NCBI GenBank assembly: GCA_902612125.1
Contig: CACMBV010000001.1
Location: 1 to 64,000 of the forward strand
From: an uncultured Verrucomicrobiota bacterium
GTDB lineage: Bacteria > Verrucomicrobiota > Verrucomicrobiia > Opitutales > Seribacteraceae
DNA length: 64,000 nucleotides
Reading direction: 5' to 3'
The translations under genes were made by a program, and so were the position numbers. Below, piece by piece: positions 1 to 64,000 of this stretch (positions within the stretch are counted from its first letter, which is position 1; every line of letters begins with the position of its first letter). The notes under the pieces were generated by a model. It was given only the letters and a program-made list of their open reading frames with translations, was not told where the DNA came from and did no database searches.

Positions 1-1827
1 ATCTTCGAAGTCTGCTGCCCTTAAATCGATTAATTCACCGCTTTTTTTACCCAAGCCTTTAACCAGAACACCAATGGGTTCAGCCAGATCAATGATGAAA
101 TTGGGTTGATAAAAATTAATTCTATTTGCATTTTCTAATCCAGTTAAATTTCTAGGATCCGTACATACCAGTCTCTTATTTCGATAATAACGAATAATTT
201 TCATAAGCATGTTTTGAAAATTTGAAAAAAATGTATCGTTTAAAATTTCACTTTCAGGTGAAATGATCTGATTATCCATCAACATACTATCTGGTGGCTT
301 AAAATTAGGATCATAAAAATTAAAAACATCCAGAGATCTCAGAGCTGCTTGATTTAACTCACCCTCAGCACCAGCGTACAGAAATGCATGCTTCAAATAC
401 TCCGGGTGAACAAAGGCTCCTTTATCGTCTTTCAGAGATCGAATCGATTGGGTTTTAGGCCAAGGCCTTACATCCGTTGCTCGTAGAAATTGACAAAAGG
501 CCAAAAGTGGTTCTTTCACTTTCCCTCCAAGCTCAATCGATTGATTGTACGCCTCCTGATCAAGTAAAATTGCTCGAATAACCGCCTTGAGATTTCCTCT
601 TTCCCCATAACCGTCATCATTGAATACCGTCGCAACTCTTTCAATGTAGGCTGGAGTGGGATTGGAGGTTACAAAATATTTAATGAGGTGACGGGAGACA
701 AAAGGACCAACGTTTGGGTGCTTAAATACCACATTGATCGCAGCATCCAATCCCGATGCCGTTAAGTCACCCGCCCCGTCTCTTATCACATCGGTCGCAT
801 TCAGGTCCACTTTTGTCTCAAATGGCTTACCCTTGAAGAGAGTGATAATTCCTCGGTCCGTGTCGGAGGTATAATAATCATCAAGCTCATATTCATGGTT
901 ATCTGGGTGAAACTTCATTAAGTGGACATAGCTACCGACTTTTGCACCAGCTTGGTTCCATGGCTTAGAACCATAAAGGATCCAGCCGGTGAGAATTTTA
1001 GCCATTTCCATGATATCATTTTGGGAATAGGCAGGAATTATCTCCCCCTGTTCATCCACTTTCACAGAACCATCCAAATTCAATTCATATGGCCCGATGG
1101 TAAAAAGCTGCAAAAACTCACGGGCTAGATTTTCATCAGGTCTGGTATTCTCTGCCAAGCTCGCTTTCTTGTTGAAGGCACTGGAAAGAAATACTCCCAT
1201 TGCCGGGCTTCGAAGGACCTCCTGGAGAAGATTCTCATAGTTACCGAATGCATTTTTTGCTAAAATGTCGTAGTAATAAGCCAAGCCTTCCGCTCTTCTT
1301 TGCAAAGGTGAAGCCGATTTTGACACCACAAGCAGCTGGCTGAACGCGTAGGCTGTGCGTTGCCTCAATTGGTCCGAACTAATGTCTTGGCTAAGGTTAA
1401 TGTTACCTAATGCGTTGTCCCACCAAGCCGACATTTGATAGTGCTGCGTTATCCAATCTGCCGTTGTACGGTTAAAGATTTTCATTTTGTCCGACTTCGC
1501 TTTTAAATTGTAAAAGTCTGTCGTGGGCATTGATTTGACTGATAATTGTTCCAAACGCTGGAAATGAGTCAACCAGTCATCATTGGGGTCATCATAGGCT
1601 GAGGGGGAACTCAGTTGCCCATCCAACCATGAAATCTCCTTGGATGCAGAGTTGCCCGGACTCGTCGTATTAATATCAGCAAGCAATTTGGAATTGATTC
1701 CAAAAGTTGCCATTTTTAAAAGTTGAATTCTCTCTTGGTATGAAAAGGTCTCTTTTAACTCTGCTTTTAGGACACAAATAAATCCTAGCAGAAAACAGCA
1801 ACTCCATCTTAGAAATAGCCGGATCAC
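1..1827 (-). CDS. DUF1800 family protein (partial, C-terminus beyond window)
   Basis: An open frame runs from position 1827 leftwards off the window, giving at least 609 codons without a stop. The residues around 1000-1140 read as a DUF1800 signature: an N-A-R-E-F-L-Q-L-F-type helix (LAREFLQLFTIG) followed by a Y-E-L-N-L-D-G stretch and, further on, AKILTGWIL. I place the start at GTG 1825-1827, which gives a hydrophobic signal-like N-terminus (IRLFLRWSCCFLLGFICVL) and lies 5 bases after the stop of the upstream DUF1501 gene; an ATG further in at about 1713 would remove the signal. DUF1800 proteins are secreted proteins of unknown biochemistry that usually sit beside DUF1501 genes in PVC bacteria, as here. 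Probably the last gene of the PSD1-DUF1501-DUF1501-DUF1800 unit. Start codon uncertain, family assignment good. Confidence 0.82.
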   Translation of the reverse strand, partial: MIRLFLRWSCCFLLGFICVLKAELKETFSYQERIQLLKMATFGINSKLLADINTTSPGNSASKEISWLDGQLSSPSAYDDPNDDWLTHFQRLEQLSVKSMPTTDFYNLKAKSDKMKIFNRTTADWITQHYQMSAWWDNALGNINLSQDISSDQLRQRTAYAFSQLLVVSKSASPLQRRAEGLAYYYDILAKNAFGNYENLLQEVLRSPAMGVFLSSAFNKKASLAENTRPDENLAREFLQLFTIGPYELNLDGSVKVDEQGEIIPAYSQNDIMEMAKILTGWILYGSKPWNQAGAKVGSYVHLMKFHPDNHEYELDDYYTSDTDRGIITLFKGKPFETKVDLNATDVIRDGAGDLTASGLDAAINVVFKHPNVGPFVSRHLIKYFVTSNPTPAYIERVATVFNDDGYGERGNLKAVIRAILLDQEAYNQSIELGGKVKEPLLAFCQFLRATDVRPWPKTQSIRSLKDDKGAFVHPEYLKHAFLYAGAEGELNQAALRSLDVFNFYDPNFKPPDSMLMDNQIISPESEILNDTFFSNFQNMLMKIIRYYRNKRLVCTDPRNLTGLENANRINFYQPNFIIDLAEPIGVLVKGLGKKSGELIDLRAADFED

Positions 1828-1832
1828 GACAT

Positions 1833-3485
1833 TTATGACTTCAATCCAAGATTTACAAATGCAGAAGAAAGGTCATCTCGGTCTTTCTGAAAATTAGATA
1901 AATGGGGAAAAAGTTCGGGCAAGAATGATTTTTCCGCACCAAACCAATCGGCTATCTCTGCCTGGATTTGAATATTGGCAATTGTAGGGATAATCCTGCC
2001 CTGCGTTTTTTGATCATCATCACCTCCCAGGGCCAGACTTGGAAGTTTTCCAACGACTTCCGATTTATTGATACCACCTCCCATAACGAGTTGATGAGAA
2101 CCCCATCCATGATCTGTCCCTTTGCCATTATTACTAACGGTACGTCCAAAGTCGGATGTTGTGTAGGTAACCACTTGGTCAGATAGTCCCATTTCTTCCA
2201 TTGCTTGATTAAATTGGTGTAAACCAAGGCTTAATCCTCGTAAAAGAGAAGGATGGTCATTCAGTTGATTACCGTGCGTATCGAATCCTCCAAGCTTTAC
2301 TAGATAAATTTGCCTGCGATAATTGTCACTTTTGGCAAGTTTTATCATTTTTGTGATGGCCTTGAAGTCATTAAGAAGCGTTTTGTACTTACCTCCCATG
2401 CTCAAACCTAAAGCCTCTTCTTTAGGGATGGAAAATAAAGAACCTCCATATGAATCATTGCCATTTAAGCTTAAGTCCCCCTTCATTACTTCGGTAAAAG
2501 TATCGGTTGTTTTAAGCGCGTTTAGACCCGCCTTTTGATAAAATCTTCTTAGATAATTTGAGGAGTGTTCGGGGGTGCGATCCGATAGATCAAGTGGAGA
2601 TACCGGAGAATTCCAGTTATGTTTTGTATAGTTGAAATTTTTGACATCCAAGGGAGTACCTCCGTAAAGATATCTATACATAGCTCTTCGATTGTACTGA
2701 AAGTCGTTAGCCCAGGTATTTTTCACCCTTTCATTTGGTTTCATATAGTCGAATCCCTTGGGAGAATTATTTAGATTGTAGGGTCGGGTTCTCATCCCCT
2801 CCAGTAATCTTGTCCCCCCAGCTCTAAGACTAAGATTAAGTCCAAAAGGGTACTCCTCATATCGGCCGGATCCAAACCATTTGTCGGCAATTTGCCCAGC
2901 CCACCCAAATCCTTGCACAGAATCTGCCCGTCCTATATCCACCTGTTTTCTTTGATCATTATGAGAAAAAAGGAAGACTGGTTTTTTCTTATGAAGATTT
3001 GAGATGTCCTTTTTTTCAAGTGGCTCAACCAAATTCCCGACATTGGAAATAAGCTTAACCTTTTGATTGCGTAAAAGATGAGCAAGCTCCGGCATTACCC
3101 CATTCACATTTAAATCAAGTCCCACATCATAAACTCCCTTCAATCCGGAACTTGCATTATCATGGGAAGCATAGGGATTTGTTGAATTATTTAGATTGAC
3201 GGATGCTAAATCCGGCAAATCCAAAATATTTTTGGCAACCGCAATATTACTGTCTGCATTGTCTCCTCCTCCGCGGGCTTCCCGGTATTCATTGTAAAGC
3301 AGATTGTCAGCCGGGGTAAGCATGTTAAAAGCATCGTTACCTCCGTGAAGATAAACGCACACAATCGCCTTAAAGTCATTACCAGGCGGCAGGCTTGGAG
3401 AATTTTTAGCCGATAAAACGGGAAATATGCTGCTTGAAAGCCCCAATGCACCGAGGGATTTAATAAATGTTCTTCGAGAGCTCAT
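1833..3485 (-). CDS. DUF1501 domain-containing secreted protein
   Basis: The 550-residue protein starts with MSSRRTFIKSLGALGLSSS, a twin-arginine (SRRTF) export signal followed by a hydrophobic stretch, so it is probably exported folded by Tat. The ATG at 3483-3485 is chosen because it gives this signal; the frame is open 24 codons further upstream but that extension is not signal-like. DUF1501 features visible are V-Y-L-H-G-G-N-D near residue 50, GGFDTHGNQL in the second half, and a TSDFGRTVSNNGKGTDHGWG block resembling the alkaline phosphatase/sulfatase-like metal site of the family. Enzymatic activity of DUF1501 proteins is not established. It is followed after 5 bases by the DUF1800 gene and preceded by another DUF1501 gene, so cotranscription is likely. 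This paralogue is the DUF1800-partner type, clearly different from its neighbour. Confidence 0.88.
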   Translation of the reverse strand: MSSRRTFIKSLGALGLSSSIFPVLSAKNSPSLPPGNDFKAIVCVYLHGGNDAFNMLTPADNLLYNEYREARGGGDNADSNIAVAKNILDLPDLASVNLNNSTNPYASHDNASSGLKGVYDVGLDLNVNGVMPELAHLLRNQKVKLISNVGNLVEPLEKKDISNLHKKKPVFLFSHNDQRKQVDIGRADSVQGFGWAGQIADKWFGSGRYEEYPFGLNLSLRAGGTRLLEGMRTRPYNLNNSPKGFDYMKPNERVKNTWANDFQYNRRAMYRYLYGGTPLDVKNFNYTKHNWNSPVSPLDLSDRTPEHSSNYLRRFYQKAGLNALKTTDTFTEVMKGDLSLNGNDSYGGSLFSIPKEEALGLSMGGKYKTLLNDFKAITKMIKLAKSDNYRRQIYLVKLGGFDTHGNQLNDHPSLLRGLSLGLHQFNQAMEEMGLSDQVVTYTTSDFGRTVSNNGKGTDHGWGSHQLVMGGGINKSEVVGKLPSLALGGDDDQKTQGRIIPTIANIQIQAEIADWFGAEKSFLPELFPHLSNFQKDRDDLSSAFVNLGLKS

Positions 3486-3560
3486 AGATAATTGGTATAG
3501 ATATGTTTGTACACCTAACCTACATCCGTACCTAGCGGATGTCAAAAAAAAGTACAATTT

Positions 3561-5009
3561 TTAGGCAATTAAGTCTTTAACCACATGCCCGTGGACATCG
3601 GTCAGGCGGTAATCACGCCCCTGAAATCGATAGGTCAGTTGTTCATGATCAAAGCCAAGGAGATGCATCCAAGTCGCCTGCAGATCATGAACATGCACCG
3701 GATCTTTGGTAACGCTGAAGCCTAAATCATCCGACTCTCCATACACATATCCACCCTTCACTCCACCACCGGCCATGATCATGGTGTAGCAGTCCGGAAA
3801 ATGGTCCCTTCCCAATACTTTACCCTTTGAGGTACGTCCTTCGCGAAATGGCGTGCGTCCAAATTCACCACCGATAATAATTAATGTCTCATCAAAAAGC
3901 CCACGCTCCTTCAAGTCCTTAATCAGTGCGGATATTGGCTTATCCATGGTGGCGCATTTTTTGGTCAATCCATCCCGAATATCCTCTTTTGGATTGGTTC
4001 CATGATAGTCCCAGCCCCAATCGAAAAGCTGAACAAAACGAACTCCTTTTTCCGCCAGCCTTCGGGCAAGCAGACAGTTATTCGCCAAGCTGGCACCACC
4101 AATTTGTGCACCATATGCATCCAAGGTTTTCTGCGATTCCTTCGATATGTCCATTACGTCAGGCACGGAAGTCTGCATACGATAGGCCAACTCATACTGA
4201 GCGATTCGTGTAAGAGTTTCCGGATGGGCAAATTTCTCGGACGCTTTTTGATTCAAATCTTTAAGGGCGTCCAAACTGGCACGACGCAACCCACGGTTCA
4301 TCCCCGGAGGGTCGGAGACATAAAGGACTGGATCGCCCTTGGAACGACACTGCACTCCCTGGTAGACCGATGGGATAAAACCAGCACTATATGAATTCTT
4401 GCCTCCATTGGGCTGCGTGCCACTTGAGATTAATACCATATATCCGGGCAAATCCTGATTTTCGGACCCAAGTCCGTAAGTTGTCCAAGCACCAAAGGAG
4501 GGACGGCCCGGCAGTGGGAAGCCTGTATGCACAAACAGTTCGGCCGGGGCATGATTAAATTGATCGGTGTGCATCGATTTGATCACACAGAAATCATCCG
4601 CATGGTCATGGAAATTGGGAATCGCATCGGACATCCACATACCGGATTTCCCATATTGTTTAAATGTACGAGGCGTCCCCATGAGTTTTGGGGTACCGGA
4701 AGTGAAGGCGAACATTTTGCCTTTTACAAATTCATCCGGGCAGTCCTGATCAGTCCGTTTAACCAACTCAGGCTTGTAATCCCACATATCCAGGTGCGGA
4801 GGTGATCCGGTTAAATGTATGTAAATGACCCGCTTGGCTTTTTCTGAAAAATGAGGTTTTCGGGGAAGCAGTGGATTCTGTGGTGCTTTGAGTGCAAATG
4901 CTTCGGGAGTCAATAAATGAGCCAGTGCTCCTGCCCCAAGACCCATTCCGCAATTTCGAAGAAAGTGTCTTCTCGTATCAAGTTGAATTTTTTCAGTGAG
5001 CGGATTCAT
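3561..5009 (-). CDS. DUF1501 domain-containing secreted protein (PSD1 partner type)
   Basis: 482 residues, starting MNPLTEKIQLDTRRHFLRNC with a twin-arginine motif (TRRHFLR) and a Gly/Ala-rich hydrophobic segment to about residue 40, so Tat export is expected. The C-terminal third has the DUF1501 metal-site-like motifs GGEFGRTPFREG, GRDHFPD and MAGGGVKGG, then ATWMHLLGFDHEQLTYRFQG and a YRLTDVHGHVV tail. This is the subtype that in planctomycetes and verrucomicrobia is paired with a PSD1 cytochrome, and a PSD1 gene lies upstream (5449-8286). A broken small gene separates the two, whereas such pairs are normally adjacent. Function unknown; members are inferred, not shown, to act on extracellular substrates. 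The same C-terminus helps identify a decayed DUF1501 copy at 62641-62895. Confidence 0.9.
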   Translation of the reverse strand: MNPLTEKIQLDTRRHFLRNCGMGLGAGALAHLLTPEAFALKAPQNPLLPRKPHFSEKAKRVIYIHLTGSPPHLDMWDYKPELVKRTDQDCPDEFVKGKMFAFTSGTPKLMGTPRTFKQYGKSGMWMSDAIPNFHDHADDFCVIKSMHTDQFNHAPAELFVHTGFPLPGRPSFGAWTTYGLGSENQDLPGYMVLISSGTQPNGGKNSYSAGFIPSVYQGVQCRSKGDPVLYVSDPPGMNRGLRRASLDALKDLNQKASEKFAHPETLTRIAQYELAYRMQTSVPDVMDISKESQKTLDAYGAQIGGASLANNCLLARRLAEKGVRFVQLFDWGWDYHGTNPKEDIRDGLTKKCATMDKPISALIKDLKERGLFDETLIIIGGEFGRTPFREGRTSKGKVLGRDHFPDCYTMIMAGGGVKGGYVYGESDDLGFSVTKDPVHVHDLQATWMHLLGFDHEQLTYRFQGRDYRLTDVHGHVVKDLIA

Positions 5010-5021
5010 CAGATTAAAAGG

Positions 5022-5033
5022 GTGAAGAGTGAA
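5022..5033 (+). repeat. 12-base inverted repeat, left copy
   Basis: GTGAAGAGTGAA occurs here and exactly inverted at 5425-5436. The two copies bracket the broken four-helix bundle gene, and the right copy includes its GTG start region. This could be the remnant of the ends of an inserted cassette or chance between short purine-rich stretches. Confidence 0.5.
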
Positions 5034-5048
5034 GTTAGAATAGAGAAA

Positions 5049-5429
5049 TCACTGATCGGCCGAGCTGGATGTTTTTTTGACTATTGAAGTAAGTATGGCA
5101 ATAAGTTGGTTCGACTCATCCAAGAGATCCGCAAGTTGTTTTTCCGCAATCATTTTGGTTTCAATTAGCAAACGAAGCCAATAATTTGTTTCTCTGGCTT
5201 CCTTGCATGAGATGTACATTTTAGCAGTGAAATCTGCCTTGGACTGACTGCCATGTGCTTCCTCAATATTCGCACCAATAGAAATGCCTGATCTGATAAG
5301 CTGATTAGAAATAGTTCTGGTAACGCCCGGGCGTTGCTCAAGCTTTTAACAAAGGAAGATGACTCTTTTAGCAAATTCGAAGCTTCTTTCCTTGAGATCA
5401 TTTTTCGTATTAAAGTTTTCATCATTCAC
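5049..5429 (-). pseudogene. four-helix bundle protein (23S rRNA IVS-type), nonsense-disrupted
   Basis: Reading from a GTG at 5427-5429, with a GAGGAG ribosome-binding site 6-8 bases before it, the frame gives NDLKERSFEFAKRVIFLC, then a TAA (5346-5348), then continues KLEQRPGVTRTISNQLIRSG, GANIEEAHGSQSKADF and KEARETNYWLRLLIE to a TGA at 5049-5051. This is the complete fold of the small four-helix bundle proteins (about 120 residues) encoded in 23S rRNA intervening sequences and as free-standing genes. Only one codon interrupts it, and the two halves stay in the same frame, so it is a point nonsense mutation (or readthrough site) rather than a frameshift. It sits between a PSD1 gene and its DUF1501 partner, and is bounded by a 12-base inverted repeat. 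Another frame gives an 86-residue ORF over 5165-5425, which I regard as spurious. Confidence 0.8.
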
Positions 5430-5436
5430 TCTTCAC
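5425..5436 (-). repeat. 12-base inverted repeat, right copy
   Basis: Reverse complement of 5022-5033 (GTGAAGAGTGAA on the minus strand). It overlaps the presumed GTG start of the four-helix bundle pseudogene. See the left copy. Confidence 0.5.
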
Positions 5437-5448
5437 TCCTCAATCTTA

Positions 5449-8286
5449 TCACCTTTTCATCAAAATCTCGTCAAGGTTCAGAAGAACATTGCTGGTAACA
5501 GTTAGTGCAGCCAAGACTGTAGTATTCATTCCGTTGGGGACGGGACCGATTGGATTGGTAGCCATTTGCTTGGCGAGATTTTCATCCTCAGAATATTTTA
5601 ATTTTACCTGCTCAAAAAGTACAACCAGCCGATTCAGTTCATCGGCATCCGGTTTTCTTGACAAACATATCTCAAAGCCATTGGAAATTTGCTCAACAAC
5701 GGATTTCCTGGAAGATACCATTTTGCGGGCAAGTGCCTGTGCTGCTTCGATATAAACGGGATCATTCATGGTAACCAGAGCCTGCAGAGGCGTATTGGTC
5801 CGGTCTCTTCGTACTGTACAGACTTCGCGGTTGGGTGCATCAAAGGCAGCCATGGAGGGATATGGATTGGAACGTCGCCAAGTGGTGTAAAGACCACGAC
5901 GATATCGGTCCTCCCCTGCACTTGTCTGCCAATCAATCCCACCCCCAAAAGCGGCCTTTAAACCCATATTCGGTTGGGGTGGCTTTACGGGTACCCCATA
6001 CATCTTTGCACTTAACAGCCCAGAAACTGCAAGTGCCTGATCGCGGACCATCTCTGCGGATAGACGAATACGGGGACCCCGACTCAACAATCGATTTGCG
6101 GGGTCAATGGCAGCCATTTCGTCAGTGACATGAGAGCTCTGTCTATAGGTTTCGGAAGTGACCAGCAACTTAATGAACGCCTTAACATCCCATTTCAAAC
6201 GAATCATTTCCGTTGCCAACCAATCCAGTAACATTGGATGAGAAGGAAGTTCGCCTTGTGATCCAAATTCCTCACTGGTAGACACTAAACCGATGCCAAA
6301 GAGCTTTTCCCAAAACCGGTTTGCCGTCACCCGTGGTGTCAGTGGATTGTTCGGATCCATGATCCACCTGGCTAAATCAAGGCGGTTCGGTGATGAGACT
6401 TCCTTTGGTGGGTCAAATAATGTCTTGGGAAATCCGGCATGTACTTGATCCCCATGACTAAGATAGGAACCACGAAGATGGACAAAGGTATTTCGCCTCT
6501 TGTCCTGAGCAAGCTCACGAATGATAGGAACCGTTGGTCCCTTAATTCCATTCAAACGATTTTGCAGTTCCTTGAGTTTTTTCTGAGCTATCGTCAGTTC
6601 TTTGGGATCGGCTTCCGCATTGTATTGAGCAACGGCTTGATTCTGTTCTTTGGTAAAAGCTTCAAAGGAGACAGCTAAAGATACAACATGATCCGGGTTG
6701 GGTGTTTTCTTTACGACTTGGACCCAATTGGGCTCTTTCTTTTCGTTTAAAGAAACAAGTTGGAACTCTTTTATACGATTGGCCGTTCCACCATCCGTCC
6801 GGTTATAAACTTTAATTTGATCAACTTTACGGGGAGAGCCCAGGTCGATCTCTAACCATGGATTATCTTCCTTGTTGGTATGTGTGACCGACAACTTGGC
6901 ATAATCACCGTCGGTATTTCCATCGATCGCCAGTTTCGCAGGTCCATTAAAACCGGTACTGCTTTGGGAAACTTTTCCAGATCTTGCCACATTTTTACCA
7001 CCTTCGTAAATCTCGACTTCTGCCAAGTGAAGGAAGCCCTGCTTCACCAAATTAGTCACCCTGACAAATTGGGTCATCACAGGACCCGAACGCTTGGGCA
7101 TTTGAACCACTTTAGTTTTTTGTTTTTCCAGAATATCAGTGAGTAGCTTCTTTTGATCTTCAATCTGCTTTCTTACCTTTTCACGACGCATCTCCGCCGA
7201 TTTATCCTTCAATTCAAGCACAGGACTTTCGTCACGCTTATCCGAATCTTGAGTCTGATTAAAAACATCAAACACCTGAAAGTATTCATGATGAGTAATC
7301 GGATCGTACTTGTGTGTATGGCACTGGGCACATGCCATGGTGGTACCCATCCAGGTGGCGAAGGTCGTATTTACCCGGTCAACCACCGCAACATTTCGAA
7401 ATTCTTCATCATTGGTCCCGCCCTCGTTATTGGTTTGGGTGTTACGATGAAAAGCAGTGGCCACCAGTTGTTCCTGAGAAGGGTTGGGTAATAAATCCCC
7501 CGCTAGTTGCTCAATGGTAAACTGATCAAAAGGGAGATTCTTATTAAAAGCCCGAATTACATAGTCACGATACGCCCAGATAGTACGGGGTCGATCATCC
7601 GCATACCCAGCGGAATCTGCATAACGGGCTAAATCCAGCCACATTCTCGCCCAGTGTTCTCCAAATTCCGGGCGAGCAAACAAACGATCCACATATTTAT
7701 TGTAAGCATCTGAACTTTTATCGGCGAGAAACTCAATTAACTCATCCAAAGTTGGTGGCAAGCCGATGAGATCGAGGGCAACCCTTCTCGCCAGAGTACG
7801 CTTATCAGCGGGTTCACTTCTGGTGAGCCCCTTTTTTTTCAAGCGTTGATCGATAAAGAAATCAACCGGATGTTCATCCGCTGGGACTTGGGCCCGAACG
7901 GGTGTTTTGTAAGACCAATGCCGGTCATATTTTGCTCCCTGTTTGATCCATTCCGTAAGCAAAGCGATTTCTACTTCACTTAATCTCTCTCCCCTTCCCT
8001 TCGGTGGCATCAATTCCTGATCCCCGTGTTCCAGAGTTACACGGAACAAAATCTCACTGTCTTCAGGATTGCCAGGAACAATAGCGGAATAGCCATCGAT
8101 GTCTCGGGTTGCCCCTTCAAAAGTATCCAGGCGAAGCCCAGCTTCGCGATGCTCCTCATCCGGTCCATGACAGGCAATACAACGATTGGAAAGGAGTGAT
8201 TTAATCTGGGAATTAAAATCGATGTCTTGTTTTGCAAAAACAAAAAGAGGCAAAAAAAGAAATGGCAGATCAGGGAGCTTCATCAA
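5449..8286 (-). CDS. PSD1 / planctomycete cytochrome c domain protein (DUF1549-DUF1553)
   Basis: 945 residues with a short signal peptide (FLFLPLFVFA, residues 9-18). A single c-type haem site CIACH lies at residues 36-40 followed by GLRLDTFEGATRD, the PSD1 (PF07635-type) N-terminal block with a second LMPPKGRGERLS motif near residue 90. DUF1549 follows (about residues 110-330: LDLIGLPPTLDEL, LADKSSDAYNKYVDRLFARP, ATAFHRNTQTNNEGGTN), then a middle galactose-binding/F5-8 type C-like segment (about 430-560: LEIDLGSPRKVDQIKVYNRT) and C-terminal DUF1553 (NPLTPRVTANRFWEKLFG; TNTPLQALVTMND). The exported haem protein is thought to act in periplasmic electron transfer or degradation in PVC bacteria; its substrate is unknown. 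It heads a minus-strand run with DUF1501 genes. The inserted carbohydrate-binding-like module suggests a glycan context. Confidence 0.9.
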   Translation of the reverse strand: MMKLPDLPFLFLPLFVFAKQDIDFNSQIKSLLSNRCIACHGPDEEHREAGLRLDTFEGATRDIDGYSAIVPGNPEDSEILFRVTLEHGDQELMPPKGRGERLSEVEIALLTEWIKQGAKYDRHWSYKTPVRAQVPADEHPVDFFIDQRLKKKGLTRSEPADKRTLARRVALDLIGLPPTLDELIEFLADKSSDAYNKYVDRLFARPEFGEHWARMWLDLARYADSAGYADDRPRTIWAYRDYVIRAFNKNLPFDQFTIEQLAGDLLPNPSQEQLVATAFHRNTQTNNEGGTNDEEFRNVAVVDRVNTTFATWMGTTMACAQCHTHKYDPITHHEYFQVFDVFNQTQDSDKRDESPVLELKDKSAEMRREKVRKQIEDQKKLLTDILEKQKTKVVQMPKRSGPVMTQFVRVTNLVKQGFLHLAEVEIYEGGKNVARSGKVSQSSTGFNGPAKLAIDGNTDGDYAKLSVTHTNKEDNPWLEIDLGSPRKVDQIKVYNRTDGGTANRIKEFQLVSLNEKKEPNWVQVVKKTPNPDHVVSLAVSFEAFTKEQNQAVAQYNAEADPKELTIAQKKLKELQNRLNGIKGPTVPIIRELAQDKRRNTFVHLRGSYLSHGDQVHAGFPKTLFDPPKEVSSPNRLDLARWIMDPNNPLTPRVTANRFWEKLFGIGLVSTSEEFGSQGELPSHPMLLDWLATEMIRLKWDVKAFIKLLVTSETYRQSSHVTDEMAAIDPANRLLSRGPRIRLSAEMVRDQALAVSGLLSAKMYGVPVKPPQPNMGLKAAFGGGIDWQTSAGEDRYRRGLYTTWRRSNPYPSMAAFDAPNREVCTVRRDRTNTPLQALVTMNDPVYIEAAQALARKMVSSRKSVVEQISNGFEICLSRKPDADELNRLVVLFEQVKLKYSEDENLAKQMATNPIGPVPNGMNTTVLAALTVTSNVLLNLDEILMKR

Positions 8287-8476
8287 TAATTAGAATCTTA
8301 TCTTTACATACATAACTAGTGATGCGAACCAAAATTCATCCATTTTATCAAAGTTTTAAATGCAGGAATTTACCACTAAAACAGCTCCAATTCATCTATT
8401 AATCAGATCCAGGAAATTACATGTCAAATTCCTGTAACATATGTCATTAAAGGCAGACGCTTCAGTAAGATGTCTC

Positions 8477-9484
8477 TTAGGATTCTTTTTGAATAAACCG
8501 TTCGAAATCGGACATCTCGAACCTGCTTCCAACAACCAGTGGGGTGCGTTGATGTATACTTGTGGGTTCTATATCCATAATCCTTTTGGAACCGTCCAGA
8601 GCAATACCACCTGCTTGCTCTGCCAAAAGGGCAACCGGATTCGCTTCATAGAGGAGTCTTAGTTTTCCCTCGGCGTTTTTACTTGTGGGCGGATAGAGAA
8701 ATACGCCACCTTTCAACAGGGTTCGATGGAAGTCCGCCACCATAGATCCAATGTAACGAGAGGAGTAATTGACCCCTAAAATTCCTGATCTCAAGCGATC
8801 AATGTACTCACCATATCGTGTGGGAAATCCGTCCCGGTACGCTTCATTCACTGAATAATATTTCCCCTGCTCAGGCATAGTCATATTCTCATGACTTAAA
8901 ACATACGCACCAATGGCTGGATCCAAAGTGAAGCCATGTACCCCATGTCCGGCACTGTAAACCAGAATGGTGGAGGAACCATAAACCACATAACCTGCTG
9001 CAATTTGCTTGCTCCCAGGTTGAAGCACCCATGCCTCCGGGTTGTCACCAGTCACTTCATCCGGCTTACGCAATATGGAGAAGGTTGTGCCTACACTGAC
9101 ATTTACATCAATATTGGAAGACCCGTCGAGTGGATCGAAAACTACGGCATATTTTGCTTCCTCTGAACCTTCATGAACAATCATAGGATTTTCATTCTCT
9201 TCCGATGCCAAAACTCCAATACTTTCCCTTGAACTCAGACAATGCACCAAGGCTTCGTTCGAAAGAACATCGAGTTTTTGCTGAATTTCACCCTGAACAT
9301 TGATATCACCAATTTCGCCAAGCACATCAGTCAGTCCCGCACGACGGACCTGTGCCTGGATCATTTTGGTAGCAAGAGTAATTCCCGATAACAAAAAGGA
9401 AAATTCACCGGATGCTCCGGGAAAGCGTTTCTGTTCACGCATAATGTGCTGCTGCACGGTAATAATGGAAGATTGGCTCGACAT
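8477..9484 (-). CDS. fbp: class I fructose-1,6-bisphosphatase
   Basis: 335 residues, the usual FBPase I length. It hydrolyses fructose 1,6-bisphosphate to fructose 6-phosphate in gluconeogenesis, in the cytoplasm, with Mg2+. The metal/substrate signature FDPLDGSSNIDVNVSVGTTF is at residues 116-135, ASEENE supplies a metal ligand near residue 95, and the C-terminal LLYEANPVALLAEQAGG motif is intact. The start MSSQSSIITVQQHIMREQ is preceded by an AGGAAG ribosome-binding site. It stands alone, transcribed divergently from the sulfatase at 9581 with a 96-base shared upstream region. Gluconeogenesis fits growth on sugar acids and breakdown products. Confidence 0.96.
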   Translation of the reverse strand: MSSQSSIITVQQHIMREQKRFPGASGEFSFLLSGITLATKMIQAQVRRAGLTDVLGEIGDINVQGEIQQKLDVLSNEALVHCLSSRESIGVLASEENENPMIVHEGSEEAKYAVVFDPLDGSSNIDVNVSVGTTFSILRKPDEVTGDNPEAWVLQPGSKQIAAGYVVYGSSTILVYSAGHGVHGFTLDPAIGAYVLSHENMTMPEQGKYYSVNEAYRDGFPTRYGEYIDRLRSGILGVNYSSRYIGSMVADFHRTLLKGGVFLYPPTSKNAEGKLRLLYEANPVALLAEQAGGIALDGSKRIMDIEPTSIHQRTPLVVGSRFEMSDFERFIQKES

Positions 9485-9580
9485 ATGGTTCTTCCTATCA
9501 TGAAGCTACCCTAAAGAAAACAAGATTACTTTAAATTATTCCCTTGTAGCCAAGTTATATGCCCTTTCTTTGGTTAAAAG

Positions 9581-11038
9581 ATGATAAAGCTATCAGTTTC
9601 TATTACATTACTTCTTTCCCAAGGCTTGGCTGCCAATGACTACAATGTCCTTTTCATCATTTCGGATGATCTAACCTATACTGCTCTATCTTGTTACGGA
9701 AACAAGATTTGTAAAACTCCCAATATTGATAAGCTAGCGAGTGAGGGAGTTCGTTTCACGCAAGCATTCTGTCAGGGCACTTACTGCGGTCCATCACGGG
9801 CATCCTTTATGTCGGGATATTATCCTCATGCTACCGGTGCTCTTGGTTACAAAAGCCCCCGACCCAAAATTGAAGATCGCAGCACTTGGTCCCAACATTT
9901 TCGCAATCATGGTTACCATGCCGCTCGGGTGAGCAAGATTTATCATATGGGAGTACCAGGTGGAATTGAAAGCGGAGGCGACGGAGCGGATGATCCACTA
10001 TCCTGGGATGAAAAATACAACTGTAAAGGACCGGAATGGCGTGCGCCCGGCGATGGAGAAACTCTCGAAAAAAATCCGGACGGGAAACGACCCGTGGAAG
10101 GTGGTAATACTTTTGTTGTCGTTGAAGCAGATGGGGATGATCTGGTTCACTCGGATGGCAAAGCCGCGGCCAAAGCAGTGGAATTGCTCGGGAAATTCGA
10201 AGGGATAAAAAAGCCGTTTTGGCTGGGGGTCGGATTTGTCAGGCCACATGTTCCCTTTGTGGCACCCCGTAAATATTACGAACCGTTCAAACCGTATTCG
10301 AAAATGGTTCTGCCTGAAAAGTTGCCCGGTAACTGGGATGATATTCCACAGGCTGGTATCAATTATTGTACCAGCGAAAACATGCAGATGGGTATTCGTA
10401 AACAAAAGAAGGCGATTGGTGGATACTATGCCTCCGTTGCTTACCTTGATGCTCAGGTTGGAAAAGTGATGGATGCGTTGGAAAAGTCGGGGAAGCGTGA
10501 GAATACCATCGTTATCTTCCCCAGCGATCACGGGTTTCACCTTGGAGAACACGACTTCTGGGCAAAGGTTAGCCTACGTGATGAATCAGCCAAAGTTCCC
10601 TTGATCATTTCAGTTCCCGGAAAAAAACCGACCGTATGTCATTCATTTGTAGAACTCCTTGATCTCTACCCCACCCTTTCCAGTCTTTGTGATTTACCCA
10701 AACAAGACAGACTTCAGGGGAAAGATATTTCACCTATGCTCGATGATCCATCGTATGAAGTTCGTAAAGAAGCATTCTGCGTGGCTCCCATGCGGACAGG
10801 CTTTTTACTTAGAAATAAAAAGTGGGCATTTATTCAATATGGTGAAAAGCTACCGGCCCAATTGAAAGGCGGCTTTGAACATGGCAGGAATGGCATCGAG
10901 CTTTTTGATATGGAAAAAGACCCTCAACAATTCACTAATCTCGCCGATACTTTAAAATACCAACCTGTCGTCCAATCCTTCCGAAGGAAATTGGAGGAAA
11001 AACTGATCGCCATTCGAGATTGCGACCTAAAAAAGTAA
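9581..11038 (+). CDS. secreted sulfatase (iduronate-2-sulfatase-like, family S1)
   Basis: 485 residues with a signal peptide (residues 1-18, ending LAA). The formylglycine site is Cys69 in TYCGPSRASFMSG, matching C-X-P-S-R. Metal-binding residues include DD at 29-30, and a second site with PSDHGFHLGEHDFWAKVSLRDES is characteristic of iduronate-2-sulfatase-like S1 enzymes. The expected reaction is hydrolysis of sulfate esters of polysaccharides in the periplasm or outside the cell, after Cys-to-formylglycine maturation by an enzyme not encoded in this window. It is a single gene, divergent from fbp. Substrate cannot be told from the sequence. Confidence 0.92.
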   Translation: MIKLSVSITLLLSQGLAANDYNVLFIISDDLTYTALSCYGNKICKTPNIDKLASEGVRFTQAFCQGTYCGPSRASFMSGYYPHATGALGYKSPRPKIEDRSTWSQHFRNHGYHAARVSKIYHMGVPGGIESGGDGADDPLSWDEKYNCKGPEWRAPGDGETLEKNPDGKRPVEGGNTFVVVEADGDDLVHSDGKAAAKAVELLGKFEGIKKPFWLGVGFVRPHVPFVAPRKYYEPFKPYSKMVLPEKLPGNWDDIPQAGINYCTSENMQMGIRKQKKAIGGYYASVAYLDAQVGKVMDALEKSGKRENTIVIFPSDHGFHLGEHDFWAKVSLRDESAKVPLIISVPGKKPTVCHSFVELLDLYPTLSSLCDLPKQDRLQGKDISPMLDDPSYEVRKEAFCVAPMRTGFLLRNKKWAFIQYGEKLPAQLKGGFEHGRNGIELFDMEKDPQQFTNLADTLKYQPVVQSFRRKLEEKLIAIRDCDLKK

Positions 11039-11077
11039 ACCCACAAACTCTATTGTAGAAATTTAGGAGGGTCAAAG

Positions 11078-11194
11078 ATGCCGAGTGCTTTTTTCTTGGC
11101 AAAAGGTAGCCTATCGTGCTTTGAATGTCCGCCAATTCATCACAGGCAAATATCTATAAAGCATGGTTCTTGTAGCAGAAATAGAGGATTCTGA
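11078..11194 (+). other. 38-codon ORF with strong Shine-Dalgarno, overlapping the next gene
   Basis: ATG at 11078 lies 7 bases after AGGAGG (11065-11070), the best ribosome-binding site in this neighbourhood. The ORF encodes 38 residues (MPSAFFLAKGSLSCFECPPI to ...RNRGF) and ends at 11194, 31 bases inside the following M90 gene in another frame. It may couple translation to the next gene or be a remnant of a longer N-terminus; the peptide itself resembles nothing I recognise. Confidence 0.3.
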
Positions 11195-11915
11195 AGAAAA
11201 ACACAGAGGAAAGAAGCTTAACGAAAGTCAAAGGCATCTCTTATCTTCCAAACTTGGCTTGTGGCCCTGGGTACCAAATGAAATCAAACAACTCTGGGAA
11301 GAGAAAATCCTTTGCTTTCTGGAACTTTTCTCCTTTCCAGAAAAAAGAGATGATTTCCCCACTGATGACATAAAACTTTTGGTTGCTGCAGAAGCTTGCC
11401 TGCTAATCAGTAAACGAGATTTTTCAGATTATCGATTTCTTCAATCTATTCACATCTGGGAGAATCAAATCCCCAGGCAACCGGGAGCCCATGGCATGGC
11501 ATCGATGCGAGAAGTTCATTTAAGCTGGAAATACCTTGAAAAAACCATTGGTAAAGGGCGAGACGGGCAAAACCTGGTACTCCATGAATTCGCCCATGTG
11601 ATCGACTTCTCGGATGATGGGAAAGCCCAAAGTATTCCTGTTCCCAGAACATCCAAGGACTTTGAGTTTTGGGAAAAGTTGATTGCGGAAATGCATGCAA
11701 AAATTGTGTCAGCCCACTCTGAGGGAACTAAATTTCCTGTCCGTTCGTATGCCGGACTAAAATGTGATAAAGGACTGACACCGGAAATTTTTTCATGCGG
11801 TACGTCCGCCTTTTTTGAATGTGGCAAAAGCCTAAAGCAGGAATGTCCGGACTTTTATGAGGCAATGGCCGGATTTTATGGAATGGACCCAGCTACTTGG
11901 AAAAAAATTGGATGA
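11163..11915 (+). CDS. M90 family metallopeptidase, MtfA-like (copy 1)
   Basis: 250 residues. The zinc site HEFAH is at residues 141-145 inside LVLHEFAHVIDFSDDGKAQ, the M90 (MtfA, Mlc titration factor A) consensus, and a conserved FSCGTSAFFE block follows near residue 215. E. coli MtfA binds the glucose repressor Mlc and has aminopeptidase activity; whether this protein has an Mlc partner is unknown. It lacks the N-terminal membrane segment of the tandem copy at 11970. The ATG at 11163 follows an in-frame stop (TAA two codons before), so no longer in-frame version is possible, and its own ribosome site is weak. Together with the well-primed small ORF upstream this suggests translational coupling or loss of a former N-terminus. 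Confidence 0.85.
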   Translation: MVLVAEIEDSEEKHRGKKLNESQRHLLSSKLGLWPWVPNEIKQLWEEKILCFLELFSFPEKRDDFPTDDIKLLVAAEACLLISKRDFSDYRFLQSIHIWENQIPRQPGAHGMASMREVHLSWKYLEKTIGKGRDGQNLVLHEFAHVIDFSDDGKAQSIPVPRTSKDFEFWEKLIAEMHAKIVSAHSEGTKFPVRSYAGLKCDKGLTPEIFSCGTSAFFECGKSLKQECPDFYEAMAGFYGMDPATWKKIG

Positions 11916-11969
11916 TCATCGGAGTTATAAACTACATCGATAGTCCATTTCAAACTAAGCTGGAGAAGT

Positions 11970-12842
11970 ATGGCCCCAATCCTTGAATTATTATTAATCG
12001 TATTGGGCATGGGCTTGCTTTTTGCGGGTATTTTCTGGCGGGTTGAGAGCAACAAAAAATCTGGCCGATCTAACTCAGCGTATAAGCTTTCAAACAATCG
12101 CGGACAAGAGCTCGACAGGTCACTTGAGAAAAACCGAGGAAAAAAGATTTCCTTTAAACAAAGACAGATCATCAGAAGCAATATTGGTATTTACGCATGG
12201 ATTCCGAGCGAACTTATGGGTCCTTGGGAGGAACGCATTATCACCTTTCTCGAATCTTTCCCCATCACCTTTGAAAGAAAAAACGAAGCTACGGATGAAA
12301 TGAAGATATTGGTTGCAGCAGAAGCTGCACTCTTGATTGTTCAACGTCCCATGTCTGATTATCGTCACCTGCGAGTGGTGCACCTATGGAAGGATCAAAT
12401 CGATGGACAGGAAAACGCTCTTGGAACCGCAAACCGCCATCAAGTCAAACTCAGTTGGAAATACTTAAAGATGCATATTAGAAAAGCCAGAGACGGGCAC
12501 AACCTGACCCTGCATGAATTTGCCCATCTGATTGATTTTGCCGATTATGGTGTCGCCCAGAGTATCCCCGTTTCCCAGGGAACTTCGTGCTTCGATGAAT
12601 GGAAACAGGTTGTCGATGTCGAACATGAACGACTGATGAAAGCATATGAATCTGGTAAAAACTATTCGATTCGGGCATATGGTGGCTATGAATGCATCAA
12701 AGGAAACAAGCCCGAGCTTTTTTCATGCGGTACATCCGCTTTTTTTGAAAGGGGTGCCAGGCTAAAAAGAGAGTCGCCGGAGATATACGATTTATTCAAG
12801 AAATTTTATGGAATTGATCCCGCCTCTTGGCGAAGAAAATGA
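11970..12842 (+). CDS. M90 family metallopeptidase, MtfA-like, membrane-anchored (copy 2)
   Basis: 290 residues, clearly paralogous to the preceding gene along its whole catalytic part: HEFAH at 182-186 within LHEFAHLIDFADYGVAQ, then FSCGTSAFFERG. Unlike copy 1 it carries an N-terminal hydrophobic helix (residues 4-23, LELLLIVLGMGLLFAG), so it should be membrane-tethered with the peptidase on the cytoplasmic side, the usual arrangement of many verrucomicrobial/proteobacterial MtfA relatives. A GGAG ribosome site precedes the ATG. The pair arose by tandem duplication and diverged in localisation. It ends 3 bases before the convergent chrA gene. Confidence 0.87.
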   Translation: MAPILELLLIVLGMGLLFAGIFWRVESNKKSGRSNSAYKLSNNRGQELDRSLEKNRGKKISFKQRQIIRSNIGIYAWIPSELMGPWEERIITFLESFPITFERKNEATDEMKILVAAEAALLIVQRPMSDYRHLRVVHLWKDQIDGQENALGTANRHQVKLSWKYLKMHIRKARDGHNLTLHEFAHLIDFADYGVAQSIPVSQGTSCFDEWKQVVDVEHERLMKAYESGKNYSIRAYGGYECIKGNKPELFSCGTSAFFERGARLKRESPEIYDLFKKFYGIDPASWRRK

Positions 12843-12845
12843 TTC

Positions 12846-14072
12846 CTATAAAACTAAACTCAATCCCCAGGATATAATACCCAGCAAAATCACGAGCATT
12901 GGAGCGGGGATTTTGCGACTCATCAATGCAAACAAGGTGAGCAAAAAGAAAACATAGGTTGGCATACTTTGGTCTATGCCCAGGAGAATCACGACCAGTG
13001 CCCCGCCAATTAGCCCCCCAGCCGTTGCATTTAATCCGGCAAGAGCCTTGGGCACCCATGGTAAACTTCTGAATTTCTCCCATATTGGATGAACGCAAAA
13101 GAGAAGGAAAGTACCGGGAAGAAAAATTGCAAACCCGCCAAGCAGGGCACCCAATGCCTGCCTCGTTACTGTTCCTTGATTCTCCGACAAGCCTCCAGCA
13201 AAAGCGGCAAAAGAAAACATGGGGCCCGGAAGGGCCTGGACTAAACCGAATCCTGAGAGAAATTCTTCTGCCGTAAGCAAACCAGTCTGGTCCACCAATT
13301 CGCCCTGCATCACGGGAACCACCACCTGCCCTCCCCCAAAGACCAAATATCCATAACGGTAAAACCGCTCAAATAATACAATCAGGGAATCAGGTGAAAA
13401 CTGCATCGCTATCCAGCAAATTGAAGTGATGCCCACAAACAATGTGAAGATCCCCCACGGGAAAGAATTTCCGACTACATTATTCTTTGGCTCAGTCTTT
13501 TGACTGTCACCTAGAACAATTCCAAGCATTCCGCCGGACAAGAGAATCAAAGGTATTCCCCAGGGAGAACCACTCATTAAAACAACCGCAAATCCCTGTG
13601 CCCAAAGAGCAACCGTGAGTTTATCCGTCACTACTTTTCGACCAATCTGCCAAGCCGCCCATGCGACAAAACCGGCAGCCATCGGCACGAGAAATTCAAG
13701 CCAGACCGGAAAGGAATTTGAAGAACCAAATACCTGAGGAATAAAGGATAAGCATCCCATCAGCAGAATCATGGGTAGTGCCCAGACCACCAAGGTTAAT
13801 AAAGCAAGGGAACGCCCTCCCCTTTCCAGTCCGATGCCGGTTATTACCTGCGTGCTTGTGGGACCAGGAAGAAAACTGCAAAGAGCCATCCACTCCATCA
13901 GTGCTTTTTCGGTAAGATAATTTTTCTTCACCACCAGACGGTCAAGAAAGACTCCGAGGTGAGCCTCCGGGCCACCAAAAGCTATCAGAGAACACATAAA
14001 AACATCCTTTAGAAATGAAGAGGTAGAGAACGGATTTCCTTCCGTTCCCTCGAGATCTTTTGAATCACTCAC
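12846..14072 (-). CDS. chrA: chromate transporter family protein (CHR, two-domain)
   Basis: 408 residues, the length of long-chain CHR proteins with two homologous halves. Motifs include FGGPEAHLGVF (half 1), LPGPTSTQV, FGGGQVVVPVM (half 2) and ALPGPMFSFA. It is a polytopic inner-membrane protein; family members export chromate, and some are linked to sulfate or other oxyanions. I start it at GTG 14070-14072, whose GTGA overlaps the TGA stop of the aquaporin gene; a longer in-frame version with an upstream ATG at 14139-14141 would lie wholly inside that gene and is not hydrophobic. As the last gene of an arsR-arsC-aqpS operon it may handle chromate or another oxyanion co-regulated with arsenic. 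Substrate is inferred. Confidence 0.88.
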   Translation of the reverse strand: MSDSKDLEGTEGNPFSTSSFLKDVFMCSLIAFGGPEAHLGVFLDRLVVKKNYLTEKALMEWMALCSFLPGPTSTQVITGIGLERGGRSLALLTLVVWALPMILLMGCLSFIPQVFGSSNSFPVWLEFLVPMAAGFVAWAAWQIGRKVVTDKLTVALWAQGFAVVLMSGSPWGIPLILLSGGMLGIVLGDSQKTEPKNNVVGNSFPWGIFTLFVGITSICWIAMQFSPDSLIVLFERFYRYGYLVFGGGQVVVPVMQGELVDQTGLLTAEEFLSGFGLVQALPGPMFSFAAFAGGLSENQGTVTRQALGALLGGFAIFLPGTFLLFCVHPIWEKFRSLPWVPKALAGLNATAGGLIGGALVVILLGIDQSMPTYVFFLLTLFALMSRKIPAPMLVILLGIISWGLSLVL

Positions 14073-14707
14073 TTCTGTGATTCGAAAAATGTCCGGTAGA
14101 CAATAAGAGCGAGAAAAGCTCCTATAATTTGGGCCACACAAAAGTGTAAAATATCATTGGTGGAAATTCCGGCAAAGGTATTGGAAAAGGATCTGCCGAT
14201 CGTTCCCGCAGGATTGGCAAAAGACGTGGAGGAAGTAAACCAATAAGCCGCCCCGATGTAGGCTGCCACCGTTACAGCCACCTTTTCCTTGGCTGACAAT
14301 AAAATGACCATCAGCAATCCAAAGGTGGCGAGTATTTCACTCACAAACAAATGAGTGCCACTCCTTGGCTTTTCCGAAAATAAAACGGGATCCAATTCAA
14401 AAATATAATTGGCAAGCATCACTCCAAGGATAGCTCCAGAAATCTGGAGAATAATAAAAATGGTGCAGACCTGTATTGATATTTGTTTCCTTACCAGCAT
14501 GACCATGGATACCACCGGATTGAAGTGTGAGCTGTGATCTCCAAAGATGGTAATAAGAAAAAAGAGGGCAAACACGGTGGCCAGGGTATTAGCCAGCAGA
14601 GTCAGGGAATCATTGGAGCTCAGATTCTGTCCCATGATCCCCGAACCGACCACTGTACAAAACAGGAAGGCCGTGCCTAAGAATTCAGAAAAATACTTGG
14701 ATTTCAT
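14069..14707 (-). CDS. aqpS: MIP/aquaporin family channel, AqpS-like
   Basis: 212 residues, six hydrophobic segments, with the two aquaporin half-helix motifs at residues 63-65 (NPV in SSHFNPVVSM) and 165-167 (NPA in SFANPAGTIG). The first box is NPV rather than NPA. In Sinorhizobium meliloti the aquaglyceroporin AqpS replaces the ArsB pump: ArsC makes arsenite, which then leaves through AqpS down its gradient. The same replacement is suggested here because no ArsB or Acr3 gene is present and arsC lies 9 bases upstream. Gene order and likely cotranscription support an arsenic role; direct water or glycerol transport cannot be excluded. Confidence 0.87.
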   Translation of the reverse strand: MKSKYFSEFLGTAFLFCTVVGSGIMGQNLSSNDSLTLLANTLATVFALFFLITIFGDHSSHFNPVVSMVMLVRKQISIQVCTIFIILQISGAILGVMLANYIFELDPVLFSEKPRSGTHLFVSEILATFGLLMVILLSAKEKVAVTVAAYIGAAYWFTSSTSFANPAGTIGRSFSNTFAGISTNDILHFCVAQIIGAFLALIVYRTFFESQK

Positions 14708-14716
14708 TTTAGTAAA

Positions 14717-15166
14717 TTATTTCTCCCCTAAAGATTCGGGTAGTGTGAGGATATACTCTTTGATTTCATCGCGAACTTTTCGGTAACAATCCAATTGAGC
14801 ATCTTCAGATGCACCTTGTTCAGCCAATTCCTTTGCCATCTTAGGGGGATCCGGAAATCCACTGTGTACCACCTTACAATTTGCGGGAAAGATAGGACAG
14901 GTTTCGTGAGCATGTCCACAAACGGTAACCACCACATCGAGCTGTGTATCCGCAAAGTCGCGAATATTTTCTGATTTTTGTGAAGTCACATCCACACCCG
15001 CCTCCTTCATTACCTTAACCATATTGGGATTCAGCCCGTGCGTCTCGATACCGGCCGAAAATGCCTCAATATGATCTCCCTTGAGGTGGCGGACCCATCC
15101 CTCAGCCATCTGGCTACGGCAGGAATTACCTGTACATAAAAAAAGAAGTTTTAGTTTTTTATTCAT
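14717..15166 (-). CDS. arsC: thioredoxin-coupled arsenate reductase (LMW-PTP fold)
   Basis: 149 residues. The P-loop CTGNSCR is at residues 11-17 (C-X5-R), and two further cysteines at 83 and 90 (CGHAHETC) correspond to the redox relay Cys82/Cys89 of Staphylococcus aureus pI258 ArsC, so this should be the thioredoxin-dependent type reducing arsenate to arsenite in the cytoplasm. The ATG start is clean. It lies 18 bases downstream of arsR and 9 bases upstream of the aquaporin gene. A plain protein tyrosine phosphatase would lack the two relay cysteines, so the assignment is firm. Confidence 0.94.
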   Translation of the reverse strand: MNKKLKLLFLCTGNSCRSQMAEGWVRHLKGDHIEAFSAGIETHGLNPNMVKVMKEAGVDVTSQKSENIRDFADTQLDVVVTVCGHAHETCPIFPANCKVVHSGFPDPPKMAKELAEQGASEDAQLDCYRKVRDEIKEYILTLPESLGEK

Positions 15167-15184
15167 GAAAATTCTAGATTCGAG

Positions 15185-15568
15185 CTAACAACACAAAGTT
15201 TTGGACTTTTCTTTTCTCTGCCGAATTCGCAACTCAATTGGACTGCAATCAGTAACCAGCTTTAATTTATCCAACTCAAGATTAAGTTCCGCATCATTAG
15301 AAATATTTTTCTTAACCCATTTCAAAAGAGACTGGATTTCTGGATCCGTTCGATTCAATCGATAATGCACCCATTTTCCTTCTTTTCTGCTGCTTATGAA
15401 ACCAGCATTAGCAAGGATGCCTAAATGGTTTGAGGCAGTTGCTCCGCTAACACCCAACCACTCGTGAATTTGACAGGCACATAGTTCTTTGGACAAGAAA
15501 AGACTAGCAATAATTCGTAAACGATTACGATCTCCCAATGCCTTACAAATTTTGTCAATGCGTTTCAA
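15185..15568 (-). CDS. arsR: ArsR/SmtB-type metalloregulator
   Basis: 127 residues with a winged helix: SGATASNHLGIL is the recognition helix and KEGKWVHYRL the wing. The As(III)-sensing motif C-X-C is at Cys30 and Cys32 (ELCACQIHEWLG), the position of ELCVCDL in classical ArsR; the protein also ends in CC. It should repress its own operon until arsenite binds. The only feasible start in this frame is TTG at 15566-15568, because an in-frame TAA lies four codons upstream and no ATG precedes the conserved LGDRNRLRI block. The promoter -10 element is so near that the transcript would have almost no leader. Confidence 0.93.
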   Translation of the reverse strand: MKRIDKICKALGDRNRLRIIASLFLSKELCACQIHEWLGVSGATASNHLGILANAGFISSRKEGKWVHYRLNRTDPEIQSLLKWVKKNISNDAELNLELDKLKLVTDCSPIELRIRQRKEKSKTLCC

Positions 15569-15576
15569 TTGATCGA

Positions 15577-15606
15577 TTTATATTTAGTTGATTATCTAAA
15601 TGTCAA
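15577..15606 (-). promoter_or_regulatory. sigma-70-type promoter of the ars operon
   Basis: On the minus strand TTGACA (15606-15601) is followed after 18 bases by TATAAA (15582-15577). Transcription would begin near 15570, practically at the TTG start codon of arsR, giving a leaderless or near-leaderless mRNA. Not tested; spacing and sequence are read directly. Confidence 0.65.
15582..15601. promoter_or_regulatory. candidate ArsR operator
   Basis: Perfect inverted repeat ATTTAG-N8-CTAAAT that fills the spacer between the -35 and -10 elements of the arsR promoter, where a repressor would block RNA polymerase. Assignment to ArsR is by location. Confidence 0.55.
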
Positions 15607-15983
15607 TGTAAATTCCTTGATCTTTTAGACTCAAATTTAAGTTCGGTGACACCGTTGCGAAAAAGTTACATTTTCAAGATAAAGCCAGCAGAACAGCAAA
15701 ATGAAAATGGTTATAAAAATCAGCACACTCTCGTAAGTCACATAAACTATTCCGTAGACTGAAGTACCACCATCACTTTTTAAAATGGAAAATTATTACG
15801 AGCAATCATTTGATCATTTCCATTGAAAACCTCTATCTGAAATCTTTATTTTTTCCTTAAAGTTAAGGAGCTTATTGATTATCTAATTTTCAAAAGCTAC
15901 TATGCGCCAAAATTGTAACAACAGTGCAACGTTACAAGACGGAATACCACAATCACCTTGTTCATCATTTATGGAGATGAAAA
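15602..15983. other. intergenic region between ars promoter and TonB2 operon
   Basis: About 380 bases without a convincing gene, AT-rich. It holds a second copy of TTGATTATCTAA at 15875-15886 (first copy 15588-15599 in the ars operator), and an inverted repeat at 15913-15937. It should contain the promoter of the 15984 operon; no clear -35/-10 pair was recognised. Confidence 0.5.
15913..15937. promoter_or_regulatory. inverted repeat TTGTAAC-N11-GTTACAA upstream of the TonB2 operon
   Basis: Perfect 7-base arms (15913-15919 and 15931-15937), 46 bases before the DUF3450 start codon. Within it GTAAC and GCAAC are spaced 11 bases apart (15915, 15926), the same phasing as the GTTAC repeats before phoB but in opposite orientation. 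A regulator-binding site is plausible; linkage to PhoB is weak. Confidence 0.35.
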
Positions 15984-16775
15984 ATGAAAATATTTCCAAA
16001 ACCTCCGTTTATGAAACAAATTTTACATCTAAAAGCACCAGTCACTTTACTCCTTTTTACAGGATCGTTATTCTGCGAAATTCCAAAAGCACCTTCCATC
16101 TTTAAAGAATGGATTGCTACTGAAAGACTGATTACAAAGGAATCTTCGTCGTGGGAAATCGAAAAAAGTTCACTCAACGATCTGGTCGAATTACTCGAAG
16201 AGGAGAAGCAAACGATCGATGAAAAGCTTCAATCTGTTGAAAAAGAAAATTCTGCAGGTGAAGAGGAGAGAATAAAATTAGCTGATCAGAATGAGGATTT
16301 GAAATCAGCAATACTGCCAGTTTCTGAAACTCTTGAAAAATTGGAGAGTCAACTTTTGAGACTTGCTCCTCGCTTCCCTCCCCCTCTTCAGGACGACTTG
16401 CAGAGCTTCCTAAACCGAATTCCTAACAAAAATAAACAAGAAACAATAACCGCTTCGGTTAGTCAGCGACTGCAGGCTGTAGTTGGAGCACTTGCAAAAA
16501 TTGACAAATTTAACAGCTCAATCGCTCTTGATGAAAAATTATTAAAGATCGAAAGCGGTGAGGTAAAAGTCAGCGTTTTGTATTTTGGTTTAGGGATAGC
16601 TTATTTCTCAGACGAAACCGGCACCAAGGCAGGTTATTTACTTCCATCCGAAAATGGTTGGGATGAATTCGATCAGCCAACGGCTGGTCCTGCAATTCTG
16701 GAAACAATTTCATTTTATAACCGAACTGCTCAAAAACAGGCAACATTTGTGGACCTTCCCTTTAAAACAAACTGA
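15984..16775 (+). CDS. DUF3450-type periplasmic protein of a TonB2 system
   Basis: 263 residues: signal-like N-terminus (hydrophobic LLLFTGSLFCEI after the second Met), a long heptad-rich coiled coil (about residues 50-115, rich in E, K and L), and a C-terminal domain with GIAYFSDETGTKAGYLLPS. Family, position and architecture match DUF3450 proteins, which occur at the head of Vibrio-type TonB2 operons. It is expected to act in the periplasm with the TtpC-like protein next to it. The ATG at 15984 follows GGAGATGAAAA and is preferred; an ATG at 16008 is the alternative and would give a more compact signal peptide. Its C-terminal motif recurs in the N-terminal part of the next protein, implying common ancestry. 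Confidence 0.78.
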   Translation: MKIFPKPPFMKQILHLKAPVTLLLFTGSLFCEIPKAPSIFKEWIATERLITKESSSWEIEKSSLNDLVELLEEEKQTIDEKLQSVEKENSAGEEERIKLADQNEDLKSAILPVSETLEKLESQLLRLAPRFPPPLQDDLQSFLNRIPNKNKQETITASVSQRLQAVVGALAKIDKFNSSIALDEKLLKIESGEVKVSVLYFGLGIAYFSDETGTKAGYLLPSENGWDEFDQPTAGPAILETISFYNRTAQKQATFVDLPFKTN

Positions 16776-16795
16776 TCATTCAAATTATTCTTTCA

Positions 16796-18253
16796 ATGAA
16801 ACCGTTCTTTTTATCACTACTGGGACTTTCTCTGGGTATCACCCTACAAGCAAATGACTATGAAAACGCAGAGAAAGAACTAGTTGAAAAAAATAAATCT
16901 GCATTGTCCAAACTTGCGGAGACAAGAACCAAAATCCAAAACGAGAAAATACCCTTGGCTACAAAGCTGAGTACACTTGAAAGATCGGTCGAAGAAAAGA
17001 GAAGGTCCCTTGACCGCCTTCAAAGACTTCGTGACAACAAATCCGTGAGCTTAACCGCACTTAAGAAGGAGGTGGATGGGAGAAAAACAGAAGCACAATT
17101 TCTTTCCACTTTGGGGAGTGATTATTTGGCAAATTTCGAGGCTCGTCTACATGTAGCAGAAATTGATCGAAATCAGGCTGAATTATCACAAATCAAATCT
17201 GTCCTGGACAGTGATTCATCTGAAAAAGAGAAAATGACTGCCCGTATGAATCTACTCACCATGTCAATTAAGCGCATTGAGGAACTTCTGGGTGGGACAC
17301 AATTTGAGGGACAGGCACTCGACGGTAGCGGCAAGGTAAGGGAAGGTACATTTGTACTCTCCGGCCCCCTTGCTTACTTCAACGAAAAAACCGGATCACT
17401 AGCTGGACTCACTGAATCAGGACGAGACCTAAAACCAAGAATTTTTGAACTTCAGGATCCTCAGGCATCTACCCTTCGGTCTTACTTTAAGTCAGAAGAT
17501 GGTAGCGTTGCCACACTTCCTGTGGATGCCACCCTTGGTGATGCGGTCAAAGTCGCCGCGGCCGAGGATACAACAGTGGAACATATTCAAAAAGGGGGCA
17601 CCTGGGCATATCCCATTGTAATAGCCGCAATTATTTCTCTTTTAATTGCACTGATTAAATACCTCCAACTTAGTGGAATTAGCTTTCCGCGATCTCAGGG
17701 GGTTACTGAAATTATTCGTAAAATGGAAGATGGGGACAAAGACGGAGCTTTGAAGCTAGCCAAAAACTTAAAAGGCCCCTTCAAAGAAATGTTTACTGCC
17801 GGCATCTCAAAGTGTACCGAGGGGAAGAAAATGGTAGATGAAGCTATGTATGAAGAGTTGCTTGCCACCCAGCCAAAATTAGAAAGCTATCTTCCTGTTA
17901 TACAAGTTACAGCTGCAACAGCACCCTTAATGGGGCTACTTGGAACAGTTACAGGAATGATCAAAACCTTCAAGCAAATCACTCTTTTTGGAACGGGCGA
18001 TGCGAAAAGCCTTTCTGAAGGTATCTCGGAAGCACTTATTACTACTGAACTGGGACTTGTCGCCGCTATTCCTTCGCTCATTCTCTACGCAGTTCTGTCA
18101 CGAAAATCGAAAGCCATACTTGCTGAAATGGAACGTTTATCATCCCTCTTTTTAAATGCATTCCCCAAGAAAAAAGATCTTTTCCTAAACACACCGCCAA
18201 AGGAAAATGATTTAGATGATTCTACTTCAGATGCCATAGCTGAACCTGCTTAA
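16796..18253 (+). CDS. TtpC-like MotA/TolQ/ExbB proton channel protein with periplasmic coiled coil
   Basis: 485 residues. Signal peptide (1-19, FFLSLLGLSLGITLQA), a coiled coil to about residue 170, a globular piece with GPLAYFNEKTGSLAGL, then an ExbB domain with three membrane helices (about 264-287, 365-390, 405-425) carrying the TAATAPLMGLLGTVTGMI and LGLVAAIPSLI signatures. This is the architecture of TtpC, the fourth component of Vibrio TonB2 complexes, needed for energising TonB-dependent uptake. It lies in a tight run DUF3450-ttpC-exbB-exbD-tonB-TPR. The channel half should sit in the inner membrane with the coil in the periplasm. Confidence 0.88.
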   Translation: MKPFFLSLLGLSLGITLQANDYENAEKELVEKNKSALSKLAETRTKIQNEKIPLATKLSTLERSVEEKRRSLDRLQRLRDNKSVSLTALKKEVDGRKTEAQFLSTLGSDYLANFEARLHVAEIDRNQAELSQIKSVLDSDSSEKEKMTARMNLLTMSIKRIEELLGGTQFEGQALDGSGKVREGTFVLSGPLAYFNEKTGSLAGLTESGRDLKPRIFELQDPQASTLRSYFKSEDGSVATLPVDATLGDAVKVAAAEDTTVEHIQKGGTWAYPIVIAAIISLLIALIKYLQLSGISFPRSQGVTEIIRKMEDGDKDGALKLAKNLKGPFKEMFTAGISKCTEGKKMVDEAMYEELLATQPKLESYLPVIQVTAATAPLMGLLGTVTGMIKTFKQITLFGTGDAKSLSEGISEALITTELGLVAAIPSLILYAVLSRKSKAILAEMERLSSLFLNAFPKKKDLFLNTPPKENDLDDSTSDAIAEPA

Positions 18254-18280
18254 GAATTTTCAAGTTTCTTAGCTTAATCA

Positions 18281-18913
18281 ATGGATATCATCTTCACATG
18301 GTTTACTGACGAAGTTTGGGGACTTTGGGTACAAGGTGGTTCTCTCATGTTAATGCTCTTGGCCATCGCACTTATCCTATATTACTCGACCCTCGAAACA
18401 TACATGTTTTTAAAGTCCAGAACTTCATTCAAGAACACGAACAAAAACACCCTGATTCAGTGGATTAGTAATCCCGATAAAGCCGATCACGAAACCCAAA
18501 AAATGCTCCGCTATGTATCGGATGGCAAGGAGACTCTTGGCGAGGCAAGGAGACGCTTCGATGAAATCCGGGCATGTTTCTTACCATTAATCGACCGTAG
18601 GATTACTTTTCTCAGTTTACTGGTAAGCACTGCACCCCTTGCCGGTCTTTTGGGTACGGTTATGGGGATGCTTACCACATTTAAAGGGCTTTCTACCAGT
18701 TCCGGGGGAAAAACGATTGATTTCGTGGCAGGAGGTATCTCTGAAGCACTAATCACGACTCAAACTGGTCTGATCATAGCCATTCCTGCTTATGTCATGA
18801 TCAACCGAATTGTTTCGCAAAAGGATCAGTTGGAAATTTTTTTCACCACCCTCGAAAGCCTGACTATGCAAAACTACAAAGGAATTTTGGAAACTGATGA
18901 GGAGGAAGATTAA
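18281..18913 (+). CDS. exbB: ExbB-type proton channel protein (TonB2 system)
   Basis: 210 residues with three predicted membrane helices: about 18-40 (GGSLMLMLLAIALILYYS), 110-135 (VSTAPLAGLLGTVMGMLTTF) and 150-170 (QTGLIIAIPAYVMI). The last two form the MotA/TolQ/ExbB signature. With ExbD it forms the inner-membrane motor that uses proton motive force to drive TonB. It follows the TtpC-like gene by 27 bases and precedes exbD by 6 bases, so it is the second ExbB paralogue of a TonB2 arrangement. Confidence 0.93.
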   Translation: MDIIFTWFTDEVWGLWVQGGSLMLMLLAIALILYYSTLETYMFLKSRTSFKNTNKNTLIQWISNPDKADHETQKMLRYVSDGKETLGEARRRFDEIRACFLPLIDRRITFLSLLVSTAPLAGLLGTVMGMLTTFKGLSTSSGGKTIDFVAGGISEALITTQTGLIIAIPAYVMINRIVSQKDQLEIFFTTLESLTMQNYKGILETDEEED

Positions 18914-18919
18914 TTTAAT

Positions 18920-19336
18920 ATGAGTAGAGCACGAAGAAGTTTTTCAACCGCAGATAAAGCGGAGGACATAAACATTTCACCTCTGATCGACATGGTTTTT
19001 ATCCTGTTGATCTTCTTTATCGTAACGACTGTTTTCGTGGAAGAGACCGGAGTCGATGTCGACAAACCTCAGGCTGCTGCAGCCAGTATGCTTGAGAAAA
19101 ACAGTATACTTATCGCTATCACCGGGAAAGGTCGGGTTGTTTACGGGGGGAGGGAAGTTGGAGTCAGTGGAGTCCGTGCGGTAGTACGCAGGTTGAATGA
19201 AGGAAAAGGCGAAGATGATGTTCTTCCTGTTATCGTACAGGCTGACAAAACGGTTGTAACCGACCTACTGGTTCGGGTCATCGACGAAGCCAAACTAGGT
19301 GGTGCTCAAACTGTGAGCATTGCCACCGAATCCTAA
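18920..19336 (+). CDS. exbD: ExbD-type biopolymer transport protein
   Basis: 138 residues, one membrane helix at about 20-41 (PLIDMVFILLIFFIVTTVF). Asp24 in NISPLIDMVF corresponds to the essential proton-carrying Asp25 of E. coli ExbD. The periplasmic domain follows (VIVQADKTVVTDLLVRVIDEA). It completes the ExbB/ExbD motor with the two upstream genes and has the normal family length. Confidence 0.94.
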   Translation: MSRARRSFSTADKAEDINISPLIDMVFILLIFFIVTTVFVEETGVDVDKPQAAAASMLEKNSILIAITGKGRVVYGGREVGVSGVRAVVRRLNEGKGEDDVLPVIVQADKTVVTDLLVRVIDEAKLGGAQTVSIATES

Positions 19337-19346
19337 TTTTTAACAG

Positions 19347-20003
19347 GTGCCTGGAGAAACCTACAAGCCACCAAAATTTGGAGCCAACCCTGTCCTGCTT
19401 GGTCTCGGTGCGCTTGGAATCGCATTTGGCATAGGCATCCTCTTGCCCCTCACTCAATTACTCAATCCAAGTGACGGCAAGAAGCAGGTTCGATCCGTGG
19501 AAGTGGCGTTACCGCCGCCTCCGCCGCCTCCCATCTCCGAACCACCACCGCCACCCGACACACCTGAGGAGCCACCTCCCCCACCGGATCAATCGATGAA
19601 TATTGATCTCTCGCAACTTGATATGAGTCTCAATGCAGGAGTCGGGAATGTGATGGCTGGAGCTTTTGCGTTCAAAGGATTCTCTGCCCGCAAGGATGCA
19701 ATGTCGGAAATGAAAATTTTTAATTTGGCAGAACTGGACCGAAAACCGCGCCTTCTTCGCAAACCTTCAATCAAATACCCAGCCACTCTTAAACGACAAA
19801 AAGTGGAAGGCGATGTTAAGCTGCTTGTCCTTATTAACGAAAGAGGAAGTGTAAAAGTTCTCAAAGTTCTTTCCTCAAGTCATCCCGAATTTACAGAAGC
19901 CGCAACCAAAGCTGTTGAGCGTTCACGCTATGAAGCACCCAAAAAAGGCGGACAAGCAGTACGCACTAAATTTCTGCTCCCCGTACCCTTTCGCATGAGA
20001 TAA
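19347..20003 (+). CDS. tonB: TonB energy transducer
   Basis: 218 residues: N-terminal membrane helix (about 17-37, LLGLGALGIAFGIGILLPL), a proline-rich spacer (about 50-80, runs of P with E and D), and a C-terminal TonB domain (about 125-218) with KRQKVEGDVKLLVLINERG, the standard beta-strand region, ending FLLPVPFRMR. It spans the periplasm and contacts the TonB box of receptors; the receptor at 21444 is the obvious partner. The start is GTG at 19347, chosen because no ATG precedes the membrane helix; its ribosome site is poor, so translation is probably coupled to exbD 10 bases upstream. Confidence 0.92.
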   Translation: MPGETYKPPKFGANPVLLGLGALGIAFGIGILLPLTQLLNPSDGKKQVRSVEVALPPPPPPPISEPPPPPDTPEEPPPPPDQSMNIDLSQLDMSLNAGVGNVMAGAFAFKGFSARKDAMSEMKIFNLAELDRKPRLLRKPSIKYPATLKRQKVEGDVKLLVLINERGSVKVLKVLSSSHPEFTEAATKAVERSRYEAPKKGGQAVRTKFLLPVPFRMR

Positions 20004-20010
20004 ACTTACT

Positions 20011-21426
20011 ATGAAAAACACCATAATTCCTGTCTTTATTTTTCTAATTTCCGGCACCGCCTTTCTTACAGGCAAAGTCGCTCCCCTGACCGAAAAGATT
20101 TGGTCAAACCCTGAATTTATTAAAGACTACCTCGGATCCTTCGCCATAAGCTCCGAAGTCGAGCCTAAGATTGGTCGGGCCGAACAGGTCCTCTTTGAAG
20201 ACATTACGGAAATGATCGATGACAACCGTACCGACGAAGTCATCGAAGAATTAAAAGGGGAATTCGATGAGATAGACTCCAGTCCCGCCATTGATTTCAC
20301 CCTCGCCAACTTTCTGGTGCAGGAGGGCAACATGACCGAATCGATTAAATACTATGTCTCAGCCATCCGAAAATTTCCTGACTTTTTGAGAGCCCGCAAA
20401 AACCTCGGATTTATCTATGTGGAGGATGGCAACTTTTCAGAAGCACTTCCTCATCTAGTCAAATGCGTAGAATTGGGGGGGGTAGATGGAGACCTTTACG
20501 GATTGATCGGTTATTGCTACCTGAATACTGAACTCTACGCATCCGCTTTGGACGCATACAGAATGGCCCTTATATTTGAACCCAACAGTAAAGATTGGAG
20601 ACTCGGCAAGGCTCAATGTCTTATTTCTTTGGAAAAGTACGACGACGCGATCGCCATGCTTACGGAACTCATCCAAATGGATAAAAGCAAAAAGGATTTC
20701 TGGCTATTCCAGGCAAACGCTTACCTAGCCAGCGAGAAAAGTGAGGATGCAGCCGCCAATCTCTTCCTGGTTGATTTAATGGAACAAGCCGATGCCAACT
20801 CCAAGCTTCTCCTCGGTGACATATATGTAACCCTTGAACTCCCACACCTCGCCGTTCCTCAATACCTCGATGTTCTCGATTCAGATGAAAAGTTGCCCGT
20901 TTCCAAAGCAGTAAGAATCGTTGAAGTTTTGGCCCGCTCCACCAATTGGAAAGAAGCCTCTGAGGTTTCTCCTAAGATTAAGGAAAAATATGCCGATCAG
21001 TTTAGTCCCGAAGAGGCCAATAAGTTTGACTCTCTACGAGCCGAAATTCTCTTCGCACTGGATCGTAAGGAAGAAGCAGTCAAAGCCTTGGAGGAACTTG
21101 TCAAACGAGATCCGCTTAATGGACGTGTACTCCTTTTATTAGCCGGTCATTATTCGACCAACTTTCGTAAGAGTATTGATAAGGATCAAACCAAAGCTGA
21201 CGAGTTTGCGGCGAAAGCCATTTTTCTCTATGAAAGGGCGGCAAATTTGGATGACACAGCAGTGAAATCGTCTGCTCTTATGAGACATGGACAAATCCTC
21301 GTAAGACAGAAAAAATATACAAATGCGGTAAAATTTCTCGAAAGATCAAACGCCCTGAAGCCAAGAGATTCTCTTGAAAAATACCTCGAGCAGGTACGCC
21401 GGCTTGCCGATCTTACTCAATCCTGA
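20011..21426 (+). CDS. tetratricopeptide repeat protein of the TonB2 operon
   Basis: 471 residues with an N-terminal signal peptide (IPVFIFLISGTAFLTGKVA) and repeated TPR helices, e.g. ARKNLGFIYVEDGNFSEALP, DLYGLIGYCYLNTELYASAL and RLGKAQCLISLEKYDDAIAM. Periplasmic TPR proteins close many Vibrio-type TonB2 operons; they probably scaffold the envelope complex. It begins 8 bases after tonB and is followed 17 bases later by the TonB-dependent receptor. Function beyond protein-protein interaction cannot be deduced. Confidence 0.87.
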   Translation: MKNTIIPVFIFLISGTAFLTGKVAPLTEKIWSNPEFIKDYLGSFAISSEVEPKIGRAEQVLFEDITEMIDDNRTDEVIEELKGEFDEIDSSPAIDFTLANFLVQEGNMTESIKYYVSAIRKFPDFLRARKNLGFIYVEDGNFSEALPHLVKCVELGGVDGDLYGLIGYCYLNTELYASALDAYRMALIFEPNSKDWRLGKAQCLISLEKYDDAIAMLTELIQMDKSKKDFWLFQANAYLASEKSEDAAANLFLVDLMEQADANSKLLLGDIYVTLELPHLAVPQYLDVLDSDEKLPVSKAVRIVEVLARSTNWKEASEVSPKIKEKYADQFSPEEANKFDSLRAEILFALDRKEEAVKALEELVKRDPLNGRVLLLLAGHYSTNFRKSIDKDQTKADEFAAKAIFLYERAANLDDTAVKSSALMRHGQILVRQKKYTNAVKFLERSNALKPRDSLEKYLEQVRRLADLTQS

Positions 21427-21443
21427 AACAGGACTTAAAATTC

Positions 21444-24400
21444 ATGCTTTTTAGTGGATACAAATTTCCATTTCTAATCTCCTTTGCTTTTGCGTGTACA
21501 CAATCACTGCTGTTCGCACAGGATTCAAATACTACCTTAGATACGAACACCTCTGTCAATCAAACTACCATCAAACCAGGACGTATTTTAGGGAGAGTTT
21601 TCGATGCAGATTCCGGCGAAGCACTTAAAGATGTTACCGTTGTATTAGAGGATCAGAATAGGGAGACAAAGACCGACCTCGAAGGACGCTATCGACTCCC
21701 GGATATTGCTCCCGGGGATTATTCACTCCTTTTTTTTAAAGAAAACTATCAGCGTACCCGAGTAAAAGCAGAGGGGGTGGTTTCCGGTCGTTCCAAGCTT
21801 GTCGACCTTCCCCTAAATCCCGACTACTCGAACCTTGAAACCCTGGATGCATTTGAGATAACTGCGGAAGATCTTGCAGGTAGCGATATACAGCTACTTG
21901 CTCTCAGGCAGGAAAGCATGGTGGTCATGGATGCGATGGGATCATTTGACATGAGCCGGTTGGGTGCCGGTAATGTTGCGGATGCCCTGACAAAAATGGT
22001 GGGTACCAGTGTACAGGATGGAAAATATGTGGTCGTTCGTGGTTTAGCTGACCGCTATTCCAACGCCACCTTCAATGGCGTACCTATTCCCAGTTCCGAT
22101 GTTTATCGAAACACCCCACAACTCGATCTTTTTCCGTCCATTGCAGTTGATAGTATTTCGATAAAAAAAAGTATGAGTCCCGAGCTTGGAGCAGCATTTT
22201 CTGGTGGAAGCGTAGATGTGGTCACCAAAGCATATCCTGAAGAATTCACTTTTAATGTTTCTGCAGGTACTAAATTCAATGAGTTACTTTTCGATCAAGG
22301 ACAGTACCTCACTTATGTGGATGGTAAAAAAGATAAATATGGCTTTGGTCTCGATTCAAGGAAGATTCCTGAAGGATATGAAAGCACTGCATTTTGGTAT
22401 CTCAGAAGAGGCAAGCCAACATCATATGAAAAAGAAAAATTTATGGAATCGATCGATTCCAACTTTTTGCCAATTTACAAGGATCCAGAACTTGGAAGAT
22501 CATACGGTATAGAATTTGGTAACTTATTTTCTACTAATGAGGGTGATATTGGAGTCCTTTTCAGCTTGGACTATTCCCTCGAACATACAACGAAACCCCA
22601 AATCTTTAGGCAGGATTTTAATCCCGAAAACTTAAGAGAAATTGAAGGTGAATCGAGCTTTGTCATCGAAGAGGGTAAACAATCGGCTGCTTTAGGGTCC
22701 TATTTCCAAACCTCAATTATTCCCAACGAGGATAACGAACTTGGCATAATTTCTCTTTGGAGTCACACCGGTGATAAGATTGCGATGTATAGCCAAAACC
22801 TTTGGCACAGGGGACTTAATGGTGAAAGTACAAATTATGACACAACAGATAAAACCGGTGTGGAAGGCTTCGAGCTAGCTTGGGAAGAGCGTGACATGTT
22901 GATTAACCAACTTTACGGAAAACACTTTTTTCCTGAACTTAATGAATTGGAACTCTCTTGGAGGGCTGCAAAAACTGATGTAAGTCTGAACGAACCTGAA
23001 AGAAAACGCATACAACGAGGCTGGAAACTTGCAAGCACCCCTACCGTCTACTGGGGACCGGCAAAGGGCAGATCCGGTTCTCAATTCATAGACAGAATTG
23101 CTCCAAGCCAGGTCTGGCGGTCCATGGAGGATAAATCTTCTTTTTATCGATTGGATCTAGACTTACCACAGGAAGGTAATCATAATTTTGATATTTCCTT
23201 TAAATTTGGAATTTCTGGAGATGAATTAGAGCGAACATTTGAACAGACTGAATTAGAATTGTTACCTAGTGAATCCAACCTTAACTGGTGGGACATCCGA
23301 GATTCAAATTTCTATGCAGGTGGAGATCCAAACGGTTTTACATTCCCTGGTCCGCAAAACAATCCAACTACAGGCTTGGATATTCAAAATTATTTTAATC
23401 ATCCGAATTACCGAAATGTACTTTTTTATAATGCCCAACTATTTGGTGGAGACTATCGGGGAGTCATGAATAATGACTCATTTTATTTCGGTGCTTTAGT
23501 AGAAAGCGAGGATGGAAAAAGTCTACTCCTTGGACTGCGTGCCGAGAATTACAAGGCGATCGTTTCGCCTGAAGCAGATATTGAAACAATAACCCCAAGT
23601 GAATTTGTTAGTGATTTACTAATTTCTAATAGAATAAAAAATATAAATGCGGCTAAAGCCGAAATCGAGGACAACAGTTATTACCCTTCTGTTTCGTTCA
23701 ACAAAAAATGGGAGAATGGATTAAAATTCTCAACCAGTGCAGCCAAATCTACTGCCAGACCAAACTTCAGAGAATTAGCCTATGTTCCAACTCAAGATCC
23801 GATCAAGAACTCTGTATTTATTGGAAATCCTACTTTAGAACCATCAGAGATAGAAAATTATGATTTAAGATTAGACTGGTCTCTTTCCGAAACAGATCTC
23901 ATTTCATGGAGTTTGTTTTACAAAGATATCCTAAAACCAATCCAAGCAACAAAGGGACATCAAAATCTTATCATATTCAGAGATGGAGTTCCACTGAAAT
24001 TCGAGCAAGGATCGGACACATTTATAAATTCAGAGTCTGCAGAGGTCTACGGCATAGAAATGGAATGGAAGAAAGGATTGGCAGACATCAGTGAGTATTT
24101 AAACGGTATTCGCATTGGAGGTAACCTTACTTGGTCTCAGTCGAGCGTTGTTCTTTCGGAACTAGAAAAAGGACTTTTTCCTAGTAATCCTTCTCAGGAG
24201 AGCTACAAATATCTTAGAGTGGCAGACAGACAGGAACGAGCACTGGAAGGACAGTCAGAATGGATTTATACCTTCGATTTATCTTACTCGAATGAAGATT
24301 GGGGCACATTGAGCACATTAGTTTACAGTTACTATGACAGCAGGTTGCATGCTGCCGCGTTCGAATACCCCGATGATTTATGGGAAGATGGATTTTCTAA

Positions 24401-24575
24401 TCTTGATTTCATTCATTCCCATAAATTTGGTAAAGAGAAGGATTGGCAAATTAAATTTGCAGCCAAGAACCTTACAGCCGAGGATAGGATCGTGAGGATT
24501 AAGGATACAGCGGCTATCGAAGAAAAGTATACAACTTCTCGCATTTACTCAGTTTCAATCGAAAAGAGCTTCTAG
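21444..24575 (+). CDS. TonB-dependent outer-membrane receptor with carboxypeptidase-like N-terminal domain
   Basis: 1043 residues. Signal peptide (about 1-26, ending LLFAQ), then a carboxypeptidase-regulatory-like domain (about 45-125: ILGRVFDADSGEALKDVTVV, TDLEGRYRLPDIAPGDYSLL), a plug (about 140-265: VADALTKMVGTSVQDGKYVV, VVRGLADRYSNATFNGVPIP, ELGAAFSGGSVDVVTKAYP), and a beta-barrel ending in the aromatic TSRIYSVSIEKSF. It is cotranscribed with its own TonB2 energiser, so it is a dedicated receptor rather than one of many. Substrate unknown: the downstream Pst/Pho and lipid-remodelling genes suggest a phosphorus-containing ligand, by context only. Confidence 0.9.
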   Translation: MLFSGYKFPFLISFAFACTQSLLFAQDSNTTLDTNTSVNQTTIKPGRILGRVFDADSGEALKDVTVVLEDQNRETKTDLEGRYRLPDIAPGDYSLLFFKENYQRTRVKAEGVVSGRSKLVDLPLNPDYSNLETLDAFEITAEDLAGSDIQLLALRQESMVVMDAMGSFDMSRLGAGNVADALTKMVGTSVQDGKYVVVRGLADRYSNATFNGVPIPSSDVYRNTPQLDLFPSIAVDSISIKKSMSPELGAAFSGGSVDVVTKAYPEEFTFNVSAGTKFNELLFDQGQYLTYVDGKKDKYGFGLDSRKIPEGYESTAFWYLRRGKPTSYEKEKFMESIDSNFLPIYKDPELGRSYGIEFGNLFSTNEGDIGVLFSLDYSLEHTTKPQIFRQDFNPENLREIEGESSFVIEEGKQSAALGSYFQTSIIPNEDNELGIISLWSHTGDKIAMYSQNLWHRGLNGESTNYDTTDKTGVEGFELAWEERDMLINQLYGKHFFPELNELELSWRAAKTDVSLNEPERKRIQRGWKLASTPTVYWGPAKGRSGSQFIDRIAPSQVWRSMEDKSSFYRLDLDLPQEGNHNFDISFKFGISGDELERTFEQTELELLPSESNLNWWDIRDSNFYAGGDPNGFTFPGPQNNPTTGLDIQNYFNHPNYRNVLFYNAQLFGGDYRGVMNNDSFYFGALVESEDGKSLLLGLRAENYKAIVSPEADIETITPSEFVSDLLISNRIKNINAAKAEIEDNSYYPSVSFNKKWENGLKFSTSAAKSTARPNFRELAYVPTQDPIKNSVFIGNPTLEPSEIENYDLRLDWSLSETDLISWSLFYKDILKPIQATKGHQNLIIFRDGVPLKFEQGSDTFINSESAEVYGIEMEWKKGLADISEYLNGIRIGGNLTWSQSSVVLSELEKGLFPSNPSQESYKYLRVADRQERALEGQSEWIYTFDLSYSNEDWGTLSTLVYSYYDSRLHAAAFEYPDDLWEDGFSNLDFIHSHKFGKEKDWQIKFAAKNLTAEDRIVRIKDTAAIEEKYTTSRIYSVSIEKSF

Positions 24576-24654
24576 CGATTTTACATTTTTGGCGCAATAA
24601 GCGTGCAGAAGTGAAACTAGCTTTAGTTACAATAAAATTTTAACCTCATAAATT

Positions 24655-26559
24655 ATGAAACAAAAAATCCTTAGACTTATTCGTCACAAATTCTCTCTAC
24701 TTGCCCTATTGGCGAGTTCGTCCTTACTTAACGCCGCAACTACTGTTTCAAACGACATTACAAGCAACACCACTTGGTCTAAAGCAGGAAGTCCTTACAT
24801 TTTGACGGACTATATTTTTGTCAAAAGCGGTTTTACCTTAACCATTGACGCTGGTGTTTTAGTTCAAGCTAATCAAGGAAGTGCTGATGGTGCACCAGCA
24901 CTTATTGTCACACAGGGAGCCAAGATTGATGCGCAAGGAACTGCCAATGAACCTATCATTTTTACTTCTATCTTGGATGACGGGTCATTGACTAAAGCAG
25001 ACAAAGGCTTATGGGGCGGTTTAATCATCCTCGGAAAGGCTCCAATTAATTCAAACGGCAAATCCAATGCCGACAACACTCCTCTTACTAATCAAATTGA
25101 AGGTGTTCCCGACAAGAGTGCAATTTCCGGCCGTGATCTCACTGCAAATGGTAGTGCCGACTACGGTGGAACTGATGAGAATGATAATTCAGGTACACTA
25201 AAATATATCTCAATCAGACATGGTGGTGCCGAAATTGGTGCAGGTAATGAAATTAATGGACTAACACTGGGTGGTGTTGGTGCCGGAACTACCATCGAAT
25301 ATGTCGATGTTTTCGCCAACAAGGACGACGGGATCGAATTTTTTGGTGGTACAGTCAGTGCTAAATACCTGTCCGTTTGCTATGTAGGTGACGATTCCTT
25401 CGATTTCGATGAAGGATACAACGGCTACCTCCAATTCCTCGTTTCTATTCAGGATGAAAATTCAAACAGAGCGTTTGAATGGGATGGATCGACAGAAAGT
25501 GATGATCGTAAAGCTGATACCTCCACACTTCCCGACTACACGAATGCAATCATCTCCAATGCTACAGCAATTGGTGCTGGGAAAGATGTTACAAGTAAGC
25601 ATGAAGACAACAATGTTGGTCTTGAAATTCGTGACAATGGTGCCGGAAATGTTTGGAATTCTATTTTTACAGAATTCTCAAAATCGATAATGGACTTGGA
25701 AAATTCTTACAAAGACCCCGTCACGGGTGATATCAAAGAAAAGGGCTCCGTTAGTACCTCTGATACCACGATTTGGGGTTCCCAAGCTCTCCTTCAAAAC
25801 GGTATATTAGCATTTGCAGGAAACCTCTTTTGGAACGGAGGAAAAGGAAACACCGCTTTGGGTACTGCAGAGGATGATCAAGTGGTTGCAGATGTCATTG
25901 GACAAACTAGCTTTTCAAACTCATTTGATGTTGACCCATTAATAATTGACGACAACTCTTCAGATGGTGTTGTAAATCCTGTGCCAAGCAGCAGCTCACC
26001 GGCCGCTACAGGTGCTGCTTCTATTTCAAGCGCCCTACTAGCCGGCTTAACTCAAACTACCTATCGTGGTGCATTCGATCCAAGTGGAACAAATTGGATG
26101 TATGGTTGGACCAAACTAGGTGAATTAGGAACTCCTGCAGTGAAGAATAGCAGTGCATTTCTAGGCACCGACATAATGAATATTTCCACAAGTGGATTTG
26201 TTAAAACAGACGCAAAAATGGCTGCAGGTTTCATTATTTCTGGAACAGAAAGTCGTAAAGTACTTGTAACAGGCAAAATGTCCAAAGAAACTGGTGTGGA
26301 TGTCTTAAACAACCCAAAACTTACGGTACAACCTCTAGCAAGAGATTCAATCTCCGGTTCTAATACAGATTGGTCAACAAGCTCGGACAAAGCTGATATA
26401 GAAGCGACTGGGTTTATGGCCAACTCCCCTGATACTGACTCTGCAGTCATACTAACTTTAGCACCTGGGGCTTATGTTGCAGATGTAGAAACAGAAGATT
26501 CCGATGAAGGACAAGCACTTGTAGAAGTTTTCGATCTTGATTTAATCAATAGTTTATAA
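24655..26559 (+). CDS. secreted parallel beta-helix-like protein, TonB-receptor partner
   Basis: 634 residues with a signal peptide (about 1-28, ending SSLLNAA). The middle contains DKGLWGGLIILGKAPINS, then LKYISIRHGGAEIG, GTTIEYVDVFANKDDGIEFF and KYLSVCYVGDDSFDFDEGYN, spaced strand-turn repeats typical of right-handed beta-helices with a GLIILGKAPIN motif. Proteins of this type are frequently encoded beside TonB-dependent receptors in Gram-negative marine bacteria and are often mis-annotated as transporters. It follows the receptor by 79 bases and ends in a strong terminator, closing the operon. Surface or periplasmic ligand binding is a guess; no catalytic residues are recognised. Confidence 0.72.
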   Translation: MKQKILRLIRHKFSLLALLASSSLLNAATTVSNDITSNTTWSKAGSPYILTDYIFVKSGFTLTIDAGVLVQANQGSADGAPALIVTQGAKIDAQGTANEPIIFTSILDDGSLTKADKGLWGGLIILGKAPINSNGKSNADNTPLTNQIEGVPDKSAISGRDLTANGSADYGGTDENDNSGTLKYISIRHGGAEIGAGNEINGLTLGGVGAGTTIEYVDVFANKDDGIEFFGGTVSAKYLSVCYVGDDSFDFDEGYNGYLQFLVSIQDENSNRAFEWDGSTESDDRKADTSTLPDYTNAIISNATAIGAGKDVTSKHEDNNVGLEIRDNGAGNVWNSIFTEFSKSIMDLENSYKDPVTGDIKEKGSVSTSDTTIWGSQALLQNGILAFAGNLFWNGGKGNTALGTAEDDQVVADVIGQTSFSNSFDVDPLIIDDNSSDGVVNPVPSSSSPAATGAASISSALLAGLTQTTYRGAFDPSGTNWMYGWTKLGELGTPAVKNSSAFLGTDIMNISTSGFVKTDAKMAAGFIISGTESRKVLVTGKMSKETGVDVLNNPKLTVQPLARDSISGSNTDWSTSSDKADIEATGFMANSPDTDSAVILTLAPGAYVADVETEDSDEGQALVEVFDLDLINSL

Positions 26560-26578
26560 TTACAGACAATATTAATAG

Positions 26579-26609
26579 AAAGGGTGCTCTGTTGAGCACC
26601 CTTTTTTTT
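26579..26609 (+). terminator. rho-independent terminator
   Basis: Perfect 11-base stem (26579-26589 with 26594-26604, core GGGTGCTC/GAGCACCC), four-base loop TGTT and a run of eight T. It lies 20 bases after the beta-helix gene and ends the TonB2-receptor operon. Confidence 0.93.
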
Positions 26610-26948
26610 GACCATAAAAGTCTAGAAATACTAGAAATTTAAAAAAAGAAACACCTAACATAGACTCATTTAATTTCATCCAATCTCTTAAAGTATATTC
26701 TAAGTTTCTATAAAGTATTAAAATATAAACCAGGGATGAGACAAAGTATGAAGGGTAAATTCGTGTGAATCGCCTTATATTATATTGTTTAAAAACAATA
26801 CAATGTAAGGAGTTCTATTTCTTTCATCGAATAAAAAGTAAGAGTTGATTACTAAGTCATGAAAACTTCACAGTTATGATTTTATAGAAGGTACAAAAGA
26901 TTGCCTTGCCTGTGATCAATTGGTACAAAAAAAATTTAAATTACAAGG
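26610..26948. other. intergenic region before the lipid-remodelling genes
   Basis: AT-rich, no ORF of note. It should contain the promoter of the glycosyltransferase-PlcP pair; a weak 11-base-phased repeat lies at 26844-26876. Confidence 0.5.
26844..26876 (+). promoter_or_regulatory. possible Pho box upstream of the glycosyltransferase-PlcP pair
   Basis: Three related hexamers GTTGAT, AGTCAT and CTTCAC begin at 26844, 26855 and 26866, exactly 11 bases apart, the period of PhoB half-sites (consensus CTGTCAT). Matches are partial, so this is tentative. Confidence 0.3.
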
Positions 26949-28157
26949 ATGGGACTAAAAGGTGGCGGCATTGAGGTTTGTTTTTTAACTGAAACTTTCC
27001 CTCCTGAGGTGAATGGTGTATCTTTCACATTGGCAAAATTGGCAAGAGGACTGTCGGGACTTGGAGCAAAGGTCAAAGTCTTACGGCCTAAGCGAGCTTA
27101 CAAGGGGGCAGATGATGAACCATGGCAAGAGATAGACCTTCCAAGTTGCCCTATCCCGAACTACCCACAGCTCAGGTTTGGCCTTCCATGTGCCAGCCGT
27201 CTTGGTGATCTCTGGCAAAAAGATCGACCCGACATTATTTACCTCGCCACCGAAGGTCCGGCAGGATTTTCAGCATTACGAATGGCAAGAAAATTAAGAA
27301 TCCCTACAGTCTCGGGATTCCATACTAACTTTGACCTTTATCTTAAGCACTACCGAATCTCACTGATTCAACCACTCGTCGATGCATACCTTCGTTGGTT
27401 TCATAATCGTACTTCCGCCACTTTCGCCCCGACTGATTGGATGATCGAAGAGCTACAGAATAAAGGCTACCATAACCTTCGCATGCTAAGCCGCGGAGTT
27501 GACAGGGAATTATTCTCACCGAAACAGCGATCTGAAAAGCTCAGATCAAATTGGGGGGTCGAAAAAGAAGATAAAGTAATTGTTAGCGTTTCGAGAATCG
27601 CAGCGGAAAAGAATCTTGATCTAACTTGTTCCCTCGCAGAGCAAATGATTGAGACAGGTAAAGCTCAAGCAGGCGTTATCGTAGGAGACGGACCAGAACT
27701 TAAGAGACTAAAACAAAAGTTCACAAAATTACGATTCACGGGATGCCTTTCCAAGCAGGCACTTGCTGAGCATTATGCATCCGGCGATGTCTTTCTTTTT
27801 GCAAGCGTTACTGAAACATTCGGAAATGTGGTCACGGAATCATTGGCCTCGGGAACTCCCGTTGTAGCATATGACTATGCAGCACCCTCTGAATTTATTA
27901 CTGAAGGAGTAAATGGATACCTCGCATCCATGAATGATGAAGAGAAATTACAAGCAAATCTCGGAAGAATCCTCAGTAAATCAAGAGATGAGTTGTCAGA
28001 ATTTAAAAGAGCAGCCAGAAGATCAGCGGATAAAGCAGACTGGAACCAGATTCTTCAAAAGTTTCAGTCAGATCTTTTGGAAATTCTGCATCAGGTTAAA
28101 GAAAATCAGGTTAAAAGTGTTTCCCCGAGTTCTGGTTCACAACCACACCCTGCTTGA
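26949..28157 (+). CDS. agt: GT4 glycosyltransferase, probable diacylglycerol glycosyltransferase (Agt-like)
   Basis: 402 residues, GT-B fold of family GT4: N-terminal EVNGVSFTLAKLARGLSGLG, middle GVDRELFSPKQRSEKLRSNWG, and the C-terminal E-X7-E nucleotide-sugar motif ETFGNVVTESLASGTPVVAY. In marine bacteria a GT4 enzyme (Agt) encoded next to the phospholipase PlcP transfers sugars to the diacylglycerol released from phospholipids, making glycolipids under phosphate starvation. The stop codon overlaps the start of plcP here (ATGA-type), which strongly supports joint action. Sugar donor and product (glucosyl- or glucuronosyl-DAG) cannot be told. A mannosyltransferase of other glycans would be the alternative, but the partner gene argues against it. 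Confidence 0.82.
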   Translation: MGLKGGGIEVCFLTETFPPEVNGVSFTLAKLARGLSGLGAKVKVLRPKRAYKGADDEPWQEIDLPSCPIPNYPQLRFGLPCASRLGDLWQKDRPDIIYLATEGPAGFSALRMARKLRIPTVSGFHTNFDLYLKHYRISLIQPLVDAYLRWFHNRTSATFAPTDWMIEELQNKGYHNLRMLSRGVDRELFSPKQRSEKLRSNWGVEKEDKVIVSVSRIAAEKNLDLTCSLAEQMIETGKAQAGVIVGDGPELKRLKQKFTKLRFTGCLSKQALAEHYASGDVFLFASVTETFGNVVTESLASGTPVVAYDYAAPSEFITEGVNGYLASMNDEEKLQANLGRILSKSRDELSEFKRAARRSADKADWNQILQKFQSDLLEILHQVKENQVKSVSPSSGSQPHPA

Positions 28158-29032
28158 TGAAACGGAAAAAAGTTAAACTCGAATATAGAACCGTTTTTTT
28201 GTCTGACACTCACTTGGGAATGCGAGAGACAGGTATCCAAAAACTTAATCATTTCCTCTCTCATATCTCATGCAAGACTTTGGTTTTAAATGGGGACTTC
28301 ATCGATGGCTGGGCGTTGGAAGGAAGCGGGCAATGGAAAAAGGCTCATACTCGATGCTTTCGCTTGATTCTTAAAATGGTGGAAAAGGAGAAAACTCGTG
28401 TGGTTTACTTACGCGGAAACCATGACGATTTTCTATCGAAAATCCTTCCCATTACTTTCGACCGAATCAAAATCTGTGAAAAGTATATCCACAAGGGAAA
28501 AGAGAAAAAATATCTTGTTCTTCATGGTGACTGCTTTGATAGTTTCTCCACAAAGCGTAAGTGGATCGCCCGCATTGGTTCCATTGGCTACGACAACCTC
28601 ATGCGATTTAATCGTTTCTACAACAAGTACCGTAAATTCAGAGGGAAAAGGCCATTTTCACTGAGTGCCTGGGCTAAGGCCAAAGTGAAGAGTGCAGTTA
28701 ATCATGTTCACCGGTATGAGGATAGCCTCGCAGATATGGCTCGGAAACATAACTGTGATGGAATGATTTGCGGACATATCCACGTGGCGGCGGACCGTAT
28801 GATCAACGGCATTCATTATCTAAACAGTGGAGACTGGGTGGAATCAAACACCGCAATTGTCGAAGAAAAGAACGGTCATTTGGGAATTTTGAGTTACGAA
28901 CAATTCTGCAGAAATATGAAATTACTTAACGAATCAAATTACCGTTCACGTGCAAATTTCTCTTCTTTAAAAAATAATCATCCAAGCAGAATTCGAAAAC
29001 CAACCTCCTTAGAGGTTCTTTCAGCAAACTAA
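28157..29032 (+). CDS. plcP: PlcP-type phospholipase C (metallophosphoesterase), lipid remodelling
   Basis: 291 residues from ATG 28157, which overlaps the upstream stop. Calcineurin-like metal motifs are complete: SDTH (16-19), GDFID (46-50), GNHD (87-90), HGD (123-125) and GHIH (206-209). The family-specific stretch PFSLSAWAKAKVKSAVNHVH and INGIHYLNSGDWVES match PlcP rather than LpxH, although such proteins are commonly annotated as UDP-2,3-diacylglucosamine hydrolase. PlcP of Sinorhizobium and marine bacteria cleaves phosphatidyl lipids to diacylglycerol under phosphorus deficiency, releasing phosphate-rich head groups. It lies 115 bases before pstS within the Pho region. No membrane helix; probably a peripheral cytoplasmic enzyme. 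Confidence 0.87.
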   Translation: MKRKKVKLEYRTVFLSDTHLGMRETGIQKLNHFLSHISCKTLVLNGDFIDGWALEGSGQWKKAHTRCFRLILKMVEKEKTRVVYLRGNHDDFLSKILPITFDRIKICEKYIHKGKEKKYLVLHGDCFDSFSTKRKWIARIGSIGYDNLMRFNRFYNKYRKFRGKRPFSLSAWAKAKVKSAVNHVHRYEDSLADMARKHNCDGMICGHIHVAADRMINGIHYLNSGDWVESNTAIVEEKNGHLGILSYEQFCRNMKLLNESNYRSRANFSSLKNNHPSRIRKPTSLEVLSAN

Positions 29033-29147
29033 TTTTCAAATACATTTGTGCTTTTGTATTTCAATTTTCTATTATTGTTAAAGTAAATATTTAAATATCT
29101 GCTTATTTTTTTTGCGTGTTGAAACTTTAAGGGGATAGTAAAATCAT

Positions 29148-29960
29148 ATGATCAAAATCTGCGTAATTTTCTTTACGGTTTGTCTTTCACTTCACAGCCA
29201 GCAAAAGATTATAATTAAGGGTTCAGATACTCTAGGTTCAAAAATGATGCCCAAATTAGCAGAGGCATTTACAAATGAATTTCCCGGAACACATTTTGAG
29301 ATAGCAGCGGAAGGTACATCAACCGGTATTTCAGCAATTATTGATGGCACCGCGGACATTGGAATGTCTAGTAGAGATGTAAAAGGCAGGGAGAGAGCCT
29401 CAGCCGGTGCTAATGGAGTACGCCTTTACCAAACAGTTGTTGCCATGGATGCGGTAGTAGTCATAGCAAATGCAAAAAATCCGCTTTACAAATTGTCGGC
29501 GAAAGACCTCGAGAGAATCTTTACTGGAGATGTCACCAACTGGAGCTCAGTAGGGGGTCGTAGCGGGATAATATCAGCCTATACCCGTAATACATCTTCC
29601 GGGACATACTCTTTTTTTCAAAGAGAGGTACTTTCAAACCGTGATTACGGAATTAATACTCAAAAGATGGTTGGTAACGAGCAGATTGTTATTGAAGTGG
29701 CAAATAATCCAAATGCAATCGGCTATGCTGGTTTAGCTTTTACTCAAATTAAAGGAATAAAAACCCTCGAAATAGAAGGAGATCTACCAAGTGCTAATTA
29801 CCACAAACCAACGAACGGGCTTTCGCGGACACTTTCTTGTGTAACCAATGGAAAACCGACAGGCAGGATAAAGGATTTTTTAGATTTCCTTACAAGTGCG
29901 GGTGGTCAGAAAATCATTTCAAGTACTGGTTTTCTTTCATTGCCGCTAGCTCGAAACTGA
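29148..29960 (+). CDS. pstS: phosphate ABC transporter substrate-binding protein PstS
   Basis: 270 residues, signal peptide about 1-17 (IKICVIFFTVCLSLHS) with Cys but no clear lipobox. Phosphate-site motifs of the PBP-like family are present: GSDTLGSK (about 24), GTSTGISAIIDGTADIGMSSR (about 55-78) and TRNTSSGTYSFF (about 145). It binds phosphate in the periplasm and hands it to PstCA. Unusually, it is separated from pstCAB by phoB and phoR, so the locus order is pstS-phoB-phoR-pstC-pstA-pstB-phoU. An upstream region of 115 bases without obvious box separates it from plcP. Confidence 0.92.
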   Translation: MIKICVIFFTVCLSLHSQQKIIIKGSDTLGSKMMPKLAEAFTNEFPGTHFEIAAEGTSTGISAIIDGTADIGMSSRDVKGRERASAGANGVRLYQTVVAMDAVVVIANAKNPLYKLSAKDLERIFTGDVTNWSSVGGRSGIISAYTRNTSSGTYSFFQREVLSNRDYGINTQKMVGNEQIVIEVANNPNAIGYAGLAFTQIKGIKTLEIEGDLPSANYHKPTNGLSRTLSCVTNGKPTGRIKDFLDFLTSAGGQKIISSTGFLSLPLARN

Positions 29961-29997
29961 TGTTCCTTTTTAAAAACCCTATTTACTTAGTAATAAT

Positions 29998-30035
29998 GTC
30001 ACAGAACTTTTTTATCTCCGTTACAGTATTGTTAC
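29998..30035 (+). promoter_or_regulatory. candidate Pho box before phoB
   Basis: GTCAC at 29998, GTTAC at 30020 and GTTAC at 30031 stand at 22- and 11-base intervals, matching the 11-base phasing of PhoB half-sites. It lies 41 bases before the phoB start codon and would allow autoregulation. Confidence 0.5.
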
Positions 30036-30075
30036 GATTTCGTGTTATAAAAATTAGGAATTTTTAATAACTACT

Positions 30076-30789
30076 ATGATCCAAGACTCTACATTCGAAG
30101 CCAGCTCTTACTCAGTGCTAATTATAGATGACGAAGAAGCTATCTGTGAAATGATTGAATTTAAGTTAAGTAAAGAGGGTTACCGAGTCTCATGGATTAC
30201 CAATCCTCTTGAAGCTATCGGTAAAGCTAGAGATTTTGAACCAGACATAATTATTCTTGATGTAATGATGCCTGAACTAGATGGTTTCCGGTTATGTAGC
30301 ATGCTTCGGGTCGATGGTGTTCTGAAACATGTCCCTATTCTATTTCTAACAGCAAAAAATGAAGTTGAAGACCGAATAAAAGGATTTAACCGAGGCGGAG
30401 ATGATTACCTTACCAAACCATTTGATAACCGCGAATTAGTTGCCCGCATAAAAGCAATTCTTAGCCGTAGTCTTCGCAAGCAAGAAGCATTACAAGGAAA
30501 ACTCAATGGTGGAGGCATCAGCTTGGATCCTGAGTCCCACGAAGTGACAATCGGAGGGTCAGTTATTGATCTCACAAATACTGAGTTTCGCTTGCTACAC
30601 CTTATGATGGAAAGAATTGGACGAGTACAAACTAGAGAAAATCTTCTTGTTAATGTTTGGAATTACGACTCTGAAATAGAAACTCGAACCGTTGATAATC
30701 ATATTGGTCGACTTCGTGCAAAATTAGGCGATAAGGGAGAATTTGTTAAAACCGTTAGAGGAGTCGGCTACAAGTTTCTTGTGGATTGA
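30076..30789 (+). CDS. phoB: PhoB-type response regulator
   Basis: 237 residues: receiver domain with phospho-acceptor Asp62 (IIILDVMMPELDG), acidic pair DDEE at 18-21 and Lys in the LTKPF motif; OmpR/PhoB winged helix at the C-terminus ending VRGVGYKFLVD, with TRTVDNHIGRLRAKLG as recognition helix. It lies 27 bases upstream of the sensor gene and inside the pst cluster, which makes the PhoB assignment secure. It would activate pst, plcP-agt and other genes when phosphate is scarce. Confidence 0.94.
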   Translation: MIQDSTFEASSYSVLIIDDEEAICEMIEFKLSKEGYRVSWITNPLEAIGKARDFEPDIIILDVMMPELDGFRLCSMLRVDGVLKHVPILFLTAKNEVEDRIKGFNRGGDDYLTKPFDNRELVARIKAILSRSLRKQEALQGKLNGGGISLDPESHEVTIGGSVIDLTNTEFRLLHLMMERIGRVQTRENLLVNVWNYDSEIETRTVDNHIGRLRAKLGDKGEFVKTVRGVGYKFLVD

Positions 30790-30816
30790 TTCTTTTAAAA
30801 TCGACATAATAAAGGA

Positions 30817-32097
30817 ATGTGGCCATTCCTCGCCGTCGCTTTTTTTCTAATTGCCTTTTTTCTTTGGGCACAAAAGCGTGTTACTCAAAATATTATCGAA
30901 GAGATACTTATCGCTTTGGAAAAGGGTCATAATTTGATCCTAGAAAAATCGCTTTTTCTTTCTTCATCCTTTTCCCTAAGTCGCTTTCAAAAAATTCTCG
31001 ATGAAAACAGGAGCAAAATAACTTCTTTAGAAACCGAAAGGTCACAAAGAATAAACGAATTCAACGAAACCTTGGGTGGTATTTTAGATGGAGCCATCCT
31101 TCTAGATTTACGTCATACTGTCACCTTTGCTAATGATTCAGCCGACTTGTTTTTTGCGGAAGGACAATCACTGGTTGGTCGGAGACTCGAATCGGTATTG
31201 GACTCTGCCCATGTGCTTGAAATGATAGATCGTGTCAAAAACCACGAAAAATCGGAGAAATCAGAATTTTCTCTTCATCGTAAAGGCAGTCATGATGACT
31301 TCGAAATTACGGCAACTGTCATAACTGACTTACAGCAAAACAATGAGAAACACATCCTCTTATTATTTCACGATGTAACTCAAATTAAACGAACTGAACA
31401 TATGAGGAGAGACTTTGTGGCAAATGCTTCCCATGAACTTCGTACTCCGATAACCATAATAAGAGGGTTCTGTGAAAACCTGATGGAGGAAGAGGAAATT
31501 AACCCAGAACAAAAGACACTCTTTCTCCAAAAAATCCATCAAAATACACTCCGCCTACAGGCGTTAATTGATGATTTGCTTAACCTATCTGAACTAGAAG
31601 GAAGCGAAAATGCAATTTCTCCGACTAATAATAAATTGTCTGAAATTATCCTTGGAGTTGAAATGTATCTCACAGACAAGACTTTTGTTGATACGGATAA
31701 ACTGACTTTTGACCTTTGTACAGAAGATGAAGCATTTCCTTTTGACGCAGTTAAAGTAGCTGCTGCAGTTAGCAATCTTATTGAAAATGCTTTCAAGTAT
31801 GCCGGGGATTTCACTCAGATAAAAGTTAAAACCTCAATTTATGAAGATCAGGGAAGTGACTGGATAACTTGTTCAGTCCAAGACGATGGCGTTGGAATTC
31901 CTGCAAAAGATTTAACTCGCATTTTCGAAAGGTTTTATGTGGTGGACAAGGGTAGATCACGTGAAAAAGGAGGTACTGGACTTGGCTTGAGTATAGTAAA
32001 AAATATTGCTGAGTCTCACGGTGGTCATGTCTCTGCTACAAGTACCCTGGGGTTGGGATCCACTTTTTCATTCACATTGCCAATAAACAAACCTTAG
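30817..32097 (+). CDS. phoR: PhoR-type sensor histidine kinase
   Basis: 426 residues. One N-terminal membrane helix (2-17), a HAMP-less linker, a PAS domain (about 80-190: GGILDGAILLDLRHTVTFAN), the phospho-acceptor His206 in ANASHELRTPITIIRG, and an ATP-binding domain with N-box SNLIENAFKYAG, VQDDGVGIP and GGTGLGLSIVKN. The lack of a large periplasmic domain is typical of PhoR, which senses the state of the Pst/PhoU complex rather than phosphate itself. The ATG at 30817 follows AAAGGA. It pairs with phoB directly upstream. Confidence 0.93.
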   Translation: MWPFLAVAFFLIAFFLWAQKRVTQNIIEEILIALEKGHNLILEKSLFLSSSFSLSRFQKILDENRSKITSLETERSQRINEFNETLGGILDGAILLDLRHTVTFANDSADLFFAEGQSLVGRRLESVLDSAHVLEMIDRVKNHEKSEKSEFSLHRKGSHDDFEITATVITDLQQNNEKHILLLFHDVTQIKRTEHMRRDFVANASHELRTPITIIRGFCENLMEEEEINPEQKTLFLQKIHQNTLRLQALIDDLLNLSELEGSENAISPTNNKLSEIILGVEMYLTDKTFVDTDKLTFDLCTEDEAFPFDAVKVAAAVSNLIENAFKYAGDFTQIKVKTSIYEDQGSDWITCSVQDDGVGIPAKDLTRIFERFYVVDKGRSREKGGTGLGLSIVKNIAESHGGHVSATSTLGLGSTFSFTLPINKP

Positions 32098-32270
32098 AAG
32101 GTTTTCCTTAAAGATTTCTTGACCAGACTTTTGATTTGAGCTGCTTTAAAATCAATATATTGCGGTAGCCTCGATTTTAATTCATATAACAAACAACTTT
32201 GTAAAAAGGTTACACACTCTCTTCTATAGACGATTGCTTTGTAATTTTCCACTTATTGACTTATTGATTA

Positions 32271-33932
32271 ATGTTTTCATCCAAGAAAAGTTTTAGCAGC
32301 AAAAGAAAAGAAACTTGGATAAAGACCATTTTTGGAAGCAGTGCAGTAACATCGATTATTATTCTGAGTCTGATTATCGCGTTCCTTTTTAAAGAAGGGA
32401 TAGGTTTTTTTGGACAAAATAAAAGTGAGCTCGATCTTTTTCGAAAATCAGGAATGGAGTTCTCTTCCCTAATAACCGGGCAACATGATTCCCAGACTCT
32501 GATCTACAGATATCTAGAAAATATTCTAGCAAATGAAAGCAAATATGCGGAAAGCATGGAACCGGACTCTAGTGAGATAATATCCGCACAAGACAGGAAT
32601 AAAAAACTTTTAGAATTTTCGAGGAATTTTCAGGACATCAAAGAAATCCTTCTGGAGTATGAAAAAGATATTGTGGAGATGGCTGCAGAAACTAAACAAT
32701 TTATTCTAATCCAGAATCTAATTAAGGAGCTCAGACTAATCGCTAGAAAACATAAGCTAACTGAAGAAGATTTTTCGATTTCAATGGATGAGATTGATAA
32801 ACGAAAAAAGTTTAGTTCAAGGGAAATTGAAAAGTGGTCAAATTATTTTTTCCGACAAGGGTTTGAGGACGAAGCTAAAAGTTTAAGTGCTCTTTTGATT
32901 AATTACGACACATCATTGGCCCCATTTTATTATTACGACCGAACTACTGAAATTGTAGAATCCTACTCAATTACTTATCAACCTTTGATCAGGAAACAGA
33001 ACCAAGAGTTTGAAGAGATTTTTAAAAATTTTAATCCAAAATTTTCTTTAAAAAAATCAGTAGAGGATTTTAGAAAAGTCAAAATTGCATTTGTCGAGTA
33101 TCTTAACACAACTGAGTTATTCGATAAAAAAATCAAAGAATGGAACCCAGAAAAACCGTATCCTTTAGCAGATGCTTTCAGTAGTTTTTTTCTAGGAAGA
33201 GATTGGATTACCAACAGTGCAAGACAGGATTGGTACGGTGTTTTACCACTTCTTTCAGGTTCTTTGCTCATTACACTGATAGCGCTTTTACTTGCGGTTC
33301 CATTTGGATTAGGTTCAGCAATTTATGTGAGTCAGGTAGCAAACACTAAAGAAAAATCACTCATTAAACCAGCTATTGAATTAATTGCATCTATCCCTTC
33401 AATTCTAATTGGATTTTTTGGTATTTCAATGCTCGGAGGATGGATCACAGTTTTTGCTGATGAAAGATTAAATTCACTCACAGCTGGATGCCTCCTTGCC
33501 TTAATGGCGGTTCCAACAATTTTCTCCTTGGCGGAAGATGCCCTTAACAATGTTTCATTGCGCTTGCGAGAAGCCTCTTTTGCATTGGGTGCAACCAAGC
33601 TACAAACATGTCTCCGAGTTGTTATTCCCTCTGCACTCTCCGGGATGATTTCGGCAGTTCTTCTTGGTTTTGGGCGAGTTATAGGAGAGACAATGGTGGT
33701 TTTACTTTGTGCAGGAAACCGAATTGCAATTCCAGATTTCACAGAAGGATTTTCAGTCTTAGCAGAACCTGTTCATACCATGACTGGAATTATTGCCCAG
33801 GAAATGGGGGAAGTTGAATATGAAAGCATTCATTACCGGGCATTATTTATGGTAGGTATTGTGCTTTTCCTTATTACTTTAGGGATAAACTTTTTTGCAC
33901 AAAACTTAACTCACAAAATCCAAAATAAATAA
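32271..33932 (+). CDS. pstC: phosphate ABC transporter permease PstC with large periplasmic insertion
   Basis: 553 residues, compared with about 320 in E. coli. After the first helix (about 20-45) an extra, mainly helical domain of about 250 residues follows (roughly 50-305, e.g. [20 protein letters not shown]), then the usual permease core: [20 protein letters not shown], the coupling motif [20 protein letters not shown] and [19 protein letters not shown]. The inserted part is predicted to lie on the periplasmic side and could interact with PstS. Immediately followed by pstA, which bears an insertion at the same place. Confidence 0.9.
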
Positions 33933-33937
33933 CATCG

Positions 33938-35605
33938 GTGAGTAAACGTAATTACAAATTGAATAATTCTTCTTCCTCATCAAAAAATGTGATGATGTTA
34001 GAGAAAACAATTTTCTGTATTACCAGAGTTCTAACTTATTTTATCCTTTTTTGTGCGTGTTTCATTTTTTGGGACATTATTTCCAAGGGCTCTCGAAAAG
34101 TATTCCATAAAGAAGGTTTTATTAACTGGGAATTCTTTACCGAATCACCACAAACACTTCATGTTATTGAACATGATGGTGAAACATTGGAACTTAGTTC
34201 TGAAAATTATTTTAGCTTTAAAAGAAGTCTATCAGACGCTGCTTGGAAACTTTTAATAACAAAAAGTCAATTTAAGGAAGTTAAAGAAAGGCTGGTAAAT
34301 AATTTAAATGATTTAACAGAAACACCTTCTCCTTCTTCCCAAAAAAATTTGCTTCACGATTATATTGAAAATGAAAAAAAGGAAGCAAAAGAAAAGTTCA
34401 ACTTCTGGCTAGATATGTTAGAAAATCCATCAAATCATGCTTCGGATTTTGAAGTTTCCGAGGAGGAAATGCCCTATTTGGTAGGACGCTTCATTATTGC
34501 ATTTTTAAATCAGGCAAAATCAAAATATAAGCTTCTCGATAACGAACTATCTTATTTTAGTGCACTCCATTATCCAAAAATTGACAATCTTACACCGACT
34601 AATATCGAAGATATCAACTTAGCTTATTTCAATTTTCTTAATGAAAATTTACCAAAATTATGGAATGTTTTTGAAGCCAAAAATAAAAACCTAAGAGAAA
34701 GAGTTGTAGAATTTGATGAAAACCCATCGACCTCTTCCTTCGTATTCCTTGAAAATAACTTCAAGTCTATTGATGAAGTCCAATCACTCCATGAATTTAA
34801 TTCTATCGATCTTCTGAAGAAAATAAGCGATGATCTTAGATGGATATCTTCAAGTTTCAGGATTTCAGTTGATTCCAAAGACTATGCATACTCGGGCGGA
34901 GGAATTTTTCCTGCCATTGCAGGCACTTTGTTATTAGTCGGAGGTGCTATGCTAATCGCACTAATCATCGGTGTATGCTGTGCTGTTTTTCTTTCGGAAT
35001 ATGGCAAAACCGGGAAGTTCCTTTCTCTAGTTCGGCTTTCAATCCTTAACCTCGCTGGAGTTCCATCAATCATTTTTGGTCTCTTTGGAATGGGATTATT
35101 TGTTATTTTCTTAGACTGGAATGTCTCTCTTATCGCAGGTTGGTTCACGCTGGCTTTTATGATTCTACCAGTAATTATCACTGCGAGTGAAGAATCTTTA
35201 TGTGCGATCCCTCAAGATTTTCGTGAGAGTTCAATAGCACTAGGGGCCTCTAAATGGACTATGATAAAGACGAGTGTTTTGCCATATGCTTTGCCAGGAA
35301 TTCTAACCTCTTCAATTCTAGGCGTAGCTCGTGTAGCAGGAGAAACAGCACCAATTATGTTTACAGCTGCTTTTGCAATGAGATCTGAATTACCGTGGGA
35401 AGGTCTTGAAAAGTGGACAGATTTCTTTTTCCAAGGAGTAATGGCACTACCTTATCACATTTATGTTATTTCCAAGATTCCACAAAATGAATATACGATA
35501 GATATGCAATACGGCACAGCCTTTGTTTTTTTAATGTTGGTTTTCATGCTCGCCAGTCTGTCTTTTGTACTTCGTGCTCGCCTTCGCAGAAAGTTTAACT
35601 GGTGA
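33938..35605 (+). CDS. pstA: phosphate ABC transporter permease PstA with large periplasmic insertion
   Basis: 555 residues, again nearly double the 296 of E. coli PstA. A helix at about 25-45 is followed by an extra domain of roughly 260 residues (about 50-315), then [39 protein letters not shown] and [14 protein letters not shown] of the permease core. DUF3333-containing PstA proteins of alphaproteobacteria also have an N-terminal extension, but I cannot tell whether this one is homologous. The start is GTG 33938, five bases after pstC. The GTGA at the 3' end overlaps the start of pstB. Confidence 0.9.
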
Positions 35606-36408
35606 CTTCTTTTACGAAACCAACTGTGAAAAAAAAAAAACCATCCAAATCACTCAATGCCATAGAAGTTAATGATTTGAGTTTTGCATACGGTAAAAAT
35701 GAAGTTCTAAACTCAATTTCACTTGAAATTTTACGCAACAAGGTAACCTCGTTCATAGGTCCATCAGGATGCGGAAAGAGCACATTATTGAGGTGCTTCA
35801 ACCGAATGAATGAATTACTAGAAAATGCCAGAATAATTAAGGGTTCAGTAGTGGTTGAAGGACATGATATATACGAAAAAACTGTAGATCCAATAGAATT
35901 ACGAAAGCGTATTGGTATGGTCTTTCAGAATTCTAATCCTTTCCCAAAAACAATTTATCAAAATGTAGCCTATGGACTTAAGATTCAGGGCGTGAAGAGT
36001 AAGCGTAAAATTGATGAGATAGTCGAGAACTCCTTGATTCAAGCTGCTTTATGGGATGAAGTTAAAGACCGGTTAAATGCAAATGCCTATGAATTGTCTG
36101 GTGGACAACAGCAACGTCTTTGTATTGCCCGTACCCTTGCTGTAGAACCAGAGATAATCCTTATGGACGAACCCTGTTCTTCATTAGATCCAGTTGCCAC
36201 CGCTCGGGTTGAAGAACTTATTTTCAACCTTAAGCAAAACTACACAATAGTGATTGTTACTCATAATATGCAACAGGCTGGAAGAATTTCAGACTTAACC
36301 GCCTTCTTTTATTTAGGAAAACTTATTGAATTCGATGAAACCAAAAAAATATTCATTAACCCTAAAATGAAGCAAACCGAAGATTACATTTGCGGCAAGT
36401 TCGGATAA
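35602..36408 (+). CDS. pstB: phosphate ABC transporter ATP-binding protein PstB
   Basis: 268 residues with Walker [10 protein letters not shown] (53-61), the PstB-typical [20 protein letters not shown], signature [18 protein letters not shown] and Walker [13 protein letters not shown]. It energises phosphate import through PstCA. The GTG start at 35602 overlaps the TGA of pstA by four bases (GTGA). The Lys-rich N-terminus is about 18 residues longer than usual; starting at a later codon is not excluded. Confidence 0.96.
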
Positions 36409-36434
36409 CTAGAACCTTTTAGTTAACAGAATCT

Positions 36435-37112
36435 ATGGCTACACATTACGAGCAAATACTTGAAAATGTAAGATCAAAACTCCTTCTAATGGGACAGCTA
36501 TCAATCGACTCACTCCGACTTTCCTTACAGGCACTTATCGATAAAGATGCAGAACTTGCCGGAAAGGTAAGGTCAAAAGACAAGGAGATCGATATGCTTG
36601 AAAATGAATTAGTAAACGATGTTAATGTTTGCTTATCGACTCACGCTCCTGTGGCAGGAGATCTTAGACTTCTCGTTACCACAATGAAAATAAGCCATGA
36701 GATTGAAAGAGTTGGAGATGAGGCAAAGTCCATTGCAAGAAGGTCAAAGAAGATACTTGTAAATGATTTTCATGTGATACCGAAGATGGCAGAAGCTGCT
36801 CAAGATATGCTTAGGGAGGCACTATCAGTATTCGTTGAGTACGATGAGGAAAAGGCGAAATCAATATGGACCAAAGACTTGGAGATTGACGCTATGAACC
36901 TTGAGAACAACCAATTCTGTCAAGCCTTGGTTATAAAAGATACTCATTTGGTTTCATCTATCTTTGAACTCCTGTTTATTTCGAAATCGCTTGAGAGAAT
37001 TGCTGACCATGCAGTAAATATTTCAAAAGAAGCTGTGTTTTTAGCAACAAGTCGTGACATCCGTCACGCCCCAGAATTTAAGAAGTCTTTCCTAAAGAAA
37101 AACCTCGATTAA
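36435..37112 (+). CDS. phoU: phosphate signalling complex protein PhoU
   Basis: 225 residues, the usual length, forming two three-helix bundles. Motifs DLRLLVTTMKISHEIERVGD (first half) and LLFISKSLERIADHAVNIS (second half) are the PhoU metal-binding E/DXXXD elements. PhoU links the Pst transporter to PhoR and shuts off the regulon in high phosphate. It lies 26 bases after pstB and closes the pst operon; an AT-rich hairpin (37165-37186) follows. Confidence 0.94.
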   Translation: MATHYEQILENVRSKLLLMGQLSIDSLRLSLQALIDKDAELAGKVRSKDKEIDMLENELVNDVNVCLSTHAPVAGDLRLLVTTMKISHEIERVGDEAKSIARRSKKILVNDFHVIPKMAEAAQDMLREALSVFVEYDEEKAKSIWTKDLEIDAMNLENNQFCQALVIKDTHLVSSIFELLFISKSLERIADHAVNISKEAVFLATSRDIRHAPEFKKSFLKKNLD

Positions 37113-37164
37113 ATTACCCTTAATTTCTGAAATTTTGGTTGCTCCTAAAAATTTCATCTTCATC

Positions 37165-37186
37165 ATAAAAAGACCTTTCTTTTTAT
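37165..37186 (+). terminator. AT-rich hairpin after phoU
   Basis: ATAAAAAG (37165-37172) pairs with CTTTTTAT (37179-37186). It lies 53 bases after the phoU stop. Stability is low, so termination is uncertain. Confidence 0.3.
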
Positions 37187-37261
37187 CTTAAATTTTGATT
37201 TTTGATTCTCAAACGCCCTCAAAGAAACCTCAATGAGATTTGATTTTTATATTGTTATCGC

Positions 37262-38413
37262 ATGAGTGACCTCACCTTTTGGGGTGTTTTAGTCAACTTT
37301 TTATACATATTAGGTGGGTTAGGTATTTTTCTCTATGGTATGCGTGTGATGAGCGATGCCATACAAAAAATTGCTGGTGCCGGGATGCGACGGATCATGG
37401 CAAGTATGACAAAAAACCGATTTTATGGCCTCTTGACAGGTCTTTTCGTTACCTGCCTTGTTCAGTCATCCTCTGCAACGACTGTCATGGTTGTTAGTTT
37501 TGTAAATGCACAACTCCTAACTCTCACCGAATCCATAGGAATTATTATGGGTGCTAATTTAGGCACCACTTTAACTGGCTGGATAATCGCATCTGTTGGC
37601 AAATTTAGCCTATCGAAAATTGCACTCCCAATTATTGGTATTGGTTTCCCATTAATTTTTTCAAAGAAAACAAAATTTAAACATACAGGTGAGTTTCTCG
37701 TTGGTTTTGGGCTTCTCTTTTTTGGTCTCAGTGAACTGAAAAATGCAGTGCCAGATGTTAAAAGTCTTCTACAAAGCTCTGACCATCATGATCTACAAAT
37801 GGTTCGTGAAATTCAATCAACGATTGAACAGTTAAATAGTTACGGATTCGGTTCCATTATCATTTTTTTGATAATAGGAATTATTATGACTATTATCGTT
37901 CAATCATCTTCTGCTGCAATGGGAATAACCATAATACTTGCGGTGAATGGATGGATTAATTTCGAAATCGCTGCTGCTATAGTACTAGGGGAAAATATTG
38001 GAACTACAATTACTGCTTGGCTTGCATCCATAGGTACTACGCTATCCGCCAGAAGAGCTGCTCGAGCCCACTTGATTTTTAATGTTGCTGGTACTTGTTG
38101 GATGCTAATTCTATTTTATCCTTTCGTCTCAATGGTGGATTCAATTATGGAAGGATCTATATATTTGGAAAATGTTACATCTACTGAGCTAGAATCTCAT
38201 TTTGATAAGTATGATGATCAATCTGATCCTAGTCCCGAAGAGATTGCCACCGCTAAAAAGTCAATAGTTGACACAAATATCCCTCTGCATCTTTCTTTAT
38301 TTCATACTATGTTCAACCTTTGCAATATTGCACTATTGATTGGATTTTCTCCTCGCATTGCAAAACTCGTTGAACGCCTTGTTAAAGATACTGGAAAATC
38401 AGAGTCTATTTAA
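37262..38413 (+). CDS. Na+/phosphate cotransporter (PNaS family, NptA-like)
   Basis: 383 residues with two inverted repeats, each carrying the Q-S-S-S-A motif (VQSSSATTVMVVSF and VQSSSAAMGITIIL), the signature of type II sodium-phosphate cotransporters. An IIMGANLGTT and a LGENIGTTITAWL loop accompany them. There is no C-terminal PhoU-like domain, which many bacterial members have; phoU is instead the separate upstream gene. Expected to bring in phosphate with Na+ when it is plentiful. Located 149 bases after phoU, so it may have its own promoter. Confidence 0.92.
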   Translation: MSDLTFWGVLVNFLYILGGLGIFLYGMRVMSDAIQKIAGAGMRRIMASMTKNRFYGLLTGLFVTCLVQSSSATTVMVVSFVNAQLLTLTESIGIIMGANLGTTLTGWIIASVGKFSLSKIALPIIGIGFPLIFSKKTKFKHTGEFLVGFGLLFFGLSELKNAVPDVKSLLQSSDHHDLQMVREIQSTIEQLNSYGFGSIIIFLIIGIIMTIIVQSSSAAMGITIILAVNGWINFEIAAAIVLGENIGTTITAWLASIGTTLSARRAARAHLIFNVAGTCWMLILFYPFVSMVDSIMEGSIYLENVTSTELESHFDKYDDQSDPSPEEIATAKKSIVDTNIPLHLSLFHTMFNLCNIALLIGFSPRIAKLVERLVKDTGKSESI

Positions 38414-38587
38414 TTTCATACATTGATACTTTAACTTAATTGACTACTATTAAGCTCTGAAGAATCTTTTATACCAAGCTTTGATTCATACTTGTAATCA
38501 ATCTTTGAATCATTTGGCTAGTTCTTATGCCAATGTTCCTCAATCTATTACTAATATGGTTTCATTCTCTTAGATCATAATTCTTGG

Positions 38588-38821
38588 ATGAAATACTGGT
38601 TTTATCTTTTTTTTCCTGTTTGGTTACTTGCCGAGACCCTAAACTTCAATCGGGATGTCCGTCCCATTCTTTCAGAGAATTGCTTTTACTGCCACGGGGT
38701 AGATAGAAATAAAAGGGAAGCCGATCTCCGTCTGGATGTCAGGAGGGATGCACTCGCCTTCGACGTCTGGCTGTACAAACCTGTAATCAATGGATTCCTC
38801 CGGGACCATCCTTCGGCATAG
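38588..38821 (+). pseudogene. N-terminal fragment of a PSD1-type planctomycete cytochrome
   Basis: The 77-codon ORF has a signal peptide ([14 protein letters not shown]) and the haem block [20 protein letters not shown] with [12 protein letters not shown], the start of a PSD1 protein as in the 945-residue gene at 5449. Homology ends at about residue 57. The remaining residues run into the 3' end of the convergent sulfatase gene (38787) and stop at 38821, so the rest of the gene (DUF1549, DUF1553) has been lost. It is probably a deletion relic. Confidence 0.75.
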
Positions 38822-40082
38822 ATTCAGTCAACTTGCGTAACTCGGCAAGAATCTTCGGGTGCTTTTTCGCCAGGTTATTTTTCTCCTCCAAATCCTTTTC
38901 CAAATTATAGAGCTCTTCTTCCTTGGCTCGGTTATCCTCGCGTGCATAGCCGTAAAAATGAGCATCCGCTTTTAGGTATTTCCACTTTCCTTTTCGTATT
39001 CCCGCACGGTCGAAATAAAAAGTCTCCCTGCCGTTTTCTGATTTTCCGAGCAACAAATTCGTCTGATCAACCCCATCGATCTTTCGATCATCCGGCACCT
39101 TAAATCCGCACAGTCTTGCAAAAGTAGGCATAAAATCAATCGTGGCAAATATTGCATCCGATTTACGCCCTGCTGGTATTTTGCCTGGCCAGCGTGCAAT
39201 GCAAGGCAGACGGTATCCTCCCTCGTAGGGCGAACCCTTTCCGTTTCGCAAATGACCGGCATCTCCCCAGAAAATTGACCCCTCCGGATGTCCCTTCTTT
39301 TTCTTGGTGTACTTATCCTGATTCCAGGGTCCGTTGTCGGATGTGTAGAGGACAAGAGTATTATCTGAAAGTTTAAGTTCGTCCAAAACATCAAGCAGTC
39401 GGCCCGTCTCATAATCGAATTCTTCCACCACATCCCCGTAAAGGCCACCCTTTGATTTACCCCGGAACCGATCGGAAGCATCAATAATCGTATGCATCAT
39501 AGTGTGTGCCAAATAGAGCACGAAGGGCTTCTTCGGATCTCTCTTGTTTTTCAGGAAATCGATGGACTTATCCGTGTAGAGGGTGGTCAGTCCACCCATG
39601 TCCTTGGATGTCCCCGCCGCCTCATTATTGAGATGAAACTTGATCGTCCCCGGATCATTGGCCCCCAAAGCTCCGAAAAAGTAATCAAATCCCTGTGCAT
39701 TCGGCATACGCTCAATGATCGGCTTTCGGTTGGATACGTCCCATTTTCCAATACAGGCAGTCTGGTATCCCGCACCCTTGACCAATTCTGCAAAAGTGAT
39801 CTCACCCGCCGGCATCCCCCACCCTTTGCTCCGGCAAGGATAACGCCCCGTCAACAAAGCGGAACGCGAGGGTCCACAAACCGCTTGCGTGTAGAAGGAT
39901 GTAAACATAGTCCCCTCCTTGGCCAGTTGATCCAGTCGTGGAGTTTTATTTGTCTTGCTTCCATAGCACCCCAAGTCGGCGTATCCCTGATCATCCGTAA
40001 AAATGATTACGATATTGGGCTTTTTAGCATTGGAAACCAACCAGAGGGAAATGGCTACAAAAAGGGTCAAAAAAATTCTCAT
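38787..40082 (-). CDS. secreted arylsulfatase (family S1)
   Basis: 431 residues, signal peptide about 1-19. The formylglycine site is Cys69 ([15 protein letters not shown]), fully canonical C-X-P-S-R with the downstream [17 protein letters not shown] (28-41) gives the metal aspartates and LYTSDNGPW the second metal site. Expected to hydrolyse sulfate esters outside the cytoplasm. Its 3' end overlaps the PSD1 fragment on the other strand. Substrate unknown. Confidence 0.93.
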
Positions 40083-40354
40083 TTCCCGATTAGAAACAAT
40101 TTCAAGATAACGGAAACCTAAAACTAGATTATTTAAAAAAAATCTTTTTATTCATCTCATGCCTTTATTGACTAGAATGTCCTCTTTCAGGAACTGATAT
40201 TTCTTTGCTCTCTCGCTCCTGAAAAAATCTTAAATATTTTCAAAAAAACTAGTTGCATGGGTTTCTAAAAGATGGGGAAGGAAGCACTTTGTAGAATGCT
40301 TCTTTCTTGCCTGTAAGTCGGAATTGAGACTCGATGAGATGAAACCTATTTGCC

Positions 40355-41803
40355 ATGTCCATGCCATTCATTCTCTTACTCGTTGGTATTCTCACTGTGG
40401 TGGGTGGAATTATTCGTTTCAAATTACACGCCTTTCTTGCCCTGACCTTGGCAGCCCTGATTGTAGGATTATGTACCCCAAAAGATTTACTGATTAAACA
40501 TTTCCATCAGGAAAAGGGAGAGACTCTGGAAAACGCGGAAAAACTGGCCGAAAAAAATGTAGGAACCCGGGTGGCCGAAGGTTTTGGTCGAACAAGTGCC
40601 AAAATTGGTATCCTTATCGCGATGGCTGCCATTATCGGAACCTGTCTAATGGAAAGCGGAGGGGCCTTGCGGATTGTAAGGTCTTTCCTTTCCTTTCTTG
40701 GCGAAAAGAGGGCACCGGAAGCACTGACCGGGAGCAGCTTTCTCCTCGGTATACCCATCTTTTTTGACACCCTTTTTTATCTAATGATCCCATTGGCACG
40801 GGCACTCGCCGCCCAAACACGGAAAAACTATGTACTCTATGTCATGGCCATCGTGGCAGGAGGAGCTATGACTCATTCGCTGGTCCCCCCCACACCGGGC
40901 CCATTGGTGGTGGCCGGGGAACTTGGCGTTGATCTGGGAAGAATGATTGTGGGTGGAATTCTCGTTGGATTGGTGGGAATGACTGGAGCTTTTGCCTATG
41001 CCCGTTGGTTTAACACCAATCATCCCATTGAATTACGGGGAAATGCGAATGAAAAAGAAAGTAAGTTTCTCAGGCTGGCCGAGACTCCCGATCATCAACT
41101 TCCTTCCCTGCTTTCTTCGATCGCACCCATACTCGTGCCGGTCCTGCTCCTCGCTGGCAAATCCCTCCTTTTACAATTCTCGGAATCTTTGCAGGCAGAA
41201 GGTTTAGGTGGAATCCTCGATCTGTTTTCCCTCCTTGGAGACAAAAATATTGCCCTGACACTTGGAGCCCTGCTTGCTCTTCAACAACTTATGAAATCAA
41301 GGCTTTCCACCAAATCTGATTTGAGTGAATCCGTGAAATCATCCCTACAAGGAGCCGGTGTGATCATTCTTATAACCGGAATGGGGGGGGCTTTTGGAGG
41401 AATTCTCCAGCAGACCTCTCTAGGTTTGGAGGTCTCCAACTTTGTAAGCAGTCAGGAATTTGGGTCACTTGCAGTGCTGATCGTTGCTTATTTCACCACT
41501 TCTATCATCAGAATTGCCCAGGGCAGTGCAACCGTGGCCATGGTCACCTCCATTGGCATCGTCGGGGGGTTGGTGGAACAGGGACTGGGAATTCATCCAG
41601 TCTATTTGGCGCTTGCCATTGGTTGTGGGGCTAAACCAATTCCATGGATGAATGATAGTGGCTTCTGGGTAGTCGGAAAATTGTCAGGGTTTACCGAAGC
41701 GGAAACCTTTAAAACTTTTTCCATCGTGATTGCCCTTCAGGGTTTTTGCGGAGGAATCGCGGTCCTAGCTTTTGCTTATTTTTTCCCTAACTTTCTTTAT
41801 TAA
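40355..41803 (+). CDS. GntP family permease
   Basis: 482 residues, about 12 hydrophobic segments. Family motifs are GFGRTSAKIGILIAMAAIIG, ESGGALRIV, LVPPTPGPLVVAGELGVDLG and RIAQGSATVAMVT. GntP proteins are inner-membrane H+ symporters for gluconate and related sugar acids. It lies in tail-to-tail orientation (11 bases) to the DHDPS-family and glucarate-dehydratase-like genes, suggesting uptake of glucarate or a similar acid for that pathway. The start is at 40355; an ATG shortly upstream is out of frame. Confidence 0.87.
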   Translation: MSMPFILLLVGILTVVGGIIRFKLHAFLALTLAALIVGLCTPKDLLIKHFHQEKGETLENAEKLAEKNVGTRVAEGFGRTSAKIGILIAMAAIIGTCLMESGGALRIVRSFLSFLGEKRAPEALTGSSFLLGIPIFFDTLFYLMIPLARALAAQTRKNYVLYVMAIVAGGAMTHSLVPPTPGPLVVAGELGVDLGRMIVGGILVGLVGMTGAFAYARWFNTNHPIELRGNANEKESKFLRLAETPDHQLPSLLSSIAPILVPVLLLAGKSLLLQFSESLQAEGLGGILDLFSLLGDKNIALTLGALLALQQLMKSRLSTKSDLSESVKSSLQGAGVIILITGMGGAFGGILQQTSLGLEVSNFVSSQEFGSLAVLIVAYFTTSIIRIAQGSATVAMVTSIGIVGGLVEQGLGIHPVYLALAIGCGAKPIPWMNDSGFWVVGKLSGFTEAETFKTFSIVIALQGFCGGIAVLAFAYFFPNFLY

Positions 41804-41814
41804 GTCGGATTACT

Positions 41815-42753
41815 TTAATGTAAATCAAGGATTCCCTCGATTGCATCTTGGATTCGGCCTGCCACTTCCGAAGGCACACGGGGGTTAAATGGACCACTTT
41901 CACCCGGATCAATATCATCAAAACCAGATTGGATCATTGCCTCCACTACCGCCGAATAGTTGTAAACCCGTCCGTTTTCAAAACGGATTTCCTCCAAGGC
42001 AGAGATCCTTTTCTCAACCGCTTGGGACGCTTCATAATCTTCCGCACGCTGTGCATTGTTTAGTAAGTCACCCGCCTTGGCAAAAAGAACGGATATCCCG
42101 GAAGTGTGCCCGCGGGCCCCCAAACGGGCAGCCTCCGTGGAACGATCCCCCACCCCCCAGATAACCATACCCTCGTAACCAATATCCCGGCATAGCGGTT
42201 CAACCTCACTTTCATTCGTGCCCACCTTGATTCCAATAAAGGCGGACGACTCCTTAATCAGGTGGACCACTTGATTGCGGTCCCGGGCTTGTCGATGATA
42301 ATACAGGAAGCGGGCCCCATGAGCCTGTTCATGCTTTTGACCAAACTGGGAAAATGTTTCCAAAAATCCCTCCAGGCTGTAGACCCCGCCCAATGGCATA
42401 ACCAGATAAGCATCAGGAGGCCTTTTCAATGACGACTGACGGGCAATCAGTTTGTCTGCTTCAGGCAACGGGTTTGGCACGAACGCAGAAAGTAGAATAC
42501 CCTGATCTCCCATGACCTCCCCGGTTACTTCAATGAGTTTGTTTTGTTCCTCGTAGGAAACATGATGGATCAGACTGGTTCCGGCCACGCAAATCACTCT
42601 GGGTCGGCCATCGCTCAAGTGATTATTTTTCATCAAGTAAGTGACATTTCGAGCGTGGGCATCATAATCAATGCTTCCGGCCCGAAATGGAATCAAGGGG
42701 ATCGTAGTGACGGAGTTAAGACCATCGAAAAGTTGTTCATTGGAAAAAATCAT
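41815..42753 (-). CDS. DHDPS/NAL family dehydratase or aldolase, likely glucarate pathway
   Basis: 312 residues, TIM-barrel class I aldolase superfamily. The Schiff-base lysine is in FIGIKVGTNE and the catalytic tyrosine in ARFLYYHRQA; the N-terminal VTTIPLIPF matches the family start. Its neighbour, 13 bases upstream, is a glucarate-dehydratase-like enolase whose product 5-dehydro-4-deoxyglucarate is a known substrate of DHDPS-family KdgD (giving 2-oxoglutarate semialdehyde). Sequence alone does not separate KdgD from related aldolases, so the specific reaction is inferred from context. Confidence 0.78.
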   Translation of the reverse strand: MIFSNEQLFDGLNSVTTIPLIPFRAGSIDYDAHARNVTYLMKNNHLSDGRPRVICVAGTSLIHHVSYEEQNKLIEVTGEVMGDQGILLSAFVPNPLPEADKLIARQSSLKRPPDAYLVMPLGGVYSLEGFLETFSQFGQKHEQAHGARFLYYHRQARDRNQVVHLIKESSAFIGIKVGTNESEVEPLCRDIGYEGMVIWGVGDRSTEAARLGARGHTSGISVLFAKAGDLLNNAQRAEDYEASQAVEKRISALEEIRFENGRVYNYSAVVEAMIQSGFDDIDPGESGPFNPRVPSEVAGRIQDAIEGILDLH

Positions 42754-42766
42754 AAATCAAAAATCA

Positions 42767-44083
42767 TTACCAGCGAGGAAGTTTTCGTTCCCAGTCTGGA
42801 TCGACATGTTTTCGCATTTCCGCAGTATCATCCCGTTTTCGGTACGGATATTTTTCATATCTTTCCCGGCCCCTCGCTAATTGATCGTAGTCCAATTCCA
42901 CACCAAGTCCAGGCTTATCCGTTATTTCCACACATCCCTTGACAATCGGAACACGGCCACCAATCACCACCTCGTCCTCTTCCGTTTGCCATGGATAATG
43001 GGTATCACATGCATAGGTCAAATGAGGAGTAGCCGCAGCCACATGGGCCATTCCCATTAGGGAAATACCCAAATGATTGTTCGAATGCATGGAAAGTCCA
43101 AGGTCAAAGGTTTGGCATAGTTTGGCAAGATGCTGCACCTCTCGCATTCCTCCCCAATAATGATGATCGCATAAAATAATTTGGGCGGCGTCTTCCTTAA
43201 TTGATCCCGGCAAATCATCAAAGCAGGTGACCGCCACATTGGTGGCCAGGGGGGTGTCGATTCCTTCCGCAAGCAGACGCCTTCTCACCTCCGACATTCC
43301 TGAAATCGTAGCCGTTGGGTCTTCCAGGTAACCTCCCCGTCCCAACTCCTCCGCCAATTCCCGACCCACATGAACTGATGTATCGACCGTCCATGCCGAA
43401 TTCGGATCAATCCGCAGGGGGATTTCAGGACCCAGTTCGCGGTATAATTGCTTGATTGTCTCAATCTCTTGATCCGGATGGAAAACCCCTGCTTTAAACT
43501 TGATCGATTTAAATCCGTATTCCTCCCGCATTTTAATTACCTGCCCGACCAAGGTCTCGGGACTTAGACACTCGCCGTATTTATCCTCACGTGCGTCCTG
43601 CCCTTCACCCCCACCGCCTGTATGTTTATAAAAAGGATAAGCCGAGAAAGGAACACGGTCACGCACACGCCCGCCTAATAAGTCACAGACCGGCTTACCC
43701 AAGGATTTACCGATTAAATCAAGACAGCCCACTTCAATGGCTGCGTAGGTACGACGGTTCGCATCAACCGGGTTTTCTCCGGGGACTAAATGGGTCTGAG
43801 ACGCATCTTCATGGTCACTCAATCGGGTTAGCATGTCTCGCAAGCATCCGGTCAAACGATGGGGTTCCGAACCTACAATTTCTTTCCCTAGGTTCAAAAG
43901 TATCTCCCGAGGAGCTTCTCCGCCATAGGTTTCGCTCACACCAATGACACCATCCTCACTTTCAAATTCAAGAATATTCCGCAGGGCATAAGGCTGATGC
44001 AAACCATAAGAACTGCGTAGCGGAGGATCCGCAATCGCCACAGGGGTGACCCGCATCTCTTTGATTTTAATTCCTGAGGTCAT
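42767..44083 (-). CDS. glucarate dehydratase-like enolase superfamily enzyme
   Basis: 438 residues. The enolase superfamily barrel has FKSIKFKAGVF with the K-X-K base, metal ligands in RIDPNSAW and YLEDP, and the glucarate-dehydratase-specific SMHSNNHLGISLMGMAHVAA with catalytic His, followed by CDTHYPWQ. D-glucarate is dehydrated to 5-dehydro-4-deoxyglucarate. E. coli GudD has matching HSNNH and DTHW blocks. It forms a two-gene operon with the downstream DHDPS-family gene. Galactarate or another acid sugar is possible. Confidence 0.87.
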   Translation of the reverse strand: MTSGIKIKEMRVTPVAIADPPLRSSYGLHQPYALRNILEFESEDGVIGVSETYGGEAPREILLNLGKEIVGSEPHRLTGCLRDMLTRLSDHEDASQTHLVPGENPVDANRRTYAAIEVGCLDLIGKSLGKPVCDLLGGRVRDRVPFSAYPFYKHTGGGGEGQDAREDKYGECLSPETLVGQVIKMREEYGFKSIKFKAGVFHPDQEIETIKQLYRELGPEIPLRIDPNSAWTVDTSVHVGRELAEELGRGGYLEDPTATISGMSEVRRRLLAEGIDTPLATNVAVTCFDDLPGSIKEDAAQIILCDHHYWGGMREVQHLAKLCQTFDLGLSMHSNNHLGISLMGMAHVAAATPHLTYACDTHYPWQTEEDEVVIGGRVPIVKGCVEITDKPGLGVELDYDQLARGRERYEKYPYRKRDDTAEMRKHVDPDWERKLPRW

Positions 44084-44159
44084 GACTAGTTCATTTTTAG
44101 ATCAAGTTTTTCCATTGAGGGCAAAGAAACTCTAATCTCAAGTTTAATACCATGTGCAT

Positions 44160-44173
44160 ATGTGGGAACACAT
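44160..44173. promoter_or_regulatory. palindrome upstream of sugar-acid operon
   Basis: Perfect 5-base arms ATGTG and CACAT around GGAA, in the leader of the glucarate-dehydratase-like gene. A LacI- or GntR-type repressor could bind; no regulator gene is present nearby. Confidence 0.35.
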
Positions 44174-44525
44174 TTTCTAAATGCCCCGTTGCCCAAAATG
44201 AACAAAAATTATAAGAATTATTCATTGCAAAAAAACTCCCAAAACATGTTCTCGTCGGTGATTATAAACCCAGGCGAGTATCCGAAAAATTATGTTCTCA
44301 TTTCATCCGGAATTTAAAGTTAAGAAAGTCCCCTTTTCTCTTGGATCAGGATAGTCAATGCCATTCATTTCTAGGAAGAAAAATATGAAGAAAGTTTGCA
44401 ACCTGAAGTCCTGTAATGAATCAAAATTATCGTACTAAATGTGAGTTTGAAGTCGCCACCAGCCCAATCATGCAGTCTGCTACAATTCGAGCATTGGCCG
44501 TTCATTATTAAACTAGACCTGTTAA

Positions 44526-44539
44526 TATTCCGTGGAATA
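44526..44539. promoter_or_regulatory. palindrome upstream of DUF4405 gene
   Basis: TATTCC-GT-GGAATA, perfect 6-base arms, 60 bases before the gene at 44599. Possible operator. Confidence 0.3.
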
Positions 44540-44598
44540 AAGTTCACAGTTCACAAAAGAAGTATAGTGCCGACTTACCTGCCAATTCTTGTTTTTTC

Positions 44599-45555
44599 AT
44601 GAAAAGAAGAAGAGTCATCTCCCTTTTCAATGCCCTCCTCTTCGGGGTGATGGCGGTATCGGGAATACTTGCATTTATCCAGCCATTCTCGATTACGACC
44701 ATTGGATTGCATGCCTTGACTGGGTTTCTCTTCGTCGGTGTCGTGGCCGGGCATATTATCAATAATTCGGTACCCCTCAAAAAATATTTCAAAAACCGGG
44801 TAGCTCTCGTTGTAGGATTAGCAGTCGCCGGCTCCACCGCCTTGTTCATCTATCAACCTGCACCTATCAAAAAAATCCTGGGATTAAGCGGTAATTTGGG
44901 ACCCGCTCTTGATCTTTTCGAAATGAATGACCAAGGGATGACCTATCGCTACACCCCGGACCCGGGTTATAAAATGCTTATAGATTTAAGAACCGGCCCG
45001 GCATATGATCAGAAAAACCCTCCGCAATTGGCAGTATGGTTGGAAAACCAGTCGTTGTATCACATTAAAACTCTGTTTGTTTCCGATTCTCCCGACAACC
45101 GAGAACAGCTTCCTTACTGGGCATTCAAGGTAAAGGGTTGGGAAAAGGCCCAGGAGGAAGCCAAGGCAAAAAACCTTAGCCTCGAGAACTCAGTTGATGC
45201 CGTGTCTGAGGCAACGGCCAATGGTTCCTTTGACCCAGCCGATTACATTTTGCCAAGGGAACAAAATTCATCGATGCCCTACCGGGTATTGATCGAATTC
45301 AACCAACCTAATGATCCGTCGAGTAAATTGGAAGACCAGCCATCCCTAGTCTATGAAGTGGAAGTGGACAATCATGATCCCCGTACATTCCAACTCCTTG
45401 AACTCGTTGGATATCCAGTATTGGAAAATAAGATGGAAAAGGAGGAATGGTACCTAAGTTATCCGGATGAAAGTATCGAATCAGCTTTTGAAATCGTGGA
45501 CAGTGCCCTTTTACAAATCGACAGAAATAGTGGTAAAGGCTTTTTCAAAAAGTAA
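44599..45555 (+). CDS. DUF4405 domain membrane protein with C-terminal extracytoplasmic domain
   Basis: 318 residues. The first 90 residues have membrane helices (VISLFNALLFGVMAVSGILA, IGLHALTGFLFVGVVAGHII and a third at about 73-90) with conserved-looking histidines in LHALTG and GHIINN, the DUF4405 pattern which resembles haem-binding membrane domains. The remaining ~230 residues are soluble and include VWLENQSLYHIKTLFVSDSP, probably periplasmic. In PVC genomes DUF4405-like domains accompany redox proteins; a cytochrome-like gene follows 99 bases later. Redox function is a guess. Confidence 0.6.
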   Translation: MKRRRVISLFNALLFGVMAVSGILAFIQPFSITTIGLHALTGFLFVGVVAGHIINNSVPLKKYFKNRVALVVGLAVAGSTALFIYQPAPIKKILGLSGNLGPALDLFEMNDQGMTYRYTPDPGYKMLIDLRTGPAYDQKNPPQLAVWLENQSLYHIKTLFVSDSPDNREQLPYWAFKVKGWEKAQEEAKAKNLSLENSVDAVSEATANGSFDPADYILPREQNSSMPYRVLIEFNQPNDPSSKLEDQPSLVYEVEVDNHDPRTFQLLELVGYPVLENKMEKEEWYLSYPDESIESAFEIVDSALLQIDRNSGKGFFKK

Positions 45556-45654
45556 TTCAGGGTATATAATTTTCTTTTGTGTATTTTACTTTTCCAGTTT
45601 GCACCCAACCATCACTATTGAGATTGTAAAATCTCATTGTTCCTCTCTCAATTT

Positions 45655-48600
45655 ATGAAGAATCATTCGACCCACCCTACATTTGTAACTTTATTTTTCC
45701 TGATCATTTCATGCCTGTCGGCAAATGCCACCGTCGACCTTTTCAACGGGAAAGACTTGAACGACTGGCTGGGGAAAAAAGATTTTTGGAGAGTGGAAAA
45801 CGGAACCATTATTGGAGAAACCACGGCAGACAACCCAACTCCCGCAAACACCTTTCTCATTTGGAAAGGAGGAGAGGTAAAGGATTTCGAATTCTCCTGT
45901 CTGGTAAAATTCCAGGGCAATAATTCTGGAGTTCAGTACCGCAGCAAAGCGGTGGGTGACTTAAAAGATTGTGTGCTAACCGGGTATCAGGCGGACTTAC
46001 ACCCCAGACAGGAATTCTTCGGCATGCTTTATGGAGAAAAGTATGGAAAACGAGGAATCATTGCCAAGCGATGGCAAAAAGCGGACGCTAGGGGAGATAA
46101 AAATGTGAAGGTTCTTGGTTCAGTGGGTGATAAAACTGAATTAGATGGTACCAACTGGAACAAATTGAGCATAGTAGCGGTGGGAAACCGTTTGGTTCAT
46201 ATGGTCAATGATGTAATTACTATCGATGTAACGGAAAATCATCCCGATGCGGTCGCCAAAGGTCACCTTGGACTTCAGCTTCATCGCGGAGCTCCCATGA
46301 AAGTCGAATTCAAGCAACTCAAATACCGTAAGCTCACCGGGAAAGTTGCCATGAAGGTTCTCCAGGATGCCCTGAAGGCGAAACCCCAAAAACAAGCAGC
46401 CAAACTTTCTGTCCCTAAATTCGAATCGCTGGCCCGGCAAGCCACCTCACCTGGTCGTATAAATATAGCCAAGGGTTTCAAAATTGATCTACTCTATTCC
46501 GTCCCCATGGAACAGCAGGGCTCATGGGTGGCAATGTGTATGGATAATAAAAACCGCCTGATTGTAAGTGATCAATATGGGGGGATATACCGTTTCCCCA
46601 TACCGGCAGTGGGGCAGAAAATCGATCCTGCTGATATCGAACAAATAACCTATGCCGCAGAGAGGGCAGGCATGGGCAAGCCAACCGAATCCCAAAAAAA
46701 ACTTCCACAAATTGGGCATGCCCAGGGACTTTGCTATGCTTTTGACAGTCTCTATGTAGTGGTGAATTCACGCTCCAGTTCAACCGGAGCCGGCGTCTTC
46801 CGTCTACTCGATACCAACAACGATGATCAGTTTGATAAAATCGTAACGATCAAAAAACTTTCCGCCACCGGTGGCGAACACGGACCACACGCCATCATTC
46901 CAGCTCCGGACGGCAAACATTTATATGTGGTCATGGGAAACCAGACCCAACTCCCCGAAGATTACACCCACTCACGGGTTCCGGAACTCTGGGGTGAAGA
47001 TCAATTATATCCATCCTTACAATACTTCATGAAAGGGGCGGAAGCTCCACTCGGACATATCGCACAAATCGACCCCGAAGGAAAAACCTGGGAGGTACTT
47101 TCCACAGGCTTTCGTAATCAATATGATGCCGCCATTAACCGGGAGGGAGAAATCTTTACTTACGATGCGGATATGGAATGGGATATGAATACCCCTTGGT
47201 ATCGCCCCACGCGTGTAAACCATGTGATTGATGGTTCTGATTTTGGATGGCGCACGGGTACGGGAAAATTCATGGATTATTGCAGTGATACTTTCGGTAC
47301 CGTGGTGGATGTGGGACCAGGATCGCCCACCGGTGTTTGCTTCGGATACGGAGGAAAATTTCCTGCCAGATACCAAAATGCCTTTTTTATCAGCGACTGG
47401 TCCTATGGAAAATTGTACGCTGTACATCTCACTCCAAAGGGATCAAGCTATGTAGGCAAAGTGGAGGAATTTGCCAGTGCCCAACCCTTTCCCCTGACTG
47501 ACCTTTTGGTAAACCCCAAGGATGGTGCCATGTACATTGCAGTTGGGGGAAGGAAAGTCCAGTCGGGACTTTACCGAGTGACCTATGAAGGGAGGGAATC
47601 CACCGCCCCTGCCAAGCCTGTGCATGGAGGTGAGGAGGCTCGTATACGCCGTCAATCACTTGAAAAGTTCGTTCAAAAAGGAGCAAAGTCAGCAAATCAA
47701 AAACAATTGAATCAGATTTGGAGTTCCCTGGGTGCCCAGGACCGTGGTATCCGCCACGCCGCCCGGGTCGCCCTCGAAAAGCAACCGGTCAGGAACTGGA
47801 AGAACAAGTTATCAGTGGAAAAAAATCCTGTCATTGCCTCAGCGGCCATGATCGCATTGGCCCGGGCGGACAGTGAGAGTTCAGGAGTAGTTCTTTCCAA
47901 AGCCATCACCTTTAACTACAGCAACGAGAAGGACTGGCAGCAACGGATCGATTGGCTCCGTGGCATCACTTTAGCCCTTACCCGGGGTGGACAGCCAAAG
48001 CCTGAGCGAAAGAAAAAACTCATCGACTGGCTCGATAAAATTTATCCCGCATCCACCCCGGAGGAAAATCGTGACCTGTCCGCAATCATGCAGTTCCTGC
48101 AGGCACCATCCGCAGCCTCAAAAGGAATGGCACTTCTAAAGGGGGCTTCCGGACAGGAAGAACAAATCGGATACGCCCTAAATCTTCGACATCTAAAAAT
48201 CGGGTGGACCTCACTCCTCCGCGAATCCTATTTTAAATGGTTTATCCGGGCCGGAAACTTCAAGGGCGGAGCCCGTCTCAGCAACTACCTGGACGGTATC
48301 AAAAAGGATGCGATTGCCAATGTTCCTGATCAACTCATGACACCCAGCCTGAAAAAGATTATTGATACAAAACCACAGTCCAAGGCTCCTCAGTTTACTT
48401 TCGAGCCACGCACTTTTGTCAAGAACTGGACCATGAAGGAAATGGCTCTTTGGGTGCCAAGTGGAGTGCCCGGGGAAAGAGACTTCAAAAATGGACGCCA
48501 AATGTTCGGTGCCGGGAGTTGCTATGCTTGTCATCGAATCGGGGGCGAAGGAGGAGCGGTTGGACCCGACCTTACCTCCGTTGGTGGAAAATTTGGTGCC

Positions 48601-48924
48601 TATGACCTGCTCGAGTCCATTGTGGATCCGGGGAAGGAGATCAGTGATCAATATGGATCAAGCATCTTTAGCCTGAGTGATGGCTCTCAACTAAACGGTA
48701 GGATCATGAACATGAGGAACAATGAATACTGGGTGAATACAGATATGATGCAGCCAAGCACAGTCACCAAAGTAAAAGCGGAAAATTTAACTTCAATTGA
48801 ACCATCCTCTATTTCGATGATGCCTCCAGGACTTATAAACACCATGGACAAGGAAGACATTCTCGATTTAATGGCATATTTAATAGCCGGTGGTAAACCT
48901 GACCACCAACTTTTTGCAAAATAG
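45655..48924 (+). CDS. PVC-type haem protein: DUF1080 + beta-propeller + c-type cytochrome
   Basis: 1089 residues from ATG 45655 (an in-frame TTG at 45637 is less likely). Signal peptide about 1-24. DUF1080, a LamG/concanavalin-like fold that binds glycans or may act on them, spans about 27-210 (VDLFNGKDLNDWLG, NNSGVQYRSKAVGD). A dehydrogenase-like beta-propeller follows (about 260-650: YQNAFFISDWSYGKLYAVHL), then HEAT-like repeats, and a C-terminal cytochrome domain with the haem site CYACHRIGGEGGAVGPDLT and YDLLESIVDPGKEISDQYGS. Such proteins are restricted largely to planctomycetes and verrucomicrobia and are thought to oxidise sugars in the periplasm. Together with the sulfatases downstream it points to carbohydrate degradation. 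Confidence 0.88.
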   Translation: MKNHSTHPTFVTLFFLIISCLSANATVDLFNGKDLNDWLGKKDFWRVENGTIIGETTADNPTPANTFLIWKGGEVKDFEFSCLVKFQGNNSGVQYRSKAVGDLKDCVLTGYQADLHPRQEFFGMLYGEKYGKRGIIAKRWQKADARGDKNVKVLGSVGDKTELDGTNWNKLSIVAVGNRLVHMVNDVITIDVTENHPDAVAKGHLGLQLHRGAPMKVEFKQLKYRKLTGKVAMKVLQDALKAKPQKQAAKLSVPKFESLARQATSPGRINIAKGFKIDLLYSVPMEQQGSWVAMCMDNKNRLIVSDQYGGIYRFPIPAVGQKIDPADIEQITYAAERAGMGKPTESQKKLPQIGHAQGLCYAFDSLYVVVNSRSSSTGAGVFRLLDTNNDDQFDKIVTIKKLSATGGEHGPHAIIPAPDGKHLYVVMGNQTQLPEDYTHSRVPELWGEDQLYPSLQYFMKGAEAPLGHIAQIDPEGKTWEVLSTGFRNQYDAAINREGEIFTYDADMEWDMNTPWYRPTRVNHVIDGSDFGWRTGTGKFMDYCSDTFGTVVDVGPGSPTGVCFGYGGKFPARYQNAFFISDWSYGKLYAVHLTPKGSSYVGKVEEFASAQPFPLTDLLVNPKDGAMYIAVGGRKVQSGLYRVTYEGRESTAPAKPVHGGEEARIRRQSLEKFVQKGAKSANQKQLNQIWSSLGAQDRGIRHAARVALEKQPVRNWKNKLSVEKNPVIASAAMIALARADSESSGVVLSKAITFNYSNEKDWQQRIDWLRGITLALTRGGQPKPERKKKLIDWLDKIYPASTPEENRDLSAIMQFLQAPSAASKGMALLKGASGQEEQIGYALNLRHLKIGWTSLLRESYFKWFIRAGNFKGGARLSNYLDGIKKDAIANVPDQLMTPSLKKIIDTKPQSKAPQFTFEPRTFVKNWTMKEMALWVPSGVPGERDFKNGRQMFGAGSCYACHRIGGEGGAVGPDLTSVGGKFGAYDLLESIVDPGKEISDQYGSSIFSLSDGSQLNGRIMNMRNNEYWVNTDMMQPSTVTKVKAENLTSIEPSSISMMPPGLINTMDKEDILDLMAYLIAGGKPDHQLFAK

Positions 48925-48959
48925 TTTTTATATTAAATTCACGTCCAGCCCTTTTTCCT

Positions 48960-50315
48960 ATGATAAAACTTATTGGCTTTCTCTGTGCTTTTGGTGGTGT
49001 CCTCTGGGTATATGCTCAAAAATCTCCTAATATACTCTACATCATTTCCGATGACCAAGCCTGGACCGATTACGGTTTTATGGGGCATCCGCAGATTAAA
49101 ACTCCCCGCTTGGATAAGCTCGCCCAGGAAAGTGTTCTCTTTGAACGCGGGTATGTACCCACCGCTCTCTGCCGTCCTTCTTTGGTTACCCTCGCCAATG
49201 GTCAGTATGCACATAAGCACGGGGTAACGGGCAATGATCCATCCCCGAAAACTTACCCTCCAAAGAATGGAGAAAGCTATAAGCAGAAAAAAGCACAGCT
49301 AATCTCCTATCTGGACCGTTTTGAAACCTTACCCAATTTACTTGGTGAACAAGGATACCTCAGCCATCAGAGCGGAAAATGGTGGGAAGGAAATTTTAAG
49401 CACGGCGGATTTACCCATGGCATGACCCGTGGCTTCCCTCAACCAGGCGGTCGCCATGGAGACGATGGTCTGAAGATCGGACGGAATGGTTTAAAGCCCA
49501 TTGAAGATTTTGTGGACCATGCAATGGAAAAAAATAGGCCTTTCTTCCTGTGGTACGGCGTGTTTCTTCCCCATACCCCGCATAACCCGCCCGAGCGTTT
49601 ACTCAAACCGTACAAAGACCTTGGTCTACCCCTATCGATAGCCAAGTACTATGCCATGTGCACCTGGTTTGACGAAACCTGCGGTCAACTGATCGATCTT
49701 TTAGAAAAAAGAAACCTGCGGGATGATACCATTATTGTCTATGTCACCGACAATGGATGGATTCAGAATCCGGAGAGAAACGGATACGCTCCCCGCTCCA
49801 AGCAAACCCCCTATGAGGGAGGCATTCGTACACCCATCATGTTCTCCTGGCCCAACGGCAAATTGAAAAATGGCAAACGCAAGGATGTGGTATCCTCCAT
49901 TGATTTGTTTCCCACCGTTTTGACCGCCACTGGTGCCCGTACTCCGAAAGGGCTGCCCGGATTAAATCTTCTCGATAATTTAAAGACGGAGAAACCCCTC
50001 AAACGTAAGGGAATCTTTGGTGAAAGTTTTGCCCATGATATTGCGGATGTCGAGAACCCGGAAGACTCCCTTCTCTTCCGATGGATCATAGAAGGAAAAT
50101 GGAAATTACTCCTCACCTATGACGGAGAAGTAAACCGCTACAAAACCACCCATCCACGAGAAGAAAAACGCCCACAATTATTCAATTTACTGAAGGACCC
50201 CAAGGAGGAAAAAAACCTGGCTAAAGACAACCCGGAAGTGGTCGCGAAACTCGCCGAAAAGATCGGTAAGTGGTGGCCAGTAAGGGAACGGAAGGTTGTG
50301 ACCAGGTGGAAATGA
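48960..50315 (+). CDS. secreted sulfatase with non-canonical C-R-P-S-L site
   Basis: 451 residues, signal peptide about 1-20. Metal aspartates are in ISDDQAWTDYG (30-40). The expected formylglycine residue is Cys71, but the motif reads TALCRPSLVTLANGQY: the conserved arginine two residues after Pro is leucine, and the TGR element is ANGQ. C-R-P-S-L forms occur in a recognisable subgroup of PVC sulfatases, so it may still be matured, but maturation or activity could differ. The second metal region YVTDNGWIQNP is intact. Ends 10 bases before the next sulfatase, likely cotranscribed. Confidence 0.85.
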   Translation: MIKLIGFLCAFGGVLWVYAQKSPNILYIISDDQAWTDYGFMGHPQIKTPRLDKLAQESVLFERGYVPTALCRPSLVTLANGQYAHKHGVTGNDPSPKTYPPKNGESYKQKKAQLISYLDRFETLPNLLGEQGYLSHQSGKWWEGNFKHGGFTHGMTRGFPQPGGRHGDDGLKIGRNGLKPIEDFVDHAMEKNRPFFLWYGVFLPHTPHNPPERLLKPYKDLGLPLSIAKYYAMCTWFDETCGQLIDLLEKRNLRDDTIIVYVTDNGWIQNPERNGYAPRSKQTPYEGGIRTPIMFSWPNGKLKNGKRKDVVSSIDLFPTVLTATGARTPKGLPGLNLLDNLKTEKPLKRKGIFGESFAHDIADVENPEDSLLFRWIIEGKWKLLLTYDGEVNRYKTTHPREEKRPQLFNLLKDPKEEKNLAKDNPEVVAKLAEKIGKWWPVRERKVVTRWK

Positions 50316-50325
50316 GGTGTCAAAA

Positions 50326-51822
50326 ATGAAGAGGATTTGTTTTCTTTGTCTTAGTTTTTCCATTCTTTTCCAAATTCTATCTTCCAGACAAAAGCCCAAC
50401 ATTATCCTTTTTCTGGTGGATGATATGGGGTTAATGGATACCTCGGTGCCCATGCTGGCGGATAAGCAGGGCAAGCCCAAAAAGCATCCGCTCAATCAAT
50501 GGTACCGAACCCCCAACATGGAACGGTTGGCAAGGCAGGGGGTCCGCATTTCCCAGTTTTACGCCCAGTCTGTCTGCTCACCCACAAGAGCGTCGTTGAT
50601 GACGGGACAGAATTCCGCGAGGCACCGGGTTACACAATTCATCAGTCCGGAAAAAAAGAATGCCGGGCCGGAAGATTGGAAGTGGGAAGGTCTGACCTCC
50701 AGGGATGTCACCCTCCCCTCCATTCTCCGCTCCAATGGCTATCATACCATTTTTGCCGGTAAGGCACACTTTGCCCCCATTGGATACGAAGGGGAAGACC
50801 CAACCAAGCTGGGATTCGATATCAATATTGCAGGCTGTTCCTTTGGAGCCCCAGGCAGTTATTTTGGGGAAGACGGCTATGGGAATCTGGATCCCAAAAG
50901 AAAAAGAAGAGCAATTCCCGGATTAGAACAATACCATAAGACCGACACCTTTCTTTCCGAAGCCATTACATTGGAGGCAAAAAAAGCCGTAACCCGCTCA
51001 CTTCGCATAGATAAGCCATTCTTTTTATACATGTCCCACTATGCCGTGCACAGTCCATTCCAGAGCGATCCAAGATTTATCAAGAATTATGAAATTTCAA
51101 AAAAACCAAGGCCTGCCAAATCATTTGCCACTCTTATTGAAGGAATCGATAAGTCGCTGGGGGACCTTATGGATCATGTAACCGACAAAGGAGTGGCCGA
51201 AAACACCCTTATACTCTTCGTTGGTGACAATGGGTCAGACGGACCTTTGGGCGATACTTACGGCTGTTTCAGTTCCGCCCCCCTGCGGGGAAAAAAGGGA
51301 ACCTGCTATGAAGGTGGGATGCGAGTTCCTTTTATAGGAAGCTGGGTAAAAGCAGGAAAAGAAAACCCCTTTAAAATCGCTCGTAATCATCTACACCATC
51401 AACAAATTGGTACGGTTATGGATATCTATTCGACCATCCTTGAAGTAGGAGGGGCCAAGAATCCGGAAGGTCATGTGGTCGATGGATTTAGTCTACGCAA
51501 ACAACTTTCCGGGCAGCTTAACCCGCAGCGTCCCGATCACTTTATGTGCCATTTCCCGCACAACCACCGGAGTTCCTATTTTACTTCATACCGGAAAGGG
51601 GATTGGAAGCTGATCTACCGCTATCTTACCACAGGCGGGAAAAGAAAAAGTAAAGATCCCTTACCCAAATATGAGCTCTACGACTTGGGAACTGATCCCT
51701 ACGAAACCAATAATCTTGCACTTAGGAATCGTTCGAAAGTCAATGAAATGGTCCAATTAATGAAAAGGCGGCTGCAAACAGAGAAAGCTCTTCTGCCCAG
51801 TAAAGTCATTTCCTTAAAGTAA
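50326..51822 (+). CDS. secreted arylsulfatase (family S1)
   Basis: 498 residues from ATG 50326, preceded by a GAGG ribosome site; a GTG at 50317 is the alternative. Signal peptide about 1-20. Formylglycine site Cys84 in SVCSPTRASLMTGQ, canonical C-X-P-T-R; metal aspartates LVDDMGLMD (30-38) and FVGDNGSDGP. Directly behind another sulfatase, in a row with a glycan-linked haem protein, so probably part of one degradation locus. Substrate unknown. Confidence 0.92.
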   Translation: MKRICFLCLSFSILFQILSSRQKPNIILFLVDDMGLMDTSVPMLADKQGKPKKHPLNQWYRTPNMERLARQGVRISQFYAQSVCSPTRASLMTGQNSARHRVTQFISPEKKNAGPEDWKWEGLTSRDVTLPSILRSNGYHTIFAGKAHFAPIGYEGEDPTKLGFDINIAGCSFGAPGSYFGEDGYGNLDPKRKRRAIPGLEQYHKTDTFLSEAITLEAKKAVTRSLRIDKPFFLYMSHYAVHSPFQSDPRFIKNYEISKKPRPAKSFATLIEGIDKSLGDLMDHVTDKGVAENTLILFVGDNGSDGPLGDTYGCFSSAPLRGKKGTCYEGGMRVPFIGSWVKAGKENPFKIARNHLHHQQIGTVMDIYSTILEVGGAKNPEGHVVDGFSLRKQLSGQLNPQRPDHFMCHFPHNHRSSYFTSYRKGDWKLIYRYLTTGGKRKSKDPLPKYELYDLGTDPYETNNLALRNRSKVNEMVQLMKRRLQTEKALLPSKVISLK

Positions 51823-51918
51823 GCTTTTTGGTCTCTACATTATCTTTAAACAACCTAATCGTTGAGGAGAGAATTTAATTGCTTAGTTTTTACAATCGCT
51901 GAAAACGCGAATAGGGAC

Positions 51919-51948
51919 TTTTTTCGCACTATCATAATCGTGCAAAAA
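51919..51948. promoter_or_regulatory. possible enhancer-binding-protein site (UAS)
   Basis: TTTTT-C-GCAC-N10-GTGC-A-AAAA dyad with one mismatch, 118-147 bases upstream of the sigma-54 promoter, a normal distance for an activator site. NtrC sites have GCAC-N7-GTGC, so the wider spacing points to another sigma-54 activator or a fortuitous hairpin. Confidence 0.4.
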
Positions 51949-52065
51949 GGAAGAGATTCTTCCTGTTGAATGAGCGACTAAAATAATCAGTCTTAAAGAT
52001 TTACCTTATTAGTTAAGTTAAAATCTTGTCTTACCGACTGCACAATTTTCCCCTTATCATTTTTT

Positions 52066-52081
52066 TGGCATAGGAAATGCA
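52066..52081 (+). promoter_or_regulatory. sigma-54 (-24/-12) promoter of the Nit1C operon
   Basis: TGGCATAGGAAATGCA matches TGGCAC-N5-TTGCW with GG at 52067-52068 and GC at 52079-52080, exactly 12 bases apart, the required spacing. The start would be near 52092, 23 bases before the first gene. Confidence 0.7.
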
Positions 52082-52114
52082 ATTTTTCATATTCACCCTT
52101 AACCAACTCATATT

Positions 52115-52597
52115 ATGCCAGAAATAACTATTGAAAAACACAAGGACGGAGATTGCTTCGTCGATTACGAGGAAAAAGTATTTGAAGATGTTCAAGCAGA
52201 GGCTGGGCAAAAAGCCTTGGTCAAATTCCACACAGTTGCATTCGAAGGCTCTATTGGACTGGTAAATATGCTCAACGCCATCCGCTTAAACCGGAAAGGC
52301 TTTGAGACTTCTATTCTCCTCTACGGACCTGGTGTAACTCTTGGTCTCCAAAGAGGATTTCCTACCCTTGGAGACGCTGCCTTCCCAGGACATCAAAATT
52401 TTGCTGATAACCTTAAGAAATTTATGAGTGAAGGAGGCAAGGTATATTGTTGCCGTTTTGCCTTACAAGCTCTGTATGGGCATGGAGAAGCTTCCATTTT
52501 GCCGGGTATTATTCCGATCGCACCCCAGGATGTTCTTGATCTCAGTCTCATCCATGCTCGAGACAATGCTTTCATCGTTGATACTTGGACTGTATAA
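52115..52597 (+). CDS. nitB: Nit1C cluster protein, MSMEG_0572/Sll0783 family
   Basis: 160 residues. Features are [58 protein letters not shown] and [14 protein letters not shown]. The fold resembles DsrE/DsrF-like alpha-beta proteins, by pattern only. Family members are the first gene of Nit1C clusters; Synechocystis Sll0783 is strongly induced by nitrogen starvation and influences polyhydroxybutyrate formation. Biochemical role unknown. Located just after a sigma-54 promoter. Confidence 0.88.
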
Positions 52598-52666
52598 AAT
52601 TGATCTTATATGAAGTAAGTTTCTTGAGCGATTAGGTTCCATCAGACCGAAAATTCATTACATTCA

Positions 52667-53641
52667 ATGATTAAGGCGGCCGCAGTTCAACTTGCTCCAA
52701 ATTTGGACAGCCGCACTTCGACCACCTCAATCGTTATAGATGCGATGGGAGAAGCCCGTCGAAATGGTGCAGATTTCATTGTCTTCCCGGAAACCTTCAT
52801 ACCTTATTACCCATACTTTTCTTTTGTTACCCCTCCAGTAAAACAAGGTAAGGAACATTTACGTCTTTACGAAAATGCCGTGCAGGTGCCGTCTGAGGAA
52901 ACCCAAATGATCGCCGATAGCTGCAAGCAATTAGAACTCGTTGCAGTCATCGGGATCAACGAGCGAGATCACGGTTCTCTTTTCAACACACAGCTATTCT
53001 TTGATGCAGACGGAACTTTACTTTTGAAAAGAAGAAAAATTACGCCCTCGTATCATGAAAGAATGATATGGGGACAGGGAGATGGTTCTGGACTGAAGGT
53101 GGTTGACACCCGTTGTGGTCGAGTGGGAGGACTTGCATGTTGGGAGCATTATAATCCTTTGGCCCGCTATGCATTAATGACCCAGCATGAGGAAATCCAC
53201 GCCGCCCAATTTCCGGGGAGTATGGTGGGTCCCATTTTTTCTGAGCAGATTGAAGTAACGATGAGGCATCACGCACTTGAATCTGGCTGCTTCGTTGTAA
53301 ACGCTACCGGTTGGTTGAAAGAGGAGCAGATCGAGAATATTTGTCCGGATGAATCAATGCAAAAAGCAATCAAGGACGGGTGTATGACCTGTATAGTATC
53401 CCCGGAAGGGCGTCATTTGGTGCCTCCACTTACCGAAAACGAAGGAATACTATACGCAGACCTTGACTTTAATCTTATTACCAAGCGTAAGAGAATGCTT
53501 GATTCAGTGGGTCACTATGCAAGGCCTGAACTGCTATCCTTGAATCACAATTCAGTTCCCGCTGAAACTAGAAGATTGGTGCAGGATGAAATGATAGAAG
53601 AGCCTAACCATTTTAATTCGTTTATTCATGCTAGCGGCTGA
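52667..53641 (+). CDS. nitC: nitrilase (Nit1 type)
   Basis: 324 residues. Carbon-nitrogen hydrolase triad: Glu42 ([11 protein letters not shown]), Lys123 ([11 protein letters not shown], with a second Glu130) and Cys157 ([16 protein letters not shown]). The [10 protein letters not shown] form is that of true nitrilases rather than amidases. In Pseudomonas the Nit1C nitrilase is linked to cyanide use; other products are possible. It hydrolyses a nitrile to acid plus ammonia in the cytoplasm. It lies 70 bases behind the first gene and overlaps the radical SAM gene by 14 bases. Confidence 0.93.
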
Positions 53642-54752
53642 AATTATAACTGATTTACAAACCAACGGCATTCGGTTAATGAACCCTTCCGCAGGCTCGC
53701 AAAGCAGAAGGGGCGGTGCAGGTCCAACCGACCACAAGGCTTTGACCATTGACGGGCTGACCGTTATGGTACCCGTTCATACCGCAACCGCCTTTCAATC
53801 TCCCTATGTAGCGGATACTCCCAATGAAGAAGGATTTGCAAGTATTTACAAGGATGGTGAGTTTTTTTCCGAAGTTCAATTTCCCCGCAAGGCCAAATTT
53901 CTTGATTTGTCCACCCCTGACGGGATTCCCTACGGACATATCGCTCAATTGCATTCCAAGGATGTCCTGGCTACCACCGTTCTTCAAACCTGTATTCGAT
54001 ACAAATCGAGGCAAAAAACATGCAAGTTTTGTGCTATTGGGCAAAGTCTGGAGGCGGGTCGGACAATTGCACAGAAAACACCAAGTCAGTTAGCTGAGGT
54101 TGCCCGAGCGGCGTATTTATTAGACGGGGTGAAGCATATGGTTATGACAACGGGTACTCCCCCAGGCGAGGACCGTGGAGCGAGAATACTTTCCGAATGT
54201 GCCCGTGAAATTCGATCAGTGGTAGATCTACCCATCCAGGCTCAATGCGAACCACCCCATGATCATCAATGGCATTGTCGGATGAAAGAAGCGGGTATTG
54301 ACAGCCTGGGTATGCACATTGAAGTGGTGAATCCTCAGCTTAGAAGGAAGATTATGCCAGGAAAGTCTCAAGTTTCCTTGGAAAAATATTTTGAAAGTTT
54401 CAATTTTGCCGTTGATGTTTTTGGCTGGGGCCAAGTTTCCACCTACATCCTGGCAGGGTTGGGTGACACAGTGGATGAAATTATCGGGATTTGTAGAAAG
54501 CTCACTTCCATTGGAGTATATCCATTTGTTGTTCCTTTTGTTCCAGTAAGCGGAACGCCGCTTGAAAGCCATGCACCACCATCACCGAAATTTATGCGTT
54601 CAATTCTGGAACCTCTCGCTGAAATGATAAAAGAGTCTGGGATGGGGGCCGATAAAATCAAGGCTGGATGCGGAAGATGCGGTGCTTGTTCCGCCCTTTC
54701 TGCATTCGAAAGGATTAAACAATTAAGCACCAGGGAGCCTTTGGCATGCTGA
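53628..54752 (+). CDS. nitD: radical SAM protein, MSMEG_0568 family (Nit1C)
   Basis: 374 residues. Cysteines at 122, 132 and 135 ([15 protein letters not shown]) form a C-X9-C-X2-C pattern rather than the classic C-X3-C-X2-C, as expected for this family. A further CGRCGAC cluster near the C-terminus may bind a second iron-sulfur centre. Other conserved pieces: [42 protein letters not shown]. Reaction unknown; it is a core member of Nit1C clusters. Overlaps genes on both sides, indicating tight translational coupling. Confidence 0.92.
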
Positions 54753-55291
54753 TTGAAAAACCAAAGTCCTTTATATGTCCGGAATTCATAGTCAGGCAGG
54801 CACACCGTGCATGGGAAGTTGCCGGTTCGAATCAACTGCGTCATGATACATTTGTTAAGGAACAGGGAATATTTGCGAATCACGACCGCGATGAGATTGA
54901 TACAGACATGATTCCAATTGTGGCAGTTTCAACCCTTGCTTCAGAAGAAGACGAGGTCGTGGGAACCGTACGGATTCACCAGCCCGAAGTAGGCGTTTGG
55001 TGGGGCTCACGACTTTCCGTTGCCCCCAAGTACCGTCGAGTGGGCAAACTCGGTCCTGAACTGATAAGATTTGCGGTTGGAACGGCGATTACGCATGGTT
55101 GCAATCTCTTTCTGGCACATGTTCAGTTAAGGAATGTACCTCTTTTTAGAAAATTAAATTGGAAAGAGTTGGAAAGTTTAGAAATTCATGGTCAAACCCA
55201 CATGAAAATGGAGGCGAACCTATCCGCATTCGACTCTGTTCATGACCCTAAACGGGGCTGGATTACTCTGAACAATAAAAGAGCTGCATGA
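54746..55291 (+). CDS. nitE: GNAT N-acetyltransferase, MSMEG_0567/Sll0786 family (Nit1C)
   Basis: 181 residues. The GNAT acyl-CoA region is VVGTVRIHQPEVGVWWGSRL, then RRVGKLGPELIRFAVGTA with the RXXGXXG/A-type pyrophosphate loop, and NVPLFRKLNWKELE. It overlaps the radical SAM gene by seven bases and the next gene by four. Acceptor unknown. In some genomes this domain is fused with the following AIR-synthase domain; here they are separate genes. Confidence 0.88.
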   Translation: MLIEKPKSFICPEFIVRQAHRAWEVAGSNQLRHDTFVKEQGIFANHDRDEIDTDMIPIVAVSTLASEEDEVVGTVRIHQPEVGVWWGSRLSVAPKYRRVGKLGPELIRFAVGTAITHGCNLFLAHVQLRNVPLFRKLNWKELESLEIHGQTHMKMEANLSAFDSVHDPKRGWITLNNKRAA

Positions 55292-56235
55292 TTTGTATCT
55301 CTTCACTCGCATCATCCTACGCCCATAACCCTGACATAACGGGAAAACTTCCAATCAGTTTTTCTTGTTCCCAACTGGGTTTGTCCAAAAAAAGTTTTGG
55401 TTTTCCCGGAGATGATGCTGCTGCAATTCCAGATGGAAGTGGCTGGAAATTGATCGCAATGGAAGGATTCATGAACGAATTTGTACACTCTGAACCATGG
55501 TTTGCAGGCTGGTGCTCGGTAATGGTTAACCTTTCGGATATTCTCGCCATGGGTGGACGGGGTATAGCTATGACCAATGCTATTTGGGCACCGGATGAGA
55601 CTTATGCTGAAAAAATCCTCTGTGGCATGCGTGAAGCGTCTGCAACCTACAACATTCCCATAGTTGGTGGGCATACGAACCTTAAAACGGACCGTCCACA
55701 ACTAGCTGCCACAATTATGGGAAGGGCTAATGCATTGATTACAAGTTTCAATGCCTCCCCGGGCCAGATGCTTGTGGTGGCCAGTGACCAACGAGGATCA
55801 TATGTGGGTGAAAGTAAAAATTTTGCATCCTTCAAGGGAGCCGAAGCCTACCAGTTACAAGAAGATAATGAAATCCTGCCCACACTCGCTGAAAAAAAAT
55901 TAGTTGCAGCAGGAAAAGACATTAGTCAGGGAGGTATCATTGGGACTTCGATCATGCTGGCTGAATCTTCCAAGGTTGGAATTGAGATAGATCCCTTATC
56001 CCTTAATTACCCCGATCATAACCTGGAGAAATGGTTGACTGCCTTTCCTAGTTTTGGATTCTTACTCTCAGTTAGTCAGGAAAATGTAACTGAAGTATTA
56101 TCTGCATTTCAAAATCGTTCGATTGACGCTTGCATGGCAGGTAGAATAGTCGAGGGAACTTCCGTAAGCTTAGTTGAAAATGATAATCGCCACCAAGTTT
56201 GGGATCACTCGACAAAGCCTTATCTTGGCATATAA
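55288..56235 (+). CDS. nitF: AIR synthase-related protein, Sll0787 family (Nit1C)
   Basis: 315 residues, PurM/SelD-type ATP-binding fold: FGFPGDDAAAIPDGSGWK near the start, WCSVMVNLSDILAMGGRGIA, IPIVGGHTNLKTDRPQ and AAGKDISQGGIIGTSIML. Related enzymes use ATP to activate amides or carboxylates, so it may carry out an ATP-dependent step in the nitrile pathway; substrate unknown. The ATGA overlap with the GNAT gene is the same coupling as elsewhere in this operon. Confidence 0.9.
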   Translation: MICISSLASSYAHNPDITGKLPISFSCSQLGLSKKSFGFPGDDAAAIPDGSGWKLIAMEGFMNEFVHSEPWFAGWCSVMVNLSDILAMGGRGIAMTNAIWAPDETYAEKILCGMREASATYNIPIVGGHTNLKTDRPQLAATIMGRANALITSFNASPGQMLVVASDQRGSYVGESKNFASFKGAEAYQLQEDNEILPTLAEKKLVAAGKDISQGGIIGTSIMLAESSKVGIEIDPLSLNYPDHNLEKWLTAFPSFGFLLSVSQENVTEVLSAFQNRSIDACMAGRIVEGTSVSLVENDNRHQVWDHSTKPYLGI

Positions 56236-56244
56236 AAATTTGTT

Positions 56245-56523
56245 ATGCCGGAAGTATTATTTAAAATTAAATGGCCGGATGGAAAAATTGAAGATTGTTA
56301 TTCTCCATCAACTATCATTTTTGATTACCTCAAGGAGGGAGAATCTTACAACTTAAAAGATTTTATCGAGCGGAGCAGCAATGCGTTGAACCTGGCCTCC
56401 GAACGTGTTATGAAAAAATATGGTTTTCGATGCACTTCGGCCGAAGCCCAACTTTCCAAAATCCTTGCAAATGCCCAAACATTCACGCCTGATCAGAATG
56501 TGGATTGTTTATCCTTCGAATGA
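56245..56523 (+). CDS. nitG: MSMEG_0570 family nitrogen starvation response protein (Nit1C)
   Basis: 92 residues: MPEVLFKIKWPDGKIEDCYS at the start, then ERSSNALNLASERVMKKYGF and CTSAEAQLSKIL. It matches the small protein found between the AIR-synthase-like and flavoprotein genes in Nit1C clusters. Function unknown. Stop overlaps the next start (ATGA). Confidence 0.88.
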   Translation: MPEVLFKIKWPDGKIEDCYSPSTIIFDYLKEGESYNLKDFIERSSNALNLASERVMKKYGFRCTSAEAQLSKILANAQTFTPDQNVDCLSFE

Positions 56524-57797
56524 TGCAAGAAAGTGCACAAACAATTAAGGTGGTGGTGGTCGGTGGGGGCCAGGCTGGTCTTTCTGCGTCTTATTTTTTG
56601 TCTAAATCCGGAATCGAACATGTTGTTTTTGAGCGCTCACAACGCTTTCACTCCTGGAAAAATGATCGTTGGGATAGTTTCTGCCTTGTAACCCCGAACT
56701 GGCAATGCCGTCTACCCGAATGGCCTTACACAGGGCATGATCCAACTGGCTACATGGTTAAAGATGACATTGTCGACTATCTGGAAGGCTTTGCTAATTC
56801 ATTTGAACCCCCAATCCAAGAAGGGGTTCGAGTCACCGATGTTGAGCGTTGTCCTGACGGCAAAATTTCAATCACCACCAATAAATCCCGATGGCTTGCC
56901 GATTTTGTGATCCTGGCCACGGGATCATATGATTTGCAGGTAAAACCAGATTTTTCCAAAAACCTCAATCCGGACATCGTACAAATCAGTTCGAAATCTT
57001 ACAAACGTCCCTCCGATATACCTGATGGCACTTGTTTGGTTATCGGAACCGGTCAGTCTGGTGTCCAGATGATGGAAGATCTTTGGATGGAAGGCAGGGA
57101 TGTTAGGCTCTCCGTAGGTTCTGCCCCCAGGAGTCCGCGTGTATATCGCGGTCGTGACGCCACTGACTGGCTTTATGAAATTGGTGAATATTCGAAAACA
57201 ATCGAAGAACAAGCCGATCCCAGGCATACTGAAGCGAAAACCAATCATTATCTATCAGGGCGAGATGGAGGGCATGAAATTGACCTCAGGGATTTTGCTT
57301 TAAAAGGCTTAAAACTCTACGGTACTGTTTCCCACATCGAGAATGATCATATCTTTTTTAAATCTGATCTGGAAGAGAATCTCGATCAGGCGGATGAAAG
57401 TTACCTGAAGATTTGTCGGATGATCGACGATTACATAGAAACAGAGGGAATCGATGCCCCAGACATACCTGTCTTCACTAAAAAGTGGAAACCCGCAAAG
57501 GAAACTCACAGTTTAAACATGACAACCGAAGGGATCACCTCGATTTTGTGGTGCACTGGATTCAAACCTGATTATTCATGGTTAAAGATCGATTGTCTCG
57601 ATGAGCGGGGACGACCCATCCACAAAAGAGGAATCACTTCGCAATCCGGAGTTTATTTCCTCGGACTGAATTGGCTTAATACCTGGGGTTCCGGTAGATT
57701 TCTGAGTGTTGCGGATGATGCGGAATTTCTGGTCGATAACATAAAAAATAACCTCAGGAGTATCGACTCATCCAAAAATCTGGCAGTTACAACTTAA
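56520..57797 (+). CDS. nitH: flavin-dependent monooxygenase-like oxidoreductase, MSMEG_0569 family (Nit1C)
   Basis: 425 residues from ATG 56520 (overlapping the upstream stop). FAD Rossmann motif VVVGGGQAGLSASYFLSKSG at the N-terminus; FVILATGSYD and VIGTGQSGVQMMEDLW (second, NAD(P)H-type site); C-terminal GVYFLGLNWLNTWGSGRFLS. This is the last gene of the Nit1C cluster and would do NAD(P)H- and FAD-dependent oxidation of a pathway intermediate. The expected sigma-54 activator gene (nitA of pseudomonads) is not in the window. Confidence 0.9.
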   Translation: MMQESAQTIKVVVVGGGQAGLSASYFLSKSGIEHVVFERSQRFHSWKNDRWDSFCLVTPNWQCRLPEWPYTGHDPTGYMVKDDIVDYLEGFANSFEPPIQEGVRVTDVERCPDGKISITTNKSRWLADFVILATGSYDLQVKPDFSKNLNPDIVQISSKSYKRPSDIPDGTCLVIGTGQSGVQMMEDLWMEGRDVRLSVGSAPRSPRVYRGRDATDWLYEIGEYSKTIEEQADPRHTEAKTNHYLSGRDGGHEIDLRDFALKGLKLYGTVSHIENDHIFFKSDLEENLDQADESYLKICRMIDDYIETEGIDAPDIPVFTKKWKPAKETHSLNMTTEGITSILWCTGFKPDYSWLKIDCLDERGRPIHKRGITSQSGVYFLGLNWLNTWGSGRFLSVADDAEFLVDNIKNNLRSIDSSKNLAVTT

Positions 57798-57842
57798 AAT
57801 CTCAGGTTTGACCTGTAGATTATCAATTCATATTTTTATTAT

Positions 57843-59129
57843 GTGAAAATTAATTGGAGAGAGTCAGCGTGGATAATGTTAGTTGCGGTGGGTTCTCCTT
57901 TGCTTTATTTTTTAATTAGCTCTGATAATGAACCCATTGTTGGCGATCAGGAAAGTGCATTTATTCAGGAAACTGAGGAACTACTTTACGCATTATCCGA
58001 CGATGGGAAAATGGTGACGAAGCCGATGCTCCAAGGCAGGGAATATAATCAAACGGTATCCCAACCATCAATTTATCCCTCTGAGAATCTGCCTACTCAA
58101 AATTCCTATGATGATGTCGCTCAATCTCAAGAGTCAACGCCCCAACCGGAGCAATACGCCACCCCTGTTTGGAAAAAAGCACTCGATGACTTTTTGAAAG
58201 GGAATGTCTCCCCCGAAGAATTTCTTAGTTCGCTTTCGACCCGTAACTGGAAAGATGCTCGGGGCGCCCTGGCTCTTGCCTATGAGGAAAAAAAATTGCC
58301 TTCAAACAAAGATTTTCAACAAAGATTCTGGACCAGAGTTGGAGAAGTTGGAGGCCTAGCCGTGGCAGAAGAGTTGCTCAAGGACGGAGATCCTGCCTTC
58401 AGTAAAATCCTCAAGGGTTGGGTTAAGGCAACGCCCCAGGAAATGTTTGATTATTATGCTGATCTCGATCTCAAATCACCCGAAGTTCAAAATTACCTGG
58501 CTAAAACCAACTCCAGGGAAATCCCACTTATGGATCAATTCTCCAGCGGGATGATTGATGAAGTGCTTAGAAATTCGGATGGCAAGATTGGCAATGCCCA
58601 GTTAGATAGTGCCAATGACCTGATCGATCACTTTCTTGCAAAAGACAAAGGCAAGGCGGAATCCTTAATGCGTGAATTCACTGAACGTGTCATAAAAGGA
58701 AGGGACAAGGAAACATTGAAACAATGGGTATCCGGCTACGAGGAACCAGAATTACAGGCAGGTACAGCCCAAAGGGTTATTGAGAGTGGTGTTTTTGATA
58801 AGAACCCGTTGGAAGCAGTCGAATTTGCCAATTCATTGGGCTCAACCAAAGCCAAAAGATCTGCCCTTTCTTCCGCCTACGCCAGACTCGCAGGTGGGGT
58901 CAATGGACATGATCCCAATATTACCGCCATCGAATTGAATGCCATGGAGGATGGATGGCAAAGAGATTTTGCCCTTAATGGATTTGCTCATGGCCTTGTC
59001 CGTCGTGATCCGGATGCCGCCATGCAATGGGCCAGCTCCATCAGCAATGAAGGGTTTCGTAAAATAGTCACGAGTAATATAACCAAAAGAATCAAGGCTG
59101 AAGTCTTACCAAGACCAAGTTCTCAATAG
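57843..59129 (+). CDS. hypothetical single-pass protein with Ala/Trp helical repeats
   Basis: 428 residues from GTG. One membrane helix at residues 10-26 (WIMLVAVGSPLLYFLIS), then a low-complexity linker (about 60-100), then helical repeats with recurring W and A, e.g. GWVKATPQEMFDYYADLDLK and DPDAAMQWASSISNEGFRKI. Such repeat proteins with A/W-X2-P and DPDAA units are widespread in verrucomicrobia but uncharacterised. No enzymatic motif. Not obviously part of the Nit1C operon (46-base gap, divergent in kind). Confidence 0.7.
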   Translation: MKINWRESAWIMLVAVGSPLLYFLISSDNEPIVGDQESAFIQETEELLYALSDDGKMVTKPMLQGREYNQTVSQPSIYPSENLPTQNSYDDVAQSQESTPQPEQYATPVWKKALDDFLKGNVSPEEFLSSLSTRNWKDARGALALAYEEKKLPSNKDFQQRFWTRVGEVGGLAVAEELLKDGDPAFSKILKGWVKATPQEMFDYYADLDLKSPEVQNYLAKTNSREIPLMDQFSSGMIDEVLRNSDGKIGNAQLDSANDLIDHFLAKDKGKAESLMREFTERVIKGRDKETLKQWVSGYEEPELQAGTAQRVIESGVFDKNPLEAVEFANSLGSTKAKRSALSSAYARLAGGVNGHDPNITAIELNAMEDGWQRDFALNGFAHGLVRRDPDAAMQWASSISNEGFRKIVTSNITKRIKAEVLPRPSSQ

Positions 59130-59216
59130 CTTAGTCAGGATTAAGCAGTCACATTGGAGTAGGCTTATTTTCTTCTGATAAAGTAAGAATTATGAACCAA
59201 TGACTATTAATTATTT

Positions 59217-62200
59217 ATGAAATTTATTTCATTTTTATCGGTCTGGCTTTGTTTGTTTTCAGCAAACATACTCCAACTCACTTCAGAAGAGAAGCAGGCC
59301 ATCTCCTTCAAAATAGAAGCCTACCCGCATGTTGAACTGTTTTTATCCAACCAGAAGAATGATCTTAAGTTAAGTGAATTATCTAAGGGCATTTATGAAA
59401 TTCAGACCATAGGCACAGACCCGTATGTGTGGTTTAAGTCATTCAAGGATGCATACGAATCCAACTTATCCTATATCATCGCATTCGAGTATCAGGTGTC
59501 AGGAGACTTAGATGAGTTTGTTTTCTACTGTCGTACTGGCAACAAAACTAAAGCGATCAGAACCGAATTTAAGCCCTCTGATCATTGGAAATGGCATGTT
59601 TTTGAGTTAAGCGAAAGAGGACAACTGACCGGGCAGAAAATAGACGCCCTGCGGATGGATTTTGGAGAACTGGCAAACAAAACAATGCAAATAAGGAATC
59701 TGCGTCTGATTGAAACGACGCGTGAATTAAGATTATATGCCGCACTCGGCGAAAAGATTGATGAGATGGATACTTTCGGGATCGGACTGAAAAATCTAAA
59801 ACCGCAAGTTTCATCAACCGAAACGGTAAGATACCAGGATGAAAATTCATTAAGTATAGCCCAGTCGGTCTATCAGTATCTTGATCTGGACGCAGAGACC
59901 AAACGATTGAGAAATCTGTCAGGAGTCATGCCTCCGGTTCCTCTTGGTCCTCGTATTGTAGCCGGGGAAGGCCCCCATCCAGACAATCATACTGTCATTC
60001 GAATTCTCTCACCTTACCAGGTATGTGAAACGCAGTTTCTTGCTTATCCACCAAATATTCGTGGAGGCGTCGGAATCGAAACGGGCATCGATGGAAAAGG
60101 TCGTCCCTTCATTGCCACATGGCCATTATCCTCAGATATTACCCGCAACATTCATTTGTTCAATCAAGCAGGTGGTACCAAAGGAAAAATTCAAGTCCCA
60201 GTAGAAATCAGTCCACCCTACGATCTTGCTGTCGGTGATTTTATTGCCAGGTTACCTGGTGATGAAATTGCCCTAACATCGAAATATGCCGATGAACCAA
60301 ATCCTTTAGTCTTCGTATATGATACTTCAGGAAAGCTTTTGATGAGTAAGGCTGTAACCGGGGAAGCTGGCGAATATTCACTTCTTACCAAAAATTCCAA
60401 TCAGCTTTTAATCCAGGAATTAGCCCGGCAAATAATTCACCCCATCTTTTCCCAGCAAAATAAAGTCTCCATCCCTGCGCGTAATAAAAAGCTAAGAGTT
60501 TTTGATTCAGTTTACCCGGACCGTGAATTCAATGCCGGTAAATCCGAAGAGACCCTGTCCACACTCCATCTCATTAACCAAGACTGGAAAACCAGTTCAC
60601 AGAACATCGGCAGAATGGAAAATATCTTTTGGTTCGATCCTCAGGATGAGCACAATGGAGACCGTGCAACCTGGGGAGAGTTTCCAAATGGTAAATATGT
60701 TCGCAATGGACTCTACAATTATCTCGGTAGTGCACAGTACTGGTCTCCCCTTCTAAAAAAAGGGGAAATCGAATCGCGAACCTATGAGGAATGGACATCA
60801 AATATTGATTGGGAAAAAGTATTTAGCGGGCCTGAGTGGAGGAAATCAGTGCAAGAATATGGGGAAGGTATACCCACCGTCTGGACAGCCGCGTTTACTC
60901 ATAGGTGGAGTGTGCGAAAGATGAAATCAATATCCTCCAAGATCGATTCCAAAACCGGGCTTCCAATATACCTGCTTTTGGACCGCAAGAATGACACCAA
61001 GGGGGGCGGCTATTTTGGTAAGACTTTATTTGATTACGGTAGCCAGCATTTCGAAAACGAGGCTCTTAATAATTTGTACGCCTACGCCCAGCGAGCTTTC
61101 TACCGAAAACTGGCTCCGGCCTATCGGAAAAACCCCGAAATGACCATCGCAGTCGAACCCAATCATGAAAATGAAATTGTTTCCGGGAGCGATTCGATTG
61201 GAGATTACAATACCGGCAATCTGGAGGGGTTCTTTGATTATCTCTCCTCCCTTTACGGTGACACAAACTCGATCAATCAGATCATGGGCACGAGCTTCAC
61301 TACTGATTTTTTTGATGCTCCCCGCAACCTACTTCGCGGGGAATGGGATAAATATGATTTCGAAAACCTGTTCTTCCAAGAGTGGGTCGAGTACAATCGG
61401 ATCGTTGTTTCCCGAAGAGTGGGAACCAGTTACAGGGAATGCCTGCTGGCTGGGTTTCCCCCTGAAATGATCAAATGTCATCAAATTCCAGACAGCTATG
61501 TATTCAAATCAATCGTGGGAATTTCCGAAGGACAAAAAAGAATTTCACCTATTGACTGGCTACTCACCACTGGAGCCGGCTTTGGCTTTTCAAGGTATGG
61601 AACCTACTACGACCGTAAACATAACATTGGTCAGGGAGCATTTAGTTCAGGCTTTAATAATATGCTTGTTGGCGAATACGCATCACTCAATGCAAACCAC
61701 CAAGAGTCTTTGGAACAATTACTTTATCTCCGCAATCATGGAGTATCTGCCCTTCATGTCATGTGGTGGCCATCCAATCTGGATAAAGGATACAATCGGG
61801 CTCAGGAATCCGCTCTGCGGGAAATGATTTCCAAACATGATATCCCCCGCATGGGACTGGCCGGCGGAATTCGTGAAATACGCCCCTGGCGTGGAAAGGA
61901 ACAATCCTTCGATATTGTCAGCCTGGGAACGGGACCCAATCATACCGGACTCCTCAAGAGTCTTAAGGAAGACGGATCCTTTGAAGGCACTGTCTACGCG
62001 GTGCCTTTTCATGCTCATGTGGCCGTTGAGGTCTTGAATCAGGAGGAGAAACTTTACCTTTCTACCCAGCCACATGAATTGGCCACCATCCCTCATACCC
62101 GGCCAGGATCAGTAATTGAAGTAAATTTCAGGGTCCTTGAAAAAACCGATTCTTTGCTCATTTACTTTATCCACCGTGGAATAAAACTGAGGGACAAATC

Positions 62201-62423
62201 AATTAAATTGGAACAGGTCCAAGCAGGACAACAGATTAGATTGGTTTATAAAATTCCTTTGCTGATGAAGGATATCAAACTATTGGCCAGCTCCGACAAA
62301 AATATTGAGATCGAAGAACTTCTTGTGGTTCATCATCAAGATCAGGTGATCAACTTGGCCAAAAAAATCATGACCGGACAAAGACACCGGGGAGGGGTAA
62401 GCTTTGCTTGCCTGCCTGACTGA
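59217..62423 (+). CDS. secreted clan GH-A glycoside hydrolase, GH42-like
   Basis: 1068 residues with signal peptide (about 1-20). The first ~200 residues form a beta-sandwich-like region (SYIIAFEYQVSGDLDEFVFY). The central TIM-barrel region has a beta-galactosidase-like AVEPNHENEI, where E after N may be the acid/base, and YLSSLYGDTNSINQIMGTSF resembling the YGTIEALNRAWGT element of GH42; HNIGQGAFSSGFNNMLVGEY and SALHVMWWPSNLDKGY follow. The final 200 residues look like beta-sandwich domains. Overall match to a named family is weak and it is longer than typical GH42 enzymes, so it may be a new subfamily acting on a marine polysaccharide. Confidence 0.6.
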   Translation: MKFISFLSVWLCLFSANILQLTSEEKQAISFKIEAYPHVELFLSNQKNDLKLSELSKGIYEIQTIGTDPYVWFKSFKDAYESNLSYIIAFEYQVSGDLDEFVFYCRTGNKTKAIRTEFKPSDHWKWHVFELSERGQLTGQKIDALRMDFGELANKTMQIRNLRLIETTRELRLYAALGEKIDEMDTFGIGLKNLKPQVSSTETVRYQDENSLSIAQSVYQYLDLDAETKRLRNLSGVMPPVPLGPRIVAGEGPHPDNHTVIRILSPYQVCETQFLAYPPNIRGGVGIETGIDGKGRPFIATWPLSSDITRNIHLFNQAGGTKGKIQVPVEISPPYDLAVGDFIARLPGDEIALTSKYADEPNPLVFVYDTSGKLLMSKAVTGEAGEYSLLTKNSNQLLIQELARQIIHPIFSQQNKVSIPARNKKLRVFDSVYPDREFNAGKSEETLSTLHLINQDWKTSSQNIGRMENIFWFDPQDEHNGDRATWGEFPNGKYVRNGLYNYLGSAQYWSPLLKKGEIESRTYEEWTSNIDWEKVFSGPEWRKSVQEYGEGIPTVWTAAFTHRWSVRKMKSISSKIDSKTGLPIYLLLDRKNDTKGGGYFGKTLFDYGSQHFENEALNNLYAYAQRAFYRKLAPAYRKNPEMTIAVEPNHENEIVSGSDSIGDYNTGNLEGFFDYLSSLYGDTNSINQIMGTSFTTDFFDAPRNLLRGEWDKYDFENLFFQEWVEYNRIVVSRRVGTSYRECLLAGFPPEMIKCHQIPDSYVFKSIVGISEGQKRISPIDWLLTTGAGFGFSRYGTYYDRKHNIGQGAFSSGFNNMLVGEYASLNANHQESLEQLLYLRNHGVSALHVMWWPSNLDKGYNRAQESALREMISKHDIPRMGLAGGIREIRPWRGKEQSFDIVSLGTGPNHTGLLKSLKEDGSFEGTVYAVPFHAHVAVEVLNQEEKLYLSTQPHELATIPHTRPGSVIEVNFRVLEKTDSLLIYFIHRGIKLRDKSIKLEQVQAGQQIRLVYKIPLLMKDIKLLASSDKNIEIEELLVVHHQDQVINLAKKIMTGQRHRGGVSFACLPD

Positions 62424-62640
62424 ATTTTGGTTGATGAAATAAAAACTTGAGACCATCCAACTTATTTTCGCCAAGCTTACGGCAAAGATGTCAGAAATCA
62501 GGCTCCAGCGGTGTACTTGGTCTATACCACCCTACTTTTAGGCTTTTATAGATTTTACCCGCTGGAAAAATCCATTTGATGCATGGGATTGCGAAAAGGG
62601 GTCAACAAGAATGGTAAAATTCCAGCTCTTAAATGGAGCA
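62424..62640. other. region of gene decay
   Basis: No intact gene. Scattered short ORFs; the reading frame of the downstream DUF1501 relic continues into this stretch (FTRWKNPFDAWDCEKG) but is interrupted, e.g. by a TAG near 62539. Probably earlier parts of the same decayed gene. Confidence 0.45.
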
Positions 62641-62895
62641 ACCGGGTTTGAACCCCATCCTCAAGCCTTTCCTATCTGGATGGCTGGTGGTGGAACAATC
62701 CGGTCACTTTTTGGATGAGAATCAAAAGCTGGTTTTCAAGTCAAAGAAAATCCGCTTTGTATGGATGATCATCCGGCAATGATTTCGAAAATGATGGGCA
62801 TTGCTCACACTCGCCTTTTTTTGCACTTTCAGGGTCTCGACTTTTTCCTGACCGCAAAGAAACTAGACCACGCCATAAAAAAGCTTATCGCTTAG
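62641..62895 (+). pseudogene. DUF1501 C-terminal relic
   Basis: In one frame the sequence reads GFEPHPQAFPIWMAGGG, TIRSLFG, a TGA (62716-62718), then ESKAGFQVKENPLCMDDHPA, MISKMMGIAHTRLFLHFQG and LDFFLT to a TAG at 62893-62895. It aligns over about 84 codons with the C-terminus of the DUF1501 gene at 3561 (GRDHFPD, MAGGGVKGG, GFSVTKDPVHVHDLQATW, LTYRFQGRDYRLT, and even a shared KKLIA/KDLIA end). An in-frame stop and missing N-terminal part show it is not functional. Its stop lies 39 bases before the next gene. Confidence 0.8.
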
Positions 62896-62934
62896 AACTT
62901 CTCAAAAGCTCAAAAAACAGGCATAGTCAAGTCT

Positions 62935-64000
62935 GTGAAATATTGGCTTTTTACAGCGATCATCCTGCTCCATGGTTCCCTGACGCTTGCGGAACAGTCC
63001 ACTCTTTATCCTGTTCAAAACACACCGCAAAGATTAAGTCCCCTGATGGAACGCGAACTGCGTGGCTGCTTTGATTTCTTTTGGGAAGAATGGAACGATG
63101 ATCCCAAGAGCCCAACCTATGGGATGTCCAACGGGGACTATGTGGGACTAAATAAATACAGCCCCATTCCAATCGAGCATCAGGGGTTTTATTTCACCGC
63201 GATTATTATTGGCATCGAGCGTGGATGGATTTCCCGAGAAGACGGAGAAAAAAGGATCATCATTACTTTGAAGACATTAAAGAATTTGAAGCGCATCAAG
63301 GGATTCTGGTATCATTTTATTGATCCTGATACCGGTAAGCGTGGATGGAAAGATTCTCCTAAAATTGAGTTGAGCAATGCATCCGCCGGTACCCTGTTAT
63401 TGGGAGCCCTGGCTGCTGCTGAGTACTTCGATGGAGAAATCAAAAAACTTACTTATGAATTATATGCAGCAATGGACTGGAAATGGTTCACTAACCCGGT
63501 GACCAAGCATCCGTACCTCGCCTGCTATCCTGAAGACCTGCCCGCCAAAGTTCCATCTGAAATAAACAAGGATGGCATGTTTGGGGGATGGTCGGCATAT
63601 TCAGAGCATATTTTTCTCTACATTCTGGCAGCCGGTGCACCCAAGGAGGAATTTTCAACCGGTCAGGATTCTTACTACGCCATGAAGACCTACATGGGCA
63701 GTTACAAAGGAGAGGAATTCATCATTTGCGGAACGGGAGCTGCCTTTACTTATCAGTGGACCCATGCCTTTATTGATTTCAGAAACCTACGGGATAAAAT
63801 CGACCGGGATTGGTTTTCCAATTCCCGGCATGCAGCTCTGGCGGCCCGGCAATATGCAATTGATAATGCGGACCGCATCAAAGGCCTGGGACCCAATTCA
63901 TGGGGTATGAGTGCCTGCATCAGCCCATCGACTGGATACAGTGGAAAGTATGGTTCTTTTCCGATTGGAGCTGGGTATAAACTTCTCGAAGACGGCACGG
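62935..64000 (+). CDS. glucoamylase-family (PF10091) protein, partial
   Basis: Starts at GTG 62935 (VKYWLFTAIILLHGSLTLAE, signal peptide) and runs off the window after about 355 codons. Motifs are ELRGCFDFFWEEW, FTAIIIGIERGWISREDGEK, FWYHFIDPDTGKRGW, ELSNASAGTLLLGALAAAEY and CISPSTGYSG, characteristic of the (alpha/alpha)6-barrel glycoamylase family that includes beta-1,2-glucanases (GH144). It is exported and may attack a glucan; specificity unknown. The start lies 39 bases after a DUF1501 relic; no clear Shine-Dalgarno. Confidence 0.82.
   Translation, partial: MKYWLFTAIILLHGSLTLAEQSTLYPVQNTPQRLSPLMERELRGCFDFFWEEWNDDPKSPTYGMSNGDYVGLNKYSPIPIEHQGFYFTAIIIGIERGWISREDGEKRIIITLKTLKNLKRIKGFWYHFIDPDTGKRGWKDSPKIELSNASAGTLLLGALAAAEYFDGEIKKLTYELYAAMDWKWFTNPVTKHPYLACYPEDLPAKVPSEINKDGMFGGWSAYSEHIFLYILAAGAPKEEFSTGQDSYYAMKTYMGSYKGEEFIICGTGAAFTYQWTHAFIDFRNLRDKIDRDWFSNSRHAALAARQYAIDNADRIKGLGPNSWGMSACISPSTGYSGKYGSFPIGAGYKLLEDGT

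Follow-up and report, generated by a model that had tools for sequence, protein, structure and literature searches.

The substrates commonly associated with TonB-energised transport are iron, vitamin B12 and sugars. The TonB2 and TonB3 systems reported from vibrios and Teredinibacter have the gene order ttpB (DUF3450)-ttpC-exbB-exbD-tonB-ttpD (TPR); TonB2, which serves iron, carries a potential Fur site, and TonB3 also has a receptor gene, its function being not known (PMC6957404, PMC10734418). In Caulobacter crescentus, ElpS (CC0170) is described as a secreted phosphate-starvation protein whose gene adjoins that of the TonB receptor CC0171 and which gets to the cell surface without the type II secretion system (T2SS); RT-PCR showed cc0171 to be constitutively expressed, and ElpS was still produced when cc0171 was deleted (PMC2996285). 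TonB receptors are also reported among the members of the Caulobacter PhoB regulon. Two pairs of Flavobacterium johnsoniae, Fjoh_0545/0546 (in the phoBR operon) and Fjoh_3856/3857, are reported to be strongly induced by phosphate depletion (PMC8115612), and in Myxococcus xanthus Oar is described as a TonB-dependent transporter that exports the protease PopC (PMC6434023).

Here we analyze a stretch of 64,000 nucleotides (the window) from an uncultured marine Verrucomicrobiota bacterium, in which six such energiser genes, a TonB-dependent receptor gene and a beta-helix protein gene (together, the module) precede pst/pho genes. We consider it likely that the module, made up of a TtpB-TtpC-ExbB-ExbD-TonB-TtpD energiser and a receptor pair of the ElpS type, is under PhoB control and serves outer-membrane phosphorus acquisition. 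The observations behind this reading are the gene content, the terminator, the 11-bp repeats in common with pho promoters, the conserved pair, and the module's derived position, marked by scars of its relocation.

Gene content of the locus

All 18 open reading frames of the region were found on the forward strand at the coordinates first noted, as confirmed by the ORF list and Pfam (Table 1). Genes of the TonB part are spaced 6-27 bp apart, with a wider gap of 79 bp ahead of the beta-helix gene; 17 bp separate the TPR gene from the receptor gene, which lies within the operon, after the six energiser genes. The segment 15984-26559 reads as a single transcription unit, for which a shared transcript is predicted. 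The strong terminator claimed after the beta-helix gene was borne out (-22.8 kcal/mol, z -7.8); a simple terminator scanner did not report it despite the strong fold.

Table 1. Features of the module, the pst/pho genes and their promoters in the window.
Feature	Coordinates	Strand	Evidence
Pho-box-like site CGTTGCG-AAAA-AGTTACA	15653..15670	+	matrix score 16.5
Module promoter box TGCGCCA-N4-TGTAACA-N4-TGCAACG (three half-sites with 11-bp period)	15903..15931	+	score 16.9
ttpB-like gene, DUF3450	15984..16775	+	PF11932 9.4e-21
ttpC-like gene, N-terminal extension and MotA/TolQ/ExbB domain	16796..18253	+	PF01618 6e-31
exbB	18281..18913	+	PF01618
exbD	18920..19336	+	PF02472
tonB	19347..20003	+	PF03544
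ttpD-like TPR protein gene	20011..21426	+	TPR families
TonB-dependent receptor, CC0171 / Fjoh_0545 kind	21444..24575	+	Pfam CarboxypepD_reg and Plug; structure model
Secreted beta-helix protein, ElpS / FI / FII kind, C-terminal beta-sandwich	24655..26559	+	structure model; homologues
Intrinsic terminator closing the module	26572..26612	+	fold energy
Acyl_transf_3 gene fragment	26670..26800	-	84.7% identity to gene adjoining module remnant G000:C21
Weak, decayed Pho-box-like site ahead of glycosyltransferase	26921..26938	+	score 10.4
Family 4 glycosyltransferase	26949..28157	+	Pfam GT4/GT1
Calcineurin-like phosphoesterase	28154..29032	+	PF00149 (Metallophos)
pstS	29148..29960	+	PF12849 (PBP_like_2)
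phoB Pho box CGTTACA-N4-TGTTACG	30019..30036	+	sequence; matrix
phoB	30076..30789	+	Pfam Response_reg and Trans_reg_C
phoR	30817..32097	+	Pfam HisKA/HATPase
pstC	32271..33932	+	Pfam BPD_transp_1
pstA	33938..35605	+	Pfam BPD_transp_1
pstB	35602..36408	+	Pfam ABC_tran
phoU	36435..37112	+	Pfam PhoU
Na/Pi cotransporter	37262..38413	+	Pfam Na_Pi_cotrans; TIGR00704 above cut-off

The phosphoesterase had been named PlcP in the earlier note. Its calcineurin-like domain is clear, whereas its NCBIfam matches are under cut-off; it is probably PlcP, a name taken from the conserved pst context. The neighboring enzyme, whose top NCBIfam matches are glycolipid synthases (again under cut-off), is probably a lipid glycosyltransferase. 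Among family relatives, 11 pst loci are informative, and 7 of them contain this pair.

The receptor and the beta-helix protein

Homologues of the two proteins occur together in 58 of 60 loci, and beta-helix homologues were found in 58 of 387 genomes of the phylum, the source genome counted. For the receptor, the predicted model (pLDDT 75.4) matches TonB-dependent transporters of solved structure. The beta-helix protein (634 aa) has no Pfam match; its assignment holds in the predicted model (mean pLDDT 81.6), with weak fold matches in the PDB (three E-values below 0.001, low TM-scores). Sequence searches for solved relatives returned none for the beta-helix protein (E up to 1) or the receptor (E up to 0.01). 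The beta-helix protein is 30-40% identical to syntenic proteins of two Alphaproteobacteria (Indioceanicola and Sphingomonas), and by analogy with ElpS/CC0171 and Fjoh_0545/0546 the pair, earlier described as uncharacterized, appears to be of a kind already known. No SusD family, a trait of the PusCD phosphate utilisation system, is among the Pfam matches of the eight module proteins. Six pattern matches suggested viral relatives of the beta-helix protein; none was confirmed.

The pair had also been called an importer. The TonB-dependent receptor fold holds, but the import direction does not follow from it, the receptor model fitting either direction, and secretion stands as a rival reading. 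The receptor and its private energiser would then export the beta-helix protein, which would mobilize phosphorus outside, still under Pho control; we regard this as unlikely. The close co-occurrence of the two genes agrees with it, as does the window protein itself, which has no cysteine in residues 1-45, so no lipobox, and would need a route over the outer membrane (among 57 homologues, the starts of some being uncertain, 2 show a lipobox pattern). In one relative (G034), a single ORF of ~2,400 aa holds five tandem beta-helix units, which would be odd for a receptor cap. The reported T2SS-independent display of ElpS (PMC2996285) points the same way, and Oar/PopC provides a published precedent (PMC6434023). 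On the other side, the receptor model resembles the import-type receptors PhuR, FecA and PfeA, although this likeness does not separate the directions, and the partnered receptors in the same match list (HasR/HasA, TbpA/TbpB and XusA/XusB) are importers.

Position of the module at the pho locus

The module 15984-26559 is a newcomer at this pho locus. All 7 informative relatives lack it there, and in 6 of the 8 genomes with a close copy it adjoins rfbDBA-metK, bordering glycan genes wherever the far side is readable. The source genome retains a decayed module remnant (DUF3450) at the rfb site, and the Acyl_transf_3 fragment in the window is, judging from its sequence, a scar of the module's move. 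At the left end, three relatives (G008, G010 and G002) carry CGTTGCA-AAAA-AGTTACA between arsR and an OprP porin gene, and the site at 15653..15670 is, by the same kind of comparison, a relic of the arsR/OprP-porin promoter of the ancestor. An assembly chimera at the left junction is unlikely, because a contig of the sister genome (G036, C65) spans it, matching window 14100-16507 at 95% through arsC-arsR into DUF3450; the left junction is thus seen in two genomes and the right one in the source genome alone.

Because the module is a newcomer, its adjacency to pst/pho, from which the earlier note had derived the phosphorus-uptake role of the TonB half, was rejected as evidence; the role itself is retained on the promoter repeats, recurrence in other lineages and published starvation induction. 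Conserved linkage of the receptor/beta-helix genes to pst, proposed earlier as a test, was not found: the homologues are mostly located apart from pho genes. This is one of the two conditions under which the earlier note would have called the linkage coincidental; as to the other, a lack of phosphate response, the published pairs do respond. Strict pst genes occur in 7 of 60 loci (~20 kb each), in three families, and in 0 of 18 control loci; some of the other 53 loci are cut by contig ends. Looser pho markers occur in 11 of 60 loci (15 of 60 if weak OprP matches of 20-23% identity in four loci, which were dropped, are counted). Receptor matches are missing from 10 of the 12 relatives that have pstC, and pstC matches from 2 of the 4 that have the receptor, these genomes being incomplete. 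Gene adjacency alone would mislead here, and the evidence comes from promoters and other lineages.

The same data feed the reading that the module's business is surface glycans or the uptake of carbohydrates and that it came to lie by pst through chance: the rfb site with its glycan genes, the remnant and scar in the source genome, and the loci that lack strict pst linkage all agree with it. We nevertheless hold it to be improbable, because Pho-box-like repeats accompany the module even where no pho genes are linked to it, pho linkage recurs in other families and in Alteromonas, and similar pairs respond to phosphate in published work (PMC8115612, PMC2996285).

Promoter repeats

Promoters were scored with a matrix trained on family pho promoters only. 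A score of at least 14.05 was reached by 5 of 6 close module promoters, which represent one homologous promoter and not five independent tests, vs 15 of 244 other upstream regions. Thirteen of these 15 belong to unlabelled OprP porins or to intergenic regions that also border the module or a pho gene; with them removed, 2 of 231 unrelated regions reach that score. The module promoter of G035 scores only 8.6, the promoter of the source genome's second DUF3450-TonB operon, whose contig also bears a Fur-family gene, 3.1, and the best site upstream of the window beta-helix gene, not a good one, 6.6. The module box, which reads for the most part in antisense to the gene, is kept in relatives whose module is unlinked to pho genes and also beside the remnant G000:C21. 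At the glycosyltransferase-upstream position, G035 and G037 have TGGCGCA-AAAC-TAAGT. A genome-wide repeat pattern gave 0 matches and was too strict even for the phoB box of the window, which starts with C, so this result carries no weight for or against a wider regulon.

A survey of the phylum found TGTNACA repeats with 11-bp spacing in 25 of 53 module promoters vs 10 of 174 other regions (Fisher p 3e-11); the first run gave 25/53 vs 13/183, before nine regions sharing intergenic space with the module or pho genes were dropped. Nine other spacings occurred in 1 to 7 of the 53 module promoters (spacing 9: 7/53 vs 2/174), and rank tests were significant at every other spacing too, which means that the groups are not alike in base composition. 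In Gammaproteobacteria, the top five of 120 upstream regions correspond to four distinct Pho-box sites, which precede phoB, two DUF3450 genes and one beta-helix gene; alphaproteobacterial receptor/beta-helix pairs had no upstream site above background.

Several OmpR-family regulators use direct repeats of ~11 bp period, so that the repeats could bind a different OmpR/PhoB-family regulator and the module answer another stress, but this is highly improbable, given that identical half-sites stand ahead of phoB, OprP porin and GT-PlcP genes within the family.

Proposed role

We therefore ascribe a phosphorus role to the TonB half because of its Pho-box-like promoters, its recurrence with pho genes elsewhere and the published induction of similar pairs. 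In the favored reading, PhoR-PhoB would act, when phosphate is scarce, on the direct repeats ahead of ttpB (putative binding); the ExbB-ExbD-TtpC inner-membrane complex with TtpB, TonB and TtpD would pass proton-motive energy to the receptor; and the beta-helix protein would partner the receptor and, at the surface, hold or process a phosphorus-bearing ligand. Phosphate would then enter via PstSCAB and the Na/Pi carrier, and the glycosyltransferase and PlcP would spare phospholipid. In this scheme PhoB binding, starvation induction, the shared transcript, the ligand, the transport direction and the lipid step are inferred.

More tentatively, TtpB-TtpC-ExbB-ExbD-TonB-TtpD with a CC0171-type receptor and a beta-helix exoprotein might form a distinct phosphorus-dedicated TonB class, PhoB-controlled across Verrucomicrobiota and marine Gammaproteobacteria, mobile between loci as a unit and able to replace the OprP porin heading the pst operon; we find this possible but somewhat doubtful. 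If true, it could account for the TonB3 systems known from vibrios and Teredinibacter, which are substrate orphans. A dedicated Pho TonB lineage was also sought by phylogeny; verrucomicrobial and gammaproteobacterial TtpC sequences fall on a very long branch, in a tree with other long branches, which neither supports nor rejects a common origin. Among the matches listed in the open-access literature, no paper on a Pho-controlled TtpB-TtpC-ExbB-ExbD-TonB-TtpD system was found. A private, phosphate-controlled TonB energiser would, if real, be an added active step in phosphorus scavenging by marine bacteria in phosphate-poor settings, and the analysis suggests that a widespread, poorly understood machine helps bacteria gather phosphorus.

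Comparison with known systems

Oar/PopC resembles the window in that a TonB-dependent transporter is paired with a secreted protein, but the secreted partner is a protease; we know of no phosphate link for it. The Fjoh pairs, likened to the window by description, likewise join a TonB-dependent receptor to a polygalacturonase-like exoprotein, one of them in a phoBR operon; unlike the window proteins, they are lipoproteins with other neighbors, from Bacteroidetes reported to be without PstSABC (PMC8115612). ElpS/CC0171, likened by description and context, has a secreted starvation-type protein gene beside a TonB-dependent receptor gene, and in Indioceanicola and Sphingomonas the homologues of the window beta-helix protein lie ahead of receptor and T2SS genes, in the place of ElpS; the window differs in having no lipobox, no adjoining T2SS genes and a private six-gene TonB energiser. 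That energiser has the identical gene order to TonB2/TonB3, with a receptor gene in the operon as in TonB3, but it has Pho-box-like repeats at its promoter, and the receptor gene comes after the six genes (before them in TonB3). The Alteromonas macleodii plasmid pBGP9 (phoB-phoR-pstS-2OG-beta-helix-receptor-DUF3450-ttpC-exbB-exbD-tonB-TPR) differs in gene order, and its TtpC sequence is far from that of the window in the tree; like the window, it has the same eight module genes linked to phoB-phoR-pstS, with Pho-box sites ahead of the DUF3450 gene and of the beta-helix gene, the better beta-helix site lying within the end of the preceding gene.

Gene content and surroundings

All 18 genes that the earlier note had named from sequence alone were found where it had placed them, in a source genome of 2.41 Mb (84 contigs, estimated completeness 64%), and the strong terminator it had claimed 3' of the module is present. 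The arsenic-type cassette, transcribed divergently from the pho operon, is largely retained at that place by members of the family, which fits arsenate entry via phosphate carriers. The window also holds sulfatase, DUF1501 and PSCyt/PSD genes, a set common in the Planctomycetes-Verrucomicrobia.

Coordinates of features in the window (GT, glycosyltransferase)
Feature	Position	Remarks
DUF1501 and PSCyt/PSD genes	1833-8286	
Four sulfatase genes	9581-11038, 38787-40082, 48960-51822	
Arsenic-type cassette	12846-15568	Chromate-transporter-like gene, MIP channel, arsenate reductase-like gene, ArsR-type regulator
Porin-type box	15653-15670	CGTTGCG-AAAA-AGTTACA
Module box	15903-15931	TGCGCCA-N4-TGTAACA-N4-TGCAACG; before ttpB
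Module, energiser to beta-helix gene	15984-26559	Tightly packed: gaps 6 to 27 bp, 79 bp preceding the last gene
Terminator	26572-26612	
Acyltransferase-gene piece	26670-26800	Antisense; 84.7% identical to such a gene
Pho half	26949-38764	GC 38% vs 45% in the remaining window
Na/Pi carrier	37262-38413	383 aa vs 611-612 aa in relatives G037, G029 and G003; C-terminal part absent here and in G035

Position of the module among relatives

The pho locus of the family consists of arsC-arsR divergent from (OprP porin)-pstS-(GT-PlcP)-phoB-phoR-pstCAB-phoU, the order varying somewhat (Porin_O_P membership was shown for the one OprP porin of these loci that was tested). Module-like genes between the arsR side and the pho genes were absent in all seven relatives readable on both sides (G035, G037, G008, G039, G010, G002 and G029, the last without arsR). 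In G035, arsR and GT lie just 131 bp apart; its pho locus shares 96 to 99% DNA identity with the window, whereas receptor and TtpC share just 59-68% protein identity; the pho locus may have been exchanged recently. Among the eight genomes with a close TtpC copy (identity at least 62%), the module adjoins rfbD-rfbB-rfbA-metK-ahcY-obgE in six (G034, G016, G014, G037, G035 and G038, whose copy is interrupted by stops) and stands at the pho locus in two, the window's genome and G036. Contig C65 of G036 runs from arsC-arsR into DUF3450 at 95% identity to the window; the left junction therefore does not stem from misassembly. A receptor match was missing in 10 of the 12 family relatives having pstC, and a pstC match in two of the four having the receptor, these genomes being incomplete. 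As read from gene order, the module is a newcomer at the window's pho locus.

The rfb site of the window's genome (contig C21) retains a 79-residue DUF3450 stretch with two stops, nearest to G014 (82%), then to G034 and the window gene (both 80%). The promoter box still stands 5' of this remnant (86% identical over 43 bp), and an acyltransferase gene adjoins it; a piece of such a gene also lies behind the module's terminator. The simplest account would be that a segment of an rfb-type site was inserted between arsR and GT, from within the genome or from a relative.

Survey of the beta-helix/receptor pair in the phylum

The beta-helix protein is present in 58 of 387 Verrucomicrobiota genomes, the window's counted (53 of the 310 better ones). 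Sixty loci from all 57 other carriers were examined: 58 have a homologous receptor, the two lacking it sitting on contigs that end nearby, and blastp places two or more of five energiser genes in 37, a lower bound. In the neighbourhood check that the earlier note had proposed, most loci lacked pst genes: PstS, PstC, PstA or PhoU occur in 7 of the 60 loci (families f3, f2 and f40), and in none of 18 arbitrary control loci from 18 of the same genomes, too few to decide alone. If roughly 0.9% of loci were expected to have such a gene, a binomial calculation would put this count at a probability of about 1e-6, with just three families involved. Four further loci contain, respectively, PhoB/PhoR, a PhoB-like gene, NaPi with OprP, and OprP. 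Four loci in other families of the order (L069, L073, L085, L113) combine the pair with pstS and a porin resembling OprP, which shares 25-31% identity with the porin of the family.

Candidate Pho boxes

The module box is kept in relatives whose module sits far from pho genes, and like half-sites with 11-bp spacing stand upstream of the family's phoB, OprP porins and GT. By a matrix made from twelve pho sites of the family and no module sites, five of six module promoters scored at least 14.05 (that of G035 8.6), which amounts to about one test because the six are mutually homologous. Fifteen of 244 other upstream regions reached this score; 13 belong to an unlabelled OprP porin or to intergenic space shared with a pho gene or module, and setting them aside leaves 2 of 231 unrelated regions. 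The porin-type box survives in the window, and therefore the module stands behind two Pho-box-like sites; upstream of the window's beta-helix gene no good site was found (best matrix score 6.6). A second complete DUF3450-TtpC-ExbB-ExbD-TonB-TPR operon of the genome (L030 5394-11030, contig C33, which also has a Fur-family gene) is without such a site (score 3.1).

In leaders of the surveyed loci, both strands were searched for paired TGTNACA half-sites spaced 11 bp apart. Pairs over threshold occurred in 25 of 53 module promoters (beta-helix 12/25, receptor 10/16, energiser 3/12) vs 10 of 174 others (13 of 183 when nine regions having an intergenic space in common with module or pho genes are included), with a Fisher p of 3e-11 that overstates independence, the sequences being related. 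Nine other spacings within 7 to 16 bp gave module counts of 1 to 7 of 53, highest at 9 bp (7/53 vs 2/174, p 7e-4). Rank tests of the scores were significant at all spacings tried; module and other promoters therefore also differ in base composition. Of seven control half-sites, six were found in 0 to 5 of 53 module promoters (two with p 0.02 and 0.003), and the seventh, GTTNCAA (14/53), is the TGTNACA motif shifted by one base. Recognised pho promoters were positive in 4 of 11 cases.

The phosphorus role proposed in the earlier note is supported by evidence other than the adjacency on which it was based, the adjacency being derived. The module is most likely a Pho-controlled phosphorus machine.

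Other phyla and plasmids

Two peptide patterns, searched in species genomes, found four Saprospiraceae loci; the receptor adjoins the beta-helix gene in three, and the fourth ends at a contig edge. None of the four has pst genes, and one has a Na/Pi carrier gene near the pair. Plasmid records yielded 21 beta-helix relatives, and gene neighbourhoods were examined for 10. Alteromonas macleodii pBGP9 reads phoB-phoR-pstS-oxygenase-beta-helix-receptor-DUF3450-ttpC-exbB-exbD-tonB-TPR. Three Pseudoalteromonas records have the module with pho genes unlisted nearby (one without DUF3450 in the table), three Bacteroidota plasmid loci have the pair without energiser, and in Marinobacter an intact receptor gene is not listed beside the beta-helix gene.

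When 120 upstream regions of seven plasmid loci were scanned with the E. coli Pho-box consensus, the top five represented four distinct sites: in Alteromonas before phoB, before DUF3450 and 252 bp before the beta-helix gene (within the end of the preceding gene), and in P. xiamenensis before DUF3450. At the next score level a Pseudoalteromonas beta-helix gene tied with a chemotaxis gene; the alphaproteobacterial pairs and Marinobacter scored at background.

Predicted structures

In the model of the beta-helix protein (mean pLDDT 81.6), strand repeats lie between approximately residues 29 and 362. Acidic positions are conserved over 35 sequences, with D177, E199, D225, E228, D246, D252 and E275 invariant. 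Fold searches gave weak matches to tailspike and alginate-epimerase, and also matches to collagen-binding and pre-peptidase C-terminal domains, which probably fit the C-terminal sandwich of the model. For the receptor model, matches include solved structures of TonB-dependent importers, e.g., PhuR, FecA and PfeA. The window protein has one beta-helix unit, whereas relative G034 has five in tandem in a single ORF (about 2,400 aa) reaching the contig end (L023 1-7314, contig C6). Contig C21 of the window's genome (L029 830-9778) encodes a 2,568-aa secreted-looking protein, with a Pho-box-like site (score 14.8) 5' of its gene, then a 392-aa protein in which the C-terminal domain of the window beta-helix protein occurs twice.

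Comparison with known systems

The six energiser genes follow the order ttpB-ttpC-exbB-exbD-tonB-ttpD of the vibrio TonB2 operon, in which ttpB is described as encoding DUF3450 and ttpD the TPR protein (PMC6957404). TonB3 systems include a receptor gene and have no known function (PMC6957404, PMC10734418). The window pair was likened to published pairs through syntenic alphaproteobacterial relatives and the papers' descriptions; two Alphaproteobacteria among the plasmid records show beta-helix-receptor-T2SS, the cc0170-cc0171-gsp arrangement printed for Caulobacter (PMC2996285). There, ElpS is described as produced and released under phosphate starvation, and the adjoining receptor gene cc0171 as constitutive by RT-PCR, ElpS production continuing after its deletion (PMC2996285). 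Caulobacter TonB receptors are reported under PhoB control (PMC11208175). In Flavobacterium johnsoniae, Fjoh_0545/0546 (phoBR operon) and Fjoh_3856/3857 are described as induced by phosphate depletion, and the mutually related, polygalacturonase-like FI, FII and FIII as 31 to 36% identical to the Caulobacter protein across about half their length (PMC8115612). By precedent only, import would be more likely than export. The parts of the module are already known, and their combination is, as far as our searches reach, new in Verrucomicrobiota.
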